Shown piece after piece: positions 1-64,000 of a stretch of 64,000 bases of DNA (the first letter of the stretch is position 1; every line of letters begins with the position of its first letter). A program made the position numbers and the translations under genes. Source of the stretch: Parapedobacter koreensis (lineage in GTDB: Bacteria; Bacteroidota; Bacteroidia; Sphingobacteriales; Sphingobacteriaceae); the NCBI RefSeq assembly GCF_900109365.1, contig NZ_FNZR01000001.1:434001-498000 (forward strand), read 5' to 3'. Below the pieces are notes generated by a model. It ran no database searches. It was not told the DNA's origin and worked only from the letters and a program-made list of their open reading frames with translations.

Positions 1-4
1 TGTA

Positions 5-2986
5 TTAAAAAATCACATTCAAGCCAAAAATAAACGAACGGGTTTTCGGATAATAATTCCCGTTGTCGATACCGGGGGTCAGCCCGCCCATGTTGATTTC
101 GGGATCGATACCCCGATAATCGGTGATGACAAAAAGGTTGTTGCCCGAGGTATAAAGACGCAGCGTGGATGCATTTTTCAATTTGAAGGTATAGCCCAGC
201 GTCGCATTATCCAGCCGCAGGTACGAACCGCTCTCGATATACCGATCAGACAGCAGGTAGGCGTTGTTGTCATTGGCCGCTTCATCCAACGTAAAGACCG
301 GTATGTTTGAAAATGTCGCTTCACCCGGGCTGTTCAGGTCGGCCAATGTAGCGTTCATGATTTTATTGCCCGATACCCCCCTCAGGAAGAAGTTGAAGTC
401 GAAATTTTTATACCGGAAGCTGTTGTTCCAGCCGTAGATAAGTTTAGGTTGCGCATTTCCGGCAAATGTAAAATCATCCGATGTCGGTGCCGTGGTGGGA
501 TTGCCTTCCCTATCGTAGATCAACGTTACGCCTTCCTCGTTCTTGCCCGCATACCGCCAGGTGTAAAACGTGCCAATGGGATAGCCCTCCTGTACGATCT
601 GCGAGGAGTTGCCCGACTGCCCCTTGCCACCGAGGTAAGCGGTATAAATCAGCGGCAACTCGAAATTGTCGTTCGAAAGCGAAATCAACTCATTCGTGTT
701 GTGGGAGAAATTCAGTGACGTTTTCCATGTAAAATTGCCATTGCGCAAGGGCGCGGTATTGAGCTGCACTTCCACGCCGGTATTTTTTACTTCCCCGGCA
801 TTGGCCGTCAATTGGTTGACGAAATATTGGGTCGTCGATACGGGATATGTCCATATCAAATCGGATGTACGCTTGTCATACCAGTCAACCGAACCGGACA
901 CCAAGCCGCTAAACAAGCCGAAATCCACGCCGATATTCAGCATGCCTGTACGCTCCCACCTCAGGTCGGGATTGGCATTCTGAAATGGCCCAATGGCATT
1001 GATGAAGCTGCCATTGTAGTAAAACCGCTGCGCCGAACCATACAACAAGGTGGCCGTGAAGGCATCAAATCCCTGCGAATTGCCGGACACGCCATAGCCA
1101 GCTCGCAATTTCAACAAATCCACAGCCGAGACCCCCTGCATGAACCCTTCATTGTGCAGCAGCCAGCCCGCAGATACGGCGGGGAAATAACCCCAGCGGT
1201 TGTTTGCACCGAACGCAGAGGAACCATCCCTGCGGATGGAAGCTTGCAGGAGGTATTTGTTTTGGAACGTATAATTTGCCCGTCCGTAAAATGAAATGAT
1301 GCGTTGGGTTTGTATCCGCATATTGCCGTAGTCTACCGGAACACCAGCTGGCGGATCACCCAATCCGGGATTGTTGTACCCCAGATCGTCGCTCGTAAAG
1401 CCCTGATTGGACGTTTGGAAACCATCGCCAAACTTGTCCTCCTGCCAGGAATAACCGGCCAGCAACTTGACCTCATGTGCACCAAAGAGCCGATCATAAT
1501 TCAAATACGTTTCTAATATCCGTTTAGTGTTGTTCACCGTGTTGCGCACGGCACGGCCGTTGGCATTTTGGTAAATGCCGGATAGGCTGTTATAGTAGTT
1601 ATTGTTAGTGATTTGCTCATCCTGCGCTGAGATGTTTAGCGTATATTTCAAACCGGTGAGGATGTCCACTTCAGCCTGTCCACTTGCCAGCAGGGTTTTG
1701 ACCTTGCCATCAAACGTGTTGTTGTCAATGAGGGATACCGGATTCAGGTAATTGCGCGTACGCGACCAATCCTCAGAGTAGGTGCCATCGGGTCTTTTCA
1801 CCGCTACGGTGGGCAAGTATTTGAGCATGTTGGAATAAACCAGCTCATGCACATTCTCCGTATTGGTGATGCTGTTCACCAATGAAAAATTGAGCCTTAG
1901 GCGATCGTCAAACTGCCGATGCTGGATGTTGGTACGGAGGTTGAACCGCTCCAGGGAAGTACCTTTGATGATGCCTTCATTATCCAGGTAGTTGATGCTC
2001 GCACCATATGCTGTCTTGGCCGAAGTGCCCATGAACGATAGGTTGTGGTTTTGCGATACGCCAGTGCGGCTCACTTCCTTTTGCCAATCGGTGTCACTGC
2101 CGTCGTTGTCGCTCGCAGCCAGTGTCCTTCCATTCGCTTCGAGGTATTGCCTCAATTGCGATCCACTGAGCATTTCAATCGCATTGGAAACCTGCTCAGT
2201 GGCTGCGTAGGCACTATAGGAAAGTCGGGTTTGTCCCATGGTGGCCTTCCTGGTGGTAATCATGATAACCCCATTGGCCGCACGCGCTCCGTAGATAGCA
2301 GTGGATGAAGCATCTTTCAGCACGTCCACACTTACGATATCGTCCGGTGCGACCAAATCAATAGAAGCCCCCGGCACCCCATCAATCACATAAAACGGCT
2401 CCTGTGCACCATCACGCAGGGTAGACGGTCCCCTGAGGATGATGGCGCCCCGGTTATTGGGATCGCCGCTCTTGGTGATGTTCAAGCCTGCTACTTTACC
2501 CTGTAAGAGCTGCCCGGGCGAACTGAACACCCCGGAGTTGAAATCCTCCTCATTCACGGATTGCACTGCACCTACCAGGTTTTCCCGCTTGGTATTGCCA
2601 TAGCCCACTACCACAATTTGATCCAGCTCCGTGGTGCTTTCCTGTAGTTTTACGGCCAGCGTTATACGTTCGCCCCTGACCACGCGGTAGCCATCAAGCC
2701 GTTGCGTCTCATACCCAAGCGAAGACACAATAAACGCATATGGGCCACCTTCGGGAAGTTGTTCAAACTGGAACAGGCCCTGCTTATCTGTTGAAGTCTG
2801 GCGATCGATGTTTGCCGTCTCGTTTACGACCCTCACCGTCACACCAGCGAGCGGTTCGCCCGTTGCGTCCTGTACAATGCCACTCACCACCGCGGTTTGT
2901 TGCGCGAAGACCCAGTGGGTTGCCATCGAAAGAATGAGCAGCATAAAGATTTGTCTCATACTGCGTTTTTGTTGCTGTTTCTGCAT
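5..2986 (-). CDS. SusC/RagA-type TonB-dependent outer-membrane receptor without STN domain (module A)
   Basis: This 993-residue protein is a SusC-family TonB-dependent transporter, which forms an outer-membrane beta-barrel closed by a SusD lipoprotein lid. It has a signal peptide (residues 1-28, ending WVFAQ), a carboxypeptidase-regulatory-like domain (about 33-118), the SusC junction ELDQIVVVGYG (about 120-130), a plug (about 130-245, with GAARAANGVIMITT-like sequence) and a barrel ending in the aromatic ...NVIF. Unlike every other receptor here it has no STN signalling domain between signal peptide and regulatory domain. The ATG at 2986 is directly followed by a good signal peptide. The stop codon lies at the window edge, so the expected susD is outside. 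It follows fecR by 90 bp. Substrate unknown. Confidence 0.95.
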   Translation of the reverse strand: MQKQQQKRSMRQIFMLLILSMATHWVFAQQTAVVSGIVQDATGEPLAGVTVRVVNETANIDRQTSTDKQGLFQFEQLPEGGPYAFIVSSLGYETQRLDGYRVVRGERITLAVKLQESTTELDQIVVVGYGNTKRENLVGAVQSVNEEDFNSGVFSSPGQLLQGKVAGLNITKSGDPNNRGAIILRGPSTLRDGAQEPFYVIDGVPGASIDLVAPDDIVSVDVLKDASSTAIYGARAANGVIMITTRKATMGQTRLSYSAYAATEQVSNAIEMLSGSQLRQYLEANGRTLAASDNDGSDTDWQKEVSRTGVSQNHNLSFMGTSAKTAYGASINYLDNEGIIKGTSLERFNLRTNIQHRQFDDRLRLNFSLVNSITNTENVHELVYSNMLKYLPTVAVKRPDGTYSEDWSRTRNYLNPVSLIDNNTFDGKVKTLLASGQAEVDILTGLKYTLNISAQDEQITNNNYYNSLSGIYQNANGRAVRNTVNNTKRILETYLNYDRLFGAHEVKLLAGYSWQEDKFGDGFQTSNQGFTSDDLGYNNPGLGDPPAGVPVDYGNMRIQTQRIISFYGRANYTFQNKYLLQASIRRDGSSAFGANNRWGYFPAVSAGWLLHNEGFMQGVSAVDLLKLRAGYGVSGNSQGFDAFTATLLYGSAQRFYYNGSFINAIGPFQNANPDLRWERTGMLNIGVDFGLFSGLVSGSVDWYDKRTSDLIWTYPVSTTQYFVNQLTANAGEVKNTGVEVQLNTAPLRNGNFTWKTSLNFSHNTNELISLSNDNFELPLIYTAYLGGKGQSGNSSQIVQEGYPIGTFYTWRYAGKNEEGVTLIYDREGNPTTAPTSDDFTFAGNAQPKLIYGWNNSFRYKNFDFNFFLRGVSGNKIMNATLADLNSPGEATFSNIPVFTLDEAANDNNAYLLSDRYIESGSYLRLDNATLGYTFKLKNASTLRLYTSGNNLFVITDYRGIDPEINMGGLTPGIDNGNYYPKTRSFIFGLNVIF

Positions 2987-3076
2987 ACGAATCGTTGTTT
3001 ATGATGATAAAAAATAGACCATAATCTTCCCTATACACCCCAATGAGGCGTTTACCACCCGATCATTCGGGATAGC

Positions 3077-4123
3077 TTATTGATTTACTATGCGGTAATG
3101 CTGTTCGTCTGTTCGTTCCAGTTTGAGGTGGTTAAGTGCACAGATTACCTGCAGCACCTGTTCCAGCCGTTCCTGCTGTATATTGATCGTGCCTGTATAG
3201 GACACCTTACTCAAGGTTTGCTGATCGCAATCAATGCGGGCACCATACTCCTTGGCAAGGCGCGCCATCACGTTGTCCAGCGCCATGTTGTGGATAGACA
3301 GTACCGTTCCATTGCGTTCGATGAAGGGCTGTCCGGGATCACGTTGCTTCGGTTTGCTTGCCGCGGGCATCGTAATACCACGCTTCGGCTCGAACGCCCC
3401 CTTGGCTCCCGGCATTGACAAGTATTGTTCCTTATAGTGCTTATCGGTGTGCCACAGTTTCACTTTGCCACTATGCAACCACACTTCTACACGGCTATGC
3501 CCAGAAGCATCGATGGTAAACGATGTACCCAATGCCGTAGTAGCAAAGCCATTGACCAATACCGTAAATGGTCGTGTGGTGTCACGAGCTACATCGAACC
3601 GGGCTTTCCCCTGCAGCTGGATGTCGCGCCGGTGGGCATCCAGCGGTTCCCGAAAGCGGATATTACTTCCCCTATGCAATGATACCACCGAATGATCAGC
3701 CAGTACCACGCGCATCACAGCGACGGTGTCATTGGATACGGTTTTCCAAAAGGGGGTTAAGGTTTCGATGGTAGCCAGGCGCTGTTGTTCGCGTACCGCC
3801 CAACGGTGGCTCTGCACCTTCCAAAAGAGCGAGAGGCAGCCCACCACCAGCAACATGCCCGCAATGGCATACAAACCGGGGAGATAAAGCTGAAAAACCC
3901 TGCCACGGTGTTCCGCCAGACCCTGCTTTACCGCCTCATCTATGCGCTGTCGTTGCACCGCAGGCAACCGATCCGTCTGCTGGAATGTTTCCCATTCATC
4001 TTCCGGCAACAAGCGGTCGGCAAGGCCCCGATTTTCATCCAGCAATGCACGCAACAGGTTTTTCCGCTTATCTGCAGAATACCGGTCAGGGTTGTCCCGT
4101 TGTTCTTCACCTTTCATACCCAT
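3077..4123 (-). CDS. FecR-family anti-sigma factor (module A)
   Basis: This 348-residue inner-membrane protein would hold the adjacent sigma factor inactive. It has a cytoplasmic N-terminal part (1-80), one membrane segment (about 81-101, LPGLYAIAGMLLVVG), a periplasmic FecR domain (about 130-240, with LADHSVVSLHRGS and ALGTSF) and a C-terminal DUF4974 domain (about 275-348). Its cytoplasmic part lacks the pattern shared by the other FecRs here (a short basic helix, a Gly/Ala-Ser turn, then E..(V/L)..W), so it may be a different anti-sigma subtype. It lies 57 bp after the sigma gene and 90 bp before a receptor without STN domain. Two in-frame ATGs (4123, 4117) compete as start. Confidence 0.93.
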   Translation of the reverse strand: MGMKGEEQRDNPDRYSADKRKNLLRALLDENRGLADRLLPEDEWETFQQTDRLPAVQRQRIDEAVKQGLAEHRGRVFQLYLPGLYAIAGMLLVVGCLSLFWKVQSHRWAVREQQRLATIETLTPFWKTVSNDTVAVMRVVLADHSVVSLHRGSNIRFREPLDAHRRDIQLQGKARFDVARDTTRPFTVLVNGFATTALGTSFTIDASGHSRVEVWLHSGKVKLWHTDKHYKEQYLSMPGAKGAFEPKRGITMPAASKPKQRDPGQPFIERNGTVLSIHNMALDNVMARLAKEYGARIDCDQQTLSKVSYTGTINIQQERLEQVLQVICALNHLKLERTDEQHYRIVNQ

Positions 4124-4180
4124 AATACGGCTGCCAACCCCCCAGCCCCTACTGGTTAACGATTAGTTAACACAGGCGTG

Positions 4181-4705
4181 TTAGAGCAAAAAGGTCAATA
4201 AAGATTCCTTGAGGTGGCGGAGCGCCTTGGCGATATGGTTTTCAACGGTCTTAGGTGATATGGAAAATAACTCGGCAATCTCCTTATGGGTGAGCCCCTG
4301 TTCCCGGCTGAGGTTAAAAATCGTTTGCTGCATATAGGGCAACGAGGCGATGGCCACTTGGATGTGGCGTAGCAAATCTTTATTTTCAATCGCATCAATG
4401 AGGCTATCGGTAAACGGTGTATATGCCGATTCCTGTGCGTATTTCAAACGGGTTTGCTCCTTGCGAAGCTCATCAACGAGTACGGATTTAGCGATACGAA
4501 ATAGCTGGGATGCCAAGGGAATGGTGGGTTCCAACTTGTTGCGGCGTTGCCATAGGCGAATGAAGCTAAGCTGCACCACCTCCTCAGCGACGAAGTCCGA
4601 GCCAATCTGTTTCTGGATATAGTAATAAAGGCGTTCATGGTATTGTTGGAATACCTTTTCGAAGACTTGCTCATCTCCTTGAACGATAGCCAAAACCTCT
4701 TCCAT
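4181..4705 (-). CDS. ECF sigma factor, FecI-like (module A)
   Basis: This 174-residue protein is an extracytoplasmic-function RNA polymerase sigma-70 factor. Region 2 (about 12-80) contains VAEEVVQLSFIRLWQRR, and region 4 (about 115-170) contains the helix-turn-helix THKEIAELFSISPKTVENH. Region 2 and region 4 are joined by a short linker with no extra domain, as usual in FecI-like factors. It is the shortest complete sigma factor in the window. It is followed by its FecR. The start is an ATG at 4705. The motif at 4752-4766 upstream is shared with two other sigma-type genes in the window. It is expected to direct transcription of its own module, but the receptor next to it cannot signal through an STN domain. 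Confidence 0.94.
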   Translation of the reverse strand: MEEVLAIVQGDEQVFEKVFQQYHERLYYYIQKQIGSDFVAEEVVQLSFIRLWQRRNKLEPTIPLASQLFRIAKSVLVDELRKEQTRLKYAQESAYTPFTDSLIDAIENKDLLRHIQVAIASLPYMQQTIFNLSREQGLTHKEIAELFSISPKTVENHIAKALRHLKESLLTFLL

Positions 4706-4751
4706 GCAACTGCAAAAATTTGGAATAGCTATTTGGTTAACGCGAAGTTGA

Positions 4752-4766
4752 TGTTATGAAATTGTT
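4752..4766 (-). promoter_or_regulatory. Shared upstream element of sigma genes (copy 1)
   Basis: The plus-strand 15-mer TGTTATGAAATTGTT lies 47 nt upstream of the module A sigma start. Near-identical copies occur at 33300-33314 (module D sigma) and 41810-41824 (region-2-only sigma-like gene). Consensus TGTTATGAAnTnGTT. It may be an extended -35 element or a regulator site; its role is inferred only from position. Confidence 0.4.
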
Positions 4767-4772
4767 ATAAAC

Positions 4773-4805
4773 AGGGGGGAGCCCACTTATGATGAGCTGC
4801 CCCCT
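4773..4805 (-). terminator. Putative terminator after module B susD
   Basis: An imperfect hairpin, GGGGGAGC pairing with GCTGCCCCC (one bulge), lies 30-62 nt after the susD stop at 4835. On the minus strand it is followed by TGTTTAT. The U-tract is weak. Confidence 0.45.
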
Positions 4806-4834
4806 TCTGATTTAGGCGATTGAAATTTGGTAAC

Positions 4835-6298
4835 TTAGTTATTTTCTTTGTGCCAAAAGAGCGTAATGTCAAACTCATCCCCGCCCATGGCGTTTACGGC
4901 CGCTTGATAACTGTCGGCATTCATCCGTTGAATCACGGCTGGATATTTAAACCGATGCGCGATTTCGCTGCCTGCACTCACGCCTGGTCCCCTGGGCAAT
5001 GCCGGCAGACCCGTGCGGTTATATTCAAACCACTGTTGGTAATCGCAGTAAGTGAGGGCATAATATTTCTGTAGCATAAGCTGTTCGAACGTTCCGTCAA
5101 ACATTACCCCCGGTGTTTCCAGGTACCCTGCAGGCATTACTTTGCCCCATTGTTCGATAGCTGCTTGCACACCTTTATTATAGGCCTCCGCTGAATTTAA
5201 CGAGGGGACGATGTTTTTCAAGGCCAATTCCGCTTTGATAAACTCAATCTCCGCGTAGGTGAACAGCGCTACACGCAATGGTGTTACCGGAATATTCCGG
5301 TTAATCCCTGACGTTTCGTAATCCGGTTCAAAATTGAGCCCGCTTTCCCTTCCGCGGTAGATCAGGTTTCCGTTGCCATCGTCTACTTGCTGATAACAGA
5401 ACACTTCGCAGCGCGGATCATTCCACGTATTCAGGGAACTTACAAAGAAATCGGCAATTTCCCGCCCATAGATATAAAAATCGGTTAGCCGCGTATAGGG
5501 TCCCAATTGGGGTGCCACGCCACTGATCACCAAGGACGCTGCTTCCTCGTTGGAGGAAATCAAGGGGTATTGATCTGGGTTTTCAAACATTTCCCGGATT
5601 TCTGCCGCTGCGTTGATATCCGTGTCCAATGCCCGCAATAAGATACGCAGCCGCACGGAGTTGCAGAATTTCCGCCATTTGTTGATGGCAATGGGATCCA
5701 CAGCATTCCTGGCCCCGAACAATAATTCAGGTTCCTTATTGTAAATCAATCCCGTTTGTACATCAAACAAGCTGTTGGCATTATCCAGATCATTAATCAA
5801 TGCCAAATATACCTCCTGTTGGTTGTCAAATTTTGGCCTGAAAATCTCATCATCTGCCCGTAGGGCTTCCGACATGGGAATATTACCAAAACAATCAACC
5901 AGGATATGGTACATCCACGATTTAAGTGTAATGGCGATAGCCTGGTAATTCCGGTCACCTCTTTCGATCGCCAGCCTTTCCATTTCCAGTATATTCATCA
6001 GGTTACCATAGTAGGAATTCCATGTTCCGTCCCCCAACCCATCTGAATAGACGTAGTGTTCGATGCTGCCGGAAGTGGCCGATGACGAGGTCACCTGCAT
6101 GAGATCGTTGGTAAACGAATTGGCCCGCCCCCAATTGTGAAAGGCCACATTATATAAAACAGGATTAATAAACGTGCCCGGTGAAGCGATGTTCATTCTG
6201 TTCGGGTCGACATTCAATTCATCAAAGTGGGAGCACGCTCCAAAGAGCAATACGCCAAGTATGCTCAATAGTTTAAGACGAAAAGCGACTGTGTTCAT
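4835..6298 (-). CDS. SusD-like outer-membrane lipoprotein, SusD-like_2 class (module B)
   Basis: This 487-residue lipoprotein should be the surface substrate-binding lid of the receptor encoded just upstream. The signal peptide ends in the lipobox LLFGAC, with lipidated Cys22. The mature protein begins with FDELNVDPNRMNIASP, typical of the SusD-like_2 family (PF12771) rather than the classical RagB family. Later helical-repeat features include EIEFIKAELALK and a C-terminal WFEYNRTGLP, a W..W.R.G(Y/F/L)P-type motif common in this family. It starts 18 bp after the susC stop, so it is clearly co-transcribed. The phospholipase C gene in the same module suggests a phospholipid-derived ligand, which is inference. 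Confidence 0.95.
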   Translation of the reverse strand: MNTVAFRLKLLSILGVLLFGACSHFDELNVDPNRMNIASPGTFINPVLYNVAFHNWGRANSFTNDLMQVTSSSATSGSIEHYVYSDGLGDGTWNSYYGNLMNILEMERLAIERGDRNYQAIAITLKSWMYHILVDCFGNIPMSEALRADDEIFRPKFDNQQEVYLALINDLDNANSLFDVQTGLIYNKEPELLFGARNAVDPIAINKWRKFCNSVRLRILLRALDTDINAAAEIREMFENPDQYPLISSNEEAASLVISGVAPQLGPYTRLTDFYIYGREIADFFVSSLNTWNDPRCEVFCYQQVDDGNGNLIYRGRESGLNFEPDYETSGINRNIPVTPLRVALFTYAEIEFIKAELALKNIVPSLNSAEAYNKGVQAAIEQWGKVMPAGYLETPGVMFDGTFEQLMLQKYYALTYCDYQQWFEYNRTGLPALPRGPGVSAGSEIAHRFKYPAVIQRMNADSYQAAVNAMGGDEFDITLFWHKENN

Positions 6299-6316
6299 AT
6301 TCAGTATGGTTTAAAA

Positions 6317-9300
6317 TCAAAGACTTACTCTCAAATTGAATCCAAAGGTGCGGGGTGTTGGCAACTGTCCGGTTTCGATGCCCGGCAAAATGCTGCCGCC
6401 ATTCAACGCTGCAGCTTCGGGATCATACATCGGGAAATCCGACCAGATTGCCAGGTTACGTCCATACAAAGCCACGGACAGGCTATTGAATGGCAATTTT
6501 CGGAGAAACCGGCTGGGCACATTATATTCCACACGGACTTCCCGCAATTTCAGGAAGGAGGCACTGTAAGAATTGGACTCGATGTTGGCCATCCGGAATT
6601 CCCGGGTATTGTACGCTTCAATGGATACCAGGTTGGTGTTGGGTGAATAGCTACCATCCGTGTTGCGCACAACACCGGGAGCCACCATGTAAACACCCCC
6701 CACAGGAGGCAATCCGGCAGCCGCCAATCGGGGGTCATCTCCCGCAATGTAATATTCAGTCCCCGGCAGGCGGCCGTTCAGCGATTCGTTGAGCTGTCCC
6801 AGTTCCATCATTTTATAGTGGGATTGGGAGTACACAATGCCACCGAGCTGGCCATCTACCAAAAATCCGAGCGTAACCCCTTTATAGGAAAACTCGTTGT
6901 GCAAGCCAGCTTTCCAATCCGGATAGGCAGTACCAATGTACTCGATGGTGGTAGCTGTTGTTGGTCTGCCATCCGGATCAATCAGGCGGTCTCCGTGTTC
7001 ATTCCTGACGGTTTTATACCCCCATAGATCTCCGGTGGTACCGCCCACCTTGCCAATGATGGATACCGAGCCTACAGAGCCGATAACCTGGTTTTCTTCT
7101 AGGCCTTCAGCCAGTTCGAGGATTCTGTTTTCATTCCTGGACCAGTTCAACGTACTGTTCCAGACAAACCGATCCGTCCGTATAGGTGTGCCATTGACAA
7201 CCAATTCGTACCCACGGTTGCGGACGACACCGGCGTTTATCGTTGCCCGGGTATATCCCGTAGTGGGATCCATGGGTGCATCAATAATTTGATTACGCGT
7301 CTTGTTGTAATAAAACGAGAAATCCATGCCTAACCGGTTATTGAAAAGCCTCAGATCGAGGCCAGCCTCGTAATTGGTAGAGATCTCGGGTTTAAATCCC
7401 GGATTTGCCCGCGTCGTTGGTACGGTAGCAGACCCCGGAAATTGACTAATGAGGTAATACTTTCCTGTTTTATACGGCTCCGTATCGTTTCCTACCTGAC
7501 TCAAGGATCCCCTCACTTTCAGGAATGAAACGGTTTGTGGAAGCTGAACCATTTCATGTACCAAGAGGCTGGTGTTTATAGAAGGGTAGAAAAACGAGCG
7601 ATTGGCCTTCGGCAGGGTCGACGACCAGTCATTCCGGGCGGTGATGTCTACAAAAACTTTGTCTTTCCACGAGAAGTTGGCAGCTCCGTATAAGCTGTTC
7701 AGCCCCTTTTCCTGGATCAACGAATTCACTAAAGGCGTTGAACTCCCATTGGATAATTTATAAATGCCCGGCACCACCAACCCCTCGATAAATGCTTCCT
7801 GGGCATTGTACCGATAATACAATAGATTTCCTCCGGCCATCAGATTCATATCCAATCCATTGGAAAACGACTCCCGATGGGTCAATAATGCGTCGGAGTT
7901 CGTTTCCATTTCCATAACGGGCTGCTGTGAAAAATACCCATTCCCTTTCACAACATCACTGATCGGTCTGCGCTGCTCGCGTTCATCATTTGAAAACTGG
8001 ATGCCACTGCGGAGCAATAAACTTGTTTTCGGTGTGATCTGCAACGTAGCCGAAAGGTTTGAAATCAAGGAATTTCGCTTAGAAGCATTCGTAGATTCAT
8101 ACAGTGTAACAAACGGATTGCCGGGATATTGGCTGAAAGGCTGCAGTTGCCTCAAGTGTTCCTGCCCATTGTACCACTTCGGGCGGTACCAATCCAGGTT
8201 GATGGATGGATTCTGGAAAATCAAAAAGTATTGCACGGAACTGCTGCTGTACCCCAGCAGCGGAGAATTCGGGATGTCTTTATTGGTGTATGAGGCCCTG
8301 AAATTGACGTCCAAGTAGTTGGAAACTTTCTGGGCAGCCGACACGGTAGCCGTTAGCCGCTCAAAACCCGTGTTGGGAAGAATCCATGAATTTTTGTCGT
8401 ACGTCACCGAAGCCCGCAAACTACCCCGATCGCCCTTGCTGTTCACTGCCGCCGTATTGGATGTCGTAAATCCGGTCTGGAAGATCCCCAATCTGCTGTC
8501 TTTATATGCCACCCAGTCTGTCGGTTCCGTACCGGGAGCCTGCGTAACAGGGTCGTATTGAATGTACCTGGCTCCCGGAACAAACGGCGCTCCATAGGAG
8601 GCCACATGAATTTTCATGACATTATAATCATAATACCGTTGGTTTTCAAAAGGGGATCCGGGGCCACCGGTTGACTGCGTCATCCCCTGCCCGAAATCAT
8701 ATTGGTAGTCGGGGTGGTTGAAGGCACGATCCATCGATGTGCTGCTGGTAAAGGTAATGCCGATCCCTTTTTCCGCCTGGTTGCCCGACTTCGTCGTAAT
8801 CATGATGACGCCGTTGGCGGCACGTGTACCGTACAGCGCCGTCGCGCCGGCACCCTTCAGCACTTGGATGGATTCGATATCTTCCGGATTCACGTCACCG
8901 AAACCATTTCCATAATCCACGGAGTTCATTCCCGAAGCGGCATATGCGCTTCCGCTGTTGGTAATGGTGTTGCTCAACGGGACACCATCGAGGATAATCA
9001 ATGCATTGTTGCCCCGCTGGTTTAAAGACACGTCGCCGCGAAGCTTCACCCGCGTGGTTGATATAGGTCCTCCGGCGGTCACGACACTTAAACCCGCTAC
9101 TTTACCCGCAAGCGCGGATGACCAGTTCGTTGGCATGGAGTTGGTGATGGAATTGCCAGAAATTTGCTGCGAAGCATAGCCCAAAGCTTTCTCCGCCCGC
9201 TTTATCCCCAATGCGGTCACCACGACTTCGCTCAATTCGCTTTCTTCTTCCGATAGGACAAAGCGCAATGCTGCACGCTGCCCTGCTTCTACCGCAATAC

Positions 9301-9895
9301 GTTCCTCGCGTTGCGTTTTGAAAGACACATATCGGGCTTCCACGGTGTAGGTGCCTGGAGGGACATCGATGGAAAAATTCCCCTCCTGATCAGTTTGTGT
9401 ATTTCGGTCAAGCTCGATCACATGGATACTTGCTGCTGACAATGCGGCACCATTTGCATCGGTAACATGGCCAACGATACGGCCAGATTGCTGCACGCCA
9501 CCTACCGCATTTCCCCCATCCAGCGGATGCAACAATTTCACTGAAATTGTTTTTGCTTGGACAGCAAATTTAAACCCCTCACGTTCTTCCAATTGCTGAA
9601 GCACGGTAGATAAAGCGACCGATTGGAAATTAACAGCCTTGATTTGCTTTTTTTCCAGTTGTTCGCCGGAATAGATAAATGAATACGTGCTTTGTTTTCC
9701 CAATTCACGGATCAACGTGGCAGCGTTGGTATTGGTGAGCCGGACACTTATTTTTTCATCCAATCCACTGAATTGAGGCTCCGCCATGAGTGGAGTAGAT
9801 AAGTTCAAAAGAAAGCATGCCAAAAAAACAATCCAGCCGGTTATTTGACAGCATGCATCATTTATTATGCAAAATTTAATAGTTTTGTAATTCAT
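6317..9895 (-). CDS. SusC-type TonB-dependent receptor with STN domain (module B)
   Basis: This 1192-residue receptor has an unusually long N-terminal signal region (about 1-40), an STN (secretin/TonB short N-terminal) domain (about 48-125) for signalling to FecR, a carboxypeptidase-regulatory-like domain (about 138-222), the junction ELSEVVVTALGIKR, a plug with the ALYGTRAANGVIMITT block, and a barrel ending in FNLRVSL. The VVTALG junction puts it in the same class as receptors D and F, all paired with SusD-like_2 proteins. Here the phospholipase C gene separates it from its sigma/fecR pair. The leader (9896-10026) holds a hairpin with a U-tract on the opposite strand. Confidence 0.95.
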   Translation of the reverse strand: MNYKTIKFCIINDACCQITGWIVFLACFLLNLSTPLMAEPQFSGLDEKISVRLTNTNAATLIRELGKQSTYSFIYSGEQLEKKQIKAVNFQSVALSTVLQQLEEREGFKFAVQAKTISVKLLHPLDGGNAVGGVQQSGRIVGHVTDANGAALSAASIHVIELDRNTQTDQEGNFSIDVPPGTYTVEARYVSFKTQREERIAVEAGQRAALRFVLSEEESELSEVVVTALGIKRAEKALGYASQQISGNSITNSMPTNWSSALAGKVAGLSVVTAGGPISTTRVKLRGDVSLNQRGNNALIILDGVPLSNTITNSGSAYAASGMNSVDYGNGFGDVNPEDIESIQVLKGAGATALYGTRAANGVIMITTKSGNQAEKGIGITFTSSTSMDRAFNHPDYQYDFGQGMTQSTGGPGSPFENQRYYDYNVMKIHVASYGAPFVPGARYIQYDPVTQAPGTEPTDWVAYKDSRLGIFQTGFTTSNTAAVNSKGDRGSLRASVTYDKNSWILPNTGFERLTATVSAAQKVSNYLDVNFRASYTNKDIPNSPLLGYSSSSVQYFLIFQNPSINLDWYRPKWYNGQEHLRQLQPFSQYPGNPFVTLYESTNASKRNSLISNLSATLQITPKTSLLLRSGIQFSNDEREQRRPISDVVKGNGYFSQQPVMEMETNSDALLTHRESFSNGLDMNLMAGGNLLYYRYNAQEAFIEGLVVPGIYKLSNGSSTPLVNSLIQEKGLNSLYGAANFSWKDKVFVDITARNDWSSTLPKANRSFFYPSINTSLLVHEMVQLPQTVSFLKVRGSLSQVGNDTEPYKTGKYYLISQFPGSATVPTTRANPGFKPEISTNYEAGLDLRLFNNRLGMDFSFYYNKTRNQIIDAPMDPTTGYTRATINAGVVRNRGYELVVNGTPIRTDRFVWNSTLNWSRNENRILELAEGLEENQVIGSVGSVSIIGKVGGTTGDLWGYKTVRNEHGDRLIDPDGRPTTATTIEYIGTAYPDWKAGLHNEFSYKGVTLGFLVDGQLGGIVYSQSHYKMMELGQLNESLNGRLPGTEYYIAGDDPRLAAAGLPPVGGVYMVAPGVVRNTDGSYSPNTNLVSIEAYNTREFRMANIESNSYSASFLKLREVRVEYNVPSRFLRKLPFNSLSVALYGRNLAIWSDFPMYDPEAAALNGGSILPGIETGQLPTPRTFGFNLRVSL

Positions 9896-9931
9896 AAAAT
9901 TAATACTTGTTTTATTACGAGTTATGAAATG

Positions 9932-9968
9932 GAGGAGGGTGCCGCATACACCTTCCTCTTGTTCTTTT
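9932..9968 (+). terminator. Hairpin with plus-strand U-tract in the module B susC leader
   Basis: GAGGAGGGTG (9932-9941) pairs with CACCTTCCTC (9949-9958) over 10 bp with one G-T wobble. On the plus strand it is followed by TTGTTCTTTTT. On the minus strand no U-tract follows, so it does not look like a terminator for the phospholipase gene. It occupies the position of the antisense-RNA terminators of other modules, but I found no clear promoter box or second hairpin. Confidence 0.4.
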
Positions 9969-10026
9969 TATCGTCCCTTAAAAATGCGTTTATGCTTATT
10001 ATCCGATAGCAATGCCTCCTTTCCTG

Positions 10027-12546
10027 TTAGACAACACCGCCCATCAACGGGTCGGTCTGTGACACTTGCCCCGTCTCCACGTGTCCCGCAAAACGTTCAA
10101 AAAAACCGACCTTCTCCGTATGTACCGTGAAGTCGTACCAGCCTTGGCTCATGGACAAATCCAACAGAATCTCCTCGCGGGCACCCGGCGCTAACACGCG
10201 TTGGAGCAGGGCTCCATGATAGGCGTTGTCGTTGATTTCAACTGTTTTTTGCTCCGTACCATTGTTTTGCACGATGATCACCACATTTCCGGTAAGCTTT
10301 CCCCGCTGCTGCCGTTCCCTTTCATACGCGCAGGAAACCTCGATAGCTGGATGGTGTTTGTCGCCGGAAAATTCCCTGTAGAATCCATTCGGTGCATAAA
10401 CGCGCAAGTGGTAAGCACCGTTTTCAAACGCCTGCAACGCCCAGTTATCCACTACGGCATCCCCAGCAACAACGGCATATTCCCACGTACGCATTGCCTC
10501 GTTTTCGAAGGGATTGATAGCATAGACCAAAAAAGGGCTGCCTGCTGATTCGTCTCCGAAAACTCGGTTTCCGGCTTCGAAACGGATGGCATAGGTTTCC
10601 GATTCGGTGTCATATCGTCCATTTACATGCAATTCATAGGGAAGCGGGCAGGCAGGCCGGACACCTTTTTCCTGGCGGGGAAAATAGGGCGACTGGCTGG
10701 GGTTGGCATTGACCTGATCAATCTCATCCGGCGTCAGTGGCTTATAATTACGGGGAATATCCTTAAACAACGCCTTGTGTACATCCATGATAAAGGCATC
10801 CTTTTCAATGGCGTCCAATTTGGCAAAAGTCTCTCCGTGATATGGCCGGAATACCGATGTCAGATCGCCACACACTGCCCTCCGCCATGCTGTGATATTC
10901 TCTTCACGCACTTGTTTATTGAATTTTTTCGCAATGAAATGCTCCAGAAATTGCAGGGACGATGTATGGTCAAACACCTGCGAATTGACAAAGCCCCCAC
11001 GCGACCATGGCGAAGCAATGATCATCGGCACGCGGAAGCCAAGGCCGATGGCACTTTCCCGGATACGGTTTTCCATAGCCGATGGATTTACCTGCTGATC
11101 TTTCGTTACGAAATCTAGCTCGGGACGGATAGCTGGTGATACCTTTCCGGTGCCGGGCTGATAGGGGTTGGGCACGGCATAAGGTGGAATATGGTCAAAA
11201 AAACCATCGTTTTCATCGTAGGTAAGTATAAAAATGGTTTTTTTCCATACCTCGGGGTTTTCGGTGAGAATTTCCATCACCTCATTGACGTACCACGATC
11301 CAAACCAAGGTGCCCCTGGGTGATCCGAGAAATTCGCAGGTGGGGCAAGCCATGATACGAGGGGCAGTGTGCCGTTTTTCACATCATTCCGGAAGGCATG
11401 TAATACATCTCCCTTCGGAATGTTGATTTCGCGTGGTGTGCCGTGGTCGTTGTATTGCAGCGTCGTGAGCTGCTGGTAATCGGGGTCGTCTTTATTGATG
11501 GTAAACGCCTTTCGGTTGATTTGCTTCGCAAATTCAGGCAAGGATTCAAACGCCTGTGCCGTATACTTCTTCCGGTCTGCGCGTATGAGCGCCAAAACCT
11601 TATTGGCCGCCGCCAGCTTCTGTTGATTTGCCTCCGTGCGTTCCTCTTTTTCCAGCCTGGCTATTTCTTGGCGTATATTGGTTTCCTTGATATCCAGGTT
11701 GGCAATGGTGCTTTCATTCAATCGCACGTTATACGCCTTAAACCATTCCAGCGGATTCGTGCCAAAATTGCTTAACCAAGCTCTTTCCTCCCCACCAAGT
11801 CCATACCCGAAGGTGAGCTCATTCTGGTAAATCTTCCAGGAAATTCCTTCCGCTTCCAGACGTTCCGGATAGGTTTTCCAATCCAGCTCCGGTTGGTTCC
11901 AATTGCTGTTGTTCCATACATACGCTCTGCCGGAAGGGTCGTTTCGTTCACGGATTGTACCCGTAAACCAATAATAGCGATTGGGATGCGTTCCGGTAAT
12001 GCTGGAGCAGAAATTTTGGTCACAAACCGTGAAGGCGTCAGCCAATGCATAATAAAACGGGAAATCATCCCGGTCGCAGTACCCCATGGTGAGTGGTACA
12101 TCTGCATAGGCTTTGTTATGGGATTTTTTCACGTCCAGCCAACGATCATACTTCCCTTTGTTGCGTGCATCTGTTTGATCGGCCCACCCGTGCGGCGTCG
12201 AACCCATCCAGGGTACTTTTGTTTCCTTGGTATTTAGCCGGAAAGGCACATGCGTCTCACCGATAGCATTGGATTGCAGCCAGACACGATTTTTATCCGG
12301 CAATTGGATTGCCCTGGGATCGTTAAATCCCCGTACACCTTGCAATGTACCGAAAAGGTGGTCAAACGACCGATTTTCCTGCATCAAAAAGACAATGTGT
12401 TCGGCATCATAAAACGTACTTCCAGCTGCCGGATGGATAGCTAGCGCTTTCTGTATCACAGGGGGCATAACGTTTGCCAGCGCAGCACTGCCAGACAATA
12501 GTGCTGCCTTTTTGATAAAATCTCTACGCGAATTATCCATGATCAT
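10027..12546 (-). CDS. Phosphocholine-specific phospholipase C family enzyme (phosphoesterase, Tat-exported)
   Basis: This 839-residue enzyme belongs to the PlcC/PlcH/AcpA-like phosphoesterase family (PF04185), which hydrolyses phosphatidylcholine-type lipids to diacylglycerol and phosphocholine. A twin-arginine signal (SRRDFIKKAA, residues 6-15) indicates export in folded form. Active-site landmarks are FLMQENRSFDH (53-63), SITGTHPNR, ILTYDENDGFFDH and the later SPWSRGG...VFDHTS stretch. The C-terminal roughly 200 residues carry two repeats of the family's DUF756 domain (PF05506). Length fits full-length members. It lies between fecR (52 bp upstream) and susC (131 bp downstream), an unusual place for the module enzyme. 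The lipid class used cannot be read from sequence. ATGs at 12546 and 12540 are both possible starts. Confidence 0.93.
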   Translation of the reverse strand: MIMDNSRRDFIKKAALLSGSAALANVMPPVIQKALAIHPAAGSTFYDAEHIVFLMQENRSFDHLFGTLQGVRGFNDPRAIQLPDKNRVWLQSNAIGETHVPFRLNTKETKVPWMGSTPHGWADQTDARNKGKYDRWLDVKKSHNKAYADVPLTMGYCDRDDFPFYYALADAFTVCDQNFCSSITGTHPNRYYWFTGTIRERNDPSGRAYVWNNSNWNQPELDWKTYPERLEAEGISWKIYQNELTFGYGLGGEERAWLSNFGTNPLEWFKAYNVRLNESTIANLDIKETNIRQEIARLEKEERTEANQQKLAAANKVLALIRADRKKYTAQAFESLPEFAKQINRKAFTINKDDPDYQQLTTLQYNDHGTPREINIPKGDVLHAFRNDVKNGTLPLVSWLAPPANFSDHPGAPWFGSWYVNEVMEILTENPEVWKKTIFILTYDENDGFFDHIPPYAVPNPYQPGTGKVSPAIRPELDFVTKDQQVNPSAMENRIRESAIGLGFRVPMIIASPWSRGGFVNSQVFDHTSSLQFLEHFIAKKFNKQVREENITAWRRAVCGDLTSVFRPYHGETFAKLDAIEKDAFIMDVHKALFKDIPRNYKPLTPDEIDQVNANPSQSPYFPRQEKGVRPACPLPYELHVNGRYDTESETYAIRFEAGNRVFGDESAGSPFLVYAINPFENEAMRTWEYAVVAGDAVVDNWALQAFENGAYHLRVYAPNGFYREFSGDKHHPAIEVSCAYERERQQRGKLTGNVVIIVQNNGTEQKTVEINDNAYHGALLQRVLAPGAREEILLDLSMSQGWYDFTVHTEKVGFFERFAGHVETGQVSQTDPLMGGVV

Positions 12547-12598
12547 ATGTGTTTATAAGATGATAACCACCTCGTTTAGTGTTCATTAAGTTTAGTGC

Positions 12599-13558
12599 TT
12601 ATTCATTGACATATACGACACCATTGCTCACCGTATAGTCCAAGCCATGCGCAAATAGTACGGCCTTCAAAGACTCCTCCCAACCGACACGCTCGAAAGA
12701 TGCCGTGACTGTTTTGCCCTCAAGCTGTTCGCGGTTGTAGACAATGTCCAGCTTATAACGTTGCGCCAACCGATCCAGCGCATAAGGCAGTGCGATTTCA
12801 TTAAACACCAGCCCGCCCCGGATCCACACATCAACGTGATCTGCGGCAATAGGTTTGACTTGCATTACGCTTATGCCACGTGTATATTCCGCCATCTCGC
12901 CCGGTTTCAGCAATGCAGACCGCTCACTTTCGCCGGTAGCATTCACCTTCACCGATCCAGCTAGCAAAGACACTTTGATCTGATCCTCGCCCGGATAGGA
13001 TTCAATATTGAATGTTGTGCCCAAAACGGTGGTTTCCAGGCTGTCCGTTTCCACAATAAACGGGCGTATTTCATCCCGCTTTACTTCAAAAAATCCCTCA
13101 CCCACTAAGCGTACCCGACGTTCGCGCTGGTTGAAGGCATCCTTGGCCCACGCCAATTCCGAACCGCTGTTGAGGGTCACGATGGAACCATCCGCCAGTG
13201 TAATCTTTTTCAACGTGTTGTCGGCCGTTGCTACGACGGTGTACATGGTTTGCGGTACGGTGCTTTTAAGGAAATAGAGAAGGGAAGTTGCCGTAGCTAG
13301 GAAGACAATTGCTGCCGCAGCTACCCAACGCCATGGGGATTGCTTGTGCCCGGATGGTTTCACACCGTCAGCGTGTTTTCGCAAGCTATCCTGCATCCGG
13401 TGCATTACCGCCTGTTCCTCCTCCGGTGATCCAAATGCAGCCCCTGCTGACAGATCCAGTTGATTATACCACCTGTCGAATAATGTCTTTTCCTGTTCTT
13501 GGGCCCTTCCCAAGAGAATCCGCTTAAAAAGCGCTTTTAACGTGTTATGCTGTGCCAT
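12599..13558 (-). CDS. FecR-family anti-sigma factor (module B)
   Basis: This 319-residue single-pass membrane protein has a cytoplasmic sigma-binding region (1-76), a membrane helix (about 77-97, WVAAAAIVFLATATSLLYFL), a periplasmic FecR domain (about 115-215, with LADGSIVTLNSGS and VLGTTFN) and a DUF4974 domain (about 250-319) that resembles and may dock with receptor STN domains. The ATG at 13558 is 58 bp after the sigma stop. Its downstream neighbour is the phospholipase gene, so signalling genes and enzyme probably share one transcript, with the receptor following. Confidence 0.94.
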   Translation of the reverse strand: MAQHNTLKALFKRILLGRAQEQEKTLFDRWYNQLDLSAGAAFGSPEEEQAVMHRMQDSLRKHADGVKPSGHKQSPWRWVAAAAIVFLATATSLLYFLKSTVPQTMYTVVATADNTLKKITLADGSIVTLNSGSELAWAKDAFNQRERRVRLVGEGFFEVKRDEIRPFIVETDSLETTVLGTTFNIESYPGEDQIKVSLLAGSVKVNATGESERSALLKPGEMAEYTRGISVMQVKPIAADHVDVWIRGGLVFNEIALPYALDRLAQRYKLDIVYNREQLEGKTVTASFERVGWEESLKAVLFAHGLDYTVSNGVVYVNE

Positions 13559-13616
13559 TCATTTAGTGAGTGCCACGGCCGACAAGAAGTACCAGAAATT
13601 TACAGTGAAATTTATG

Positions 13617-14231
13617 TTAAGGTTTTATTAACCAGTATACCAATAATAACTGTTCAGGTGTAAAATGATGAAGTGTCACCTCTTTTTTTATGCGGGAAAT
13701 AGCGGTACCCAGTTGGTTTTTCACCGTTTGCGGGGATAGATTGAGTGCTTCGGCAATCTCAGCTATGGAAAGGTGATCAAATTTATTCAGCTGAAAAATC
13801 TTCCGCATCCGCTGGGGCATGGATTCAATGCTGCTGTGTACCGCAGCCACTGTCTCTTCAATATCCAGATGGGGATTGTTAAGCGCAGGCACTTCTCGAT
13901 CGGCTATTCCCTCTTGCCGCAAGAAGGCCGCAAAATTTTTTTCATGGGCTTCTTTGAAACCCCTATCACGAAAGTAACGGGCAATTTTGTGGATCAGCAT
14001 GCCACGAAGATAAAACTGAGGGGAGGTAGTAATCTCAGGAAGTTGTTTGCGCTTATCCCAAAATGTCACGAAAACATCTTGTACCAAATCGAAAGCCTCG
14101 TCCTTATCGCCTGTTTTCTTAAACGCATGCACATACAGGGGTTTCCAGCAACGTTGATATAACTCATCAAAGGCTTGGCTATTTGCTTGCCTAACCTGAG
14201 TAAGCAACTCTTGATCCGATGCATGTTTCAC
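13617..14231 (-). CDS. ECF sigma factor (module B), GTG start
   Basis: This 204-residue FecI-like sigma factor has region 2 (about 22-90, with AFDLVQDVFVTFWDKR) and region 4 (about 130-190, with SIAEIAEALNLSPQTVKNQ). No in-frame ATG precedes region 2, so the start is GTG at 14231. A perfect TAATTTTG box ends only four bases before this GTG, which predicts a leaderless or nearly leaderless mRNA. The same arrangement occurs before the region-2-only gene at 41766, whose N-terminal sequence also resembles this one most closely. A strong terminator of the preceding module C operon lies at 14306-14340. Confidence 0.93.
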   Translation of the reverse strand: MKHASDQELLTQVRQANSQAFDELYQRCWKPLYVHAFKKTGDKDEAFDLVQDVFVTFWDKRKQLPEITTSPQFYLRGMLIHKIARYFRDRGFKEAHEKNFAAFLRQEGIADREVPALNNPHLDIEETVAAVHSSIESMPQRMRKIFQLNKFDHLSIAEIAEALNLSPQTVKNQLGTAISRIKKEVTLHHFTPEQLLLVYWLIKP

Positions 14232-14235
14232 GCGT

Positions 14236-14243
14236 CAAAATTA
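14236..14243 (-). promoter_or_regulatory. -7 promoter box of module B sigma gene
   Basis: On the minus strand the sequence reads TAATTTTG, a perfect match to the Bacteroidota housekeeping -7 box TAnnTTTG, four bases before the GTG start. The transcript would start at or next to the start codon. Confidence 0.55.
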
Positions 14244-14305
14244 CTCACCTGCATTTTTAGCAGGTTTTATTCGGCATTATTTTTACGTTAAATAATCGCT
14301 TATGC

Positions 14306-14340
14306 AAAAAAACCTGCTACGTGTTGTAGCAGGTTTTTTT
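14306..14340 (-). terminator. Strong intrinsic terminator after module C
   Basis: AACCTGCTAC (14311-14320) and GTAGCAGGTT (14326-14335) form a perfect 10 bp stem around a GTGTT loop. A-tracts and T-tracts extend it and make it bidirectional. It lies 18-52 nt after the stop of the phosphoesterase at 14358, closing the susC-susD-phosphoesterase transcript. Confidence 0.85.
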
Positions 14341-14357
14341 GACCGTATAAATTCAGA

Positions 14358-15257
14358 TTAATTCATAGGTTGCTCGTATTTGATATACTCCCAGCTAAAC
14401 CGGTCGTCCTTGACATCAAAAAGCAGAAAACCACGGGGGCCGAAATTCGTTCCCCGCCATGTGGGGCGTCCAGCAACGGACCCGCCTGTAATAAAATGCG
14501 TCCTGCTTTCTACGTTCAGATCTTCCAGCCAATGCAAGTGCCCCTGCAAGACCAGTTTGAGCTTATGTCCCTTAAAAGCCGCCAGCAGTTCATCCCGATC
14601 CACGATGCCGGGGCCGTCGTCATTATTTTGACCTGGCCGGGGATACACTTGATTGAATACCGATACCAAGGGGATGTGCAGGGTCACTACGATTGGTGTC
14701 TCAGGTGATACCGCAGCCAAGTCGCGTTGCAGCCAACGCAACTGTTCCGTTCCGATCTGCCCGAAATACTTCTGGTCGGCCACATCCAATGCATTCAATA
14801 CGATAAAATGCCAGCCTTTGTGGTCAAATGCGTAATACGTATCCCCAAAATAGCGCCTGAACATCCCATATTTGTAGTCCGCATGGGTGGAATCTTCTAC
14901 ACTTTCGGGGTAGATACCAAACAATTCGTGGTTGCCCACGGTATTGTGCACCGGCACCTTTATCCGCCCACTCAGCGTTTTATACAATGTGAATAGCGTA
15001 TCGCTTTTCGCTTTATTGCCACGCATCACATCATATACCTGATCACCACCCGAAATCACGAAATCCACATCAAGCTTATTGATGGTATCAATGGCCCGGT
15101 TAAACGCAGCCACAACGGCTGAATCCGGTCGGATATGCACGTCTGTCATAAACACAAAGGAAAAATCTGTCTTTCCCGATTGGGCGGATTGGCTGAAACC
15201 ATATCCCAAACTTCCGCAGAAAATCAGCACAAAACTGATGAGTTGCCTAACGTTCAT
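14358..15257 (-). CDS. Secreted calcineurin-like metallophosphoesterase (module C)
   Basis: This 299-residue exported enzyme has a signal peptide (about 1-22, ending GYGFS) and the full two-metal phosphoesterase signature: D39 and H41 in MTDVHI, D72 in SGGDQV, GNHE (109-111 for N-H-E), H194 in TLHIP, and H240/H242 in GHLH. It should hydrolyse phosphomonoesters or phosphodiesters in the periplasm; the substrate cannot be told from sequence. It starts 12 bp after the susD stop and is the last gene of the transcript before a strong terminator. Placement in a SusCD operon suggests it releases phosphate or an alcohol from the imported ligand. Confidence 0.92.
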   Translation of the reverse strand: MNVRQLISFVLIFCGSLGYGFSQSAQSGKTDFSFVFMTDVHIRPDSAVVAAFNRAIDTINKLDVDFVISGGDQVYDVMRGNKAKSDTLFTLYKTLSGRIKVPVHNTVGNHELFGIYPESVEDSTHADYKYGMFRRYFGDTYYAFDHKGWHFIVLNALDVADQKYFGQIGTEQLRWLQRDLAAVSPETPIVVTLHIPLVSVFNQVYPRPGQNNDDGPGIVDRDELLAAFKGHKLKLVLQGHLHWLEDLNVESRTHFITGGSVAGRPTWRGTNFGPRGFLLFDVKDDRFSWEYIKYEQPMN

Positions 15258-15269
15258 GTGATCAAGATT

Positions 15270-16958
15270 TTAATTATAGCCCTGGTTTTGAGTCATTGGA
15301 CTTGTCAGGTTGGCATCGATGACCACCTGCGGAATGGGAAACAAGGTATCACGTTCCACGATGCGTTGTCCGCCATTGTGATTATAGCGTCTTGTGCGTT
15401 CCAACCATTTGCCCGTACGCAGCAGGGTATAGCGCCGGTGCTCCTCCAATACCAGTTCGCGCGAGCGTTCGTCCAATATGAAATCAATATCCACATCGTT
15501 TTCATCGATCTCACTGGCGTGTGCGCGACGCCGGATACTATTGAGCACATCGACCGCCTCGGAGGTGCGATTCAGCCGGTATAAAATTTCGGCTCGCAGT
15601 AAGTAGGTTTCGGCCAGCCGCAAATAAATGGCATCCTTAAAGGAATAGTCGTTTTGTACGTTGGTCGGATCCTTCCACTCTACCTTCCGGGAATACGGCC
15701 AGTTTGTCCTTCCCCTGGCTTCAAAGCTGATATCACTGCTCCAGTCCAGCCAGATGGTATCGCCATACTGGTAGCCTTCCGGCAGGCGGTCTGCCGGGAA
15801 AGGTGCATTCTGGGCAGCGTCCTGCAAGATAAAGAATTTGCGGATGGCGTACTCCGATCCACGGTCGTCCTGCGGCTCGTAGTTTTCGATGGCCCATTTC
15901 GTCAATGACATCCGTCCAAGGCCATATCCCCTTTCTTCCGTCAGTATCAATGGCGATACGCCGTTGATATTTATCGAGCTAAACCGGCTGATGTGGTGGC
16001 GGCGCTCGATGGGATTGCTTCCACCGCCAACGGTGCGCGGTTCGAACTGGAACACCCACAGCGCTTCGGTATTGCCTTCTTCCCGGTTAGTATTACCGCC
16101 CTTAAACATGTCCATGAAGGGTACGCCCGGCTTGTCGGCATCCACCCCGTACCGCTCGGTGACGAGTTTATAATTCGGCGTATTCACCACTTGATCTACC
16201 CAATACAAGGCACTATCGAGGTTATTCAGCACGAGATACGTTTCAGCCAGGTAATGCTGCACGGCACCTTTGGAAATTTGGCCGGGAATAGGTTCTACGG
16301 GCACATACTGCTCAGCAAACCGCCAATCAGCGATCATCTGTCGGCGCACTTCGGCCATCGGTGTCCTTGACCAGTCGGTCTTGATGGTCGTCCCGTTAGT
16401 TTCTTCCAAATTCAAGGGCACATCCCCCCAGCCGAACACCAAGTGCCGATATGCCCACGCACGCGCGGCACGCGCATTGGCAAGCAACAGTTGTTTATTC
16501 TCATCCGCGGAGTGGCCGCCGCCTTCCCAATCGACACCTTCTTTTTCCGCTTGGACAATCAGCGTGTTCGCCGTATTCACCACCTTATATAACCAAGAAA
16601 AACCGTCGTTGTAAAATCCTACGAGGGAATTGTTTTCCGTTTCCCAAAACATCGCCACATTGTTGAAACTCCCGACAACATGGTTCGTGACAATATTGTC
16701 CGTACCGTTCATAAAGAGTTCTGTCGTCATGGACGACGACCCTGCCAGCCCTTCCCGTTCATGGCGTACCAACGCATATAAACCATTGAGGCCCGCCTCA
16801 AATCCGGAATAGCTGGTAAACAACGTTTCCGAAGTAATCAGGTGCGGCGGATTTTCTTCCAAATAGTTATCGGAGCAGCTCATGCTGAATCCCAGCATCA
16901 ATGCCACTACCGTCAATCGATATAAGCCTTTCATTATCTTATTTTTTGAAAAATTCAT
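15270..16958 (-). CDS. SusD/RagB-family outer-membrane lipoprotein (module C)
   Basis: This is a 562-residue lipoprotein of the classical RagB/SusD family. The signal peptide ends GFSMSC, with Cys28 counted from the ATG at 16958. A possible TTG start at 16979 would overlap the susC stop and place non-signal residues first, so I prefer 16958; ATG 16934 (MKGLYRL) is an alternative. The mature N-terminus DNYLEENPPHLITSETLF and C-terminal RLAETYLLRAEILYRL plus RRYTLLRTGKW are typical family landmarks. It begins 10 bp after susC. Confidence 0.94.
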   Translation of the reverse strand: MNFSKNKIMKGLYRLTVVALMLGFSMSCSDNYLEENPPHLITSETLFTSYSGFEAGLNGLYALVRHEREGLAGSSSMTTELFMNGTDNIVTNHVVGSFNNVAMFWETENNSLVGFYNDGFSWLYKVVNTANTLIVQAEKEGVDWEGGGHSADENKQLLLANARAARAWAYRHLVFGWGDVPLNLEETNGTTIKTDWSRTPMAEVRRQMIADWRFAEQYVPVEPIPGQISKGAVQHYLAETYLVLNNLDSALYWVDQVVNTPNYKLVTERYGVDADKPGVPFMDMFKGGNTNREEGNTEALWVFQFEPRTVGGGSNPIERRHHISRFSSININGVSPLILTEERGYGLGRMSLTKWAIENYEPQDDRGSEYAIRKFFILQDAAQNAPFPADRLPEGYQYGDTIWLDWSSDISFEARGRTNWPYSRKVEWKDPTNVQNDYSFKDAIYLRLAETYLLRAEILYRLNRTSEAVDVLNSIRRRAHASEIDENDVDIDFILDERSRELVLEEHRRYTLLRTGKWLERTRRYNHNGGQRIVERDTLFPIPQVVIDANLTSPMTQNQGYN

Positions 16959-16968
16959 GTTGCTTGCG

Positions 16969-19900
16969 TTAAAAATCAATGTTCAATCCAAAGACAAATT
17001 CCTTGGCCAGGGGGGCATTACCCCTGCCAAAATTCAATTCGGGATCACTGGCTGACCATTCGGTAAACGTAAACAGGTTCCGCCCTACCGCATATACCCG
17101 CAATCGATTCAATCCCAATGTCTTTGAAAGGCGTTCCGGAAAATTATAGAACAATGTGATATCCTTAATCCGGATAAAACTCGCATTCTCATAGATGGGT
17201 GCCGCCTGCACATTCACGGCATTCATGTAAAATTCATTAGTCGGATTGTCAGGCGTCCACCAATTCTTCTTGATGACATTCCGCCTCACTTCGGAGCTTG
17301 CCGAAGCGTCTTGCAAGAGCGCATTCTGCTTGGTGATGCCATGCACCCCATGCATAAACACACTCAGCCCGATATCCTTATACGTCCACGTATTGGTCAG
17401 CCCCCACGTCGTCTTCGGGTCAAGCTGCCCGATGACCATACGGTCTGCTTCAGTACGCGATTTGCTGCCGTCCACATCCACGATTTTGGCGTAGCCGGGT
17501 TGGGCCTCCCATTGTTCAGCCTCGGCTTCTTCTCCCAACTGCCATACCCCAGCAAACTTGAAATCGTAGTTGACCAATATTGGCCGCCCAATGAACCAAG
17601 CATTAGCCACGTCGTCAATTTCATTGCCTTGTGCATCCAACTCTCCATATAAAGAGACTATCTTATTGCGGTTGAGTGCCACATTGCCCGAGGCCATCCA
17701 GCCGAAATCGTTCTTTTCGATCAGCGTTGCGTTGACCGAAAATTCAACCCCTCTATTGTCCGTCTTGCCGATATTCTGCGTGATGGATGTAATGCCATGT
17801 ACAGGAGAAATCGTCCGGTTGAGCAACAAATCAAACGTGTGGGTATTGTACAGGTTCACATCGCCGGACACACGCCCCTTCCACAGGCCGTAATCCATTC
17901 CAATGTTCAGGGTTCGGCTGGTTTCCCAGCCCAAATTACCCTGCCCAATCTTCGTAGGTATGTAGCCCGGAAGGGAAGTGCCTCCGGTCACTGAATTTTC
18001 CTCACCCAGCCTCGAAATCGACTCATATGCAGCAACAGCCTGATTACCATTCGTGCCATACGATGCCCGAAGTTTCAACTCGTTGACCCATGCATCTTGG
18101 TCAAAAAACGACTCCCGATGGATATTCCATCCCAAGGCTACGGAGGGGAATAATCCCCACTTGTTATCCGCCCCGAACCCGGAATAACCATCACGCCGTC
18201 CGGTAAGCGTCAGGAGGTACCGGTTGTCATACGCGTAGTTCAATCGAAGCATTTGCGAGATCAATACCGTTTTGTTGTAGCCATAGGAAGGCAGCACAAA
18301 ATCCGCCTGTCCCACAGCATACCAGCCTAAGAAATCGTGGGGAAAGCCATTGGCCTCCATCCCGTTTACCGTGCCCTTATTTTCTTCGTAGCTGTACAGT
18401 GCCGTAGCAAAAATATGGTGCTTGCCTATGTCCTTTTGATAGGTCAAGATGTTTTCCAGCAAAATGTTGTCTCCTATCCCACGGCTGGTATTGGCACTTC
18501 CCCTGTTCGCAAGCCCCTCACTGGTATTTCTTCCCCGGTATACACCCGAATCGTCCACGCGTTTGCGCAGGCCGTTGTTGAGCCGATAACTTAGTCCTTG
18601 GACAAATGGGATATCCACTTGCAGGAAATTATTGGCTACCACTTGAAAGGATTTGTCAAAATATTCATAGTTCAACGGTGCCAGTGGGTTAGCAATGTCA
18701 ATGAATTCAGGCCATGGATAGATGGTCAGATCGCCATTTTCGTCGTAAGCGCTTGTCAGCGGATTGGTAGCAAAAAGGTCACTCCAGCTGACGGGTGCAT
18801 TTCCTCCGTCGTCAAAGGTCAGTTGGGTATTGGTACCGATGGTAAACCATTTGGCCACTTTAGTTTCTACGTTCACCCGGCTGCTGATGCGTTCGAAACT
18901 GTTGTTGATGGTCTGGCCATTTACCTTTAGATATCCTCCACTCAAGTAATATTTGGTATCGTTGATCGTCCCCGATACGGCCAGGTTATGTTGATTGCTG
19001 CTTCCATCACGAATCGCCAACTCAGCCCAATCCGTCCACGCCCCGGCGTCATAAAGCGCTTGCTCACTGCCTGTGACTTTCCCCGGTTCGCGTATCTCCT
19101 TGAATTGGTAGAATTCTTCCGCGCTCATATACCTGGGCATCATGTTGGGCTTCTGGGCCGCATATTTCCCGTCGTATGCGATGACGGCCTGCCCACTGGC
19201 CCCTTTTTTGGTAGTGACCAATATGACACCATTTGCGCCCCGCGAACCATAAATCGCGGCAGAAGATGCGTCTTTCAGCACCTCTATCGATGCAACGTCA
19301 TTTACATTGATGTCCATCAGCTGCCCATTGAAAGGTACGCCGTCCAAAATGATGAGCGGAGCATTGCTCGCCAAGATGGAGTTTCGGCCACGTATCATGA
19401 TATCTCCGCTGGGTGCAGCACCTCCTACGGATTGCATAAACACAACGCCCGGAACGGTACCCTGCAGTGCTTGGCCAATATTGAGATTGGGCACCATCTC
19501 CAACCGATCTTTGGGTACCGAAGCCACAGCCCCTGTGATATCACTTTTCCGTTGCGTACCATAACCCACCACTACGACTTCATCCAGCGCGTCCAAAGAC
19601 TCCCGCAAGGTGAAATCCACGGTGACTGTCCCGTTTCCCCCCACATTGACACCCTGCTTTGTTTGCCGTTGGTAAGAAATGTAGTTTACCTCCACCGTAT
19701 ATATCCCAGGCTGTAGGCTAATGGTAAAATACCCATCCCCGTCCGTGCTGAAGCTGCGGTTGAGCTCCACAATCCGGATACTGGCTCCAGCGAGAGGTTC
19801 GCCACGCTCATCGGTGATATGGCCAACAAGACGGCCAGGTTGCTGCTTTCGTTTTAAAATGATAAACCCATTTGTTTCCTCATACATCACGTCCGTATGA

Positions 19901-20208
19901 TCCAGTAGGTACGCCAGTACCTCTTCCACAGTCGTTTTTTCCAGCATCCGATCGGCTATCCGGATTTGGTCGAGCTTCAATTGCTCAGCATTGTAGGCAA
20001 ACTGCACGTCCTGCTTTTCCAATTGCTGGATGGCCGTCAGGGCATTGTCTCCCTCCAAACGGATATTCACCTTTTTTCGAAACTGTGCCGTTGCCTCTCC
20101 TGCGGAGAGCACTTCCGTCATCAGTATCATTATAAAAACCGCTAATGTGGATATTCTCATTACCTGTTTTAAATACAGTAGTAAACTATTCATTGATTCT
20201 TTTTCCAT
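16969..20208 (-). CDS. SusC-type TonB-dependent receptor with STN domain (module C)
   Basis: This 1079-residue receptor has a signal peptide, an STN domain (about 45-120), a regulatory domain (about 125-210), the junction DEVVVVGYGTQRKSD, a plug with AAIYGSRGANGVILVTT, and a barrel ending FGLNIDF. The TTG at 20223 is a poor start; ATG 20208 or 20193 precede the signal peptide. Its regulatory domain is nearly identical to that of receptor D, although the barrels belong to different classes. The VVGYG junction goes with the classical SusD partner. The 182 bp leader carries a predicted antisense RNA. Confidence 0.95.
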   Translation of the reverse strand: MEKESMNSLLLYLKQVMRISTLAVFIMILMTEVLSAGEATAQFRKKVNIRLEGDNALTAIQQLEKQDVQFAYNAEQLKLDQIRIADRMLEKTTVEEVLAYLLDHTDVMYEETNGFIILKRKQQPGRLVGHITDERGEPLAGASIRIVELNRSFSTDGDGYFTISLQPGIYTVEVNYISYQRQTKQGVNVGGNGTVTVDFTLRESLDALDEVVVVGYGTQRKSDITGAVASVPKDRLEMVPNLNIGQALQGTVPGVVFMQSVGGAAPSGDIMIRGRNSILASNAPLIILDGVPFNGQLMDINVNDVASIEVLKDASSAAIYGSRGANGVILVTTKKGASGQAVIAYDGKYAAQKPNMMPRYMSAEEFYQFKEIREPGKVTGSEQALYDAGAWTDWAELAIRDGSSNQHNLAVSGTINDTKYYLSGGYLKVNGQTINNSFERISSRVNVETKVAKWFTIGTNTQLTFDDGGNAPVSWSDLFATNPLTSAYDENGDLTIYPWPEFIDIANPLAPLNYEYFDKSFQVVANNFLQVDIPFVQGLSYRLNNGLRKRVDDSGVYRGRNTSEGLANRGSANTSRGIGDNILLENILTYQKDIGKHHIFATALYSYEENKGTVNGMEANGFPHDFLGWYAVGQADFVLPSYGYNKTVLISQMLRLNYAYDNRYLLTLTGRRDGYSGFGADNKWGLFPSVALGWNIHRESFFDQDAWVNELKLRASYGTNGNQAVAAYESISRLGEENSVTGGTSLPGYIPTKIGQGNLGWETSRTLNIGMDYGLWKGRVSGDVNLYNTHTFDLLLNRTISPVHGITSITQNIGKTDNRGVEFSVNATLIEKNDFGWMASGNVALNRNKIVSLYGELDAQGNEIDDVANAWFIGRPILVNYDFKFAGVWQLGEEAEAEQWEAQPGYAKIVDVDGSKSRTEADRMVIGQLDPKTTWGLTNTWTYKDIGLSVFMHGVHGITKQNALLQDASASSEVRRNVIKKNWWTPDNPTNEFYMNAVNVQAAPIYENASFIRIKDITLFYNFPERLSKTLGLNRLRVYAVGRNLFTFTEWSASDPELNFGRGNAPLAKEFVFGLNIDF

Positions 20209-20254
20209 TGAAACTACTTCCAAAGGACATCCTTGTTTATTGGCAAGACAGTCT

Positions 20255-20262
20255 TATCTTTG
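20255..20262 (+). promoter_or_regulatory. -7 box of predicted antisense RNA C
   Basis: TATCTTTG on the plus strand is a perfect TAnnTTTG match. A TTG (20233-20235) lies 19 nt upstream, matching the usual -33 spacing. No plus-strand gene lies downstream, only the predicted RNA. Confidence 0.55.
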
Positions 20263-20267
20263 CTATG

Positions 20268-20383
20268 GAAATAGTAGTTGTTAAAACGTAATTGCTATTC
20301 AGGGCCCGTGATGCGCTGCCAAACGTTTACTGGCCCAAATCCTTACCGGTATGGCGACGCCATCGCCTACCGGTTTATTTTTT
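20268..20383 (+). ncRNA. Predicted cis-antisense RNA opposite the module C susC leader
   Basis: About 115 nt, running against the fecR-susC spacer. The first hairpin is GGGCC (20302-20306) with GGCCC (20332-20336), enclosing GCTGCCAAACG. This is the weakest first stem of the set, though CGT/ACG inside it can also pair. The second hairpin is a strong terminator (20345-20383) ending 8 nt before the fecR stop. The 5' end is extrapolated from the promoter box. Confidence 0.55.
20345..20383 (+). terminator. Intrinsic terminator of antisense RNA C
   Basis: ACCGGTA plus GGCGA pair with TCGCC plus TACCGGT (12 bp, one bulged T), followed by TTATTTTTT on the plus strand. The minus strand has no U-tract after the hairpin. 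Confidence 0.7.
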
Positions 20384-20390
20384 CCTTAAC

Positions 20391-21365
20391 TTAAAATATC
20401 GTAATCGTGTCCCCCTCCTTTCTATACTGATTGCCGTGAACTTCGCAAATCGCCTTAATCAGGTCATCGATGGGCACGTCCCGGCTGAATTGGATGCTAT
20501 AGCGTTGTTTGGCGATCGTACCATCACCCGCACGAAGCCTCATGCCATGAGAATGGCGCAATACCACCGCCAGTTCATCAAATGATGCTTGCCGGAGACT
20601 TGTCTTACCTACCATCCATCCGTTGCTGTTTTCAGTTGCCACCTGTTGGATACTGGCCGTTTGCGTTGATTTGCGGTAGGTCAATTCGTCTCCCCGATGC
20701 AATACCCCCAATACAAGGCTATCTCCCTGCGACACTTCCACGCGCCCAGTCAATACGGATACCTGCATTTCATTGAGTTCCGCATATGCTTTCACATTGA
20801 AAGATGTACCCAGCACACGTGTGCTCAGTACGTCGGAATGGACGATAAAAGGTTTAGCCGTATCGGGCGTCACCTCAAAAAAAGCTTCTCCCTCTTCCAA
20901 TACCACTTCCCGGCTACCGGCCTGACCAAATGGGGTGTAGAAGCCCAGCTTACTTCCTGCATTCAGCCATACGGTGGTGCTGTCCGGTAATTGTACTTTT
21001 TTCAGCGTCCCTTGTTCCGCTGTCACCGCTACCCATTGCCTGTCTTTCTGCGACCGTGATGTTCCATCCCGTTGTGCCAGGTACCAAGCGCCAATTCCGA
21101 TAGCCATCATGACCACAGCTGCTGCGGCCATTCCCCGCAGCAAATACCGCCGCCCGGAACCGGCTGGCTGCATTTCATCGGGAGACAACCGGCGTTGGAT
21201 GCGCGCGTGCAATTCATTCCGGAGGGCCTTCTGCTGCTGCGCGTTTTTTTCGGGAAACACTTCGCCGAATGACGCATACCAGTCGTCTACTAATTTGGTT
21301 TCCTGCTCGGTAGTTTTCCCTGCACGATACTTCCGTAATAATCCTTTAAATAAATGTGGTCGCAC
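20391..21365 (-). CDS. FecR-family anti-sigma factor (module C)
   Basis: This 324-residue protein has a cytoplasmic region with LLRKYRAGKTTEQE (9-22), a membrane helix (about 78-96), a periplasmic FecR domain (about 115-220, with LPDSTTVWLNAGSKL and VLGTSFNV) and a DUF4974 domain (about 250-324). The start is GTG at 21365; no ATG is available before the conserved N-terminal helix. It lies 57 bp after the sigma stop. It should hold the module C sigma factor until receptor C signals through its STN domain. Confidence 0.94.
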   Translation of the reverse strand: MRPHLFKGLLRKYRAGKTTEQETKLVDDWYASFGEVFPEKNAQQQKALRNELHARIQRRLSPDEMQPAGSGRRYLLRGMAAAAVVMMAIGIGAWYLAQRDGTSRSQKDRQWVAVTAEQGTLKKVQLPDSTTVWLNAGSKLGFYTPFGQAGSREVVLEEGEAFFEVTPDTAKPFIVHSDVLSTRVLGTSFNVKAYAELNEMQVSVLTGRVEVSQGDSLVLGVLHRGDELTYRKSTQTASIQQVATENSNGWMVGKTSLRQASFDELAVVLRHSHGMRLRAGDGTIAKQRYSIQFSRDVPIDDLIKAICEVHGNQYRKEGDTITIF

Positions 21366-21422
21366 GTATTCGTCTTTTACGGATACGTCTGCCGGAAGGG
21401 CCGGAATTACTTCTACAAATGG

Positions 21423-22037
21423 TTATTTATTTGTTAACAAATCGTGAATCACCTGAAGAAAGGTGATCAAGATGGGCATCGCGTTGTCTTGGAATCGATG
21501 AGGCAGGTTTTTGCGCAGGCGCTTGGAGGCTTCGGTGAGCAAGTTGCTCACGGTCTGTTCGGCGAGGTTCAGGCGTTTCGCGATGTCCGGGGTACTGAGG
21601 TTATCGAGCTTCAATAGGAAAGACTTGCGCATATTGTCCGGCATTTTCTCCAGTTCATCTTCCAAAATGTCTTCCACTTCCTGATACGACCACGCATCAT
21701 CCGACTGCCGGAGGAAGGCCTCCATCTGGCCGAGCACATATGCAAATACCCGTTGTTTGACTTGCTCGGATTGGAAATAGTCAATCAACCGGTTTTTCAA
21801 CGCTCCGGTGAGGTATTGTCCGACTCCTGTACGGATGGTAATGTCCTTCCGCCGCTCCCAGAAGCTCACGAAGACATCCTGCACAATATCTTTGGCTACG
21901 GCTTCATCCTTGGTGCGGCTCCATGCGATGGCGTAAAGCTTTTCCCAATGCCCAAGGTAGAGCCGATCAAACAGCTTCCTGTCGTCCTGTTGCCGGACGG
22001 CTTCCCACCACCTAAGTTCCAGCGTCTGATCCATCAT
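21423..22037 (-). CDS. ECF sigma factor (module C)
   Basis: This FecI-like sigma factor is about 204 residues long from the ATG at 22037 (MMDQTLELRWWEAV). A TTG at 22058 is in frame but falls inside the TACCTTTG promoter box, so it cannot be the start of a transcript from that box. Region 2 includes AKDIVQDVFVSFWERR and region 4 includes STPDIAKRLNLAEQTVSNL. Its fecR follows. It is preceded by the hicB stop at 22086, with only a promoter-sized gap. Confidence 0.93.
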   Translation of the reverse strand: MMDQTLELRWWEAVRQQDDRKLFDRLYLGHWEKLYAIAWSRTKDEAVAKDIVQDVFVSFWERRKDITIRTGVGQYLTGALKNRLIDYFQSEQVKQRVFAYVLGQMEAFLRQSDDAWSYQEVEDILEDELEKMPDNMRKSFLLKLDNLSTPDIAKRLNLAEQTVSNLLTEASKRLRKNLPHRFQDNAMPILITFLQVIHDLLTNK

Positions 22038-22055
22038 GTAAGACGATTGTCTTGA

Positions 22056-22063
22056 CAAAGGTA
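22056..22063 (-). promoter_or_regulatory. -7 box of module C sigma gene
   Basis: The minus strand reads TACCTTTG, a perfect TAnnTTTG box, 18 nt before the ATG at 22037. A CATTAAG element (plus strand 22074-22080) lies just upstream, with relatives before the E, F and G sigma genes. Confidence 0.55.
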
Positions 22064-22085
22064 GATTTACAACATTAAGCCATTA

Positions 22086-22472
22086 TTAAATCTCTCGCAT
22101 TGGTGATTGGGTCAGGTTATCACTTGAGAGCATATCCTGGTGTTTGACGGCATAGGCAATAGCTGCTTTGACCAGATCGTTGAGTGATATGTGCCGCTGC
22201 GATGCAACGATTGACGCTTCTTTATGAAGCTCGCTGGGAATACGTACATTAAAGCTTCCCTTAAACGTTTTCTGAGGTTGTTTTCCAATGGCCTCACAGG
22301 TAGCGATGTAATCGTCAACCGCTTCATGGAATGCCTGTTTTAATTCAGTTGTAGATGCTGCCTCGTAAGTGACCAAATCGTTTATTCCGATGATTTTGCC
22401 ATGCAGTACCTCATCGTCGGCACTGTAGGAAACTGTGCCATAATAGTCTTTGTATGCCAATACGTCTTTCAT
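22086..22472 (-). CDS. hicB: HicB-family antitoxin
   Basis: This 128-residue protein has a partially degraded RNase-H-like HicB fold (about 1-70) and a C-terminal ribbon-helix-helix DNA-binding segment (about 73-108, SFNVRIPSELHKEA...SLNDLVKAAI). It should bind and neutralise the HicA toxin and repress its own operon. Its ATG overlaps the hicA stop by 4 bp (ATGA), so translation is coupled in the order toxin then antitoxin, the usual order for this family. It lies between modules C and D and has no visible link to nutrient uptake. Confidence 0.9.
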   Translation of the reverse strand: MKDVLAYKDYYGTVSYSADDEVLHGKIIGINDLVTYEAASTTELKQAFHEAVDDYIATCEAIGKQPQKTFKGSFNVRIPSELHKEASIVASQRHISLNDLVKAAIAYAVKHQDMLSSDNLTQSPMREI

Positions 22473-22753
22473 AATTTGTGCCCCAGTTTTTTTAACACGG
22501 CGATAGCTTCCTCAATAGCGTACCGCTTCATAATATTTTGCGGATGCGGTTTGTGTAAGCTGATGACATTTTTGTTGTCATCAACAAACTTTCTACGCGA
22601 ACCGCCTGTTTTTCCTGTCTTTAACTCATTGAAGCCGAAGTATGCCATTACTTTAACGAACTCATCCCAGGTGAAATCCTTAGGAATCTCAGCAAATCGT
22701 TTTATGGCTTTTTCTGAACGGCTCAATAGTTTGCGACTATAATATAGTTGCAA
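22469..22753 (-). CDS. hicA: HicA-family toxin (mRNA interferase), non-ATG start
   Basis: This protein of up to 94 residues has the dsRNA-binding-like HicA fold: PKDFTWDEFVKVM (24-36), TGGSRRKF (49-56), and SLHKPHPQN (65-73). It should cleave translated mRNA when free of HicB. No ATG exists in frame before the conserved core; the start is a TTG at 22753 or 22726. At the position where many HicA toxins carry the catalytic His (GSH), this one has Arg (GSRRKF). The downstream LHKPHP motif is intact. Whether it is active is uncertain. Confidence 0.86.
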   Translation of the reverse strand: MQLYYSRKLLSRSEKAIKRFAEIPKDFTWDEFVKVMAYFGFNELKTGKTGGSRRKFVDDNKNVISLHKPHPQNIMKRYAIEEAIAVLKKLGHKL

Positions 22754-22797
22754 ATTTAAATAAAGTTCTGTTTATATGCAAGTTACATTGGATTATA

Positions 22798-23976
22798 TTA
22801 GCGGTCGCCTTTCCTCAACTCCAACTGGTCAAACACCTGACCGTCGATATCGATGGCCTGGAAATGCAACTCATCGCCCGCTGCGCGCACATAGCCAAAG
22901 TGATGCCCGTATTTGATTTTATTGGTAAACCAAGAACGCAGTGGTGCGGGTGTCTCAAGCCCCCCGCCGTTGCCTCCCACCTGAATATAAATCGTCCCGT
23001 TTTGATTGTCTACCCGATTGTTTCGAAGTGGCCAGGTCCGTTCATACGTGTGGACATGTCCATAAAACACCAAATCGACATTATATTTATCATACAATGC
23101 GGGCAGGTGAGCGAGGCGATGGATGCCCAAGGTCGATTTGCTTACACGGGTGTCGCCATGGTCGTCGTTGTCAGAAGAATAAATACAATGGTGCTGGGCC
23201 ACAATCCTCCATTTAGCAGTAGAAGGCTTAGCCAACTCGGCCTCCAATGCATTGTAATTTTCACTACCTGCCGATAAATCCTGGTTGGAATCGAACAGGA
23301 TAATCTGCACATTGCCATAGGTCACGGCATAGACCCTTTTCCCTTCCGGATGGCCAAGGTATTTATGGAAAGCAGGTGCATCGCGCTCATGGTTGCCAAG
23401 TGTGGCATATACGGCATACTTGCTCATGAAGGGTTGGCCCTGAGGCAGGAACTGCCCTATCCAGTCACTAAGCCGATGCCCATTGTCTACCTGATCGCCG
23501 GCATGGATGGCAAAGTTAGGCCGCTCTGCCTCGGCCACAGTAGCAATCTTGCCCCATACATTGGGATTGGGCCGCCCCTGTGAATCGGTGAAAACGATGA
23601 AGCCAACGGGTTCGTCGTCTTTTACGGCAGTTTTGAATGGATAAATATCGCTATACAGGGTGTCTCCTTGCTGACTCACACTCACCGTCCGATAGAAGTA
23701 TTCGGTCGATACCTGCAATCCGGTCAGGTGTACCGTGTGGAAGACCGTGTCGGAGCTGGCTTCGCTCCTGAGCGACAGATTGGGTGCCTTTGCATCAAAC
23801 TCGGCAGGGCCATACTGCACCCAGCCGGCAGTGGGCTGTGCTGTTTCCCACTTGACATCCATGCTGGTCTGTGTAGCCCATTGCAAATAAGGGAGGACAA
23901 CAAAGGTAGGTTGTTCAGCGGCCACACCATATTGGAATGTTGCCAATAATAGCACCAATTGAATCATACGTTTCAT
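22798..23976 (-). CDS. Secreted purple-acid-phosphatase-like metallophosphoesterase (module D, second enzyme)
   Basis: This 392-residue exported enzyme has a signal peptide (about 1-20, ending GVAA), an N-terminal fibronectin-like domain typical of purple acid phosphatases (about 24-118) and a metallophosphoesterase domain. Metal ligands visible are D131 (FTDSQG), D161 (HAGDQVDNG), N195/H196/E197 (LGNHE), H262/H263 (AQHHC) and H307/H309 (GHVH, followed by TYERTWP). The tyrosine that follows GD in true purple acid phosphatases is missing (GDQVD), so it may not be a purple Fe enzyme. A GTG at 23982 is possible, but ATG 23976 fits the signal peptide. A terminator upstream (24122-24154) suggests partly separate transcription. 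Confidence 0.9.
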   Translation of the reverse strand: MKRMIQLVLLLATFQYGVAAEQPTFVVLPYLQWATQTSMDVKWETAQPTAGWVQYGPAEFDAKAPNLSLRSEASSDTVFHTVHLTGLQVSTEYFYRTVSVSQQGDTLYSDIYPFKTAVKDDEPVGFIVFTDSQGRPNPNVWGKIATVAEAERPNFAIHAGDQVDNGHRLSDWIGQFLPQGQPFMSKYAVYATLGNHERDAPAFHKYLGHPEGKRVYAVTYGNVQIILFDSNQDLSAGSENYNALEAELAKPSTAKWRIVAQHHCIYSSDNDDHGDTRVSKSTLGIHRLAHLPALYDKYNVDLVFYGHVHTYERTWPLRNNRVDNQNGTIYIQVGGNGGGLETPAPLRSWFTNKIKYGHHFGYVRAAGDELHFQAIDIDGQVFDQLELRKGDR

Positions 23977-24121
23977 ATACACTAATAAATTAAAATACTT
24001 TTCGTCCAGATTGTTTCATTCGTTTGTTTAGCAATAGTAAACATCTGCTATGAAAACCAAGCATACAGGCTATTAACAAATCGTGAAGCGTACAAAAAGG
24101 AGAAAAAGTCTATCCGAAAAC

Positions 24122-24154
24122 AGCGTGAGTACAGTGCAGCACCGTACTCACGCT
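24122..24154 (-). terminator. Terminator between the two module D phosphatase genes
   Basis: AGCGTGAGTAC (24122-24132) and GTACTCACGCT (24144-24154) form a perfect 11 bp stem. On the minus strand GTTTTC follows. It lies 36-68 nt after the stop of the upstream phosphatase. Confidence 0.65.
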
Positions 24155-24189
24155 TTCCAACTAATTAATGGAGATGGTGCAAAAGACGA

Positions 24190-25989
24190 TTATGGTTTTA
24201 CCAGTTGAAATTTGTCGATAACCGCTCCGTCGTTACTTTTCGACAGAAAATCAAGGTTATTGCCGTTTATTTCAATGATCTGATACTGCCCGCCCTTAAA
24301 TGAATACGTGACGTTATAGTTGGATGACGGTACGCGTTCACTTTCGTTTCCCTTCACGACCATCGAAGCAACATAAACGGTCCCTTTTCCGGTTGTGTTC
24401 ATTACCTCATTGCCAAATATGGGATACGAGCGAAAATATTGGTGGATGTGTCCCGATAATACCAAATCTATCCCGTACTTGTCGAACAGCGGTCCCCACC
24501 ATGCACGAAGCTGTGGTGAGTAACGATCGGAATGATACGGTGGGAAATGCATCATGACAATTTTCCATTTTTCGGTTGCCTTGTTCATCTCTCCGTCGAG
24601 CCAACATTTAACTTTCTCAGCACTTCCTCCAGTAACGTCGATTACAATGAAACGCGCATCTCCGTAAGTGAATGAATAATTACGTTCGGGGGTCAGGCCG
24701 CAGCCGGAATTTTCGGGCAGCCTGAAAAGCTGCGTGTAGAGTTCCGGCGGAAGCCCATCTTGGCTGTCGTGATTACCCAACACAGGCATATAGGACATGT
24801 TTGCGAACACTTCCTTGCCCAGATAAAGTTGCCTATCCCATTCATTGCGGAACAAACCTGTGTTGACGTGATCGCCGGTATGGGTTAAGAATGCCGCATC
24901 CGGGCATGCTTTGAAAGCCTGTTCCAACGTAGGCTTTACGATATCGGCATTGTGGGTATCGCCAATGTAAATAAATTTGAACGGTGTGTCTTTCTTGTCA
25001 GGAGCAGTTGTAAATGTATACATTTCGCTGCTCGTGCCCTGCTGCTTACTCACCACTTTGTAATCATACTTCGTACCCGGAGTCAATCCGGTAAGGTTGA
25101 CTCCCCAGTGATTGACCTCCATATCATTGCTGATGTAAACGTCTTTAAGGCGAAGCGGAGTTCCTGCTGCCTCTTGTGCATTGTTTTCCGATGCGCCATG
25201 CTTCCAGTACTTGACATACCCGTCGGTTACGGCCGTATTCGTTCGCCATTGCACGGCTTGCGTAGTAGTGGGGTCGCCCTCCCACGACAGCACCACCTCA
25301 TCGGGAGTTGTGGACGACGGGTGCATGGTCGGGCGGAAGCTATTCACCATACTGGCTTCCCGGGCACGACCACGGATGGTGGTAAACAGGGTGTGCCCTT
25401 CCAATTCGTCGGGCAGCTCCTGTAGGGTCAAGCTGGGCCAGTCGTTATACGTATATGCGCCCTTTTCCATGTTGATAACGGGCCATTGATTCGGGTAGAC
25501 ATCCGTGATGTTCAGCTCCGAGCCTTTCGCTACGGGCCCAATCGTCACAAAATAGACTACTCGTTGGAGGTCAAAACCATTGATTCCCAGGTTTACTTTC
25601 CCCGCAGGAACTTGTTTTTGCCACACCTCATAGTCGTAACTATCGTTACTAACGGTTTTTCCGGTATTTGTAAAACCACTTTCTTCCAGCCAAAATGGAA
25701 CTGTTTTCTGGCCCTTGAACCGCATGATGGACACGATCGCAGGCTTATCGACCGTGAATACCCAACTATTATTGGCGAAAACATGCTTCTCTTCCTCTGT
25801 GATAAAGTTCATCACAAACTCATCGTCCAGACTAGCTAAGCGCTCCTTCGGCTCCTGTTGGATAAGACGCTCCAATACCTGATCCCTCACTTCGGCAACG
25901 GGTATGAAAGCCTCTTGCTGTTTATTGGCATTGGCGCTGCACGCCGAGAGCAGTATCAAAACTGCGAGATATCGAAAAAAAGTATTCAT
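24190..25989 (-). CDS. Purple-acid-phosphatase-like lipoprotein phosphoesterase (module D, first enzyme)
   Basis: This is a 599-residue lipoprotein (lipobox LLSAC, Cys17). Residues about 25-215 form an N-terminal region I do not recognise. A purple-acid-phosphatase N-terminal domain follows (about 220-330, RPTMHPSSTTPDEVVLSW), then the catalytic domain with D344/H346 (IGDTH), D373 (TGDHVN), N406/H407/D408 (LGNHD), H481 (MMHFPPYH) and H514/H516 (SGHIH). The tyrosine after GD is again absent. It starts 37 bp after the susD stop, so it belongs to the D operon. Anchoring in a membrane suggests it acts next to the receptor. Substrate unknown; phosphomonoester hydrolysis is the family expectation. 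Confidence 0.92.
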   Translation of the reverse strand: MNTFFRYLAVLILLSACSANANKQQEAFIPVAEVRDQVLERLIQQEPKERLASLDDEFVMNFITEEEKHVFANNSWVFTVDKPAIVSIMRFKGQKTVPFWLEESGFTNTGKTVSNDSYDYEVWQKQVPAGKVNLGINGFDLQRVVYFVTIGPVAKGSELNITDVYPNQWPVINMEKGAYTYNDWPSLTLQELPDELEGHTLFTTIRGRAREASMVNSFRPTMHPSSTTPDEVVLSWEGDPTTTQAVQWRTNTAVTDGYVKYWKHGASENNAQEAAGTPLRLKDVYISNDMEVNHWGVNLTGLTPGTKYDYKVVSKQQGTSSEMYTFTTAPDKKDTPFKFIYIGDTHNADIVKPTLEQAFKACPDAAFLTHTGDHVNTGLFRNEWDRQLYLGKEVFANMSYMPVLGNHDSQDGLPPELYTQLFRLPENSGCGLTPERNYSFTYGDARFIVIDVTGGSAEKVKCWLDGEMNKATEKWKIVMMHFPPYHSDRYSPQLRAWWGPLFDKYGIDLVLSGHIHQYFRSYPIFGNEVMNTTGKGTVYVASMVVKGNESERVPSSNYNVTYSFKGGQYQIIEINGNNLDFLSKSNDGAVIDKFQLVKP

Positions 25990-26026
25990 TTCAATTTTTG
26001 TTTAGTATAACATTACAAAACACATG

Positions 26027-27748
26027 TTACCAGGGCTTGCCGGTACCTTGCAACAGCCACATTTTTGACCATGCACTGTTCTTTTTCAATACAGGAAACG
26101 CTTCGTTGTCAGGTTCTTCGAGCGAATAACGTGTATCTTCAAAATTTGGCAATGCTTCCCTTAATTTTTCAGCATTAGTTGTCTCTTCATTAGTGGGATA
26201 ATACAATCTGACGGGCATTACATCCCTTTTAGCTCTCATGCCGACGGTTTCAAATACAGGATACCCTGTTCTTCTCCAGTCGAACCACGATTCACATGCG
26301 GCGCTCCAACTGGCTACCCATTTTTGTGTAATGATCTGTTCCAATGTGTTGGCAAACGCCGCACCGGGTTGGACAATATAGGCGGCGTAATCGGCGGCCA
26401 CACCCCACGCTTCAAAAGAGGTCCTTATCGCATCGTTGTAGTGGGATTCGGCATTGCCGCCCCATCCTTTCAATGCGATCTCGGCAAGGTCGAAGTGAAC
26501 CTCGGAAGCAGACAACATTCTTGATTTCAACAATTCATGAGAAGCCAGTTTGTAAATATCATTCAGCATCGAACAATGGGGGTTCGGTCTTCCCTGATAC
26601 GTTGACGGGCTCAGGTTATAGGCGAACAGGGAAATATCTGTCCAGTTGGGGGGCATTCCGATAAAATCGAGGTTATAGTTGACAGGTTCATCGTATTTTT
26701 CAATGTAATCATCCACAATTCCCTTGCCGATCACACGACATCTTACCGTCGTTGTCTCTCCATTGATCGTGAAGACAACATCTTCTACATTATCGTATGT
26801 GTCGCTTTTACTTTCGTCGAGATGCAGTGGCAACTCGACCCGGTTTGCCCATACACCCAACCTGGGGTCGTTATATTGCCGCATCTCCTCGACCAACGTA
26901 GCACACATTTTTCTTCTATGGTAATCGGAGCTCAGATCGGTATTTCCGACAATGTTGGTGGGCCATGAACTCGACGGATTGTTTCCGGTGTAGGCAAAAG
27001 CGGCTTCGTCCGCAACCTCCAAAATAAGGGGATAGGTGGCAGGATCTCCCAATATTTTACGGATATTTTCCTGGGCGAATGACGGATCTTTTTCCGAAAG
27101 TCTCAAACTATACCTGATCGACAACGAATTGGCAAACTTACGCCATTTAGATGCGTCGCCGGCGTAGAGAATATCCTGACCGTTATTGATCGTGTTATAT
27201 GCACCCTGGTCTTTTGACAACAGGGTATTTGCCTGATCGAGGTAATCGAGTATACCCTTGTAAATATCGAATTGCGAATCGTATTTGGGGTTCATGATTC
27301 CTTCGTCGTTCCGGAGCGCCTCCGAAAAAGGCGCATCGCCCCACAAATCGGCAATATAACCGAAATTATAGGCCATCATGACCAGGGCCGTTCCTCTGAA
27401 AAAGTCATTGTTCGTTTCTTCCGCCTTATGCAACATTTCTTTGGAATCACTGAGGTTCTGGTAGAGGCTTTGCCAAACTCCGTTATGGCTTGAACTTTGC
27501 CATCCAAAATCATTATGACCACCCGACCAGCCGTCTTTTTGGGTGTGTTGCATCACGCCGGAAATATCACCGAATCCTAAATTTGTGACTGCAATGCCGC
27601 TTCTGCTTATCACTGTCGGCAATAGATGGCTGGGATTTGCGATCGAAGGGGCAATCCCGTTGGGGTCGATGTTCATCTCATCGAGGTCTTTGCACGATGT
27701 GATGAAAAGACCTATTAAAAACATTAATATGATACCGTATGCTTTCAT
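26027..27748 (-). CDS. SusD-like outer-membrane lipoprotein, SusD-like_2 class (module D)
   Basis: This 573-residue lipoprotein has the lipobox LFITSC (Cys19 from ATG 27748; the in-frame TTG at 27754 is less likely). The mature N-terminus LDEMNIDPNGIAPSIANP is typical of the SusD-like_2 family. Further landmarks are the helical segment AYNFGYIADLWGDAPFSEAL and the C-terminal WFDWRRTGYP. It starts 18 bp after susC and is followed by two phosphatase genes, suggesting an organophosphate ligand by inference. It is longer than the other two members of this class here (486-487 residues), mainly in the C-terminal third. Confidence 0.94.
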   Translation of the reverse strand: MKAYGIILMFLIGLFITSCKDLDEMNIDPNGIAPSIANPSHLLPTVISRSGIAVTNLGFGDISGVMQHTQKDGWSGGHNDFGWQSSSHNGVWQSLYQNLSDSKEMLHKAEETNNDFFRGTALVMMAYNFGYIADLWGDAPFSEALRNDEGIMNPKYDSQFDIYKGILDYLDQANTLLSKDQGAYNTINNGQDILYAGDASKWRKFANSLSIRYSLRLSEKDPSFAQENIRKILGDPATYPLILEVADEAAFAYTGNNPSSSWPTNIVGNTDLSSDYHRRKMCATLVEEMRQYNDPRLGVWANRVELPLHLDESKSDTYDNVEDVVFTINGETTTVRCRVIGKGIVDDYIEKYDEPVNYNLDFIGMPPNWTDISLFAYNLSPSTYQGRPNPHCSMLNDIYKLASHELLKSRMLSASEVHFDLAEIALKGWGGNAESHYNDAIRTSFEAWGVAADYAAYIVQPGAAFANTLEQIITQKWVASWSAACESWFDWRRTGYPVFETVGMRAKRDVMPVRLYYPTNEETTNAEKLREALPNFEDTRYSLEEPDNEAFPVLKKNSAWSKMWLLQGTGKPW

Positions 27749-27766
27749 TGTCAACCAAGTAAAGTG

Positions 27767-30700
27767 TTAAAAGGTTACGTTTAATTTTACGCCCATCGGC
27801 ATTACCCAGGGTTCGATGTTGAACTCCTCCGTTCCCTGTCTCATCTGGATACCTCTCCTGCCTTCGCCCTCGGTAGTGGGCACGAACGCCCTTTCGGGGT
27901 CTATGTTTACCTTGGCCTTTGTCCAAAGCATAATGTTTCGGCTGAAAACGGAGACAGCCAACCCCTTGATCTTTAATTTTTCCAACGCGCTCGGCGGGAT
28001 ATTATACGTCAGGGACACTTCTCGGAGCTTGATAAAATCGGCAGGAAGTATGCTTGCCTGAGGGAAATTCCAGGAGGTATCGTATTGTCTGAAAACACCC
28101 CATATGGTTTCACTTCCCTCGCCCAGGTGTTCGATATACCCGATAAGATTACCATCTGCATCTCTTTGTTCCAATACACCCGGAGCGAACGTTCCATCCC
28201 AAGCAATACCGTCGACAGCATGGTATCCGCCCATCTCGCGAGTGGGTCCTCCCACATACCTGATCAGACCGTCATCCGTAAATAAGTGGTCATTGGCTTT
28301 CAACCAGTCGCTGAGCGCTTTGCCCGTGCGGCCTCCGGCATCTATGGTTTCTCTTTCGTAAGCGCGGGGAGATGCACCGTTATTCCGTATACGACGTTCG
28401 GTATCCGAAAAGAATTCGCCGCCGTATCTCCAGTCGAGCGTAAAGTTCAACGCAAAGTTTTTGTACGATACGACAGAATTGGCACCAAGTATGAAATCGG
28501 GGTTGAAATTCCCCGATCGATAATTGGCCACTTCTCTCGACACACTCGTCCAACGGCCCTGGGAGTTCAGGATCGGATATCCATAATATTCGGAGGTCGG
28601 GTCGGTTACTCTCACCTCCTTGGGGGAGTAAATGTTTCCAATCTGCTCGCCGACGTTAACCCACGATGCAGAGCCTGCCGAAGCTTCGTTCCAAATCGGT
28701 AATCTGGTGATTCCGGGGGCAAGTTCTTTAAGCACCGTACGGGTTCTTGTCATATTAACGTTGACATCCCACCTCCAACCAGCTGTTTGGATGGGCGTAC
28801 CTCCGAGGGTAAACTCCCATCCTTTGCTCTGCACCAGACCCATATTGAGATTGGTGGTACTGAAACCGCTCGAACTGGGAATAGGCTGATTTTGTACGAT
28901 CTGGTTTTCATTATCCACCACGAAATAGGTGCCTTCAAACCGCAGGCGGTTCTGGAAAAACGCTAAATCCGTTCCGAATTCGATTGATGTCGCCAATTCC
29001 GGTTTCAGGTTGGGCACCAGCATCGTGCCTGATTTGGCATAGCGCGTTGTGGTACCCCAGGGTTCCAGTGCGTTGTACGTCGCAAGCAACTGATAAGGTG
29101 ACGTATCATTACCCACTTGCGCCCAGCCGCCTCTCAACTTAATCAAGGATACCCGGGGGCCCAAATCGATCAGCTGATCGACCAATAAACTCAACGACGC
29201 CGAAGGATAAAAATAGGATCGGTTGTTCTTGGGAAGCGTACTGCTCCAGTCGTTACGCGCTGTCAAATCCAGGTACACCCTATCTTTCCATCCCAGGTTG
29301 GCGAACGCATACAGGCTCTGGATAGCTTTTTGCGACCAGGCACTGCTATACAGGAGGTTTTCAGGCGCGATATTTTTGATGGTAAACACATTCGGAGATA
29401 TCAATCCTCTGCCGGGTGTCGACGAATTGGATATGTCGGTACCCTTGGTATACATCTCGTTACCCCCCGCTGAAAGCGTATAAGCGAAATCGCCCACGCG
29501 ATCGTCCCATTTGATCAAAAAATCGAAGTTGCGCTCATAGTTTGTAATATTGCCCAGACCATAAGCACCGTTATTAGGCTCACCGGAGTAACCTACCGGG
29601 ATTTTGGTTTCGCGTCGTTCAAAAAAACTATCCATCGTCATACGCGCCATGGCACTCAATTTCGGCAGAATTTGATACTCCGCTATCAAATTTCCATAAA
29701 CTCGGTCGCGGCGGAAAGCGTTTTTGACCTCATAGGCCAGAAAATAGGGATTATCCCATCCGTCATAAAGACGAACAAGCTCTTGACCTTCTTTACCCGT
29801 AACCCAGTAGTTTTCGAACTCCCTTATGTCGAGATTATTAGGCATTTGCATCGCATATTGCAGCACATTGGTGCCCCGATTCCCTGCCGGTCTGTTGTCT
29901 GCCCAGGATTGCGTGTAGTTGATATTCGTCGAGAATGTGAAATTCCTCCCTCCTTTGAATTGTCCGGCTGCGGAGAAGTTATTTCTGTTCAAGTCGGTAC
30001 CGGGAATAATGCCTTGGTTGGTCATATTGGTAACCCCCACGCGGTAGTTCATCCTTTCGTTGCCATTGCTGAGGGATAAGGAGTTGGTCGTGGTTAAACC
30101 GGTATTCACAAAATTCCTGAAGTTATCCGGATGGCCGACCACCTCGGTCGGGAGAAGGGGTTCATCGGTGTATTCCGGCCTGCGCCACTGGGTGGCAAAA
30201 ATGCCTTTATCCAAAGGTATTCCCATTCCGGTAGTGACACTCGCCGGTAGATCCAGGATCGTACCCTCGGGGACATCGTCCTGCGTGATCGGTCGGGTTC
30301 CAGGGGCAAATAAATTTTGCTTCCTGTAAAATTTGTATGGAATGTCGAATACGGTATTGGTGCTGACATCCACCCGAAGTCCTTTTGCGTTCTTCCCGGA
30401 TTTAGTGGTAACCACCACAACGCCACTGGCGGCTCGCGAACCGTACAGGGCGGCTGCACTCGGCCCCTTCAGTATCGTCATACTTTCAATATCTTCCGGG
30501 TTCAGGTCGGAAATGGCATTACCGTAGTCAACCGGGTTTCCCGACCCGAATTGACCGACATTATTCAATGTACTTGACACGGGAATACCGTCGATCACAA
30601 ACAATGGCTGATTATCTCCGGCGAGGGAAGTTCCGCCCCGGATAACCATACTTACGGAAGAACCTGTGGGACCGGTCTGGTTGATCGTTACGCCCGATAC

Positions 30701-31441
30701 TTTTCCGGAAAGTGCGTTCAGTACATTCTCCTGAGGCACTCTTACCAATTGATCGCCGGCTACTTTGCCGACGGAATAGCCGAGCGATTTTTCCTGCCGT
30801 GAGATGCCCAGGGCGGTTACCACCACTTCGTCCAGCGCGTCCAAAGACTCCTGCAAGACGAAATCCGCAGTCACGGTACTACTTTCCTCCACCTTGACGC
30901 CCTGTTTAGTTTGCCGTTGGTAGGAGATATAGTTTACCTCCACGGAATAGATGCCAGGTTGCAAACTAATGGTGAAATTCCCTTCTCCATCCGTGCTGAA
31001 ACTGCGGTTGAGTTCCACAATCCGGATACTGGCTCCGGCGAGCGGTTCGCCCCGCTCATCGGTGATTCGGCCGACAAGACGGCCGGGTTGCTGCTTGTGC
31101 GACAACACGATAGCTCCAGCTACCTCATTGAATACCAAGTCATTCGGTTCAAGCAACGACGCCAATACCTCGCGCAATGATTTGTCATCAAAACGGACAT
31201 TTTTCACGGTAACTTCATCCAGTTTCAGATCTTTAGTGAAACCAAAATCCACATTCGCTTGCCGTTGTAAATCTTTGATGACATCGTGAAGGGTGGTGCC
31301 TTGATAGCTTACCGTAACCCGCTTTTTTAATACCTGCCCGTGACTTGGAGAAGCCTGTAAGAGCGAGGTGGTGGTAGCCAAAACGAAATAGAGTATCGCT
31401 GTAATTTTCATATACCACTGCCATTGCAGTAAAAAGTTCAT
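27767..31441 (-). CDS. SusC-type TonB-dependent receptor with STN domain (module D)
   Basis: This 1224-residue receptor is the longest in the window. It has a signal peptide (about 1-35), an STN domain (about 37-110), a regulatory domain (about 118-205), the junction LDEVVVTALGISR, a plug with AALYGSRAASGVVVVTT, and a barrel ending MGVKLNVTF. ATG 31441 is preferred over TTG 31447. The regulatory domain is almost the same as in receptor C (GEPLAGASIRIVELNRSFST in both), while plug and barrel are of the other class, which points to a mosaic origin. Its SusD-like_2 partner fits the VVTALG class. The leader carries a predicted antisense RNA. Confidence 0.95.
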   Translation of the reverse strand: MNFLLQWQWYMKITAILYFVLATTTSLLQASPSHGQVLKKRVTVSYQGTTLHDVIKDLQRQANVDFGFTKDLKLDEVTVKNVRFDDKSLREVLASLLEPNDLVFNEVAGAIVLSHKQQPGRLVGRITDERGEPLAGASIRIVELNRSFSTDGEGNFTISLQPGIYSVEVNYISYQRQTKQGVKVEESSTVTADFVLQESLDALDEVVVTALGISRQEKSLGYSVGKVAGDQLVRVPQENVLNALSGKVSGVTINQTGPTGSSVSMVIRGGTSLAGDNQPLFVIDGIPVSSTLNNVGQFGSGNPVDYGNAISDLNPEDIESMTILKGPSAAALYGSRAASGVVVVTTKSGKNAKGLRVDVSTNTVFDIPYKFYRKQNLFAPGTRPITQDDVPEGTILDLPASVTTGMGIPLDKGIFATQWRRPEYTDEPLLPTEVVGHPDNFRNFVNTGLTTTNSLSLSNGNERMNYRVGVTNMTNQGIIPGTDLNRNNFSAAGQFKGGRNFTFSTNINYTQSWADNRPAGNRGTNVLQYAMQMPNNLDIREFENYWVTGKEGQELVRLYDGWDNPYFLAYEVKNAFRRDRVYGNLIAEYQILPKLSAMARMTMDSFFERRETKIPVGYSGEPNNGAYGLGNITNYERNFDFLIKWDDRVGDFAYTLSAGGNEMYTKGTDISNSSTPGRGLISPNVFTIKNIAPENLLYSSAWSQKAIQSLYAFANLGWKDRVYLDLTARNDWSSTLPKNNRSYFYPSASLSLLVDQLIDLGPRVSLIKLRGGWAQVGNDTSPYQLLATYNALEPWGTTTRYAKSGTMLVPNLKPELATSIEFGTDLAFFQNRLRFEGTYFVVDNENQIVQNQPIPSSSGFSTTNLNMGLVQSKGWEFTLGGTPIQTAGWRWDVNVNMTRTRTVLKELAPGITRLPIWNEASAGSASWVNVGEQIGNIYSPKEVRVTDPTSEYYGYPILNSQGRWTSVSREVANYRSGNFNPDFILGANSVVSYKNFALNFTLDWRYGGEFFSDTERRIRNNGASPRAYERETIDAGGRTGKALSDWLKANDHLFTDDGLIRYVGGPTREMGGYHAVDGIAWDGTFAPGVLEQRDADGNLIGYIEHLGEGSETIWGVFRQYDTSWNFPQASILPADFIKLREVSLTYNIPPSALEKLKIKGLAVSVFSRNIMLWTKAKVNIDPERAFVPTTEGEGRRGIQMRQGTEEFNIEPWVMPMGVKLNVTF

Positions 31442-31482
31442 ATTCAAATGGATATTAATTCCCCATACTCAAGGATATTCCT

Positions 31483-31490
31483 TATTTTTG
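31483..31490 (+). promoter_or_regulatory. -7 box of predicted antisense RNA D
   Basis: TATTTTTG on the plus strand is a perfect TAnnTTTG match, 37 nt before the first hairpin. No clear -33 TTG is visible. Confidence 0.5.
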
Positions 31491-31496
31491 GGGGTT

Positions 31497-31604
31497 GGTG
31501 AATGTTAATTGTTTACTAACACGGGAGAGCAGTATAAGGGTTCCAAGCTAATTACTGCTCACCTTTTATCAAGCAGGTGCCGCACTTTGCGGCCCTGGTT
31601 TTTT
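31497..31604 (+). ncRNA. Predicted cis-antisense RNA opposite the module D susC leader
   Basis: About 107 nt. Hairpin 1 is GAGCAGTA (31527-31534) with TACTGCTC (31553-31560); its loop contains GGGTTCCAAGCTAAT, nearly the same as in E and F. Hairpin 2 is a terminator (31574-31604) ending 4 nt before the fecR stop codon. The RNA would cover most of the susC 5' leader without overlapping coding sequence. Confidence 0.68.
31574..31604 (+). terminator. Intrinsic terminator of antisense RNA D
   Basis: CAGG plus GCCGCA pair with TGCGGC plus CCTG (10 bp, one bulged T, CTT loop), followed by GTTTTTT on the plus strand. Confidence 0.75.
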
Positions 31605-31607
31605 ATA

Positions 31608-32570
31608 TCAGTAGATGATGATCCGATTGCCCTCCTTTCTGTATTTTTTGGTTAACATTTCGCACAATTGCACCATGGTCTGCTCCAGTGTCCGGGTGGA
31701 TCGCACCGTGAAATTGTAGGCTGTTGAACGCACCTTGTTATCGGTACTTAGTAGTTCTATTCCATAATAGTTGTGCAGCACCTGCGCTAGCATAGCGAAG
31801 CTGGCTTCTGCCAGTACACTAACGCCCTCCCTCCAAGAAGACGCTTTCGTTGATGAAAGCTGCGATCGTTGAAAGCTGGCTGTTTGCCGGTTGTAGGTCA
31901 ACCCTTCCTCCGCATGTAGCAACGCAAGCACCTGGTTTTGGTCGGACACCTGCACCTTGCCGGCATTCACTGCCACCTGGATGTCATCGAGCGTTTGATA
32001 AGCATTCACATTAAATAGGGTACCCAATACTTTCACCTCCAGACCATCTGTCTGTACTTTAAACGGTTTCAGTGTGTCTCGTTGCACTTCAAAATAAGCC
32101 TCGCCCACCAATTTCACCACCCGTTCATGCGTTCCAAAGTCAGCGGCCACTTCCAAGGAGGTATTGGCATTGAGGAATACAATGGTGCTGTCTGGCAGCA
32201 TTAAACGTTTCACCTGCCTGATGCCCGTAGACACTGTTTGTGTTATCCCCTCCGGCACCTGAGCGCCCCCCGCTCCAGACTGCTGCGTATAAAACCATAG
32301 CGACATGGACACCACACTTAACAACAGTGCCGCTGCTGCCCATCTCGCCCAATGAGGACGATGTTTTACCGAAGGCTTTCCAGTAGCAAAGGCACGGTCG
32401 AGCACCGTTTGCTGAAACGACGTCAGGTATCCGGTTTCTTCAACGCCAGCGCCGTTTCCATCGTCCTGTTGGAATGATTCAAGCCAACGGTCTACGATAT
32501 ACCGTTCGGCAGGTGAGGCCTTGCCGCTCTGGTAGCGTCTGATTAATTCTTTGAGTCTGGAGGATTTCAC
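31608..32570 (-). CDS. FecR-family anti-sigma factor (module D)
   Basis: This 320-residue protein has a cytoplasmic region with LIRRYQSGKASPAERYIVDRWL (split 9-30), a membrane helix (about 76-95), a periplasmic FecR domain (about 115-220, with LPDSTIVFLNANTSL and VLGTLFNV) and a C-terminal DUF4974 domain (about 250-320). The start is GTG at 32570. It lies 71 bp after the sigma stop. Its last codons abut the predicted antisense-RNA terminator. Confidence 0.94.
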   Translation of the reverse strand: MKSSRLKELIRRYQSGKASPAERYIVDRWLESFQQDDGNGAGVEETGYLTSFQQTVLDRAFATGKPSVKHRPHWARWAAAALLLSVVSMSLWFYTQQSGAGGAQVPEGITQTVSTGIRQVKRLMLPDSTIVFLNANTSLEVAADFGTHERVVKLVGEAYFEVQRDTLKPFKVQTDGLEVKVLGTLFNVNAYQTLDDIQVAVNAGKVQVSDQNQVLALLHAEEGLTYNRQTASFQRSQLSSTKASSWREGVSVLAEASFAMLAQVLHNYYGIELLSTDNKVRSTAYNFTVRSTRTLEQTMVQLCEMLTKKYRKEGNRIIIY

Positions 32571-32641
32571 TATACTGTCGCTTTACACAGGAAAGAGACA
32601 TGGGAGCCCAAAAAGTATATTGAATATTTGCGATTAAATCG

Positions 32642-33250
32642 TTAATTTTCCATTAACTTGGCAATGATAAGTACCAAAAGGGAATGGCTGATATCGGGAT
32701 GCTTGGCCAGTATCGCTTCCTTGATCCGGCGATTTAATTCGGAATGGTAACTTTTTACCGTTTGTTCGGCAAGTCCAAGCGCCTGCGCAATTTCCCGCAA
32801 GGTGTAGTCTTCATTACGGAGAACGAATATCTTGCGCATGTTTTCCGGCAACCGATCAACGACCGCTGACAATGTCTGTTGGAGATCCGAAGCGGCCATC
32901 ACATCCAAGATGGAGCTTTGCAATTGATCCATCCGTTGCAACAAATGGCTCATTGCTTGCTCATGTAAGTTACTGCGGGACACCAGCCGGAGAAACCGGT
33001 GTTTCAGCATGCTGTAGAGGTAACCTTGTAGCGAGGCAGTCACCTGCAAGTTGCTATGACGTTCCCACAGGTCAAGCAATACATCCTGTACCAAATCTGC
33101 TGCCTGATGCTGATCCTTTGTCCATTGGAAAGCCCGTTGCAGCAAATCACCGGAATACTGACGTACAACAAATTCAAAAGCAAGCTGATCGCCTTCCACT
33201 AAATGTTCAACCAGTTGTTTGTTATCCCAGTTTTTAGCAACGACTTCCAT
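32642..33250 (-). CDS. ECF sigma factor (module D)
   Basis: This is a 202-residue FecI-like factor from ATG 33250 (MEVVAKNWDNKQLVEH). The in-frame TTG at 33262 adds only four residues and lies near a TGTCTTTG promoter-like box, so ATG is preferred. Region 2 contains AADLVQDVLLDLWERH; region 4 contains TLREIAQALGLAEQTVKSYH. The upstream element at 33300-33314 is shared with the module A sigma gene and the region-2-only gene. Its fecR follows 71 bp downstream. Confidence 0.93.
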   Translation of the reverse strand: MEVVAKNWDNKQLVEHLVEGDQLAFEFVVRQYSGDLLQRAFQWTKDQHQAADLVQDVLLDLWERHSNLQVTASLQGYLYSMLKHRFLRLVSRSNLHEQAMSHLLQRMDQLQSSILDVMAASDLQQTLSAVVDRLPENMRKIFVLRNEDYTLREIAQALGLAEQTVKSYHSELNRRIKEAILAKHPDISHSLLVLIIAKLMEN

Positions 33251-33299
33251 GACGATGGGCAAAACTAATCCAAAGACAGGATATCGATAGCAGATGATG

Positions 33300-33314
33300 T
33301 GTTATGAATTGGTT
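33300..33314 (-). promoter_or_regulatory. Shared upstream element of sigma genes (copy 2)
   Basis: The plus-strand 15-mer TGTTATGAATTGGTT lies 50 nt upstream of the ATG at 33250. It matches the copies at 4752-4766 and 41810-41824. A 7 bp inverted repeat (AGTTTTA TTAG TAAAACT, 33316-33333) adjoins it. Confidence 0.4.
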
Positions 33315-33332
33315 AAGTTTTATTAGTAAAAC

Positions 33333-33364
33333 TAAGGGTATGGGGCAGGCGCCCCATACCCTTA
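33333..33364 (-). terminator. Strong intrinsic terminator after module E
   Basis: A perfect 14 bp stem (33333-33346 with 33351-33364, AAGGGTATGGGGC arm) closes an AGGC loop. On the minus strand it is followed by GTTTTA. It lies 14-45 nt after the stop of the DUF6528-like gene. Confidence 0.8.
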
Positions 33365-33377
33365 ATCCAAGATTCAA

Positions 33378-34316
33378 TCAAGGTGCCACCCTCACCTTAT
33401 ATAACTTAACAGATGGAATATGAAGCGTGAACATTGGGTTTTCACCATAAATGTTAAATGTCCACCAGCTTTGTTCTGCAATGGTAAACACCAGTTTGCC
33501 GGTATCCGATTGGTAATACGCCGATTTCACGTTTACACGGTCTGCCAGGGGAGCGAAAGGCTCAAATAAGCCCTCGCCGGTGTTGTTGAAGAGCCACACG
33601 CCATGGTGGGTGGTCACCAGAAAACGGGACTCATCCACCTTACTCAAATCGTGCCCTCCTTCGTTTGGCAATTTATGCGATTTCACCAGCCTCAAGGTTG
33701 GCTTTTCAGATGACCAATCCACCAACTCATACACCCGTAGGTCATTAAAGCCAAGGGCCAGCAATTGTTTACTGGACGCATCCCAAACCACTCCATGTCC
33801 CGAATACAGGCTGTCTTTATAGATGACCTGTTCGTTCTTTCCTACCTCATAAATTTCCAAGCTGTTGCCAAGTGCATGCGTTGAATTGGCTACTGCAATG
33901 CGATTATTGGGCAGCAGATCTGCCGAATGCGCCATGGGTGTTTTGGCATAAAAAAGCACCTTCTTGGATGCGATGTCCAGTAGCACCGTTGCACCGCTTG
34001 AGGAAGTAATGAGCAACTTGGTGTTATTGTCAACCGGTTTGCAATCATCCAATGTAGCCAACAAGGGTTGATAGGCTGCAGGCAGCTGATCCTTCGACTC
34101 GCTTGCCCGCCAACTCCATCGATATTCCACGGCATTTTTACCAGCCGCATCGCCGCTAAGGATGATGACCTGATCGTCTCCGCAGGCAACGATGTCGCCC
34201 GCATGCAATACAAAATCGTCACCCCGGTAACTTCCCATGTTGAGGAAGTTACCGGCTGTAAGGGAGGAATGGCTAAGCAAACCGACGAAAAAGATTATGA
34301 AACGTATTTTTTCCAT
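33378..34316 (-). CDS. DUF6528-like periplasmic protein (module E), probable beta-propeller
   Basis: This protein of about 312 residues, counted from ATG 34316 (MEKIRFIIFF), has a signal peptide ending SSLTAG. An upstream in-frame start would run into susD coding sequence and precede the signal peptide, so it is unlikely. Repeated strands with a final aromatic-rich element (DIVACGDDQVIIL, SGHGVVWD, TTHHGVWLFN) suggest a propeller; I match it to the DUF6528 family from memory. No catalytic motif is visible. It is the only module accessory here that is not a recognisable hydrolase. It begins 59 bp after susD and ends before a strong terminator. It may bind or process the module E ligand. Confidence 0.8.
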   Translation of the reverse strand: MEKIRFIIFFVGLLSHSSLTAGNFLNMGSYRGDDFVLHAGDIVACGDDQVIILSGDAAGKNAVEYRWSWRASESKDQLPAAYQPLLATLDDCKPVDNNTKLLITSSSGATVLLDIASKKVLFYAKTPMAHSADLLPNNRIAVANSTHALGNSLEIYEVGKNEQVIYKDSLYSGHGVVWDASSKQLLALGFNDLRVYELVDWSSEKPTLRLVKSHKLPNEGGHDLSKVDESRFLVTTHHGVWLFNNTGEGLFEPFAPLADRVNVKSAYYQSDTGKLVFTIAEQSWWTFNIYGENPMFTLHIPSVKLYKVRVAP

Positions 34317-34375
34317 TAGAATAAATTGTTTTTTAACGGCAATAAAGCTTGCATGAACTTTCATCGTTGTAAAAC

Positions 34376-35932
34376 TTACCAATTCGGATTGTTGGGTGCC
34401 AGGGCAGGATTTTCCTGCATTTCGTACGCAGGCACCGGCCAAAGGTAATCCCGCTCTTTATCAAACGTTCTTACCAGTTTTTGCGTATAATCATGTTTAT
34501 AGATCGGAGCATTCATCACTACTTCTGCGGTTCGCCATCTGATGATATCCATGTAATAGTAGCCTTCCCCAGCAAATTCAATCCGTCTCTCCAACCGGAT
34601 GATTTCCCGCATCTTGGCCTGGTCTGTCATGCCCACATAGTTGGCAGCGTCTGAGGGATCAGTGTGTTGTATTGCCGGCATATGGACATTGTCCCTGCCC
34701 CGTACGGCGTTAATAGCCTCATATACACTTTCGTCAAGCTGTCCCAGTTCGGTTTTCGCTTCGGCATACATTAGCAATACATCGGCATAACGTAATACGA
34801 TGTAATTGATATCCGATTGGCTGCCATTTTTGATGACATTATTATACGCGTTGTCTTCGTCATAGATACTGTACTTCTTGTAGGTATAGCCGGTCTGCGC
34901 AAATGTTGTATTAGTCACCGTCGTTCCCCGATACTGGGAGCCCGGCCATACCAGTGTCATCCGAAAACGCGGATCCCGGTTTTCCCAATATTGATCCGCA
35001 TCGTATCTTGCAGAGGTCGTGATAGCAGTACCGTCATCCATCAGGTAAGCATCTATGAGATCCCGCAAAGGTGCGCTGGTATCGTATTGGCGACGAATCA
35101 AGTCGAACGAATGGCAGTAATTCGGAAAGAGGTACTGCACATCAAAGATAACCTCGCTATTGTTCTCGTTTTCGGGCATGAATAGTCCGCGATAATCAGG
35201 AAATATACTGTACTTTTTCAGATCCATCACCTGTTGGGCAGCGGCAGCAGCCTCTGCATAGTAGCCATGGTAGAGGTATTGCCTGGCTTTAAGCGCATAG
35301 CATGCGCCCTTGGTAGCTCTTCCCGTTTCCGTTGCATCTACGCCCAGTACCTCGGCAGCTTCGTCCAGATCGTTGATGATCTGCGCAAAGATCTGATCCT
35401 TGGGGGTGCGGGGCAATGTATTATGTTCCTTAACAGGTGGATCCAAAATAAGTGGGGCGTCGCCATAATAATTGATCAGCAGGCTGTAAAAAAGGGCCCG
35501 GAGGAATTTTGCTTCCGCGATTCCCTGGTTTTTCTTGGTCTCATCCATCGGAATATTCCCGACCCTTGCCAAGTACGTATTGCATCGGCCTATGCCTTCA
35601 TAGGCGTGTGCCCACCGGTTATTAATAATGCCGCTGTTTGACGCATCATGTATACCTTCAGCTATGCGAAAAAAACCGGATGCACTGTTGTAGTCCGTGG
35701 CATTGGGCGTAGCCGTATCCTCCCAAAGTGGGGTAGCCCAGCTCCCACCACCGTAGATGCCTTCCTTGCGCAACGTCTGATAACAGGCCGTCAGCCCTGC
35801 ATCCGCGTGCGTTTCCGTTTGCCAAAACGTCTCTTCTGTATACCTGTTTTCGGGATTCGTATCCAGTAAGTCCTCACAACCTGTTAAAAAAACAGTATAT
35901 ATGGTGATCAACAACAAACTATATTTCTTCAT
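34376..35932 (-). CDS. SusD/RagB-family outer-membrane lipoprotein (module E)
   Basis: This 518-residue lipoprotein of the classical RagB/SusD family has the lipobox VFLTGC (Cys19) and the mature N-terminus DLLDTNPENRYTEETFW. Later landmarks are IVLRYADVLLMYAEAKTELG and the C-terminal YLWPVPAYEMQENPALAPNN, both hallmarks of the family. It starts 13 bp after susC. The ligand is unknown, as the module enzyme partner is a protein of unknown function. Confidence 0.95.
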   Translation of the reverse strand: MKKYSLLLITIYTVFLTGCEDLLDTNPENRYTEETFWQTETHADAGLTACYQTLRKEGIYGGGSWATPLWEDTATPNATDYNSASGFFRIAEGIHDASNSGIINNRWAHAYEGIGRCNTYLARVGNIPMDETKKNQGIAEAKFLRALFYSLLINYYGDAPLILDPPVKEHNTLPRTPKDQIFAQIINDLDEAAEVLGVDATETGRATKGACYALKARQYLYHGYYAEAAAAAQQVMDLKKYSIFPDYRGLFMPENENNSEVIFDVQYLFPNYCHSFDLIRRQYDTSAPLRDLIDAYLMDDGTAITTSARYDADQYWENRDPRFRMTLVWPGSQYRGTTVTNTTFAQTGYTYKKYSIYDEDNAYNNVIKNGSQSDINYIVLRYADVLLMYAEAKTELGQLDESVYEAINAVRGRDNVHMPAIQHTDPSDAANYVGMTDQAKMREIIRLERRIEFAGEGYYYMDIIRWRTAEVVMNAPIYKHDYTQKLVRTFDKERDYLWPVPAYEMQENPALAPNNPNW

Positions 35933-35945
35933 CTTATCGGTCTAT

Positions 35946-38900
35946 TTAAAAAGTAACATTGATTCCCGCGGAATACGTTTTCACCTGCGGATAAGCAAAT
36001 ATGTTATCCTGGGTCAGGTTTTTTTCCGGATCGGTGATTTTCATATCTGTAAACGTGAGCAGGTTCTGCCCATTGGCAAAAACTCTTATCGCTTTCATGG
36101 ACATCTTCTGAGCCAAGCGTGCAGGAATGGTGTAACTCACTTGCAGGTTCTTTAGTCGCAGGTAAGCCGCATTTTGCAACCAAAATGTCGAGTTCTCAAA
36201 ATTCAACGTATTTCCGGTGCTTGTGGTCAGAATGGGCAAGCCGGCATTCGGGTTTTCAGGTGTCCACGAATCCGTCAACCATTCTTTCGTCACGCCCGCA
36301 CCGTTGTAATACGGATAGGCCAGGTTGGATTGTGGATAGGTAAATACCTTACCGACACCCTGGAAAAAGGCCAGCAGTTGGAAACCTTTATATCCCGCGC
36401 CCAGATTAAATGAATACGTGTATTCCGGCACGACACCATGGACAACTGTCCTGTCGTCTGCGTTAATTACATTATCCCCGTTCTGGTCTTTGTATTTCAG
36501 GAATCCCACCCGGGTTGCCGCGTTTTGAAAAGCGTGGTTGGCAATCTCTTCCTCGGATTGGAAAATTCCTTCGGCTTCATAAATGTAATAAGATTGTATG
36601 GGAGATCCTTCCTCTGTAATGTAACGCCCAGCGATCAGTTGCTGCCCATCCAGGTTGGTTACCCGGTTTTTGTTGTAGGCAAAGCTGCCCCCGATTTCGT
36701 AAGACACGGTGCCTTTTGTATCTCGGTAATTTAAGATCACTTCGATACCCTTATTGTTCACGGATCCCACGTTGGTCGTAGGGCCTGCCATATTTCCGAC
36801 CTGCGAAGCATAGTTAACGGGGCGCAGAACGCCATCTGCGTCTTTGTTGTACCATTCTAAAGTAGCACTTACTCGTCCCTTGAACAACGAGATATCAACC
36901 CCAATATTGGACATGGTCGTGGTTTCCCAGCTTAGATCCGGATCGGCCATGGCGGTAGCTGCGGCCCCAATGGACTCGGTATTTCCAAAGGAATAGTTTT
37001 GACTCAAACCGACTGAATTGACATAGCTCCAAAGCGCGATTTCCTGATTGCCGATTTTACCCCAGGAGAAGCGGGGTTTCAAGCCATCTATCCATGCTAC
37101 ATCCTGCATGAAGGATTCTTTGTCTATCCGCCATCCCACGGAAAAAGAGGGAAACAGCCCCCAGCGGTGCTCCTTGGCAAAACGGGAAGAACCGTCATAG
37201 CGGAAGTTGGCCTCCAGCAGGTACTTCTCATCGAAATTATAGTTTATCCGTCCGAAATACGACAACAGTGCGGATCGGGTACTATTGCCTGCGACGGTTG
37301 GATTGGTCAGAAAAACATCGATATCCGTCAGTTGATTATCCATTGAGCCGTCTTTTTGGGCATTGAAATATTCCCACGAAAAGGTTTCGACACTGTTTCC
37401 CAGCAATGCCGCAATGTTGTGCTTCCCGACAATGCTGGCATGCCAGTCCAAGGTATGATAGCCCGTCAGGTTGATTTCCTTTTCATACCGGCGATAACCC
37501 CTTGTTGTGTTCGAAGCGATGAATGGGGAGCCTGTTTTAGGGTTGACATTCTCCAGGTAAGGCTGAAACACGTGTTGGATATAGTCGTATGTATTCGCCG
37601 CAAGGTTGACACGATAGGTGATGTTAAGGGGCAGCTTTAAATCAGCGAAAACATTCCCCAAGACCCGTGTCCGTACATAATCACGGCTTCCCTCCTTCAG
37701 TCGCGCTAACGGATTTGCCCAGCTATTCAAACCCGTAGAACGCAACCACGTGTTGCCATATCGTCCGTCTTCGATCAAAATGGGATAAATGGGAACCGTA
37801 CGGAACATCGCTTGATCCCAGTAACTGGTCATGGTGATTTGCGGTTCGTCATACTTGCGATAAATCCCCGACAGTTTACCACCGATGGAAAGAAAATCCG
37901 TCACATCGACCTTGCCGTTCAGGCTTATCGAATATTTGCTGGCTTTTGATTTGTCGTATCTCAAAATCCCATCCTGGTTGAGTGCGCCAAGCGTCAATGC
38001 CAGGTTATGTTTATCCCCACCTCCTGATACGGTAACGTTATGCTCATGCATAAATCCATTTTTCAGGGCAATATCGTACGGATTGGTACGCGGATACATA
38101 TAGCCATTGGGATCGTTGGGTATCCCCGCTTCGTATTCCGCAATCTCCGCATCCGTATATTCGGGAGCCTTGCCTTCATTGGCAAGCGCGATGTTCTTGT
38201 AGCGCATGAATTTAATGGGGTCGAATTCCACATCCGGCAATTGGATGGCCTCTTCTACCCCGAAATAGTTGTTGTAATCCACCTTATAACCTCCGCTTCT
38301 TTTGCCCGATTTAGTGGTGATGAGGATAACGCCGTTGGCAGCACATGAGCCATACACAGCTGTTGAAGCAGCATCTTTCAAGACGGATATACTTTCTATT
38401 TCATTCGGGTTGACGTCTATCAGTGGATAGGAAATACCATCTACCAATACCAATGGATCATTATTGTTGAGCGTTCCCACCCCACGGATGCGTATCGTGG
38501 CTTGGTCATTCCCGGGCTGGCCCGTGTTTTGATTCACGTATAGCCCATTTAAACCCTGTAGCGCCTGCGATGTGGTGGTAATCGGGCGGTTGGCTAATTT
38601 ATCCATATCGGCAACGGTGATGGCTCCAGTCAACGTGGCCTTCTTCTGCGTACCGTAGCCCACCACGACCACTTCACTCAACGCACCTTCCGCCTCCCGC
38701 ATGACAAACGCGACATCCACCTGCTGCCCGGCTTGGAGCGTCACTTCCCTGCGTTGTGTACCGTAAGCAATATAGGTCACCTCCACCGTGTATACGCCGG
38801 CCTGTGCAGGAATCGAAAAAGTCCCTTCGCTGTCTGTTGAATACGTACGGTTCAGCTGGGTGACCCTCACCGATGCTCCAGCCAATGGCTCGCCCCGGAC

Positions 38901-39293
38901 ATCAGTGACCCGGCCTGCTATCCTGCCCGGTTGTTGTAATTTATAAAGGGTGACCGTACCAGAAACCTCCTCTTTATAGTGGATCGCTGTGCCGGCCAAT
39001 AGTTCTGCCAAAATCGTTTCCAACGCTTCGTCTTGGTATGTCCTGGCGCGCACCCGTATTGCATCCATACCCAGGCTCTGTGCGTCATACGCAAAGTCAA
39101 TCTTCGCGGTCATCGCTAATTGCTGTATCGCGTTCTCCAGTGTCTGTTCGCCGACCGATACATTTAGCTGCCTGCGGAGCACCTGCCCGCTGCTGTTTCC
39201 CGCCAGCAACAATTGTGAAAACGATAAAAAGATGCTGTAAATTAAAATAGATATACGCATGATTCGTTGCCAATGCAGTATATGATGGTTCAT
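35946..39293 (-). CDS. SusC-type TonB-dependent receptor with STN domain (module E)
   Basis: This 1115-residue receptor has a signal peptide (about 1-35), an STN domain (about 37-112), a regulatory domain (about 118-205), the junction LSEVVVVGYGTQKKAT, a plug with AAVYGSCAANGVILITT, and a barrel ending YSAGINVTF. The Cys in the plug block (GSCAANG) replaces the usual Arg (GSRAANG), a small oddity. The VVGYG class matches its classical SusD partner. The 177 bp leader holds the clearest antisense RNA prediction of the window. Confidence 0.95.
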   Translation of the reverse strand: MNHHILHWQRIMRISILIYSIFLSFSQLLLAGNSSGQVLRRQLNVSVGEQTLENAIQQLAMTAKIDFAYDAQSLGMDAIRVRARTYQDEALETILAELLAGTAIHYKEEVSGTVTLYKLQQPGRIAGRVTDVRGEPLAGASVRVTQLNRTYSTDSEGTFSIPAQAGVYTVEVTYIAYGTQRREVTLQAGQQVDVAFVMREAEGALSEVVVVGYGTQKKATLTGAITVADMDKLANRPITTTSQALQGLNGLYVNQNTGQPGNDQATIRIRGVGTLNNNDPLVLVDGISYPLIDVNPNEIESISVLKDAASTAVYGSCAANGVILITTKSGKRSGGYKVDYNNYFGVEEAIQLPDVEFDPIKFMRYKNIALANEGKAPEYTDAEIAEYEAGIPNDPNGYMYPRTNPYDIALKNGFMHEHNVTVSGGGDKHNLALTLGALNQDGILRYDKSKASKYSISLNGKVDVTDFLSIGGKLSGIYRKYDEPQITMTSYWDQAMFRTVPIYPILIEDGRYGNTWLRSTGLNSWANPLARLKEGSRDYVRTRVLGNVFADLKLPLNITYRVNLAANTYDYIQHVFQPYLENVNPKTGSPFIASNTTRGYRRYEKEINLTGYHTLDWHASIVGKHNIAALLGNSVETFSWEYFNAQKDGSMDNQLTDIDVFLTNPTVAGNSTRSALLSYFGRINYNFDEKYLLEANFRYDGSSRFAKEHRWGLFPSFSVGWRIDKESFMQDVAWIDGLKPRFSWGKIGNQEIALWSYVNSVGLSQNYSFGNTESIGAAATAMADPDLSWETTTMSNIGVDISLFKGRVSATLEWYNKDADGVLRPVNYASQVGNMAGPTTNVGSVNNKGIEVILNYRDTKGTVSYEIGGSFAYNKNRVTNLDGQQLIAGRYITEEGSPIQSYYIYEAEGIFQSEEEIANHAFQNAATRVGFLKYKDQNGDNVINADDRTVVHGVVPEYTYSFNLGAGYKGFQLLAFFQGVGKVFTYPQSNLAYPYYNGAGVTKEWLTDSWTPENPNAGLPILTTSTGNTLNFENSTFWLQNAAYLRLKNLQVSYTIPARLAQKMSMKAIRVFANGQNLLTFTDMKITDPEKNLTQDNIFAYPQVKTYSAGINVTF

Positions 39294-39341
39294 ACTAAAT
39301 AGTTTGCTGGATAAAATTGGGATTATCCTCTCCCAAATTTA

Positions 39342-39349
39342 TACCTTTG
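39342..39349 (+). promoter_or_regulatory. -7 box of predicted antisense RNA E
   Basis: TACCTTTG on the plus strand is a perfect TAnnTTTG match. A TTG (39317-39319) lies 22 nt upstream, an acceptable -33 position. Confidence 0.58.
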
Positions 39350-39355
39350 AAAAAA

Positions 39356-39472
39356 AGTTACTTGATTAACTCCTGTTGATGAAGTAGCTGTACGATAATG
39401 GATGAGGGTCCAAGCTAATCACATTATTGTACGCCTTCCCGGATTTGTCCTTGGGCAAATCCGCTTTTTTTT
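39356..39472 (+). ncRNA. Predicted cis-antisense RNA opposite the module E susC leader
   Basis: About 117 nt. Hairpin 1 has an 11 bp stem with one G-T wobble (GTACGATAATG, 39390-39400, with CATTATTGTAC, 39422-39432). Its loop contains GAGGGTCCAAGCTAA. Hairpin 2 is a textbook terminator (39440-39472) whose U-tract ends 2 nt into the fecR stop codon (fecR ends at 39471). This is the best supported member of the set. Confidence 0.74.
39440..39472 (+). terminator. Intrinsic terminator of antisense RNA E
   Basis: CGGATTTG and CAAATCCG form a perfect 8 bp stem with an 8-nt loop, followed by C and eight T on the plus strand. No U-tract exists on the other side. Confidence 0.85.
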
Positions 39473-40454
39473 AATAGATGATTACTTCATTATTTTCCCT
39501 CCTGTATTGATTTTGGTGAATAGAACAGATTATCCGCAGGGCTTCATCCAACCGGTGTGTCGTGCGGATGACCAGGTTATATTGATGGTTTCGAATTTGG
39601 TTATTGGCCGGTTTCAATTCAATGCCATAGACATTGTACATGGCCAGGGCAACTTCTTCAAAGGAAGCGTTCTTCAATGCGATCTTGCCTTCCCGCCAAG
39701 TAGCGGCCTCCCCAGTTGCAGATGTCTTCATCGTGTGTTCACCGGTAAGCGTATTGTACGCCAGCTGTTGGTCAGCCGTCAGCTCATGAACAAGCCCGTA
39801 TTTGCCGGTGTCAGTCACTTGCACTTTACCATGCGCTACATTCACCAAAATCCGGTTTAGCCGCTCGTAGTTGCTGATATCAAAGGCTGTACCCACCACC
39901 TTGATGGCAATATCACGGCTATGCACCACGAAGGGTTTATCTGGATTGGGAGCTACCTCGAAAAAGGCCTCCCCCTCATCGAGATACAGTTCCCGACGCT
40001 GGTTTCCAAACGATTCGGGAATGCGCAACCGACTCAACGCATTTACCCATACGGTGGAACTATCGGGCAACTCAATCTTCTTCACCTGCCTGACAGCAGT
40101 GGATATCTCGCGATATGCTGTGCTTGGCGCAACTGACTCCTGACGGACGCCACCTGTGCCGTCATTGCTTTGCCAACGGTACACGAGCCACGCTATGCTG
40201 ACCAACATGAGTACCGCCGCAGCATAGGCCAAATACTTGCTAAAAACAATCTTCCGTGTAGTTCCCCAGTATCCAGCGAGTTGTTTCCGCATCTGCGAAG
40301 CTATCCGGGATTCGCTCGCATTGCTACCAAACACTTCGGAATCGTCCAATTCACGGTAGGATTCATACCAAGCATCAATGACTTCTTTCTCGGCATCACT
40401 TGCCGTACCGTTCAAGTAACGGTGCAGTAATTGTTTGAATTTTTCGCTGTCCAA
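39471..40454 (-). CDS. FecR-family anti-sigma factor (module E), TTG start
   Basis: This 327-residue protein has a cytoplasmic region with LLHRYLNGTASDAEKEVIDAWY (split 9-30), a membrane helix (about 74-92), a periplasmic FecR domain (about 120-225, with LPDSSTVWVNALSRL and VVGTAFDI) and a DUF4974 domain (about 255-327). The conserved N-terminal helix starts at a TTG (40454), and no in-frame ATG precedes it; the sequence upstream gives ATG-TAA out of reach. It lies 74 bp after the sigma stop. Confidence 0.92.
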   Translation of the reverse strand: MDSEKFKQLLHRYLNGTASDAEKEVIDAWYESYRELDDSEVFGSNASESRIASQMRKQLAGYWGTTRKIVFSKYLAYAAAVLMLVSIAWLVYRWQSNDGTGGVRQESVAPSTAYREISTAVRQVKKIELPDSSTVWVNALSRLRIPESFGNQRRELYLDEGEAFFEVAPNPDKPFVVHSRDIAIKVVGTAFDISNYERLNRILVNVAHGKVQVTDTGKYGLVHELTADQQLAYNTLTGEHTMKTSATGEAATWREGKIALKNASFEEVALAMYNVYGIELKPANNQIRNHQYNLVIRTTHRLDEALRIICSIHQNQYRRENNEVIIY

Positions 40455-40528
40455 GATTACATGTCCTTTAATAGGGAGTAACCCAAGACCGCCAAACCTA
40501 CTTTGATTTTATATTAATTGTTTATGAA

Positions 40529-41122
40529 TTAATGGTTAATTAGGCTCAGAAAGAGCGAGAGGCCGATTAAAAATTCGCCATGCTGTTGGTGGGACACTTT
40601 CTTCTTTAGCCGCTGGACGGCTTCAGAAAGGTTATTGGATACGGTCTGTTCAGCCAGACCCAGTTTTTCAGCGATTTCTTTGATGCTCAAATTGTCACAC
40701 CGAAGCAAAAAAGACTGCTTCATATTTTCGGGCATACCATGCAACGCATTGTCCAAGGTGGCTTCCAATACATCACGCGAAACTCGGTCGTGGTCGTCCG
40801 TGGTGAATGGTTCCATTTTGGCTACGGCCTGATCAATGACGTGTTGTTTTACACGTTCGGATCTGAAATGATTCAGCACTTGGAACTTTACTGCTCCCAA
40901 TAGAAATTGTTCCAGCGAAGTCCGGATGAGTAAACTTTCACGCTTTTGCCATACACTGATGAAGACATTTTGTACAATGTCTTTGGCCACGTCTTCATCT
41001 GCAACACGGCTATACGTTTTTTTGTACAACATTTGCCAATACCGATCATACAGCAGCTCGTAGGCCTTTGGAATGCCCGTTCTTAACGCATCAATTAATG
41101 CTTCTTCCGTCATCAGCATCAT
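40529..41122 (-). CDS. ECF sigma factor (module E)
   Basis: This FecI-like factor of about 197 residues starts at ATG 41122 (MMLMTEEALIDAL; ATGs at 41119 and 41113 also possible). An in-frame TTG at 41143 lies upstream of a perfect TATTTTTG promoter box, so it is not the likely start. Region 2 contains VAKDIVQNVFISVWQKR; region 4 contains SIKEIAEKLGLAEQTVSNNL. The region-2-only/tail-anchor gene pair ends 61 bp upstream and could read through into this operon. Confidence 0.93.
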   Translation of the reverse strand: MMLMTEEALIDALRTGIPKAYELLYDRYWQMLYKKTYSRVADEDVAKDIVQNVFISVWQKRESLLIRTSLEQFLLGAVKFQVLNHFRSERVKQHVIDQAVAKMEPFTTDDHDRVSRDVLEATLDNALHGMPENMKQSFLLRCDNLSIKEIAEKLGLAEQTVSNNLSEAVQRLKKKVSHQQHGEFLIGLSLFLSLINH

Positions 41123-41131
41123 ACTGTGCGA

Positions 41132-41139
41132 CAAAAATA
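41132..41139 (-). promoter_or_regulatory. Promoter of module E sigma gene
   Basis: The minus strand reads TATTTTTG, a perfect -7 box, 9 nt before the ATG at 41122. A TTG on the same strand (41157-41159) lies 17 nt upstream as a possible -33 element. Confidence 0.55.
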
Positions 41140-41182
41140 CCAAAGCAGTATTAAGGCAACGTTATATTTTCTGGATACTGGT

Positions 41183-41401
41183 TTACCGTAGTATGGCAAC
41201 AAGGGCTGTAAGCAATGTTGCAATCACGGCAATTCCTATGATGATGCGTTGTTTGGCCTTGCGCGACGACAGTAGATATTGGGTCTGAATATGATACCGA
41301 AGCCCAACAAGCAGTTGGTGAGCAAGCTGCAGTTCTTCTTTACCGTCTGGCCATGTGTTTGTTACCGTTCCGCGTTGACCCGTTAGTTTGCTCTTTGTCA
41401 T
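41183..41401 (-). CDS. Small tail-anchored membrane protein, unknown function
   Basis: This 72-residue protein has a polar N-terminal half and a single C-terminal hydrophobic segment (about 52-71, IIIGIAVIATLLTALVAIL) preceded by basic residues (SSRKAKQR), which predicts an N-in tail anchor. I do not recognise a family. Its ATG overlaps the stop of the upstream sigma-like gene by 4 bp (ATGA), so the two are translationally coupled and probably work together. By analogy with sigma/anti-sigma pairs it may tether the sigma-like partner to the membrane, which is a guess. Confidence 0.75.
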   Translation of the reverse strand: MTKSKLTGQRGTVTNTWPDGKEELQLAHQLLVGLRYHIQTQYLLSSRKAKQRIIIGIAVIATLLTALVAILR

Positions 41402-41766
41402 TTGTATCGTAAATGCTTATCGTTAAGAAGAACACCCAACAAGCCTGATAATTTCTTTACGTGTAATGTTACTTCGTCGATGATATGAAGGATATTCCAC
41501 CCGATATTACCTTTGTGCTGTTTGCCCAGTCCATGGGCAACAATGTATTCCTCCACCGTCGTCTTCATGTCGGGTAGCTGCCTCCGCTTGTCCCAAACTT
41601 CTGCAAATAACCCCTTTACCCGTTCAAACGCTTTATCCTTGTTACCTGTCTCCATCAGCAAGGGTATATAGAGTGACTTCCAATGCCGATTGCAAAACAG
41701 GTAAAACGCTTCTTCGTCCGAATGTCGGATGCGGACAATCAATTCTCGATCAATGAAGTTTTCCAC
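41398..41766 (-). CDS. Sigma-region-2-only protein (degenerate or repurposed ECF sigma factor)
   Basis: This 122-residue protein resembles only the first half of an ECF sigma factor. The segment LIVRIRHSDEEAFYLF through GNKDKAFERV...LFAEVWDKRRQLP matches region 2 of the module B sigma factor (for example DKDEAFDLV...FVTFWDKRKQLP). The normally conserved DLVQDVF core is altered to RVKGLFA, and region 4 is absent: after residue 70 the sequence diverges into a short helical tail. Start is GTG 41766, four bases after a perfect TAACTTTG box, the same layout as module B sigma. The frame is intact and coupled to a membrane peptide, which argues against simple decay. It might act as a decoy for core polymerase or an anti-sigma factor. 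Confidence 0.78.
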   Translation of the reverse strand: MENFIDRELIVRIRHSDEEAFYLFCNRHWKSLYIPLLMETGNKDKAFERVKGLFAEVWDKRRQLPDMKTTVEEYIVAHGLGKQHKGNIGWNILHIIDEVTLHVKKLSGLLGVLLNDKHLRYK

Positions 41767-41770
41767 ATTG

Positions 41771-41778
41771 CAAAGTTA
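41771..41778 (-). promoter_or_regulatory. -7 box of region-2-only gene
   Basis: The minus strand reads TAACTTTG, a perfect TAnnTTTG box, four bases before the GTG start. Spacing is identical to that of the module B sigma gene. Confidence 0.5.
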
Positions 41779-41809
41779 GTGGAGCAATGCAACTAAATCA
41801 GGTACAGGA

Positions 41810-41824
41810 TGTTATGAATTTGTT
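41810..41824 (-). promoter_or_regulatory. Shared upstream element of sigma genes (copy 3)
   Basis: The plus-strand 15-mer TGTTATGAATTTGTT lies 44 nt upstream of the GTG start. It matches copies at 4752-4766 and 33300-33314. Confidence 0.4.
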
Positions 41825-41865
41825 AAAAAAGGCCATCTCCAAGCGTAAAAGAGATGGAGATGGCC
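41825..41865 (-). terminator. Strong intrinsic terminator after module F
   Basis: GGCCATCTCC (41831-41840) and GGAGATGGCC (41856-41865) form a perfect 10 bp stem. On the minus strand six T follow. It lies 36-76 nt after the gamma-glutamyltransferase stop. Confidence 0.85.
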
Positions 41866-41900
41866 TGTTATCGTCATTGAGTAAAAAATGTCAGTACCGC

Positions 41901-43610
41901 CTAATATCCGGCAGCCTGCCCGTCTTTCCTGCTTTCGGAAGCACCATAATATACCTGATGTTCGGCATCGTAGCGGATGGCCTGGTAGCCTCCATGGCCT
42001 CCGGTACTAAGGTTGATCCGATGCCCTTTTCTCGCAAGACCGAGTATGGCTTCTTGGGTAAAGCCTCCTTCCAGCGACACGCTCCCGCCGTTGTCCATTA
42101 TACCACCGTCGGGGCCCGAGGACCCCGAATGACTTACACGTGGTGCATCGCCAGCCTCCTGGATGTTCATGCCAAAATCAATCATATTGATCAATACCTG
42201 TACGTGGCCCTGTGGCTGGAAATCTCCCCCCATTACGCCAAAGCTCATGTAAGGTTTACCTTCTTTGGTGATAAAACCCGGAATGATGGTATGGAAAGGC
42301 CGTTTATGCGGCGCATAGGTATTAAAATGCCCTTCTTCCAAATTGAAAGATGTCCCCCGGTTCTGCAGGCTGAAACCCAATCCGTCCGGCACGATACCTC
42401 CACCCATACCCGAGTAATTACTTTGAATCAGCGACACCATGTTTCCCTCCTTATCCGCTACGGTCAGGTAAATGGTGTTCTTCCCCTCAGGCATACCCGG
42501 TTTGTATTCCCGGCTTGCCCGGTCGGGATCGATCAGGGCACGGCGCTCGGCAGCATATTCCTTGGATAATAATCCTTCCACCGGAATGTCGGCAAAGTCC
42601 GGATCCGCGTAATAAACAGCCCGGTCCTCATACGCCAGTTTCTTGGCTTCGATCAGGTGGTGCAGGTATTCCGCGCTTCCGAAACCCATGGCCTTAATGT
42701 CATAACCTTCCAAGATGTTGAGCATCTGTAGTGTCGTCATCCCTTGGCCATTAGGTGGCAGTTCCCAAATGTCGTATCCCCGGTAATTGGTCGATACAGG
42801 ATCAACCCAATCCGAATGGTGGTCGGCCAGGTCTTTTTCGGAGATGTACCCACCTTCCCGCTGCACGGTAGTGGCAATTATCTTGGCAATTTCCCCCTTG
42901 TAAAAGGCGTCCCTGCCACCTTCTGCTATTTTGGTCAGCGTAGCGGCAAGATCAGGGTTGCGGAAAATTTCACCTTTTTCTGGCGTACGGCCGTTGGGCA
43001 TATAGGTCTTTTTAAAATTTTCAAACCGTTGCAGGGAACGAGCATACCCCCGCCATGCAGCAGCGATGACTTCGGTAACCGGATAACCCGCTTTAGCGTA
43101 GTGAATCGCCGGTTGGAGCAGTTCTTTCATCGGCAATTTGCCGAAGCGGCCATTCAGCGCATACCAGCCGTCGACACATCCGGGCACCGACACCGCCAGT
43201 GCGCCGGAAGACGGTATCCCCTTAAGACCTAATTGGTTGAATACGTCCAGGGTAAGGTTATAGGGCGAGCGTCCGCTGCCATTAAATCCGTACAGCTTTT
43301 GGGTTTTGGCATCCCAGACGATGGCAAAAATATCCCCGCCTATTCCATTGCCGGTAGGCTCCACCACGCCGAGCACCGCATTGGCTGCGATGGCCGCATC
43401 CATGGCCGTACCCTCTTTTTTCAGGATGTCTATTGCCGCTTGCGTGGCCAGGGGATGGCTGGTTGCGGCCATCCCCTGCTGGGCAATGACTTCCGAACGG
43501 GTAGCAAACGGTTTGCCGGTAAAGCGCGGCTGTGCTTGAACAAGCGTATATTGAAAAACAAACAAGCTGCATAGCAGGCAGATTGTCTGGCTAATAGGGC
43601 GATAATTCAT
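41901..43610 (-). CDS. ggt: Gamma-glutamyltransferase family enzyme, secreted (module F)
   Basis: This 569-residue N-terminal-nucleophile hydrolase has a signal peptide ending LVQAQ (about 27). The autoprocessing site and catalytic threonine is T379 in GKNTIYLTVADKEGN, splitting the precursor into a large subunit (to 378) and a small subunit of 191 residues. Substrate-site residues include R114 in GSGRSP and the later SNYSGMGGG stretch; PHKRPFHTIIPGF matches the family's PGKRP region. The enzyme cleaves gamma-glutamyl bonds of glutathione-like peptides, or transfers the glutamyl group. It starts 45 bp after susD, so the F receptor probably imports gamma-glutamyl compounds or their products. 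Full length, no defect seen. Confidence 0.93.
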   Translation of the reverse strand: MNYRPISQTICLLCSLFVFQYTLVQAQPRFTGKPFATRSEVIAQQGMAATSHPLATQAAIDILKKEGTAMDAAIAANAVLGVVEPTGNGIGGDIFAIVWDAKTQKLYGFNGSGRSPYNLTLDVFNQLGLKGIPSSGALAVSVPGCVDGWYALNGRFGKLPMKELLQPAIHYAKAGYPVTEVIAAAWRGYARSLQRFENFKKTYMPNGRTPEKGEIFRNPDLAATLTKIAEGGRDAFYKGEIAKIIATTVQREGGYISEKDLADHHSDWVDPVSTNYRGYDIWELPPNGQGMTTLQMLNILEGYDIKAMGFGSAEYLHHLIEAKKLAYEDRAVYYADPDFADIPVEGLLSKEYAAERRALIDPDRASREYKPGMPEGKNTIYLTVADKEGNMVSLIQSNYSGMGGGIVPDGLGFSLQNRGTSFNLEEGHFNTYAPHKRPFHTIIPGFITKEGKPYMSFGVMGGDFQPQGHVQVLINMIDFGMNIQEAGDAPRVSHSGSSGPDGGIMDNGGSVSLEGGFTQEAILGLARKGHRINLSTGGHGGYQAIRYDAEHQVYYGASESRKDGQAAGY

Positions 43611-43654
43611 TTCTTTCTTCGTTTACACTAATAAGACTTCACTGTTTTTAATTG

Positions 43655-45115
43655 TCAATCCACATCCCACCAAACAGGTGTATTGATATTGTCTGGCCCC
43701 TGAGCAGCTACAGCGGCTTCATAGCTCTCCCTATTGGTTACCTGCAAGTCGCTCGGATAAAGGAACCTGACGGGAATGCGATCATTGTTGCTGTTTACGA
43801 TGGAAGGTGTCAGCACGGGGAACCCGGTACGTTTCCATTCATGCCAAGCTTGGTAATCGTTAAAAAATAGGCCTATCCAACGCTGCGTCCCTATCAACTC
43901 CAGTGCATTGGCAGGGGTATAAGCAACCCCAGGCTGGTTCAGGTATTCGGGCGTAGCTTCAATAGTCACACCGGATACGCTTTTGTAATACTCCATGGAC
44001 GCTTTTATACCCTCTTCGTAATACGTCTTCGCATCTCCATTGATATATCCTTTTACGGCACTTTCAGCCAGGATAAATTTCAATTCGGACAATAACATGA
44101 CGATACCCTGTGCCGGAACCGGAACCTGCTGCCCATTGTAATAAATTATCCCTACTGAAGATACTTTGGCATCGATATCGCTTGACAGATTCGAATCTTC
44201 CTCGCCATTGCGCACACCGGCATATGCCGGCGAACCCGCTTCTACCGATTCGTCTGTTGGATTTGCGAATATTCCCAGCCGGGGATCTTTCAGGGTGTTG
44301 AGTTTATCTGCAAATGTCTTGGATATCCGACGTTGCAGAAAGAAGCCACCGCGTTCGCTGGTAATCGGGAAAAGATTGGGGGCCTCTACATATTCAAGCG
44401 CCACATTATCGGCAAGGTTTTCCATGAGGGGAAATTTTGCCGGGTCATTCAGCATTTCCTGCATATCTGCGGATGGATTGACCCTGGCCGACCGCCTGAG
44501 CAACAACCGCAACCGTAGGGAATTTGCAAATTTTTTCCATTTCAGCACGTCTCCGTTGAATAGGATATCGTTTTGAATAAGCTCGCCCCCATTTACCGCC
44601 AATAATTCATTGGCCTGCTTAAGTTCGTCAATCAACCCTTGGTAAACCGCTTCCTGCGGATCAAAACGGGGCGTATAAATCGGCGCATCCGGATCCTTCG
44701 CTTTCAGCGCCTCACTGTATGGCAGCGCACCGTAGCAATCGGTCATCCGGGAGAACAAAAATGCCCGCATCACCAGTGCGACGCCCATATAGTTATTAAA
44801 ACCTCGCTCCGACGCCACATCATACAGGTTTTGTACATTCCGTAGCGTAGCATACCCATTGCTCCATACGTTCATTGAACCTACCTGGTAGCGATCAATA
44901 CCCGGCTCGCGTATTTCAGCCGCATATTGCATGAGAATATTGCCCCGGTAAAAGCCATCACTGGCCAGTTCATTGACGGTGCTTCTGATGATGTTTACCA
45001 TCAGCAATTCGGGGCTTATGACCTCGGGGTTGTTTGGATTTGCATTGATGGATTCGAAATTCTTATCGCAGCTGACCAATATGATCGCTACGAAAACGAA
45101 AAATAATTTTTTCAT
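43655..45115 (-). CDS. SusD-like outer-membrane lipoprotein, SusD-like_2 class (module F)
   Basis: This 486-residue lipoprotein has the short lipobox signal AIILVSC (Cys16). The mature part begins FESINANPNNPEVISPELLMVNII, typical of the SusD-like_2 family. Later landmarks are FLFSRMTDCYGALPYSEAL and the C-terminal WHEWKRTGFPVL. It starts 21 bp after susC and precedes the gamma-glutamyltransferase gene. The ligand is therefore likely to be a gamma-glutamyl peptide or peptide fragment (inference). Confidence 0.95.
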   Translation of the reverse strand: MKKLFFVFVAIILVSCDKNFESINANPNNPEVISPELLMVNIIRSTVNELASDGFYRGNILMQYAAEIREPGIDRYQVGSMNVWSNGYATLRNVQNLYDVASERGFNNYMGVALVMRAFLFSRMTDCYGALPYSEALKAKDPDAPIYTPRFDPQEAVYQGLIDELKQANELLAVNGGELIQNDILFNGDVLKWKKFANSLRLRLLLRRSARVNPSADMQEMLNDPAKFPLMENLADNVALEYVEAPNLFPITSERGGFFLQRRISKTFADKLNTLKDPRLGIFANPTDESVEAGSPAYAGVRNGEEDSNLSSDIDAKVSSVGIIYYNGQQVPVPAQGIVMLLSELKFILAESAVKGYINGDAKTYYEEGIKASMEYYKSVSGVTIEATPEYLNQPGVAYTPANALELIGTQRWIGLFFNDYQAWHEWKRTGFPVLTPSIVNSNNDRIPVRFLYPSDLQVTNRESYEAAVAAQGPDNINTPVWWDVD

Positions 45116-45136
45116 ATATTCGATTAATAGCTATGA

Positions 45137-48100
45137 TTACAATTTAAAGCTGAGATTAAGACCGATGCTTCTTGCGGAAGGAAGCGACATGTTTTCGACA
45201 CCGGGAATGACCGCGTCTCCCTCCAAGGATGAAGTATCCGGATCCACATGGGGCACTTTGGTCCACAATGCAAGGTTCCGCGCTACCAGTGAAAACGTGA
45301 TGTCTTTTACCGGAAATCTTCCCAGTAATTTCTGAGGTATGGCATAGCCCAATTTTACCTCTCTTAATTTTATCCAAGTTCCGTCGAAAATACCTGCTTC
45401 ATTATTAAAATAGCCATCAAAGTGACGTTCAGCAGAGACCCTTACGTCATTGGGTACATACGTTCCCTCTGGAGTTTGCCGTACGCCGTCGGCGATAATT
45501 CCCTCTTCGCGGCCTGCCAGTGATTCAACCAGTTGACCAGCTTCGTTTCCTCTCACGTACATGTAGGAGTAAAACTCACCACCTTGTTTCCAATCGATTA
45601 AGAAACTGGCTACAACCCCTTTGTAGCTAAATGCGTTGTTGATGCCCGCCATCCAGTCCGGATTGTAGTTGCCCAGCTTTTGTTGGACGGGATCGTTTTG
45701 CGCATCCCCGTTGATGTAAACAATGTTCCCGTCGGGATCCCTTAAGTATACGCTACCGTACATGTCTCCCATTCGTTCACCCACCCGGGCCTGGTTGGAG
45801 ATCCGGCCGCTGGGTAGTGAATAGGTATCGATGCCATCCACCAGTTCCACCACTTTTGCCCGGTTGCTCGACCAATTAATGTTGATGTCCCAGTTGAATG
45901 TGCGGGATCGAATAGGCGTAACGTCCAGCATGACTTCGTATCCCCGGCTCTGTATTTTTCCCGCATTTAAGAACCGGGAAGTATAGCCACTGGTCTGGTT
46001 GATCGGCAAGTTGATGATCTGGTTTTTACTCACCGTATTGTAGTAAGTAAAGTCTATTCCGACCCGGTTGTTGAAAAAGCGCAAATCCGTACCCAACTCG
46101 TAGGTATCGAGCATTTCAGGAAGCAGCTTGGCATTTGCGATGGACGCCGGTTCGGATACCGTTTGGTAGCCGGACCAAGCAGTCCCGTAGCCATACACAT
46201 TCCGCAACCGGTAAGGGCGGGTATCATTCCCCACCCGTGCCCAGCTCAACCTTAGTTTTCCGTAGCTAAGTACATCGGAGGAGAGGTTCATAAAATCCGT
46301 AAAGACGCCGCTCAGCGACACGGAAGGGTAAAAATAGGAGTTGTTGGCTACTGGGAGCGAACTAGACCAGTCGTTTCTCGCCGTCACATCGAGGAAAAGC
46401 GAATTCATGTACGAAACCTGCCCCATACCGTACAAGCTGTTGATGGCGTATTTTGAGTCATACTGTTGGCCTACCAATGGTATACGCGAGTTTCCAAGGT
46501 TGTAAACCCCCGGTACATTCAATTGGCCTGCAGTCGTCGAATTATCTTCCTGTATCTGGCGCATTTGGTTTCCGCCGGCTGATACCCGCAGGTTCCAGTT
46601 GCTTGTCAGTTCCTTCGCATAGGTAAGCAAGAAATCGGAGTTCCTTTCCTGGAACACGTTTTTCTCCAGCCTGTACATCCCCTGCCTGTATGCATTGGTT
46701 CCCACCGAACGGCGGGTATCCCGTCGTTCATTGCTTTGATCGATCCCCGTTCTTGCCATCAAGCTCAGTTCGTCCGTAAACTGGTAACTAACGGAAACGT
46801 TTCCTATCCATCTTGCCTTCTTAAAACCATTGAGGTTTTCATAAGCGCCAAAGTATGGATTGTCATTGAACGAATAGTTATACGTAAAGGGCTGGGTACC
46901 TTCGTATCCTTTAAACCAATAGTCCCGCATCTTATCGGTAGGGACCTGCCGGCCTTCCCATATCCACGTATACACCGGGCTTTCATTTCCATAACCGATT
47001 ACCGACCGGTTATCGCTGTCAATATTGATGTAATTGACAGATGCATTCACCGTGAGTTTATTGGTAAAGTTATAGCTGGTGTTCAATGCAATATTATCCC
47101 TTTTTTGATCAGTATTGGGCACAAGACCTGTTTGATCAAGTCGGGTATAGGAAGCCCTGAAATTACCTTTGTCATTGCCTGCGGAGAGGGCTATGTTATT
47201 GGTCACCGTTTTGCCAGTCTCGTAAAACTCCTTTACGTTATTCGGATAAGGAACCCATTTGACAATCTCCCCATGATTAGGCGGAAACTCGGTATTGACC
47301 GGGACGGCCATGTCCCTGCCATCCAGCCGAGGGCCCCAGCTCCTGCCACCGTCGCCGATATTGTATACGCCCCCGCGCCCTGCACCATATTCGTTCTGGT
47401 AATCCGGCAATAACATGACCTTTTCCAACGTAGCGGTGTTATTGAAAGAAATACCAATGCCTTGCGATGACGTCCCTTTTTTTGTCGTAATCAGTACCAC
47501 GCCATTACCAGCCCTTGAGCCGTATAAAGCGGCTGCGGTAGGGCCTTTTAGCACGGAGATGGTTTCGATATCATCCGGATTGATTTCGCCTGCACCATTG
47601 CCATAATCGATCTTTTGGCCTTGGGAAGAAGAACTGATTGAGTTGTTGATGGGAATACCATCTACGACAAATAGCGGTTGATTGCTTCCTGCAAGCGATG
47701 TTTCACCCCTGATAACGATTTTGGAAGAACCACCAATACTATTAGAGCCATTCACAATGTTTACACCGGCTATTCTTCCGGCCAAACCATTCACCAGATT
47801 GGTTTCCCTTGCCTGGGTCATTACATTGCCCTTAATCTCCTGCACAGCATAGCCCAATGAACGGCTTTCGCGCTTTACACCCAAGGCGGTCACCACCACT
47901 TCATTCAATGCACCAGCTTCTTCCGTCAGGGTGAAATTAAGGGTTGTGCTACTGCCTTCCTGTACGGACACGTTCGATTGGCGTTGTGTGCCGAAGGAAA
48001 TATAAGTCACTTCTACCGTATAGGAGCCGGGCTGTACGCTGATGGTAAAATTACCCTCCCTATCCGTGCTGTAACGACGATTGAGCTCTATGATGCTAAT

Positions 48101-48523
48101 GTTGGCACCTGCCAACGGCTCACCCTGTGTATCCGTGATGCGACCGATAATCCGTCCTGGTTGCTGTTTACGGTATAACACCACCGTATTTCTCGCTTTT
48201 TCTTCGTAGCCAACTTCCGTACCGGCAAGCAGGTAATCGAGAATATGTCCGATGGGCTCCGATTTGAATATTGCCGCATCTACATCGACCTTTTCCAATT
48301 TCAGCAGCTCTTCGTCAAAGGCAAACTCCACCTTACTTTGTTGCTGGAGTTGCTGAATAGCCGCATACAAACTCGTGCTTTCAAAAGCAATATTCAAGGA
48401 TTTCCCAAGAGCCTGTCCCTTGGATGTCTCCGCAAGCAGCAGTTGCGAAAATGCGATAGTCACGGAGTAAATCAAAATTGTCGTACGCATGATAATCCGT
48501 ATGAACAATGTGTTTTTATTCAT
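45137..48523 (-). CDS. SusC-type TonB-dependent receptor with STN domain (module F)
   Basis: This 1128-residue receptor has a signal peptide (about 1-36), an STN domain (about 38-112), a regulatory domain (about 120-205, GEPLAGANISIIELNRRYST), the junction LNEVVVTALGVKR, a plug with AALYGSRAGNGVVLITT, and a barrel ending IGLNLSFKL. It belongs to the VVTALG class, matching its SusD-like_2 partner. Its start codon (ATG, 48521-48523) overlaps the -7 promoter box of the predicted antisense RNA by one base, so polymerases on the two strands would meet here. Confidence 0.95.
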   Translation of the reverse strand: MNKNTLFIRIIMRTTILIYSVTIAFSQLLLAETSKGQALGKSLNIAFESTSLYAAIQQLQQQSKVEFAFDEELLKLEKVDVDAAIFKSEPIGHILDYLLAGTEVGYEEKARNTVVLYRKQQPGRIIGRITDTQGEPLAGANISIIELNRRYSTDREGNFTISVQPGSYTVEVTYISFGTQRQSNVSVQEGSSTTLNFTLTEEAGALNEVVVTALGVKRESRSLGYAVQEIKGNVMTQARETNLVNGLAGRIAGVNIVNGSNSIGGSSKIVIRGETSLAGSNQPLFVVDGIPINNSISSSSQGQKIDYGNGAGEINPDDIETISVLKGPTAAALYGSRAGNGVVLITTKKGTSSQGIGISFNNTATLEKVMLLPDYQNEYGAGRGGVYNIGDGGRSWGPRLDGRDMAVPVNTEFPPNHGEIVKWVPYPNNVKEFYETGKTVTNNIALSAGNDKGNFRASYTRLDQTGLVPNTDQKRDNIALNTSYNFTNKLTVNASVNYINIDSDNRSVIGYGNESPVYTWIWEGRQVPTDKMRDYWFKGYEGTQPFTYNYSFNDNPYFGAYENLNGFKKARWIGNVSVSYQFTDELSLMARTGIDQSNERRDTRRSVGTNAYRQGMYRLEKNVFQERNSDFLLTYAKELTSNWNLRVSAGGNQMRQIQEDNSTTAGQLNVPGVYNLGNSRIPLVGQQYDSKYAINSLYGMGQVSYMNSLFLDVTARNDWSSSLPVANNSYFYPSVSLSGVFTDFMNLSSDVLSYGKLRLSWARVGNDTRPYRLRNVYGYGTAWSGYQTVSEPASIANAKLLPEMLDTYELGTDLRFFNNRVGIDFTYYNTVSKNQIINLPINQTSGYTSRFLNAGKIQSRGYEVMLDVTPIRSRTFNWDININWSSNRAKVVELVDGIDTYSLPSGRISNQARVGERMGDMYGSVYLRDPDGNIVYINGDAQNDPVQQKLGNYNPDWMAGINNAFSYKGVVASFLIDWKQGGEFYSYMYVRGNEAGQLVESLAGREEGIIADGVRQTPEGTYVPNDVRVSAERHFDGYFNNEAGIFDGTWIKLREVKLGYAIPQKLLGRFPVKDITFSLVARNLALWTKVPHVDPDTSSLEGDAVIPGVENMSLPSARSIGLNLSFKL

Positions 48524-48530
48524 ATTTTTG
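48523..48530 (+). promoter_or_regulatory. -7 box of predicted antisense RNA F
   Basis: TATTTTTG on the plus strand is a perfect TAnnTTTG match, 31 nt before the first hairpin. It overlaps the first base of the susC start codon on the other strand. Confidence 0.52.
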
Positions 48531-48536
48531 TAGTCT

Positions 48537-48636
48537 TAGTAGTTAATGAATTGCTAAGCCGCTATGCGCCAGGGTCTCAAGCTAAAGCATAGCAGACATT
48601 TTCCAAACAGGCGTCACTTTGATGCCTGTTTTTTTT
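48537..48636 (+). ncRNA. Predicted cis-antisense RNA opposite the module F susC leader
   Basis: About 100 nt, covering nearly the whole 112 bp leader. Hairpin 1 is GCTATGC (48561-48567) with GCATAGC (48587-48593), enclosing CAGGGTCTCAAGCTAAA. Hairpin 2 is a terminator (48605-48636) with eight T ending on the last base of the fecR stop codon. Confidence 0.7.
48605..48636 (+). terminator. Intrinsic terminator of antisense RNA F
   Basis: AAACAGGC and GCCTGTTT form an 8 bp stem; a run of eight T (48629-48636) overlaps and extends past its 3' arm on the plus strand. Confidence 0.8.
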
Positions 48637-49628
48637 CATGGGTATATGGTTATCTCATTACCTGTCCTCCTATAAGTCGTTTTATGAATACTGCAAATCA
48701 CGTCCATCGTTTCTTCCAACGAACGGTCTGCCCGCAAATTCAGGTTGTAGTGGTGGCGCATGGTACGTGGGTCGTCGCTTTTCAACCGTACCCCGTACAA
48801 GTTATATAGGGCCAAAGCCAATTCGTCAAACCTCGCTTTTTCCAACGGCACCAAGCCGCTTATCCAACCGTTGGCGGTCGTATGAACGCTCTTGGCCATG
48901 CGCAGTTGCCCGTTCATTTTGTGGTAAGTAAGCCCTTCATTTGCTGTGAGGTAGCGTAGCACACGTGCTGTGTCGCTCACCCGCACCTTTCCATGGGTCA
49001 CCGCCACAGTGATATCCTCCAAGAAGTCGTATGATTTGACGTTGAATGCTGTTCCTAATACTTCCACGTGCAAATCGGCTGCCTGCACCACAAACGGCCG
49101 CAATGTATCCCGTGCTACCTGGAAATATGCTTCGCCCTCATCCAAAAACACTTCGCGTGTATCGCCATCCATGCGCTCCGGGATGCGGATGACCGAATTG
49201 GCATTCACATGGATGACACTGCCATCTGGCAGGACCAGTTTTTTGATCTGCCTTATCCCGGTCTTCACTTTACGGAAAGCCAGGTGCTGTGCGGACAACT
49301 GTATTTCTTTTTCCAACTGCTGCCTATGCAGTGTCCACCAAATCGCGCCGCCAAGCGTTGCGATAAGTACCGCCGCGACGGCCATCCGCTGCCAAGGCAT
49401 TCGCCGATGTACGCGGGGCACCGCCGCCGGATAGGCAATGACCTGCTGTATACGCGCATCGAGTTCGTTCCGCAGCGCTTGGGAAGCTTCGTCGTCTTCC
49501 AGTCCCGGCACCTTGGCTTCCGATTCACCAAACGAGTCGTACCAGCGCTGCAAGAGTTCCATGTCTTCCGCAGGCAGCTCTCCTTTGAGGTATCCGTCCA
49601 TCAGGTGCCTGAATTTGTTTTTGTCCAT
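48636..49628 (-). CDS. FecR-family anti-sigma factor (module F)
   Basis: This 330-residue protein has a cytoplasmic region with LMDGYLKGELPAEDMELLQRWY (split 9-30), a membrane helix (about 80-99, QRMAVAAVLIATLGGAIWW), a periplasmic FecR domain (about 125-230, with LPDGSVIHVNANSVI and VLGTAFNV) and a DUF4974 domain (about 260-330). ATG at 49628. It lies 99 bp after the sigma stop. Its TGA stop is directly followed by the A-tract complementary to the antisense-RNA terminator. Confidence 0.94.
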   Translation of the reverse strand: MDKNKFRHLMDGYLKGELPAEDMELLQRWYDSFGESEAKVPGLEDDEASQALRNELDARIQQVIAYPAAVPRVHRRMPWQRMAVAAVLIATLGGAIWWTLHRQQLEKEIQLSAQHLAFRKVKTGIRQIKKLVLPDGSVIHVNANSVIRIPERMDGDTREVFLDEGEAYFQVARDTLRPFVVQAADLHVEVLGTAFNVKSYDFLEDITVAVTHGKVRVSDTARVLRYLTANEGLTYHKMNGQLRMAKSVHTTANGWISGLVPLEKARFDELALALYNLYGVRLKSDDPRTMRHHYNLNLRADRSLEETMDVICSIHKTTYRRTGNEITIYP

Positions 49629-49727
49629 TGACCACTAGTTGTGATGGGGCATTCCATGCCGCTCTATAGGATGAGTAGTACTAAGGGGGAATGCGTCCCC
49701 GTAAAATCGATTAAGAAATCTTGATGC

Positions 49728-50309
49728 TTAGGTTAATAAAACGTAAAGCGTGAGGCAGATGGCCGAAAAATCCTCGGGGAAGTCTTTGGACACCGCATTG
49801 CGTAGTCGGTGTAGTCCTTTGGAGATGTTATTCCTGACGGTCTTTTCAGCCAGATTGAGCGACTGGGCGATTTCATCCACGGTATAGTCCCGTATGCGAA
49901 GTTTGAAAATCTCCCGCATGGTTTCGGGCATCTGCGCCAATTCGTTATTCAACGTCTTGGTCAAATCTTGCTCGGTGAGGATATCACGCATGTGCGCCTC
50001 CACTTCCACCATCCGTTCGTACAGGTAGGCAAATGCCCGGCCATTGATGTCCACCTTCCTGAAATGGGCGATAAGCTGGTATTGCAAAGCCGATCGGAGA
50101 TACGCCTCCACAGACGTGGTTATCCGGATGGCCGCCCGTTGCTGCCAGCAATAGACAAACACCTCCTGCACCATGTCCTTGGCAAGTTCCGTATCGCGCA
50201 GCCGCCGATAGGCAATCGCGTACAATTTTCTCCAATAGGTGTTGAAGATGCTGGTGTAATTTTCTTCCGTAAATCGGAAAAGCTTTGCCTCCTGGGCCGA
50301 TGAATCCAT
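49728..50309 (-). CDS. ECF sigma factor (module F)
   Basis: This FecI-like factor of about 193 residues starts at ATG 50309 (MDSSAQEAKLFRF). An in-frame TTG at 50336 lies within the TAGCTTTG promoter box and is rejected. Region 2 contains LAKDMVQEVFVYCWQQR; region 4 contains TVDEIAQSLNLAEKTVRNNI. Its promoter and start region is partly duplicated 109 bp upstream (50415-50451). Its fecR follows. Confidence 0.93.
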   Translation of the reverse strand: MDSSAQEAKLFRFTEENYTSIFNTYWRKLYAIAYRRLRDTELAKDMVQEVFVYCWQQRAAIRITTSVEAYLRSALQYQLIAHFRKVDINGRAFAYLYERMVEVEAHMRDILTEQDLTKTLNNELAQMPETMREIFKLRIRDYTVDEIAQSLNLAEKTVRNNISKGLHRLRNAVSKDFPEDFSAICLTLYVLLT

Positions 50310-50342
50310 GATGAAACCTTGGCGTTCAGGAAGCAAAGCTAT
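50306..50342 (-). repeat. Direct repeat copy 1: promoter and start of module F sigma gene
   Basis: This 37 bp segment contains the sigma start codon and the TAGCTTTG box. A second copy at 50415-50451 matches at 32 of 37 positions by my alignment, with the ends identical and differences in the middle. Confidence 0.7.
50334..50341 (-). promoter_or_regulatory. -7 box of module F sigma gene
   Basis: The minus strand reads TAGCTTTG, a perfect TAnnTTTG box, 24 nt before the ATG at 50309. The same box is present in the upstream repeat copy (50443-50450). Confidence 0.5.
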
Positions 50343-50414
50343 AAATACAACGATTAGGTAGCGCTAATGTAGTATTAAGTTGTCGTTAATTCCGCTATTT
50401 GGATACATGGCCTG

Positions 50415-50451
50415 CCATGATGAAACGTCGGCATCCCGGAAGCAAAGCTAT
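50415..50451 (-). repeat. Direct repeat copy 2, upstream of module F sigma gene
   Basis: This copy of the sigma promoter/start region lies 109 bp upstream of copy 1 and keeps both the TAGCTTTG box and an ATG, but no sigma coding frame continues from it. It lies 7 nt beyond the stop of the module G phosphoesterase gene. Confidence 0.7.
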
Positions 50452-50458
50452 TCAATCA

Positions 50459-52039
50459 CTAATATTTATCTTCTTCGATTCGGAAACTACTCGTTTGTAT
50501 AAATTGCCTGCCATAATCATCCGTTGCCCGTACTTGGATGCGATGGGTACCGAGGCCCCGGTCGTTCGTGAGAGGAGCCATCCAGAGGTGTGAACAGTTG
50601 GCGGGCTCGGTAGGGCGCCGTCCACGGAAAAGCGTATCCGCAGTGTCCCAACGATACAGCTCGGCTACATACGCAGGATCCGGCTCCAGTGTGTGGCGCA
50701 TTGGCTGCCAGTCTTCTTCATTGATACGGTACTCCATCTTGCTGCCTTTATGGCCCATGAAAAAGTTGGCGTAGATATGACCGCGCCCCTCCCACCAAAT
50801 GGTTGCCAGCACCTTCCGATGGAAAAGCCCAATTTGATAGTCAGTGGGTTTCCCAGCAACTTTGAAGTCTGCCGTATACCGATTGCCCGAAATATTCAGG
50901 TAAACGTACCCCCGGGGCGTCCCGTCACTCGCCGTGGCGTCCGCTACGCCCTGTTCATTAATCCGGCCTGAATTCCAGTTGCCACACGTGGCCCCAATAT
51001 TAAACTCATGGAGGGGCGTCTCATTGGGCCACCCATCTTCTTTTCCATAAAAGAATTGCTGCTGCTGGTGAGTATGGGCTGACAGCGCCAACACATTCGT
51101 ATAACCGCGAAAAAAACCGAACAATTGCTGCCGATCGGATAGGCGCATGGAGTTGTCGTTAAGGTGTTTTAGCTGGATGTGATTGATCAATACGATCAAC
51201 TGGTCCTTTGCCACATGTGCCAAATCATTCTTCATAAAATCAAGCCGTTTTTGGCTATACCCGGACCATTGGCCACGGCCACCTCGCGGATCGGGCACCA
51301 AGTTATCGTCCAACACAATGAAGTGGGCTTTGCCGTAATTAAACGAATACGTTGCTGGCCCGAAGTTCGCTTCGAAGGTCTCATCGTGCAGCGAATCGGC
51401 CAGGGCATCCTGGTTCAGGTCATGATTACCGATCACGTTATACCAAGGAACACCCACTTGGGCCATCAGGGCGGTATAGTCGGGATACAAGGTCATGTCA
51501 CTTTGTACAAGATCGCCTAATGTGATTCCCATCACCACGTCCTTGGCATTACGGATTTCGGACACGATACCGCGCTCGAAGTAACCCAGTTCACGCTGGT
51601 CCAACACCTGTGGGTCGCCCAGAACCAGCATCCGGAAGTCTTCGCTTTCAGCATGCGGCACCAAGGCAAAGTCCACCGATTTTGGCAACGGGCCGGTGGG
51701 TGCTACGCCCTTGTACTCCATGGTAGGCGAACCGTTGGGCTTATGGATATAATAGTATTGCGGCTGGTTCGCCATATTGAGCCGAACCTGGTAACCGGCG
51801 GGTTTGATCACGAAAACGATATCGTCGTTTCCGATCGGGAGTTCATACGTTCCGGTATTATCGGTCAAAACCACTTCTTGCCCATTACTGACGGCTACAC
51901 CGGCAAGTCCTTTTTCCCTCCGTTCCTTCATGCCGTTCTGATTCGTGTCTTCAAAGACGAAGCCTTTCACCACGTCTTGGGCAGACGCGGTAACGTTCCA
52001 GAAAACAAATACAATGCTTAAAAAAGTTGATGCGTTCAT
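50459..52039 (-). CDS. Secreted calcineurin-like phosphoesterase with MetallophosN/C domains (module G)
   Basis: This 526-residue exported enzyme has a signal peptide (about 1-20, ending TASA), an N-terminal carboxypeptidase-like MetallophosN domain (about 23-100, GFVFEDTNQNGMKERREKGL), the catalytic domain, and a C-terminal MetallophosC domain (about 370-520). Catalytic landmarks are D142/Q144 (GDPQ, the usual variant in this family), D176 (LGDLV), N205/H206/D207 (GNHD), H287 (INHIQ) and H322/H324 (AHTH). It starts 26 bp after the susD stop and ends the module. It differs in architecture from the module C and D phosphoesterases, so the modules probably act on different phosphoesters. Confidence 0.92.
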   Translation of the reverse strand: MNASTFLSIVFVFWNVTASAQDVVKGFVFEDTNQNGMKERREKGLAGVAVSNGQEVVLTDNTGTYELPIGNDDIVFVIKPAGYQVRLNMANQPQYYYIHKPNGSPTMEYKGVAPTGPLPKSVDFALVPHAESEDFRMLVLGDPQVLDQRELGYFERGIVSEIRNAKDVVMGITLGDLVQSDMTLYPDYTALMAQVGVPWYNVIGNHDLNQDALADSLHDETFEANFGPATYSFNYGKAHFIVLDDNLVPDPRGGRGQWSGYSQKRLDFMKNDLAHVAKDQLIVLINHIQLKHLNDNSMRLSDRQQLFGFFRGYTNVLALSAHTHQQQQFFYGKEDGWPNETPLHEFNIGATCGNWNSGRINEQGVADATASDGTPRGYVYLNISGNRYTADFKVAGKPTDYQIGLFHRKVLATIWWEGRGHIYANFFMGHKGSKMEYRINEEDWQPMRHTLEPDPAYVAELYRWDTADTLFRGRRPTEPANCSHLWMAPLTNDRGLGTHRIQVRATDDYGRQFIQTSSFRIEEDKY

Positions 52040-52065
52040 AACTTACAATGTGACAGTTAATTCGT

Positions 52066-53586
52066 TTAGTAACCCGGATTTTGTTCCAATAAATAATTGT
52101 TGTTTCGCGCGGCTTCGGGAATAGGCCAAAGGTACTGGTGCGATAAAAAGCGCTTATAGTCGCCCAGAATATTCTGAACGGTAGGTAGCACTGTTTCAAT
52201 GGTACCCCATCGTTTCAAATCAAAATACCGAAGCCCTTCAAACGCCAATTCTATCTTGCGTTCTTGCCGGATAGCTTCGCGGAGCTGGACTTGTGTAAGT
52301 CCATCGTCCAACGCCGGTAACGCGGTGCTCGGCCGTTGCCGTACGGCATTGATCGCTTCCAATGCGGTGGAAGATGGCCCAGATGCTTCGTTCAGTGCCT
52401 CGGCATACATCAACAAGACATCTGCATAGCGGATGACCACCCAATCCTGGTCGCTCGGTTCGGCCGGGTTTTCCGTGGCGGGAAACCGGGATTTATTGAG
52501 AAACTTTTCAATGGCAAGTCCATTGGGTGTAAAATTAACGCCGTAACTAAATCCATCAAACCCATCGGGTTTACCGGGCCAAGGCTTGCCAAGATAGAGC
52601 ACGCTCAAATCCAGCCGGGGATCCCGGTTTTCATAAGGCCTGTCCGGATGATACAATGGCGATTCATCGGTGGGCAATCCATCAATACAACCAAAGCTGT
52701 CTACAAACGATTGGATGGGCAATGCGGCTACCGAAAACCAGGTGCCGAAATATACGTCCATGCCCGTACGTGCATCATGAATGTTGTTGGGTGCCAGAAA
52801 ACGGACCGAAAACAAAATTTCGGGGGAGCTTTCCTGCGTGCCGTCAATGAAGACATCCTTCAAATTGGGATCCAGCGCAAAGTGACCGCCTGTGATGACT
52901 TGTTCCAAAGCAGTCGCAGCTCCCGGGAAGTTCCCATTGTACAACAATACTTTCCCTTTTAGCGCTTGTGCAGTACCCCTAACCGCATGGCCATTATAAG
53001 CGATGTCTGGCAACAAATTAATGGCTTCATCCAGTTCGCCAAGTATAAAACTGACCACTTCTTCCTTGGAGCTGCGGGGTAGCTTGCTATTCTCCAGCGT
53101 CAACGGCTGGTCGGTAATGACCACGCCTCCAAAAAACTCGCTCAACTGGAAATAACTGAGTGCACGGATAAACTTTACCTCACCGATGAAGGTATTTTTG
53201 GCGGTCTCATCCATCGCGACCCGATCTACATTGGCCAAGAAAATATTACAATCACCGATAGCCTGGTAGAGCGCCGTATAAATCCCCTGAATGTTTCCAT
53301 TGTTGGGTTCGATAATTCCTTGGGCCATCGTGGCATATGGTCCCCGATCCCCTTCGTCACTCAGTGCCGAAAAGTTGGGTACCTGCCATGATAATGCAGC
53401 ATACTGCAACCGTGCATATACCGACGATAAGGCGAGGTTGACATCGTTTTCGTCTTTCCAGAACGTTTCAGAAGACAACTCGGTGAGGGAATCCTTATCC
53501 AAAAACGAACTGCATGCGTTAAGTAGGCAACTGCTACACAACAATAAAAAATACCACCTGCGAATTATAAAAAAGCAATTTTTCAT
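52066..53586 (-). CDS. SusD/RagB-family outer-membrane lipoprotein (module G)
   Basis: This 506-residue lipoprotein of the classical RagB/SusD family has the lipobox CLLNAC (Cys25) and mature N-terminus SSFLDKDSLTELSSETFW. Later landmarks are VVIRYADVLLMYAEALNEA and the C-terminal YLWPIPEAARNNNYLLEQNPGY, a classical family ending. It starts 19 bp after susC and is followed by the phosphoesterase gene. Confidence 0.95.
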   Translation of the reverse strand: MKNCFFIIRRWYFLLLCSSCLLNACSSFLDKDSLTELSSETFWKDENDVNLALSSVYARLQYAALSWQVPNFSALSDEGDRGPYATMAQGIIEPNNGNIQGIYTALYQAIGDCNIFLANVDRVAMDETAKNTFIGEVKFIRALSYFQLSEFFGGVVITDQPLTLENSKLPRSSKEEVVSFILGELDEAINLLPDIAYNGHAVRGTAQALKGKVLLYNGNFPGAATALEQVITGGHFALDPNLKDVFIDGTQESSPEILFSVRFLAPNNIHDARTGMDVYFGTWFSVAALPIQSFVDSFGCIDGLPTDESPLYHPDRPYENRDPRLDLSVLYLGKPWPGKPDGFDGFSYGVNFTPNGLAIEKFLNKSRFPATENPAEPSDQDWVVIRYADVLLMYAEALNEASGPSSTALEAINAVRQRPSTALPALDDGLTQVQLREAIRQERKIELAFEGLRYFDLKRWGTIETVLPTVQNILGDYKRFLSHQYLWPIPEAARNNNYLLEQNPGY

Positions 53587-53605
53587 GATTTCAATGAATG
53601 ATAAC

Positions 53606-56600
53606 TTAAAATTGGATTTTAGCCCCTAACGTGTATACCTTATTCTGCGGATAGCGTACCCCGCCTCTGACCGAATCATCCACCCGCTCGGGGTCAAACT
53701 TGTTGAAGGGGGTCCAAGTGAATAGATTCTGTCCCGACAGGTAGATAACCAACGAATTTATACCGATTTTGCCGATCGCACGTGAGGGTACGCTATATGA
53801 CAGATCGAGGCTCCGCAGCCGGAAATATGAAGCGTCTTCCAGGAAAAAATCCGAGCGTTCGGACAGTGCTTTGTCACCGGTCGGATAAATACGGGGCATG
53901 GTGGTACTGGGGTTTTCAGGCGTCCACCGATTCCGCCATTCCGCGGGTGGGGGCGACCCCTGACGGAATGGCTCAAAGCCCCATTGTCCGGTATAAAACT
54001 TGCGGCCTTCCAACCCATACCACAGGGAACTGAGCGAGAAGTTTTTATAGTTGAGGCCGAAATTTATCGAATAATCAAAATCCGGGTGCTTGCCGTCCAT
54101 GTATACACGGTCTGCGGAATTGATCACATTATCGCCATTTTGGTCCTTATACTTCAAGTCCCCGGGCTTCGGCTGGTTCGCCTGCGTAGCCGAATTGGCG
54201 ATCTCATCTTGCGATTGGAAGATGCCCTCCACTTCCCATAGGTAATAGGTCTGCAACGGATGGCCTTCCTGGTTGATGTATGAGTCGCCAAAGGTGGTGG
54301 ATCCATACCGAACCAACTTGTTGCGGTAAGTCGACACAAATGCACCAAGGTCAAAGGTGAGTTCGTCCACGAGCCGGCCACGGGTATTGATGCCCAGCTC
54401 AAACCCTTTGTTTTCTACGATGCCATCGTTGATGAGCGGTGCCGCCAATCCGACCTCCAACGGAATATCGGCGTTCCTTAGGATATCCGTGGTCCGCTTG
54501 TTGAAATAATCAAAAACGATATTCAGGCGCCCCTTGAATAACGTAGCGTCCAACCCGAAATCGGTAATCGTAGTGGTTTCCCAAGAGATGTCCCGGTTAT
54601 TCAGCCGATTTTGCCGTACGCCCGAAGAAAGCGTGTTGGTAAACGGGTAACTGCCTGCGAGGGTCAATAGCGCCTGATAGGGGTAGTTGCTGATCTGTTG
54701 GTTGCCCAACCTGCCCCATGACCCACGAAGTTTCAATTCATCCACCCAATCGGCCTTGAAAAAAGCTTCATTAGAAAGCCGCCAACCAGCAGAAAAAGAG
54801 GGGAAAAAGCCCCACCTGTTTTCCTTCGCAAAACGCGAAGAACCGTCATACCGTGCGTTGACTTCCAACAGATAACGCTCGTCAAAATTATAGGAGGCAC
54901 GCCCGAAATAAGACAGCAGTGCCCACTCCTGGGTGTTGCCGTAGTTTGTCTGGTTATCGAGGGGTCCGGCATCGAGCTCTTCCAGCGCACTGGTTACAAA
55001 CTCCGTCCGCGCGGCACCCAAAACACTTTGCTTATACGTCTCCAAACTGCTTCCGGCAACCAAACGAACTTGATGTGTGCCGAACGTACGATCAAAATTC
55101 AGGTAGGAGTTGACGGTCGTTTGGTTATAGTTCGATCGGGATTGGGTAAGGTTGTTATTGCCGAATACACCCACCTCTTCGCCCGTGGTGAAACTATAGA
55201 GCGGCGTCCTGTCGTTCATGCCCTTTGATTCATCAAAAGAACCGGAAACGGCCGCGGTACCCATCAGATTGAGGTAGGGATTTACATTCACTTTCAAGTA
55301 CCCTTGGAGCTGGTACTCGCGGTTGACCGTATTAAAGAGGTTTTCCGTGGAAACCAACAACATATTTTTGTTGTTGATTTCGTTGGGGAATGCATTCAGC
55401 GTGTACCGTCCACTGCCGTCTGGCAATTGCGGTGCGTAAGTCGGTCGCTGCGCCAGCGTTGACAACAAAGGATCCACGCCATCCCCGTTGCTATCACCGC
55501 TTGGGTAGTCCCTGTCTTTGAAAATGATCGCTGCCTTCGTGCCGATTTCCAAGTACTTATTTAGTTTGGAATCCATATTCACCTGCACATTGGTCCGTTC
55601 CATATGATACCCATTAAACGTGCCCGGCTGGTTGAGATAGGCCAGCGCTATGTAGTAATTGGTAGTGCCGCTCTGCCCGCTGGCTGTAATCGAATGGTTA
55701 TTCACGCTGCGGGGTTTGATCAATTCATCCAGCCAGTTGACATTGGGGTATTGCTTGGGATCCGATGGATTTCGGTAAAGATTAATCTGCTCTTCCGTAT
55801 AGGGCGTGCCGCCACTGTTGAAGTTTGCGATTGCCTCGTTCCACAGCTCCATATACTCAACAGAATTCCAAATCAGATCGGGCAATTGGGTCGCCTGATG
55901 TATCGCCGTGAAGCCGTTGTAGTTAAATCTCAATCTATCGGTTTCTCTACCCGTTTTTGTCTGGATCAGAATCACTCCATTCGCAGCCCTTGCACCGTAA
56001 ATTGCTGCCGAAGCGGCATCCTTCAATACCGACATGCTTTCGATATTTTCGGGATTGATCGCGTTGATGTCGCCACCGGCCACGCCATCGATGATCACCA
56101 ATGGGCTCACGCCAGCTCCACTAAAAGTCCCATACCCCCGGATCCGGAGGTTTGTACCTTCCGCGCCCGGCGCGCCTGAATTCTGCACGATCTGCAGGCC
56201 GGGGAATCGTCCTTGCATCAGCGTGGCTGCATTTGTAAAATTGCCTTCAGCGATCCGTTTGGAGGATATGGAAGACACTGCACCCGTCAGGTTTTCTTTT
56301 CGTTGTGTTCCGTAACCCACCACGACGACCTCACCGAGTGCCTCCTCACCCGCGGTTAGTGAAAAATCTAAGACGGCTTGTCCGTTTTCGGGCACGACCG
56401 CTTCCCGGCGTTGGGTACCATGGGCCACATAGCTGACCTCTACGGTATAGGTTCCCGCTCGTAGGCTGATGGTGTAATTACCCTGCTCATCCGCGCTGAC
56501 ACTCCGGTTTACTTCTACGATCCTGATGTTCGCTCCGCTTAACGGTTGGCCCTGATTGTCCGTAATGTGTCCGGTAATCCTTCCGGCAATTTGCTGGGGA

Positions 56601-56989
56601 TCTTTCGCTACGGCAATGATGTTGCTGTTTTGTGTAATTTTTAACTGGAAGGTAGCAGCGAGCAGTTCCAACAAATCATATAAATTGACTTTACGCCCGA
56701 TAGCCAGACCGCTGTTGGGTAGGTTTGCAACTTCCTGTTCGTAGTAAAACCGGAATCCAGTTTGTTGTTCCAGTTCCCGAAAAATGTCGCCAAGTTTCTC
56801 TTGTTTTTTGACCTGTTGACCGAGGGTCACATCGATCTTACGTAAATTTTGTGACAGCACATCTGATGCTAAAATGACGCCCGTAACTGTACAGGATATC
56901 ACCACAAGCAAAAACAGTAATCGTGACATATCACAAATTCTTTTTATTGCATTTTTATTTCTAATATTGTTCATTGTTTTAAAATTCAT
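53606..56989 (-). CDS. SusC-type TonB-dependent receptor with STN domain (module G)
   Basis: This receptor of about 1127 residues starts at ATG 56989 (MNFKTMNNIRNK; ATG 56974 also possible). A longer frame from 57064 would add 25 residues across the predicted hairpin region and is unlikely. It has a signal peptide, an STN domain (about 50-130), a regulatory domain (about 140-225), the junction LGEVVVVGYGTQRKEN, a plug with AAIYGARAANGVILIQT, and a barrel ending TLGAKIQF. It has the VVGYG junction and a classical SusD partner. Its leader carries a single hairpin instead of the two seen in C, D, E, F and H. Confidence 0.94.
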   Translation of the reverse strand: MNFKTMNNIRNKNAIKRICDMSRLLFLLVVISCTVTGVILASDVLSQNLRKIDVTLGQQVKKQEKLGDIFRELEQQTGFRFYYEQEVANLPNSGLAIGRKVNLYDLLELLAATFQLKITQNSNIIAVAKDPQQIAGRITGHITDNQGQPLSGANIRIVEVNRSVSADEQGNYTISLRAGTYTVEVSYVAHGTQRREAVVPENGQAVLDFSLTAGEEALGEVVVVGYGTQRKENLTGAVSSISSKRIAEGNFTNAATLMQGRFPGLQIVQNSGAPGAEGTNLRIRGYGTFSGAGVSPLVIIDGVAGGDINAINPENIESMSVLKDAASAAIYGARAANGVILIQTKTGRETDRLRFNYNGFTAIHQATQLPDLIWNSVEYMELWNEAIANFNSGGTPYTEEQINLYRNPSDPKQYPNVNWLDELIKPRSVNNHSITASGQSGTTNYYIALAYLNQPGTFNGYHMERTNVQVNMDSKLNKYLEIGTKAAIIFKDRDYPSGDSNGDGVDPLLSTLAQRPTYAPQLPDGSGRYTLNAFPNEINNKNMLLVSTENLFNTVNREYQLQGYLKVNVNPYLNLMGTAAVSGSFDESKGMNDRTPLYSFTTGEEVGVFGNNNLTQSRSNYNQTTVNSYLNFDRTFGTHQVRLVAGSSLETYKQSVLGAARTEFVTSALEELDAGPLDNQTNYGNTQEWALLSYFGRASYNFDERYLLEVNARYDGSSRFAKENRWGFFPSFSAGWRLSNEAFFKADWVDELKLRGSWGRLGNQQISNYPYQALLTLAGSYPFTNTLSSGVRQNRLNNRDISWETTTITDFGLDATLFKGRLNIVFDYFNKRTTDILRNADIPLEVGLAAPLINDGIVENKGFELGINTRGRLVDELTFDLGAFVSTYRNKLVRYGSTTFGDSYINQEGHPLQTYYLWEVEGIFQSQDEIANSATQANQPKPGDLKYKDQNGDNVINSADRVYMDGKHPDFDYSINFGLNYKNFSLSSLWYGLEGRKFYTGQWGFEPFRQGSPPPAEWRNRWTPENPSTTMPRIYPTGDKALSERSDFFLEDASYFRLRSLDLSYSVPSRAIGKIGINSLVIYLSGQNLFTWTPFNKFDPERVDDSVRGGVRYPQNKVYTLGAKIQF

Positions 56990-57015
56990 TTTCGTAAAAC
57001 GGGTTTTGAAAACAC

Positions 57016-57054
57016 ATAGGGCGGGGTGGTGAGAAGCTTCCGCTCTATTTTTTT
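57016..57054 (+). terminator. Single hairpin-terminator in the module G susC leader (possible short antisense RNA)
   Basis: ATAGGGCGG (57016-57024) pairs with CCGCTCTAT (57040-57048) over 9 bp with one G-T wobble, followed by a seven-T run (57048-57054) on the plus strand. The loop (GGTGGTGAGAAGCTT) resembles the GGT...AAGCT core of the antisense RNAs in D-F. A one-mismatch -7 box (TAATATTG, 56962-56969) would give an RNA of about 78 nt overlapping the susC start. Confidence 0.5.
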
Positions 57055-57143
57055 CGTTTGTCAAATACTGGATATGTTGTCGTCGTTATGTACGTTATGA
57101 CTGCATCCTATTCCTCCTTTCTTTTGCTTCATTACCTAATGAT

Positions 57144-58115
57144 CTATTTCCATATCTTCACGTGGTTTCCACGTATTTCAAAGTGGAAGTCTCCGGCCAG
57201 TGAAAGCATCTTGAGCACTGCTTGCAAGGGTTCGTCCTTTACCGATAAGGACAGCTGTCGGTTATTGACCGACGGGGATGCAATCGTTATCGTCACGCCA
57301 TACCAACGTTCGAGCTGCATCGCAATTTCTTCCAACGGCATATCCCTGAAAATCAATTCTCCATCTTTCCAATTCAGTGCCTCCGATAGATCAGTCTCTT
57401 GCATGACACCCTTTTTTGTTGCCGAATGATAGCTAACCTGCTGGCCTTTTTCCAGCATCCATTCCTGCCTATCATTTGTGGGCTTTACCGATACCTTTCC
57501 AGTGGCCACACTAACCGTCTGCACCCCTTCATTGCTATAGCTTTTTACGTTGAATGAGGTACCCAACACCCTTACGTCCAGGCCATCGGTGTGTACCAAA
57601 AAGGGCCTGATAGAATCCGGGCTCACTTCAAAAAAAGCTTGTCCTTCAAGAAAAACCTCCCGTTTGTCTGGCTGAAAGTCCTTCGGATAACGGATCGTAC
57701 TGACATTGCCCAACCATACACGCGAACCATCAGCGAGTTTCAATAATTTACGCTGTCCGGCAATGGTGCTATGTTCGGTATAAACAAGCACCTGCGAACC
57801 CGCTTCCACTCCTATGGGTTGTTGGCTATAAAAACGGATGATCAATGTCGCAATGGCAAACAACAGTACCGCCGCTGCGCTTGCTGCCCAAACAAATTTT
57901 CTTGTCCTTGATTGGATTGGTATCGGAGGCTTAATTGCCTTCCGTAGTTCAGCTATGGAGCGTGCTTTCCATTCTTCCGCTGCCTGTTTATCCATTCCTT
58001 CGTCCGTGTCCAGTTGGTCAAGCCATCTTGCCACCAATGCCTGTTCATCGGGAGATGCCGTTCCTTCAATCACCTTTTGGTACAATCTCCTTAGTTTCTT
58101 ATCGTCTTTCATCAT
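57144..58115 (-). CDS. FecR-family anti-sigma factor (module G)
   Basis: This 323-residue protein has a cytoplasmic region with LYQKVIEGTASPDEQALVARWL (split 11-32), a membrane helix (about 74-95, FVWAASAAAVLLFAIATLII), a periplasmic FecR domain (about 120-225, with LADGSRVWLGNVSTI and VLGTSFNV) and a DUF4974 domain (about 250-323). ATGs at 58115 and 58112 are both possible. It lies 116 bp after the sigma stop. Confidence 0.94.
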   Translation of the reverse strand: MMKDDKKLRRLYQKVIEGTASPDEQALVARWLDQLDTDEGMDKQAAEEWKARSIAELRKAIKPPIPIQSRTRKFVWAASAAAVLLFAIATLIIRFYSQQPIGVEAGSQVLVYTEHSTIAGQRKLLKLADGSRVWLGNVSTIRYPKDFQPDKREVFLEGQAFFEVSPDSIRPFLVHTDGLDVRVLGTSFNVKSYSNEGVQTVSVATGKVSVKPTNDRQEWMLEKGQQVSYHSATKKGVMQETDLSEALNWKDGELIFRDMPLEEIAMQLERWYGVTITIASPSVNNRQLSLSVKDEPLQAVLKMLSLAGDFHFEIRGNHVKIWK

Positions 58116-58231
58116 TGGTTTCTGCGTTGCACTAATGTCCCTGAGTCTACTATACTAAAGCATCAAAAGCCCAAACATACCAGTGCTTGGACATTAAGTT
58201 TCCGTGAATAATTATTAATGATTTATTAACA

Positions 58232-58864
58232 CTAACCCGATATGATCCACCAAAGCAGGGCAATGCAAAGCGCGGATAGGTTTTGTGCTTCCAAGGATTT
58301 GCGAAGGCGTTTCATGGCAGCGTGGAGGTGGTTGCGTACCGTATTTGGAGATAAGCCGAGGCGCAGGGCAATTTCGTTGATGGTGAATTGTTGCTCACGG
58401 TTTAGCAGGAAAACCTCCTGCATACGCTCCGGCATTTGTGCAACCGTGAGCGCAATGGCATCCATGATGAGTTCAAATTGACTTTCAAACACCTGGCCCA
58501 ATGATTCATCGGGCTGAACCACCGGGTGTTCGCGTTCTATGAATAGCCTGAAATTTTCCAAATGCCGTTGTTGGAATCCTTGTGTCCTGAAATAGGTGAT
58601 CAACTTATACCACAATCTTTTTTTCAGCCAAGCGAGGGATAAGCCATGTAAGGGAAAAACATCCCGTTTATTCCAAAGCTCCAAAAACAATTCCTGCAAC
58701 AGGTCATAAGCTTCGTCCCGGTCGCCCAATTTCTTACAAGCGATCTGAAACAAGACTGACCAGGATGCCTCATGTAACTGCTCAAAAAGCTTTTCATCTG
58801 ATGCTGGCACATCGATTTGTGTACTCCCTTGCTTTGCTGTCTTCACGAAAGCAAAGTATAGCAT
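58232..58864 (-). CDS. ECF sigma factor (module G), divergent from fecR H
   Basis: This 210-residue FecI-like factor has region 2 with EAYDLLQELFLELWNKR and region 4 with TINEIALRLGLSPNTVRNH. ATG 58864 is used here; a GTG seven codons in (VKTAKQ) is an alternative, and it would resemble the GTG starts of the module B sigma and region-2-only genes. The 129 bp upstream is shared with the divergent fecR of module H, which has no sigma gene of its own, so this factor may serve two anti-sigma factors. Confidence 0.92.
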   Translation of the reverse strand: MLYFAFVKTAKQGSTQIDVPASDEKLFEQLHEASWSVLFQIACKKLGDRDEAYDLLQELFLELWNKRDVFPLHGLSLAWLKKRLWYKLITYFRTQGFQQRHLENFRLFIEREHPVVQPDESLGQVFESQFELIMDAIALTVAQMPERMQEVFLLNREQQFTINEIALRLGLSPNTVRNHLHAAMKRLRKSLEAQNLSALCIALLWWIISG

Positions 58865-58993
58865 TGGATATTTATTAAAAGCGAAATTAAAAAGAACAAA
58901 TTATTAAGGCCATTGACATCTTTTAAAGCCCCTCTTGTTAACAAAAAATTAATCATTTGGTATTCTATTATTGAAGTACTTCCTGTTGTTATC

Positions 58994-60001
58994 ATGCACT
59001 ATATAGGCGTTACTACACAGATAAAAGTGGATCAGAAAACTTTTCAACGTTTATTGAAAAAATACCAGGAGGGTACTGCAACCGATGCCGAACGCTATGT
59101 CGTTGATACGTGGTACGCACACTTGGGTCAGCCCCCGGTAGCCATTCCGAATATCCAAACCGCAGAACAAAAGGAAGCGCTGAAAGCTCGCCTGTGGGCT
59201 GGCATGTCAACCCATAGGCCACGTAAGATACGGTATCAAAGGACTTGGTTACGAATTGCCGCCGGGATAGCGCTCGTAATGGGTATTTCTGTATTGCTTT
59301 ATGTCGTAAATGTAGCATACCCAACACGCGACGGGCAGCGATCGGCCTCACCAACCTTCTTGAGCACAATCACGACAGGGAGCAAACAGCTTAAGCGGAT
59401 TGTCCTGCCGGATAGCACACTTGTTTGGCTCAATGCCAATTCTACTTTGCAGGTAGCCAGCAATTACGGCAACCCTACCCGCCTGCTAAGCTTAACTGGC
59501 GAGGCTTTCTTTGAGGTGAAAAGGGACACGTTAGCTCCATTTAAGGTACTGACCGACGGCATCACCGTCAATGTGCTGGGAACTTCGTTCAATATCCAAT
59601 CCTATGCGGATCTTTCCAACATCAAAGTATCCGTGGCAACAGGCAAAGTACTCGTGGCCGATACTGCTGGAAAGCCATTATCCGAATTGCGTATCGGGCA
59701 GCAACTGAGCTATGATAAGGAGTTACAAACGTCGACTATCCATCGATTGGAGTCTACAGGATATGAGGCTTGGCGGAAGGGGAATGCCGTGTTAGACAAA
59801 GCCGATTTCGCCGAACTTTCACGACACTTTTTTAACCTATACGGGGTGCAGTTAAAAACCATGGACAACCGTGTAATCACTAGTCGTTTCAACCTAACCA
59901 TGCAAGCAGCCCATTCAGCGGAAAAAACAGCAACTATGCTTTGCAAGATTTTAAATAAAGATTTTAGAAAGGAGGCTAATGGAGATTTCGTGATTTATTA
60001 A
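58994..60001 (+). CDS. FecR-family anti-sigma factor without adjacent own sigma gene (module H)
   Basis: This 335-residue protein, counted from ATG 58994, has a cytoplasmic region with LLKKYQEGTATDAERYVVDTWY (split 20-41), a membrane helix (about 86-105, IAAGIALVMGISVLLYVV), a periplasmic FecR domain (about 130-235, with LPDSTLVWLNANSTL and VLGTSFNI) and a DUF4974 domain (about 260-335). A TTG at 58913 would add 27 residues and nearly abut the divergent sigma gene; it is less likely. It is the first gene of the plus-strand module. All other FecRs here follow a sigma gene; this one does not. Confidence 0.92.
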   Translation: MHYIGVTTQIKVDQKTFQRLLKKYQEGTATDAERYVVDTWYAHLGQPPVAIPNIQTAEQKEALKARLWAGMSTHRPRKIRYQRTWLRIAAGIALVMGISVLLYVVNVAYPTRDGQRSASPTFLSTITTGSKQLKRIVLPDSTLVWLNANSTLQVASNYGNPTRLLSLTGEAFFEVKRDTLAPFKVLTDGITVNVLGTSFNIQSYADLSNIKVSVATGKVLVADTAGKPLSELRIGQQLSYDKELQTSTIHRLESTGYEAWRKGNAVLDKADFAELSRHFFNLYGVQLKTMDNRVITSRFNLTMQAAHSAEKTATMLCKILNKDFRKEANGDFVIY

Positions 60002-60035
60002 AAAAAACACAGATGCCAATTCAGTAGCACCTGTG
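60001..60035 (-). terminator. Intrinsic terminator of antisense RNA H
   Basis: On the minus strand CACAGGTGC pairs with GCATCTGTG (9 bp, one wobble), followed by seven T that reach the last base of the fecR stop codon. Confidence 0.78.
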
Positions 60036-60110
60036 CATTAAATTTTAGGGTAGTAGCGGTAGTTTGGTCGCTGCGCTACTGCCAAACGCAGTCATTAACA
60101 CAGTAATAAC
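60001..60110 (-). ncRNA. Predicted cis-antisense RNA opposite the module H susC leader
   Basis: About 110 nt on the minus strand, opposite a plus-strand module. Hairpin 1 is GGCAGTAGCG with CGCTACTACC (plus coordinates 60074-60083 and 60049-60058), 10 bp with one G-T wobble, loop GACCAAACTA. Hairpin 2 is a terminator at 60001-60035. The structure has turned round with its module, as expected for an element tied to susC. Confidence 0.7.
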
Positions 60111-60116
60111 CACGCC

Positions 60117-60124
60117 CAAATATA
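60117..60124 (-). promoter_or_regulatory. -7 box of predicted antisense RNA H
   Basis: The minus strand reads TATATTTG, a perfect TAnnTTTG box, 34 nt before the first hairpin. No clear -33 element is visible. Confidence 0.5.
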
Positions 60125-60174
60125 GGTAAATATTGGACGATCCGATAATCCATATTGGGTTTCACAGTAAACAA

Positions 60175-63100
60175 ATGAACTCAGCAATACCACTATGGCG
60201 ACAACTTATGCGCATCACAGGAATTATTATGATTGCCGTTGTTTTAGCAAGCCAGTTGCTGCTGGCAGAAAACACTTCTGGACAAGTATTAAACAAACGT
60301 TTGGATTTGTCATATAATCATACCGATGCTTATACGGTTCTTCGAGACATTGAACAAAAAACCAGCGTTAATTTTGCTTTTACCGATCACCTTGACTTGG
60401 AGAGAATCATTGTTCAGGATGTCCATTTTAGGCATGAACGCGTATACGACATCCTAAATTTCCTGTTTGAAAATAACCACATTGGATTTGAAGAACAATC
60501 AGGTACGATCATGTTGTATAAAATCCAAGCCCCGGGACGGCTTATTGGGCGTATTACCGATGAAAATCATGTGCCCCTTGCAGGTGCTACCATCCGTATC
60601 GCCGAGACCGGCCGCAGCTACAGCGCAGATGCGGAAGGTAAGTTTAGCATCAACGTGCGACGCGGCACATACACCCTTGAAATCAGCTACTTGTCTTACC
60701 AGCAGGTACGGCGACAGGTCACCGTCGAAGACGATCAGGAAATCTCGCTTGACATTGTTTTAGCGGAAGCTGTGGGTGATCTGGACGAAGTTGTTGTCGT
60801 TGGATACGGTGTACAACGCAAATCAGATATCACGGGTGCCGTAGGTTCAGTCAGGGGGGAAACACTCGAAAAATATGCAGTCACCAATGTTGAACAGGCA
60901 TTATCAGGCCGGATACCGGGTGTGGATGTTTCCGTCAATTCGGGACAGCCCGGTGGCACGCCGCGCATCCAAATTCGGGGTGCTACCTCTGTAAGCAACA
61001 CAAACGATCCGTTATATGTGGTAGATGGTGTCATGCTCAACGTAGAGCGGTTGGCAGGAAGTACCCATTCCATTAACTTCATCGATCCGTCAAATATCGA
61101 ATCCATCGAAGTGCTGAAAGACGCTTCCGCAACGGCAATTTACGGAGCAAGGGGGGCGAATGGTGTAGTCTTGATTACCACTAAAAAGGGCAGCAGAGAT
61201 GGTGGACATGTCGCTTATCAGGGATATACCAGCTTCGGTGACGTAACACGCAGATTGGATCTCATGAACGCAGATGAGTTTCTAACCGTCGAAGATATTG
61301 CTTACCAGAATGCCGAAAAATTTGACCCGACGGGTTTTGGCCGGGGGCAATATGAAGACCCATTGGTGAAACGGAGGCGATTCGTCATCGGGAATACCCT
61401 CGGCAATCCGGAATTGTTCGACGAATCACTGGCCCCATTATACGATACGGATTGGCAAGATGAAGCTTTCCAAACCACCGTCACCCAAAACCACAACCTC
61501 TCTTTTACCGGAGGTGATCAAAACACTACGTTCGGATTGTTCCTGACTTATCGTGATGAAGATGGTGCCGTCAAAGGATCCTGGCTCGATCGCTATTCCG
61601 CCCGCTTCAGTTTTGAGTCAAAACTAAAACCATGGTTGACCGCAGGAGGAGGAATCAACTATAATAAACAACGGGAACGACTGCTGGAAGGCTGGACATT
61701 ACGAAGCATTTTCCAAAATATCCCCATCATGCCTGTCAAATATCCTGACGGCACATGGGCCGATACCGAAATTTATCCCGGCGTAGAAAGCCCCAACCAG
61801 CAGCAATACGCCGCCGAAGACAACCGCCTAAGGGGGACGCAAGACATCTTAGGCAACATCTATGCGATGGTGCATTTCACGCCCAAACTGTACTGGAAAA
61901 CCATGGTGGCCACCAACAGTATTCGCCAGGAAATGAAAAATTATGCAGGGAAAGATGTACCCAAACTATCGGAGACGCAGGGAGGGATTGCCTCGCTAAG
62001 TGCATTAACCGCTGAAACCTGGCAGTTCGAAAATTTGCTCAATTATCAAAACACCTTCGGTGAAGCTCATCGGCTGGATGCCATCCTGGGCCAATCGTTA
62101 TTGACTTCCAACCGATTTTCCAACAATTCCACAACCTGGGGATTTCTGGATGACTACTATCAGTACAACAACTTAGGAACCGGCAGTAATCCCCGCCCGT
62201 CAGGTTCGTCGGCCAGTAAATACAGCATGGCTTCCTTTTTCGGGCGTGTGAATTATTCGCTGCATGACAAGTATTTGCTGACTGCTACCGGCCGATTCGA
62301 CGGTTCCTCGAAATTCGGGAAAAGCCATCGTTATGGTTTCTTTCCGTCGGTGGCCCTGGGCTGGATGGTCTCCGAAGAAAACTTTCTGAAAGACCATCGT
62401 ACCATTTCCAACCTTAAGCTACGGACGAGCTATGGCCTTACCGGTAATTCGGAAATCGCCAACTACCAGTATGAAGCTGGCTTAGGTTCTTATGCCGCCG
62501 TTTTCGGCAATAGCCGGGCGGTAGGTATCGGGCTCTCCGGATTGGCCAATTCCGATCTGAAATGGGAAACCAACAAACAGTTTGATATCGGCATTGAACT
62601 CAGCTTGTTTAATAATCGGCTAAACGTTGAAATGGACCTATACCGACGAGTTTCCACAGATATGCTGTTGAACAGACCAGTACCTCGTTCTTCAGGATTC
62701 GCCACCGTCTATCAAAATATCGGGAACATGGGTAACAAGGGATTGGAATTAGCGCTATCCGCTTATCCCGTACAGCGTGCTTCATTTTCATGGCGGACGG
62801 ATCTCAATTGGTCATTGAATCGAAATGAGGTACTTAAGCTGCACGATGGTGCCGATATTTTATTGGGAACTGCCGCAGGTAGCAGCACCGGAAGCATTAT
62901 CCGCGAGGGATTGCCGGTCAATTCTTTCCTGGGGTTCGTTCGATTAGGAACTTGGAGTAACGATGAGGCTGATGAAGCAGCGCGCTATAACCGCCGTCCG
63001 GGGGACATTAAATTCCAAGACACCAACGGTGATGGGGCTATCACGACAGATGATCAGGTGATTCTCGGCAAAGGGCTGCCGGATGGATACGGCTCCTTCG

Positions 63101-63582
63101 TCAATACCTTGACCTACGGGAATTTTGACCTTTCCTTGGACATCCAGTTCCAGTACGGCAACAAAGTGATGTGGGAGATGATGGCTGTCCTGGAAGATCG
63201 TACGGGCGCATACAACAACATGCTTCGGTCAGTCAAAAATGCCTGGACACCCGAAAATCAGCATACCGTAATTGCGCAATCCAAACCATTGGCCGTGGGA
63301 TATGACACGAAAAACGACACCCACCGATTAAAAGACGGATCGTTTATCCGGGGGAGAAACCTCATGCTTGGCTATAATTTTCCAAGCAGGTGGATTTCAG
63401 CACGGCATATCCAATCCTTGCGGGTTTACGCGGCTACACAGAATTTCTTCCTCATCAGTGATTATCCGGGATATGATCCTGAAGTGTCATCCTTCTCCGA
63501 AGAGTTTAGCCGAGGACGGGCCTCCTACGGAGACTACCCGAAGCCACGATTGTTTGTATTGGGTTTGAATATCACCTTATAA
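60175..63582 (+). CDS. SusC-type TonB-dependent receptor with STN domain (module H)
   Basis: This 1135-residue receptor starts at ATG 60175 (MNSAIPLWRQLMRI); the in-frame TTG at 60133 is rejected because it precedes a poor signal sequence. It has a signal peptide (about 1-37), an STN domain (about 39-115), a regulatory domain (about 122-205), the junction LDEVVVVGYGVQRKSD, a plug with TAIYGARGANGVVLITT, and a barrel ending VLGLNITL. It has the VVGYG junction and a classical SusD partner. It follows fecR by 173 bp, and the spacer holds the antisense RNA. Confidence 0.95.
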   Translation: MNSAIPLWRQLMRITGIIMIAVVLASQLLLAENTSGQVLNKRLDLSYNHTDAYTVLRDIEQKTSVNFAFTDHLDLERIIVQDVHFRHERVYDILNFLFENNHIGFEEQSGTIMLYKIQAPGRLIGRITDENHVPLAGATIRIAETGRSYSADAEGKFSINVRRGTYTLEISYLSYQQVRRQVTVEDDQEISLDIVLAEAVGDLDEVVVVGYGVQRKSDITGAVGSVRGETLEKYAVTNVEQALSGRIPGVDVSVNSGQPGGTPRIQIRGATSVSNTNDPLYVVDGVMLNVERLAGSTHSINFIDPSNIESIEVLKDASATAIYGARGANGVVLITTKKGSRDGGHVAYQGYTSFGDVTRRLDLMNADEFLTVEDIAYQNAEKFDPTGFGRGQYEDPLVKRRRFVIGNTLGNPELFDESLAPLYDTDWQDEAFQTTVTQNHNLSFTGGDQNTTFGLFLTYRDEDGAVKGSWLDRYSARFSFESKLKPWLTAGGGINYNKQRERLLEGWTLRSIFQNIPIMPVKYPDGTWADTEIYPGVESPNQQQYAAEDNRLRGTQDILGNIYAMVHFTPKLYWKTMVATNSIRQEMKNYAGKDVPKLSETQGGIASLSALTAETWQFENLLNYQNTFGEAHRLDAILGQSLLTSNRFSNNSTTWGFLDDYYQYNNLGTGSNPRPSGSSASKYSMASFFGRVNYSLHDKYLLTATGRFDGSSKFGKSHRYGFFPSVALGWMVSEENFLKDHRTISNLKLRTSYGLTGNSEIANYQYEAGLGSYAAVFGNSRAVGIGLSGLANSDLKWETNKQFDIGIELSLFNNRLNVEMDLYRRVSTDMLLNRPVPRSSGFATVYQNIGNMGNKGLELALSAYPVQRASFSWRTDLNWSLNRNEVLKLHDGADILLGTAAGSSTGSIIREGLPVNSFLGFVRLGTWSNDEADEAARYNRRPGDIKFQDTNGDGAITTDDQVILGKGLPDGYGSFVNTLTYGNFDLSLDIQFQYGNKVMWEMMAVLEDRTGAYNNMLRSVKNAWTPENQHTVIAQSKPLAVGYDTKNDTHRLKDGSFIRGRNLMLGYNFPSRWISARHIQSLRVYAATQNFFLISDYPGYDPEVSSFSEEFSRGRASYGDYPKPRLFVLGLNITL

Positions 63583-63592
63583 TTTTTTTGCC

Positions 63593-64000
63593 ATGCACGT
63601 ATTCAATTGGATAATAAAGAAAGCGACCTTTGCTTTCGCTTTGTTGAGCTTGGTTGCCTGTGAAGATTTCCTGACACAGAGCGACCCGAGCAATTTTACT
63701 TCCCAAAACTACTACACAAAACCAGAACATGCCCAAAGCGCGGTGGATGCTATCTACGTCGATCTTAGGCAAATAAGAGGCGGTAGTAATTCCGGAGCTG
63801 CTTGGCTCATGACCGAGTTTGCATCCGGATTGGGAAATACCACAGCACTGGGTTCAGCGCAAAACAACCTCACCTTCCGGAACCTGGAATTTGATCCCAA
63901 CAACCCGTACGGAGCAAGCTATTGGAATAGCCATTACCGGGGAATTGCCAATGCAAATATCGCCATTCAGAAAATACCGGACATAACGATGGATGAAGGA
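63593..64000 (+). CDS. SusD/RagB-family outer-membrane lipoprotein (module H), cut by window edge
   Basis: The reading frame opens with ATG 63593, 10 bp after the susC stop, and stays open to the window edge (136 codons seen). The signal peptide MHVFNWIIKKATFAF... ends in the lipobox SLVAC (Cys23), followed by EDFLTQSDPSNFTSQNYY and a helical segment AQSAVDAIYVDLRQ. These are typical of the classical SusD family (SusD-like_3 N-terminal domain). The rest of the gene and any enzyme of module H lie outside. Confidence 0.9.
   Translation, partial: MHVFNWIIKKATFAFALLSLVACEDFLTQSDPSNFTSQNYYTKPEHAQSAVDAIYVDLRQIRGGSNSGAAWLMTEFASGLGNTTALGSAQNNLTFRNLEFDPNNPYGASYWNSHYRGIANANIAIQKIPDITMDEG

Follow-up and report, generated by a model that had tools for sequence, protein, structure and literature searches.

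What is encoded on the strand opposite the susC leaders of this locus? The window, by which we mean the whole 64,000-nucleotide stretch of Parapedobacter koreensis that was analysed (assembly GCF_900109365.1, contig NZ_FNZR01000001.1, positions 434,001–498,000), contains modules A–H, and the first-pass annotation had proposed a family of DonS-like cis-antisense RNAs opposite susC in modules C, D, E, F and H. This proposal is supported by a strand-specific terminator, by the pattern of G·U pairs in the stems, by a fixed spacing between promoter box and terminator, and by the layout of the corresponding gaps in Bacteroides fragilis. We consider it quite likely that the units are small cis-antisense RNA genes of ~70–120 nt, which probably repress the cognate susC.

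The previously described box, stem-loop and terminator are present at all five loci, and the stems named at that time are correct. The stem-loop indeed lies 31–41 nt past the box and corresponds to a second hairpin (hp2); an additional 5′ hairpin (hp1) had been overlooked at each of the five. On the forward strand, predicted antisense RNA C (20268–20383, 116 nt; box 20255–20262) comprises hp1 at 20270–20299, hp2 at 20302–20336 and a terminator hairpin at 20345–20374 with a T-tract to 20383. Predicted RNA D (31496–31604, 109 nt; box 31483–31490) has hp1 at 31494–31520, hp2 at 31527–31560 with apex GGGTTCCAAGCTAA, and a terminator at 31574–31597 with a T-tract to 31604. The corresponding elements of predicted RNA E (39355–39472, 118 nt; box 39342–39349) are hp1 at 39356–39389, hp2 at 39390–39432 with apex GGGTCCAAGCTAA, and a terminator at 39440–39463 with a T-tract to 39472, and those of predicted RNA F (48536–48636, 101 nt; box 48523–48530, overlapping the susC ATG) are hp1 at 48535–48558, hp2 at 48561–48593 with apex GGGTCTCAAGCTAA, and a terminator at 48605–48631. 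As had been noted, the element flips together with module H: predicted RNA H (60000–60112, 113 nt; box 60117–60124) is on the reverse strand, with hp1 at 60086–60115, hp2 at 60049–60083 with apex CGACCAAACTA, a terminator at 60008–60036 and a T-tract at 60000–60007. The U-tracts end between 8 nt short of fecR (C) and 2 nt inside its stop codon (E and H), in agreement with the original description; terminator C stops at the 3′ end of fecR (20391–21365, reverse strand), and the others likewise stop at fecR 3′ ends (D, 31608; E, 39471; F, 48636; H, 60001).

The initial count of five was too low, since units were also found in modules B and G and in many other fecR–susC gaps of the genome. Predicted RNA B (9893–9971, forward strand, 79 nt) lies opposite the start of susC B (6317–9895, reverse strand), with box TAGTTTTG at 9880–9887 and a terminator at 9931–9971 made up of a hairpin (9931–9958) and a T-tract (9965–9971). 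It is matched with an E value of 2.5e-4 by R1, a covariance model built from 28 genus terminators, none of them from the window. In module B a phospholipase-like gene (10027–12546) separates susC from fecR (12599–13558), and thus the unit belongs to the susC start rather than to fecR. Predicted RNA G (56974–57055, forward strand, 82 nt) has an imperfect box, TAATATTG, at 56962–56969 and a terminator at 57016–57048 with a T-tract to 57055, which is conserved in two related loci (L157 and L167). The scans used found no unit in module A, the SusC of which has no N-terminal extension. Rfam gave no match at the gathering score in the window or in eight related loci; unit E has a sub-threshold match to ncr982 (29.1 of 50 bits).

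The susC genes of modules C (16969–20223), D (27767–31447), E (35946–39293), F (45137–48523) and G (53606–57064) are on the reverse strand and that of module H (60133–63582) is on the forward strand. Those of C, D, G and H are listed from a TTG; the real start codon of susC G is likely further in, near 56974, and that of susC H is likely an ATG near 60175. SusC C, which would be the cognate target of RNA C, has the Pfam domains Plug and CarboxypepD_reg.

The terminators are strand-specific. In the P. koreensis genome, 23 of 36 usable gaps between fecR and the next open reading frame (ORF) contain an antisense terminator and none contains a sense terminator (six of the 42 FecR loci were dropped, five for short gaps and one without a next ORF), whereas 53 control co-directional gaps contain 3 antisense and 9 sense terminators. 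Across nine genomes of the genus, the counts are 59 antisense and 7 sense in 95 sampled gaps between fecR and the next gene, drawn from all 42 FecR loci of P. koreensis and 65 of 322 from the eight other genomes, the latter being largely those with the best E values. When the antisense strand was dinucleotide-shuffled five times, 2, 0, 0, 3 and 1 of the 95 gaps had a terminator. In a comparison of terminator tips, the score cut was stricter for control terminators (10.5) than for those of the units (9).

How might such an RNA act? The box resembles a housekeeping-type promoter (TAnnTTTG) that overlaps the susC start codon or precedes it by some tens of bases and faces away from susC; a transcript from it would fold into hairpins and end at an intrinsic terminator of its own, at or short of the 3′ end of the upstream gene. 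Its 5′ part would be complementary to the 5′ leader of susC and, where the box lies on the ATG, would start ~12 nt upstream of this codon, so that pairing would prevent translation or leave the mRNA open to decay. Presumably susC is switched on by the ECF sigma/FecR pair of its module, and the antisense RNA may keep it silent or reset it once the inducer is gone. In CopA/CopT, the classic cis-antisense RNAs of plasmid copy control, pairing begins at loops; a hairpin loop of the present RNAs could likewise begin pairing with a complementary sense hairpin, although the biological role differs and no homology is implied. We infer that the hp2 apex conserved in D, E, F and H may be the loop of first contact.

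The RNA could instead be real but act mainly by transcription interference, through polymerase collision or block of the susC promoter, in which case its sequence would matter little. This reading draws on the differences between stems from locus to locus and on the position of the box, which is on the susC start codon in F but ~40–50 nt upstream of it in C, D, E and H. The predicted RNAs of these four begin ~55–63 nt upstream of the start codon and do not reach it, and could therefore act only on the part of the leader further upstream or through collision of polymerases. Three folded hairpins and a conserved structure nevertheless suggest that the RNA itself matters, as does the hp2 apex CAAGCTAA, which is identical in D, E and F (any common 8-mer occurred in 1 of 3000 shuffled triples), and we regard interference as the main mode of action as unlikely. 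Copies shifted off the start codon would help to distinguish translation blocking from transcription interference.

The same apex raises the question of whether the RNAs act beyond their own neighbor, either in trans or on the leaders of several paralogous susC genes at once. A related apex is present in H and another, GTCCAGAC, in family VI, and the apex is common to D, E, F and H even though their FecR proteins are only 31.6–37.5% identical (33–36% among D, E and F). Few other units that we saw carry it, however, and as a family search it performed poorly: the pattern GGGTN{1,2}CAAGCTAA gave chance-level counts outside the window modules in 100 genomes, as did a looser pattern in the genus, both patterns being crude and the looser one missing E and F. 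Action in trans thus appears improbable.

The hairpins fold on the sense strand too. With stems scored neutrally, the non-Watson-Crick pairs in the genus, read on the antisense strand, are 61 G·U and 9 A·C, which indicates that the stems fold as RNA on that strand. Folding z-scores favor the antisense over the sense strand at each of the five loci (C, −3.9 and −1.8; D, −5.6 and −3.6; E, −6.6 and −3.4; F, −4.9 and −2.7; H, −4.3 and −2.2). The covariation that had been reported by eye rested on paralogues; a proper test uses orthologues (L158 for E, at 90% identity; L165 for F; L154 for H) and other homologue sets. In 11 of 12 such sets the antisense strand has the lower consensus energy, H being marginal and F a tie, and the antisense consensus structures kept 104 changed pairs and broke 69, compared with 44 kept and 49 broken on the sense strand. 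Thus, the homologue sets favor the antisense strand, but many pairs are broken, and one outer hp2 pair of F is lost in L165. The idea that the hairpins are a sense-strand device, either a susC leader attenuator or an inverted-repeat DNA operator in a region that probably holds the susC promoter, is very hard to reconcile with the G·U excess, the lack of sense terminators in the P. koreensis gaps and the fixed box–terminator spacing.

This spacing shows that box and terminator form one unit. The distance from the box to the end of the hairpin is 104 nt with a standard deviation of 13 nt (n = 48 genus loci), whereas the distances from the hairpin to the ATG and to the fecR stop are looser (standard deviations of 30 and 48 nt), and the spacing is kept when the box lies off the susC start codon: in seven genus loci with the box 17–72 nt away from the ATG, the terminator is displaced along with it. 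Predicted RNA lengths are 79–118 nt in the window (B–H) and 70–116 nt in 48 of the 50 genus loci with both elements, the outliers being 12 and 141 nt. Co-detection of box and terminator is only moderate (odds ratio 3.4, p = 0.015, in the genus; 5.5, p = 0.02, in Bacteroides); among 96 genus gaps, a box alone was detected in 23, a terminator alone in 9 and neither in 14. Of 71 box-bearing genus loci, 54 have the box on the start codon of susC, and a box at −7/−8 relative to the start codon was seen in 17 of 41 genes downstream of fecR, compared with 1 of 284 control genes. That CAAAnnTATG is simply a translation-start motif of susC, the terminator serving read-through control of another transcript, would fit the frequent overlap with the ATG and the moderate co-detection, but the near absence of the motif from control genes and the terminators that shift with the box make this a very remote prospect. 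No clear −33 element was found in the genus, where a TTG lies 22 nt upstream of 10 of 71 boxes, some of them related, and no upstream position stands out among 20 Bacteroides boxes.

The same arrangement is observed in Bacteroides. Antisense terminators are present in 22 of 37 gaps from four genomes, B. fragilis included, and sense terminators in 6, with 24 G·U and 6 A·C pairs in the stems. The box–terminator unit measures 100 nt with a standard deviation of 12 nt (n = 14), and predicted lengths are 72–117 nt in 14 of 15 loci with both elements, the outlier being negative. In B. fragilis itself (24 of 25 FecR loci taken, giving 18 gaps of at least 50 nt), 13 gaps have an antisense terminator, one of which (L338) reads better on the sense strand, and 12 have the box on the ATG.

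DonS and the PUL-associated cis-antisense RNAs of Bacteroides reportedly go back to Cao et al. in 2016. Descriptions of them appear in the passages cited here (PMC7366714, PMC9723704, PMC11697453, PMC10994844), which give lengths of 78–128 nt for the DonS family (PMC7366714), antisense RNAs for 15 B. fragilis PULs, some of them negative (PMC9723704), and positive as well as negative correlations in antisense RNA–PUL pairs (PMC10994844). The present units share box register, spacing and predicted lengths with Bacteroides, and those lengths (70–118 nt) lie inside or near the published range, all window units being within it; the best reading is therefore that they are PUL antisense RNAs of the DonS type, here in a different lineage. 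As predicted from their layout, they too would be short RNAs divergent from a susC homologue and opposite its 5′ end, present in many copies per genome and preceded by a sigma-A type −7 box. Register and layout match those of the B. fragilis gaps taken as a group, none of which was identified as DonS itself; B. fragilis is the species in which the family was discovered. They differ from DonS in their lineage, in being predicted from sequence, in the shift of C, D, E and H off the start codon, in the extra hairpins of C–F and H with an apex common to D, E, F and H, and in that several window modules pair SusCD with phosphatases. The FopS RNAs of B. thetaiotaomicron, as described in PMC11697453, are likewise paralogous small RNAs in multiple copies, and this likeness is one of description rather than sequence; 4 of 14 are antisense and 9 of 14 intergenic.

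A regulatory RNA class reported only from Bacteroides in the passages cited would thus extend to a further genus of Bacteroidota; the P. koreensis genome has tens of predicted copies, and those in the window have exact coordinates. Fixed spacing and start-codon register offer a simple rule for finding such RNAs in genome data. The passage cited from PMC11697453 describes the mechanism of DonS as unknown, and PMC10994844 calls for functional work on the Bacteroides antisense RNAs; a lineage in which many copies have diverged would therefore be helpful. More speculatively, a promoter–hairpin–terminator unit of fixed length (~100 nt), set in register with the start codon of STN-type susC genes, could be an ancient and standard component of uptake modules under FecI/FecR control in the class Bacteroidia, common to Bacteroides and this lineage. 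In the C–H cluster it would have diverged to have three hairpins, with a common apex through which the RNAs of neighboring receptors contact each other's leaders and choose the receptor displayed; we hold this scenario to be doubtful.

The 98.5% pairing of model R1 is biased because its terminators were picked for being hairpins, and outside the genus the model is not specific: a class-wide scan gave matches in 35 of 149 genomes, and of 29 loci fetched outside the genus, one per genome, 5 were at a SusC-like gene (three of one family, plus those in genomes G117 and G220). Twenty further matches were picked mostly for having no listed FecR alongside, with SusC type judged by length and N-terminus, without Pfam. 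Within the genus, 11 of 12 lie ahead of a long SusC-type ORF with a signal peptide, 5 of these 11 having no neighboring ORF that resembles the window FecRs; of the 8 outside, only L377 precedes a SusC-type ORF. At E < 0.02, R1 gave four matches in B. fragilis, two of which (L345 and L326) lie in fecR–susC gaps.

Re-inspection of the sequence bore out the layout described by the first-pass annotation at five loci, in modules C, D, E, F and H: a TAnnTTTG box of the -7 type, hairpins and an intrinsic terminator with a T-tract, all antisense to susC. The FecR and SusC/TonB-receptor partners of these loci were confirmed by Pfam, and sigma-70-type factors of ECF size adjoin them. The 5.55-Mb genome holds 42 FecR matches, eight of them inside the 64-kb window. 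Leaving out six of these 42 loci, an antisense hairpin with a T-tract was found in 23 of 36 gaps between fecR and the next ORF, and none of the 36 had one on the sense strand; a control set of 53 ordinary co-directional gaps, drawn from 400 kb of this genome, gave 3 antisense and 9 sense. Across the nine genomes of the genus, where all 42 loci of the window genome and 65 of the 322 FecR matches from the remaining eight were sampled, the counts are 59/95 antisense and 7/95 sense, and five shuffled antisense sets of these gaps yielded 2, 0, 0, 3 and 1 matches.

Because the stem search scored G.U and A.C equally, it favoured no strand. The antisense-strand stems in the genus comprise 562 Watson-Crick pairs, 61 G.U, 9 A.C and 12 others, and the seven sense-strand matches contain 3 G.U and 13 A.C. 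If the hairpins served a function on the sense strand, the reverse of the 61 G.U versus 9 A.C seen on the antisense strand would be expected. Folding relative to shuffles at C, D, E, F and H is likewise weaker on the sense strand (z = -1.8, -3.6, -3.4, -2.7 and -2.2) than on the antisense strand (z = -3.9, -5.6, -6.6, -4.9 and -4.3). Consensus energy across the genus is lower on the antisense strand in 11 of 12 homologue sets; F is a tie, within a shortened stretch, and H is almost tied. In these 12 sets the antisense structures keep 104 changed pairs and break 69, compared with 44 kept and 49 broken on the sense structures. One-sided changes of the U.G/U-A kind preserve the antisense stem twice between E and its orthologue L158 and three times between F and its orthologue L165, in which one outer pair of the second hairpin (hp2) is lost. 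Family VI (L107, L155, L159) shares the same three-hairpin fold; both bases have changed in 7 of its 38 pairs, with pairing retained in one or more of the three sequences.

The box and the terminator behave as one unit. The distance from box to end of the terminator hairpin is 104 nt in the genus (sd 13, n = 48), and spacings from the hairpin to the ATG (sd 30) and to the fecR stop (sd 48) are looser (n = 59). The box lies on the start codon of 17/41 fecR-downstream genes versus 1/284 control genes, a placement that a translation-start motif might share; however, in seven genus loci, including D, E and H, it lies 17-72 nt off the ATG and the terminator has moved along with it, a joint shift that such a motif would hardly explain. 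Nor would a terminator belonging to fecR readily explain a hairpin that moves with the box and is so variably spaced from the fecR stop. Module B argues likewise: its fecR and susC are separated by a phospholipase gene, and the unit (9880-9971) is still at the susC start. Of twelve further matches to the terminator covariance model fetched in the genus, 11 precede a SusC-type ORF, five of them without an adjacent FecR match. Loci of the latter kind, with the antisense terminator before a SusC-type gene, are L374 (own genome, C9:287544), L381, L384, L386 and L387. At another locus, L105 (G004 C24:18194 and 18395), two model matches lie ~200 nt apart 3' of one fecR, in a gap of 297 nt.

Similar units are found in Bacteroides (B. 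fragilis, B. salyersiae, B. finegoldii and B. luti), where 50 of 61 FecR loci were scored and 37 gaps of at least 50 nt remained after leaving out 11 short ones and 2 lacking a next ORF. These 37 gaps contain 22 antisense and 6 sense hairpins, with 24 G.U versus 6 A.C in the antisense stems. In B. fragilis, 13/18 gaps have an antisense terminator, one of which (L338) scores better on the sense strand, and 12/18 have the box on the ATG in the same register as in the window genome. Measured over the Bacteroides loci, the unit spacing averages 100 nt (sd 12, n = 14). The RNAs are predicted to be 72-117 nt long in 14/15 Bacteroides units and 70-116 nt in 48/50 genus loci, compared with 78-128 nt given for relatives of DonS, the antisense RNA of the B. 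fragilis don locus, in the available text of PMC7366714. In the phylum sample, antisense terminators occur in some gaps of f1, f15, f36, f41 and f48, and none was detected in the small number of gaps usable in f45, f50, f51 and f57; f55 has one doubtful A+T-rich match (L131) and f42 one match readable on both strands.

The terminator tip GYGn(4-8)RCRC is present in 27/59 genus units, 4/20 Bacteroides units and 0/37 control terminators, the last selected with a stricter score cut. Outside the genus, only 5 of 29 loci fetched with the terminator model are at a SusC-like ORF (G020, G021 and G023, all of the same family, G117 and G220); the model is thus unspecific there and is not taken as proof of common descent. 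The hp2 stems of D, E and F differ and their apex, CAAGCTAA, is identical; 1 of 3000 shuffled triples shared any 8-mer, and the three FecR proteins are mutually 32.6-35.6% identical. With related apices in H and family VI, this sequence conservation points to a putative selected contact site.

From this arrangement, an RNA of ~100 nt would begin near the susC start codon, head away from susC and terminate no further than the end of the upstream gene. The 5' part of this RNA is complementary to the leader of susC, and the analogy with DonS suggests that the RNA would lower susC output. With the box on the ATG, the RNA would pair just upstream of the start codon; at C, D, E and H it would begin ~55-63 nt upstream, so that leader pairing or polymerase collision would be the sole options. 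The accessible texts report asRNAs at 15 PULs in B. fragilis (PMC9723704) and both negative and positive asRNA-PUL correlations in B. thetaiotaomicron (PMC10994844). In the literature searched, as far as the available texts go, susC-linked antisense RNAs are described for Bacteroides only; many antisense RNAs are reported in Flavobacterium psychrophilum, with no tie to susC stated in the text available (PMC9723704), and searches aimed at Pedobacter and Sphingobacteriaceae found no paper on either.

Other motifs recur in the gaps: ATTGGTTA (sense TAACCAAT) is present in 18/94, against an expectation of 1.1; for GTTTGGAT (sense ATCCAAAC) the count is 12/94, against 0.6. They lie between the antisense terminator and the fecR stop in L020, L021, L022 and L027, and also at other places in the gaps, and are possibly parts of the susC promoter. 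A subclass (L004, L009, L012, L025, L026) carries GTTTGGCGA in the terminator loop. In B. fragilis Q1F2, a possible short intergenic sRNA (L372, 1985-2065), with box TATCTTTG and a terminator resembling those of the PUL asRNAs, follows two ORFs, one sigma-factor-like and one short. In the window, genes of phospholipase C-like, calcineurin-like or purple acid phosphatase-like type adjoin SusCD in modules B, C, D and G (10027-12546, 14358-15257, 22798-25989 and 50459-52039), module E has a DUF6528 gene and module F a gamma-glutamyltranspeptidase; the cluster looks partly like one for organic-phosphate scavenging rather than glycan use. A HicB-family gene lies between modules C and D (22086-22472).
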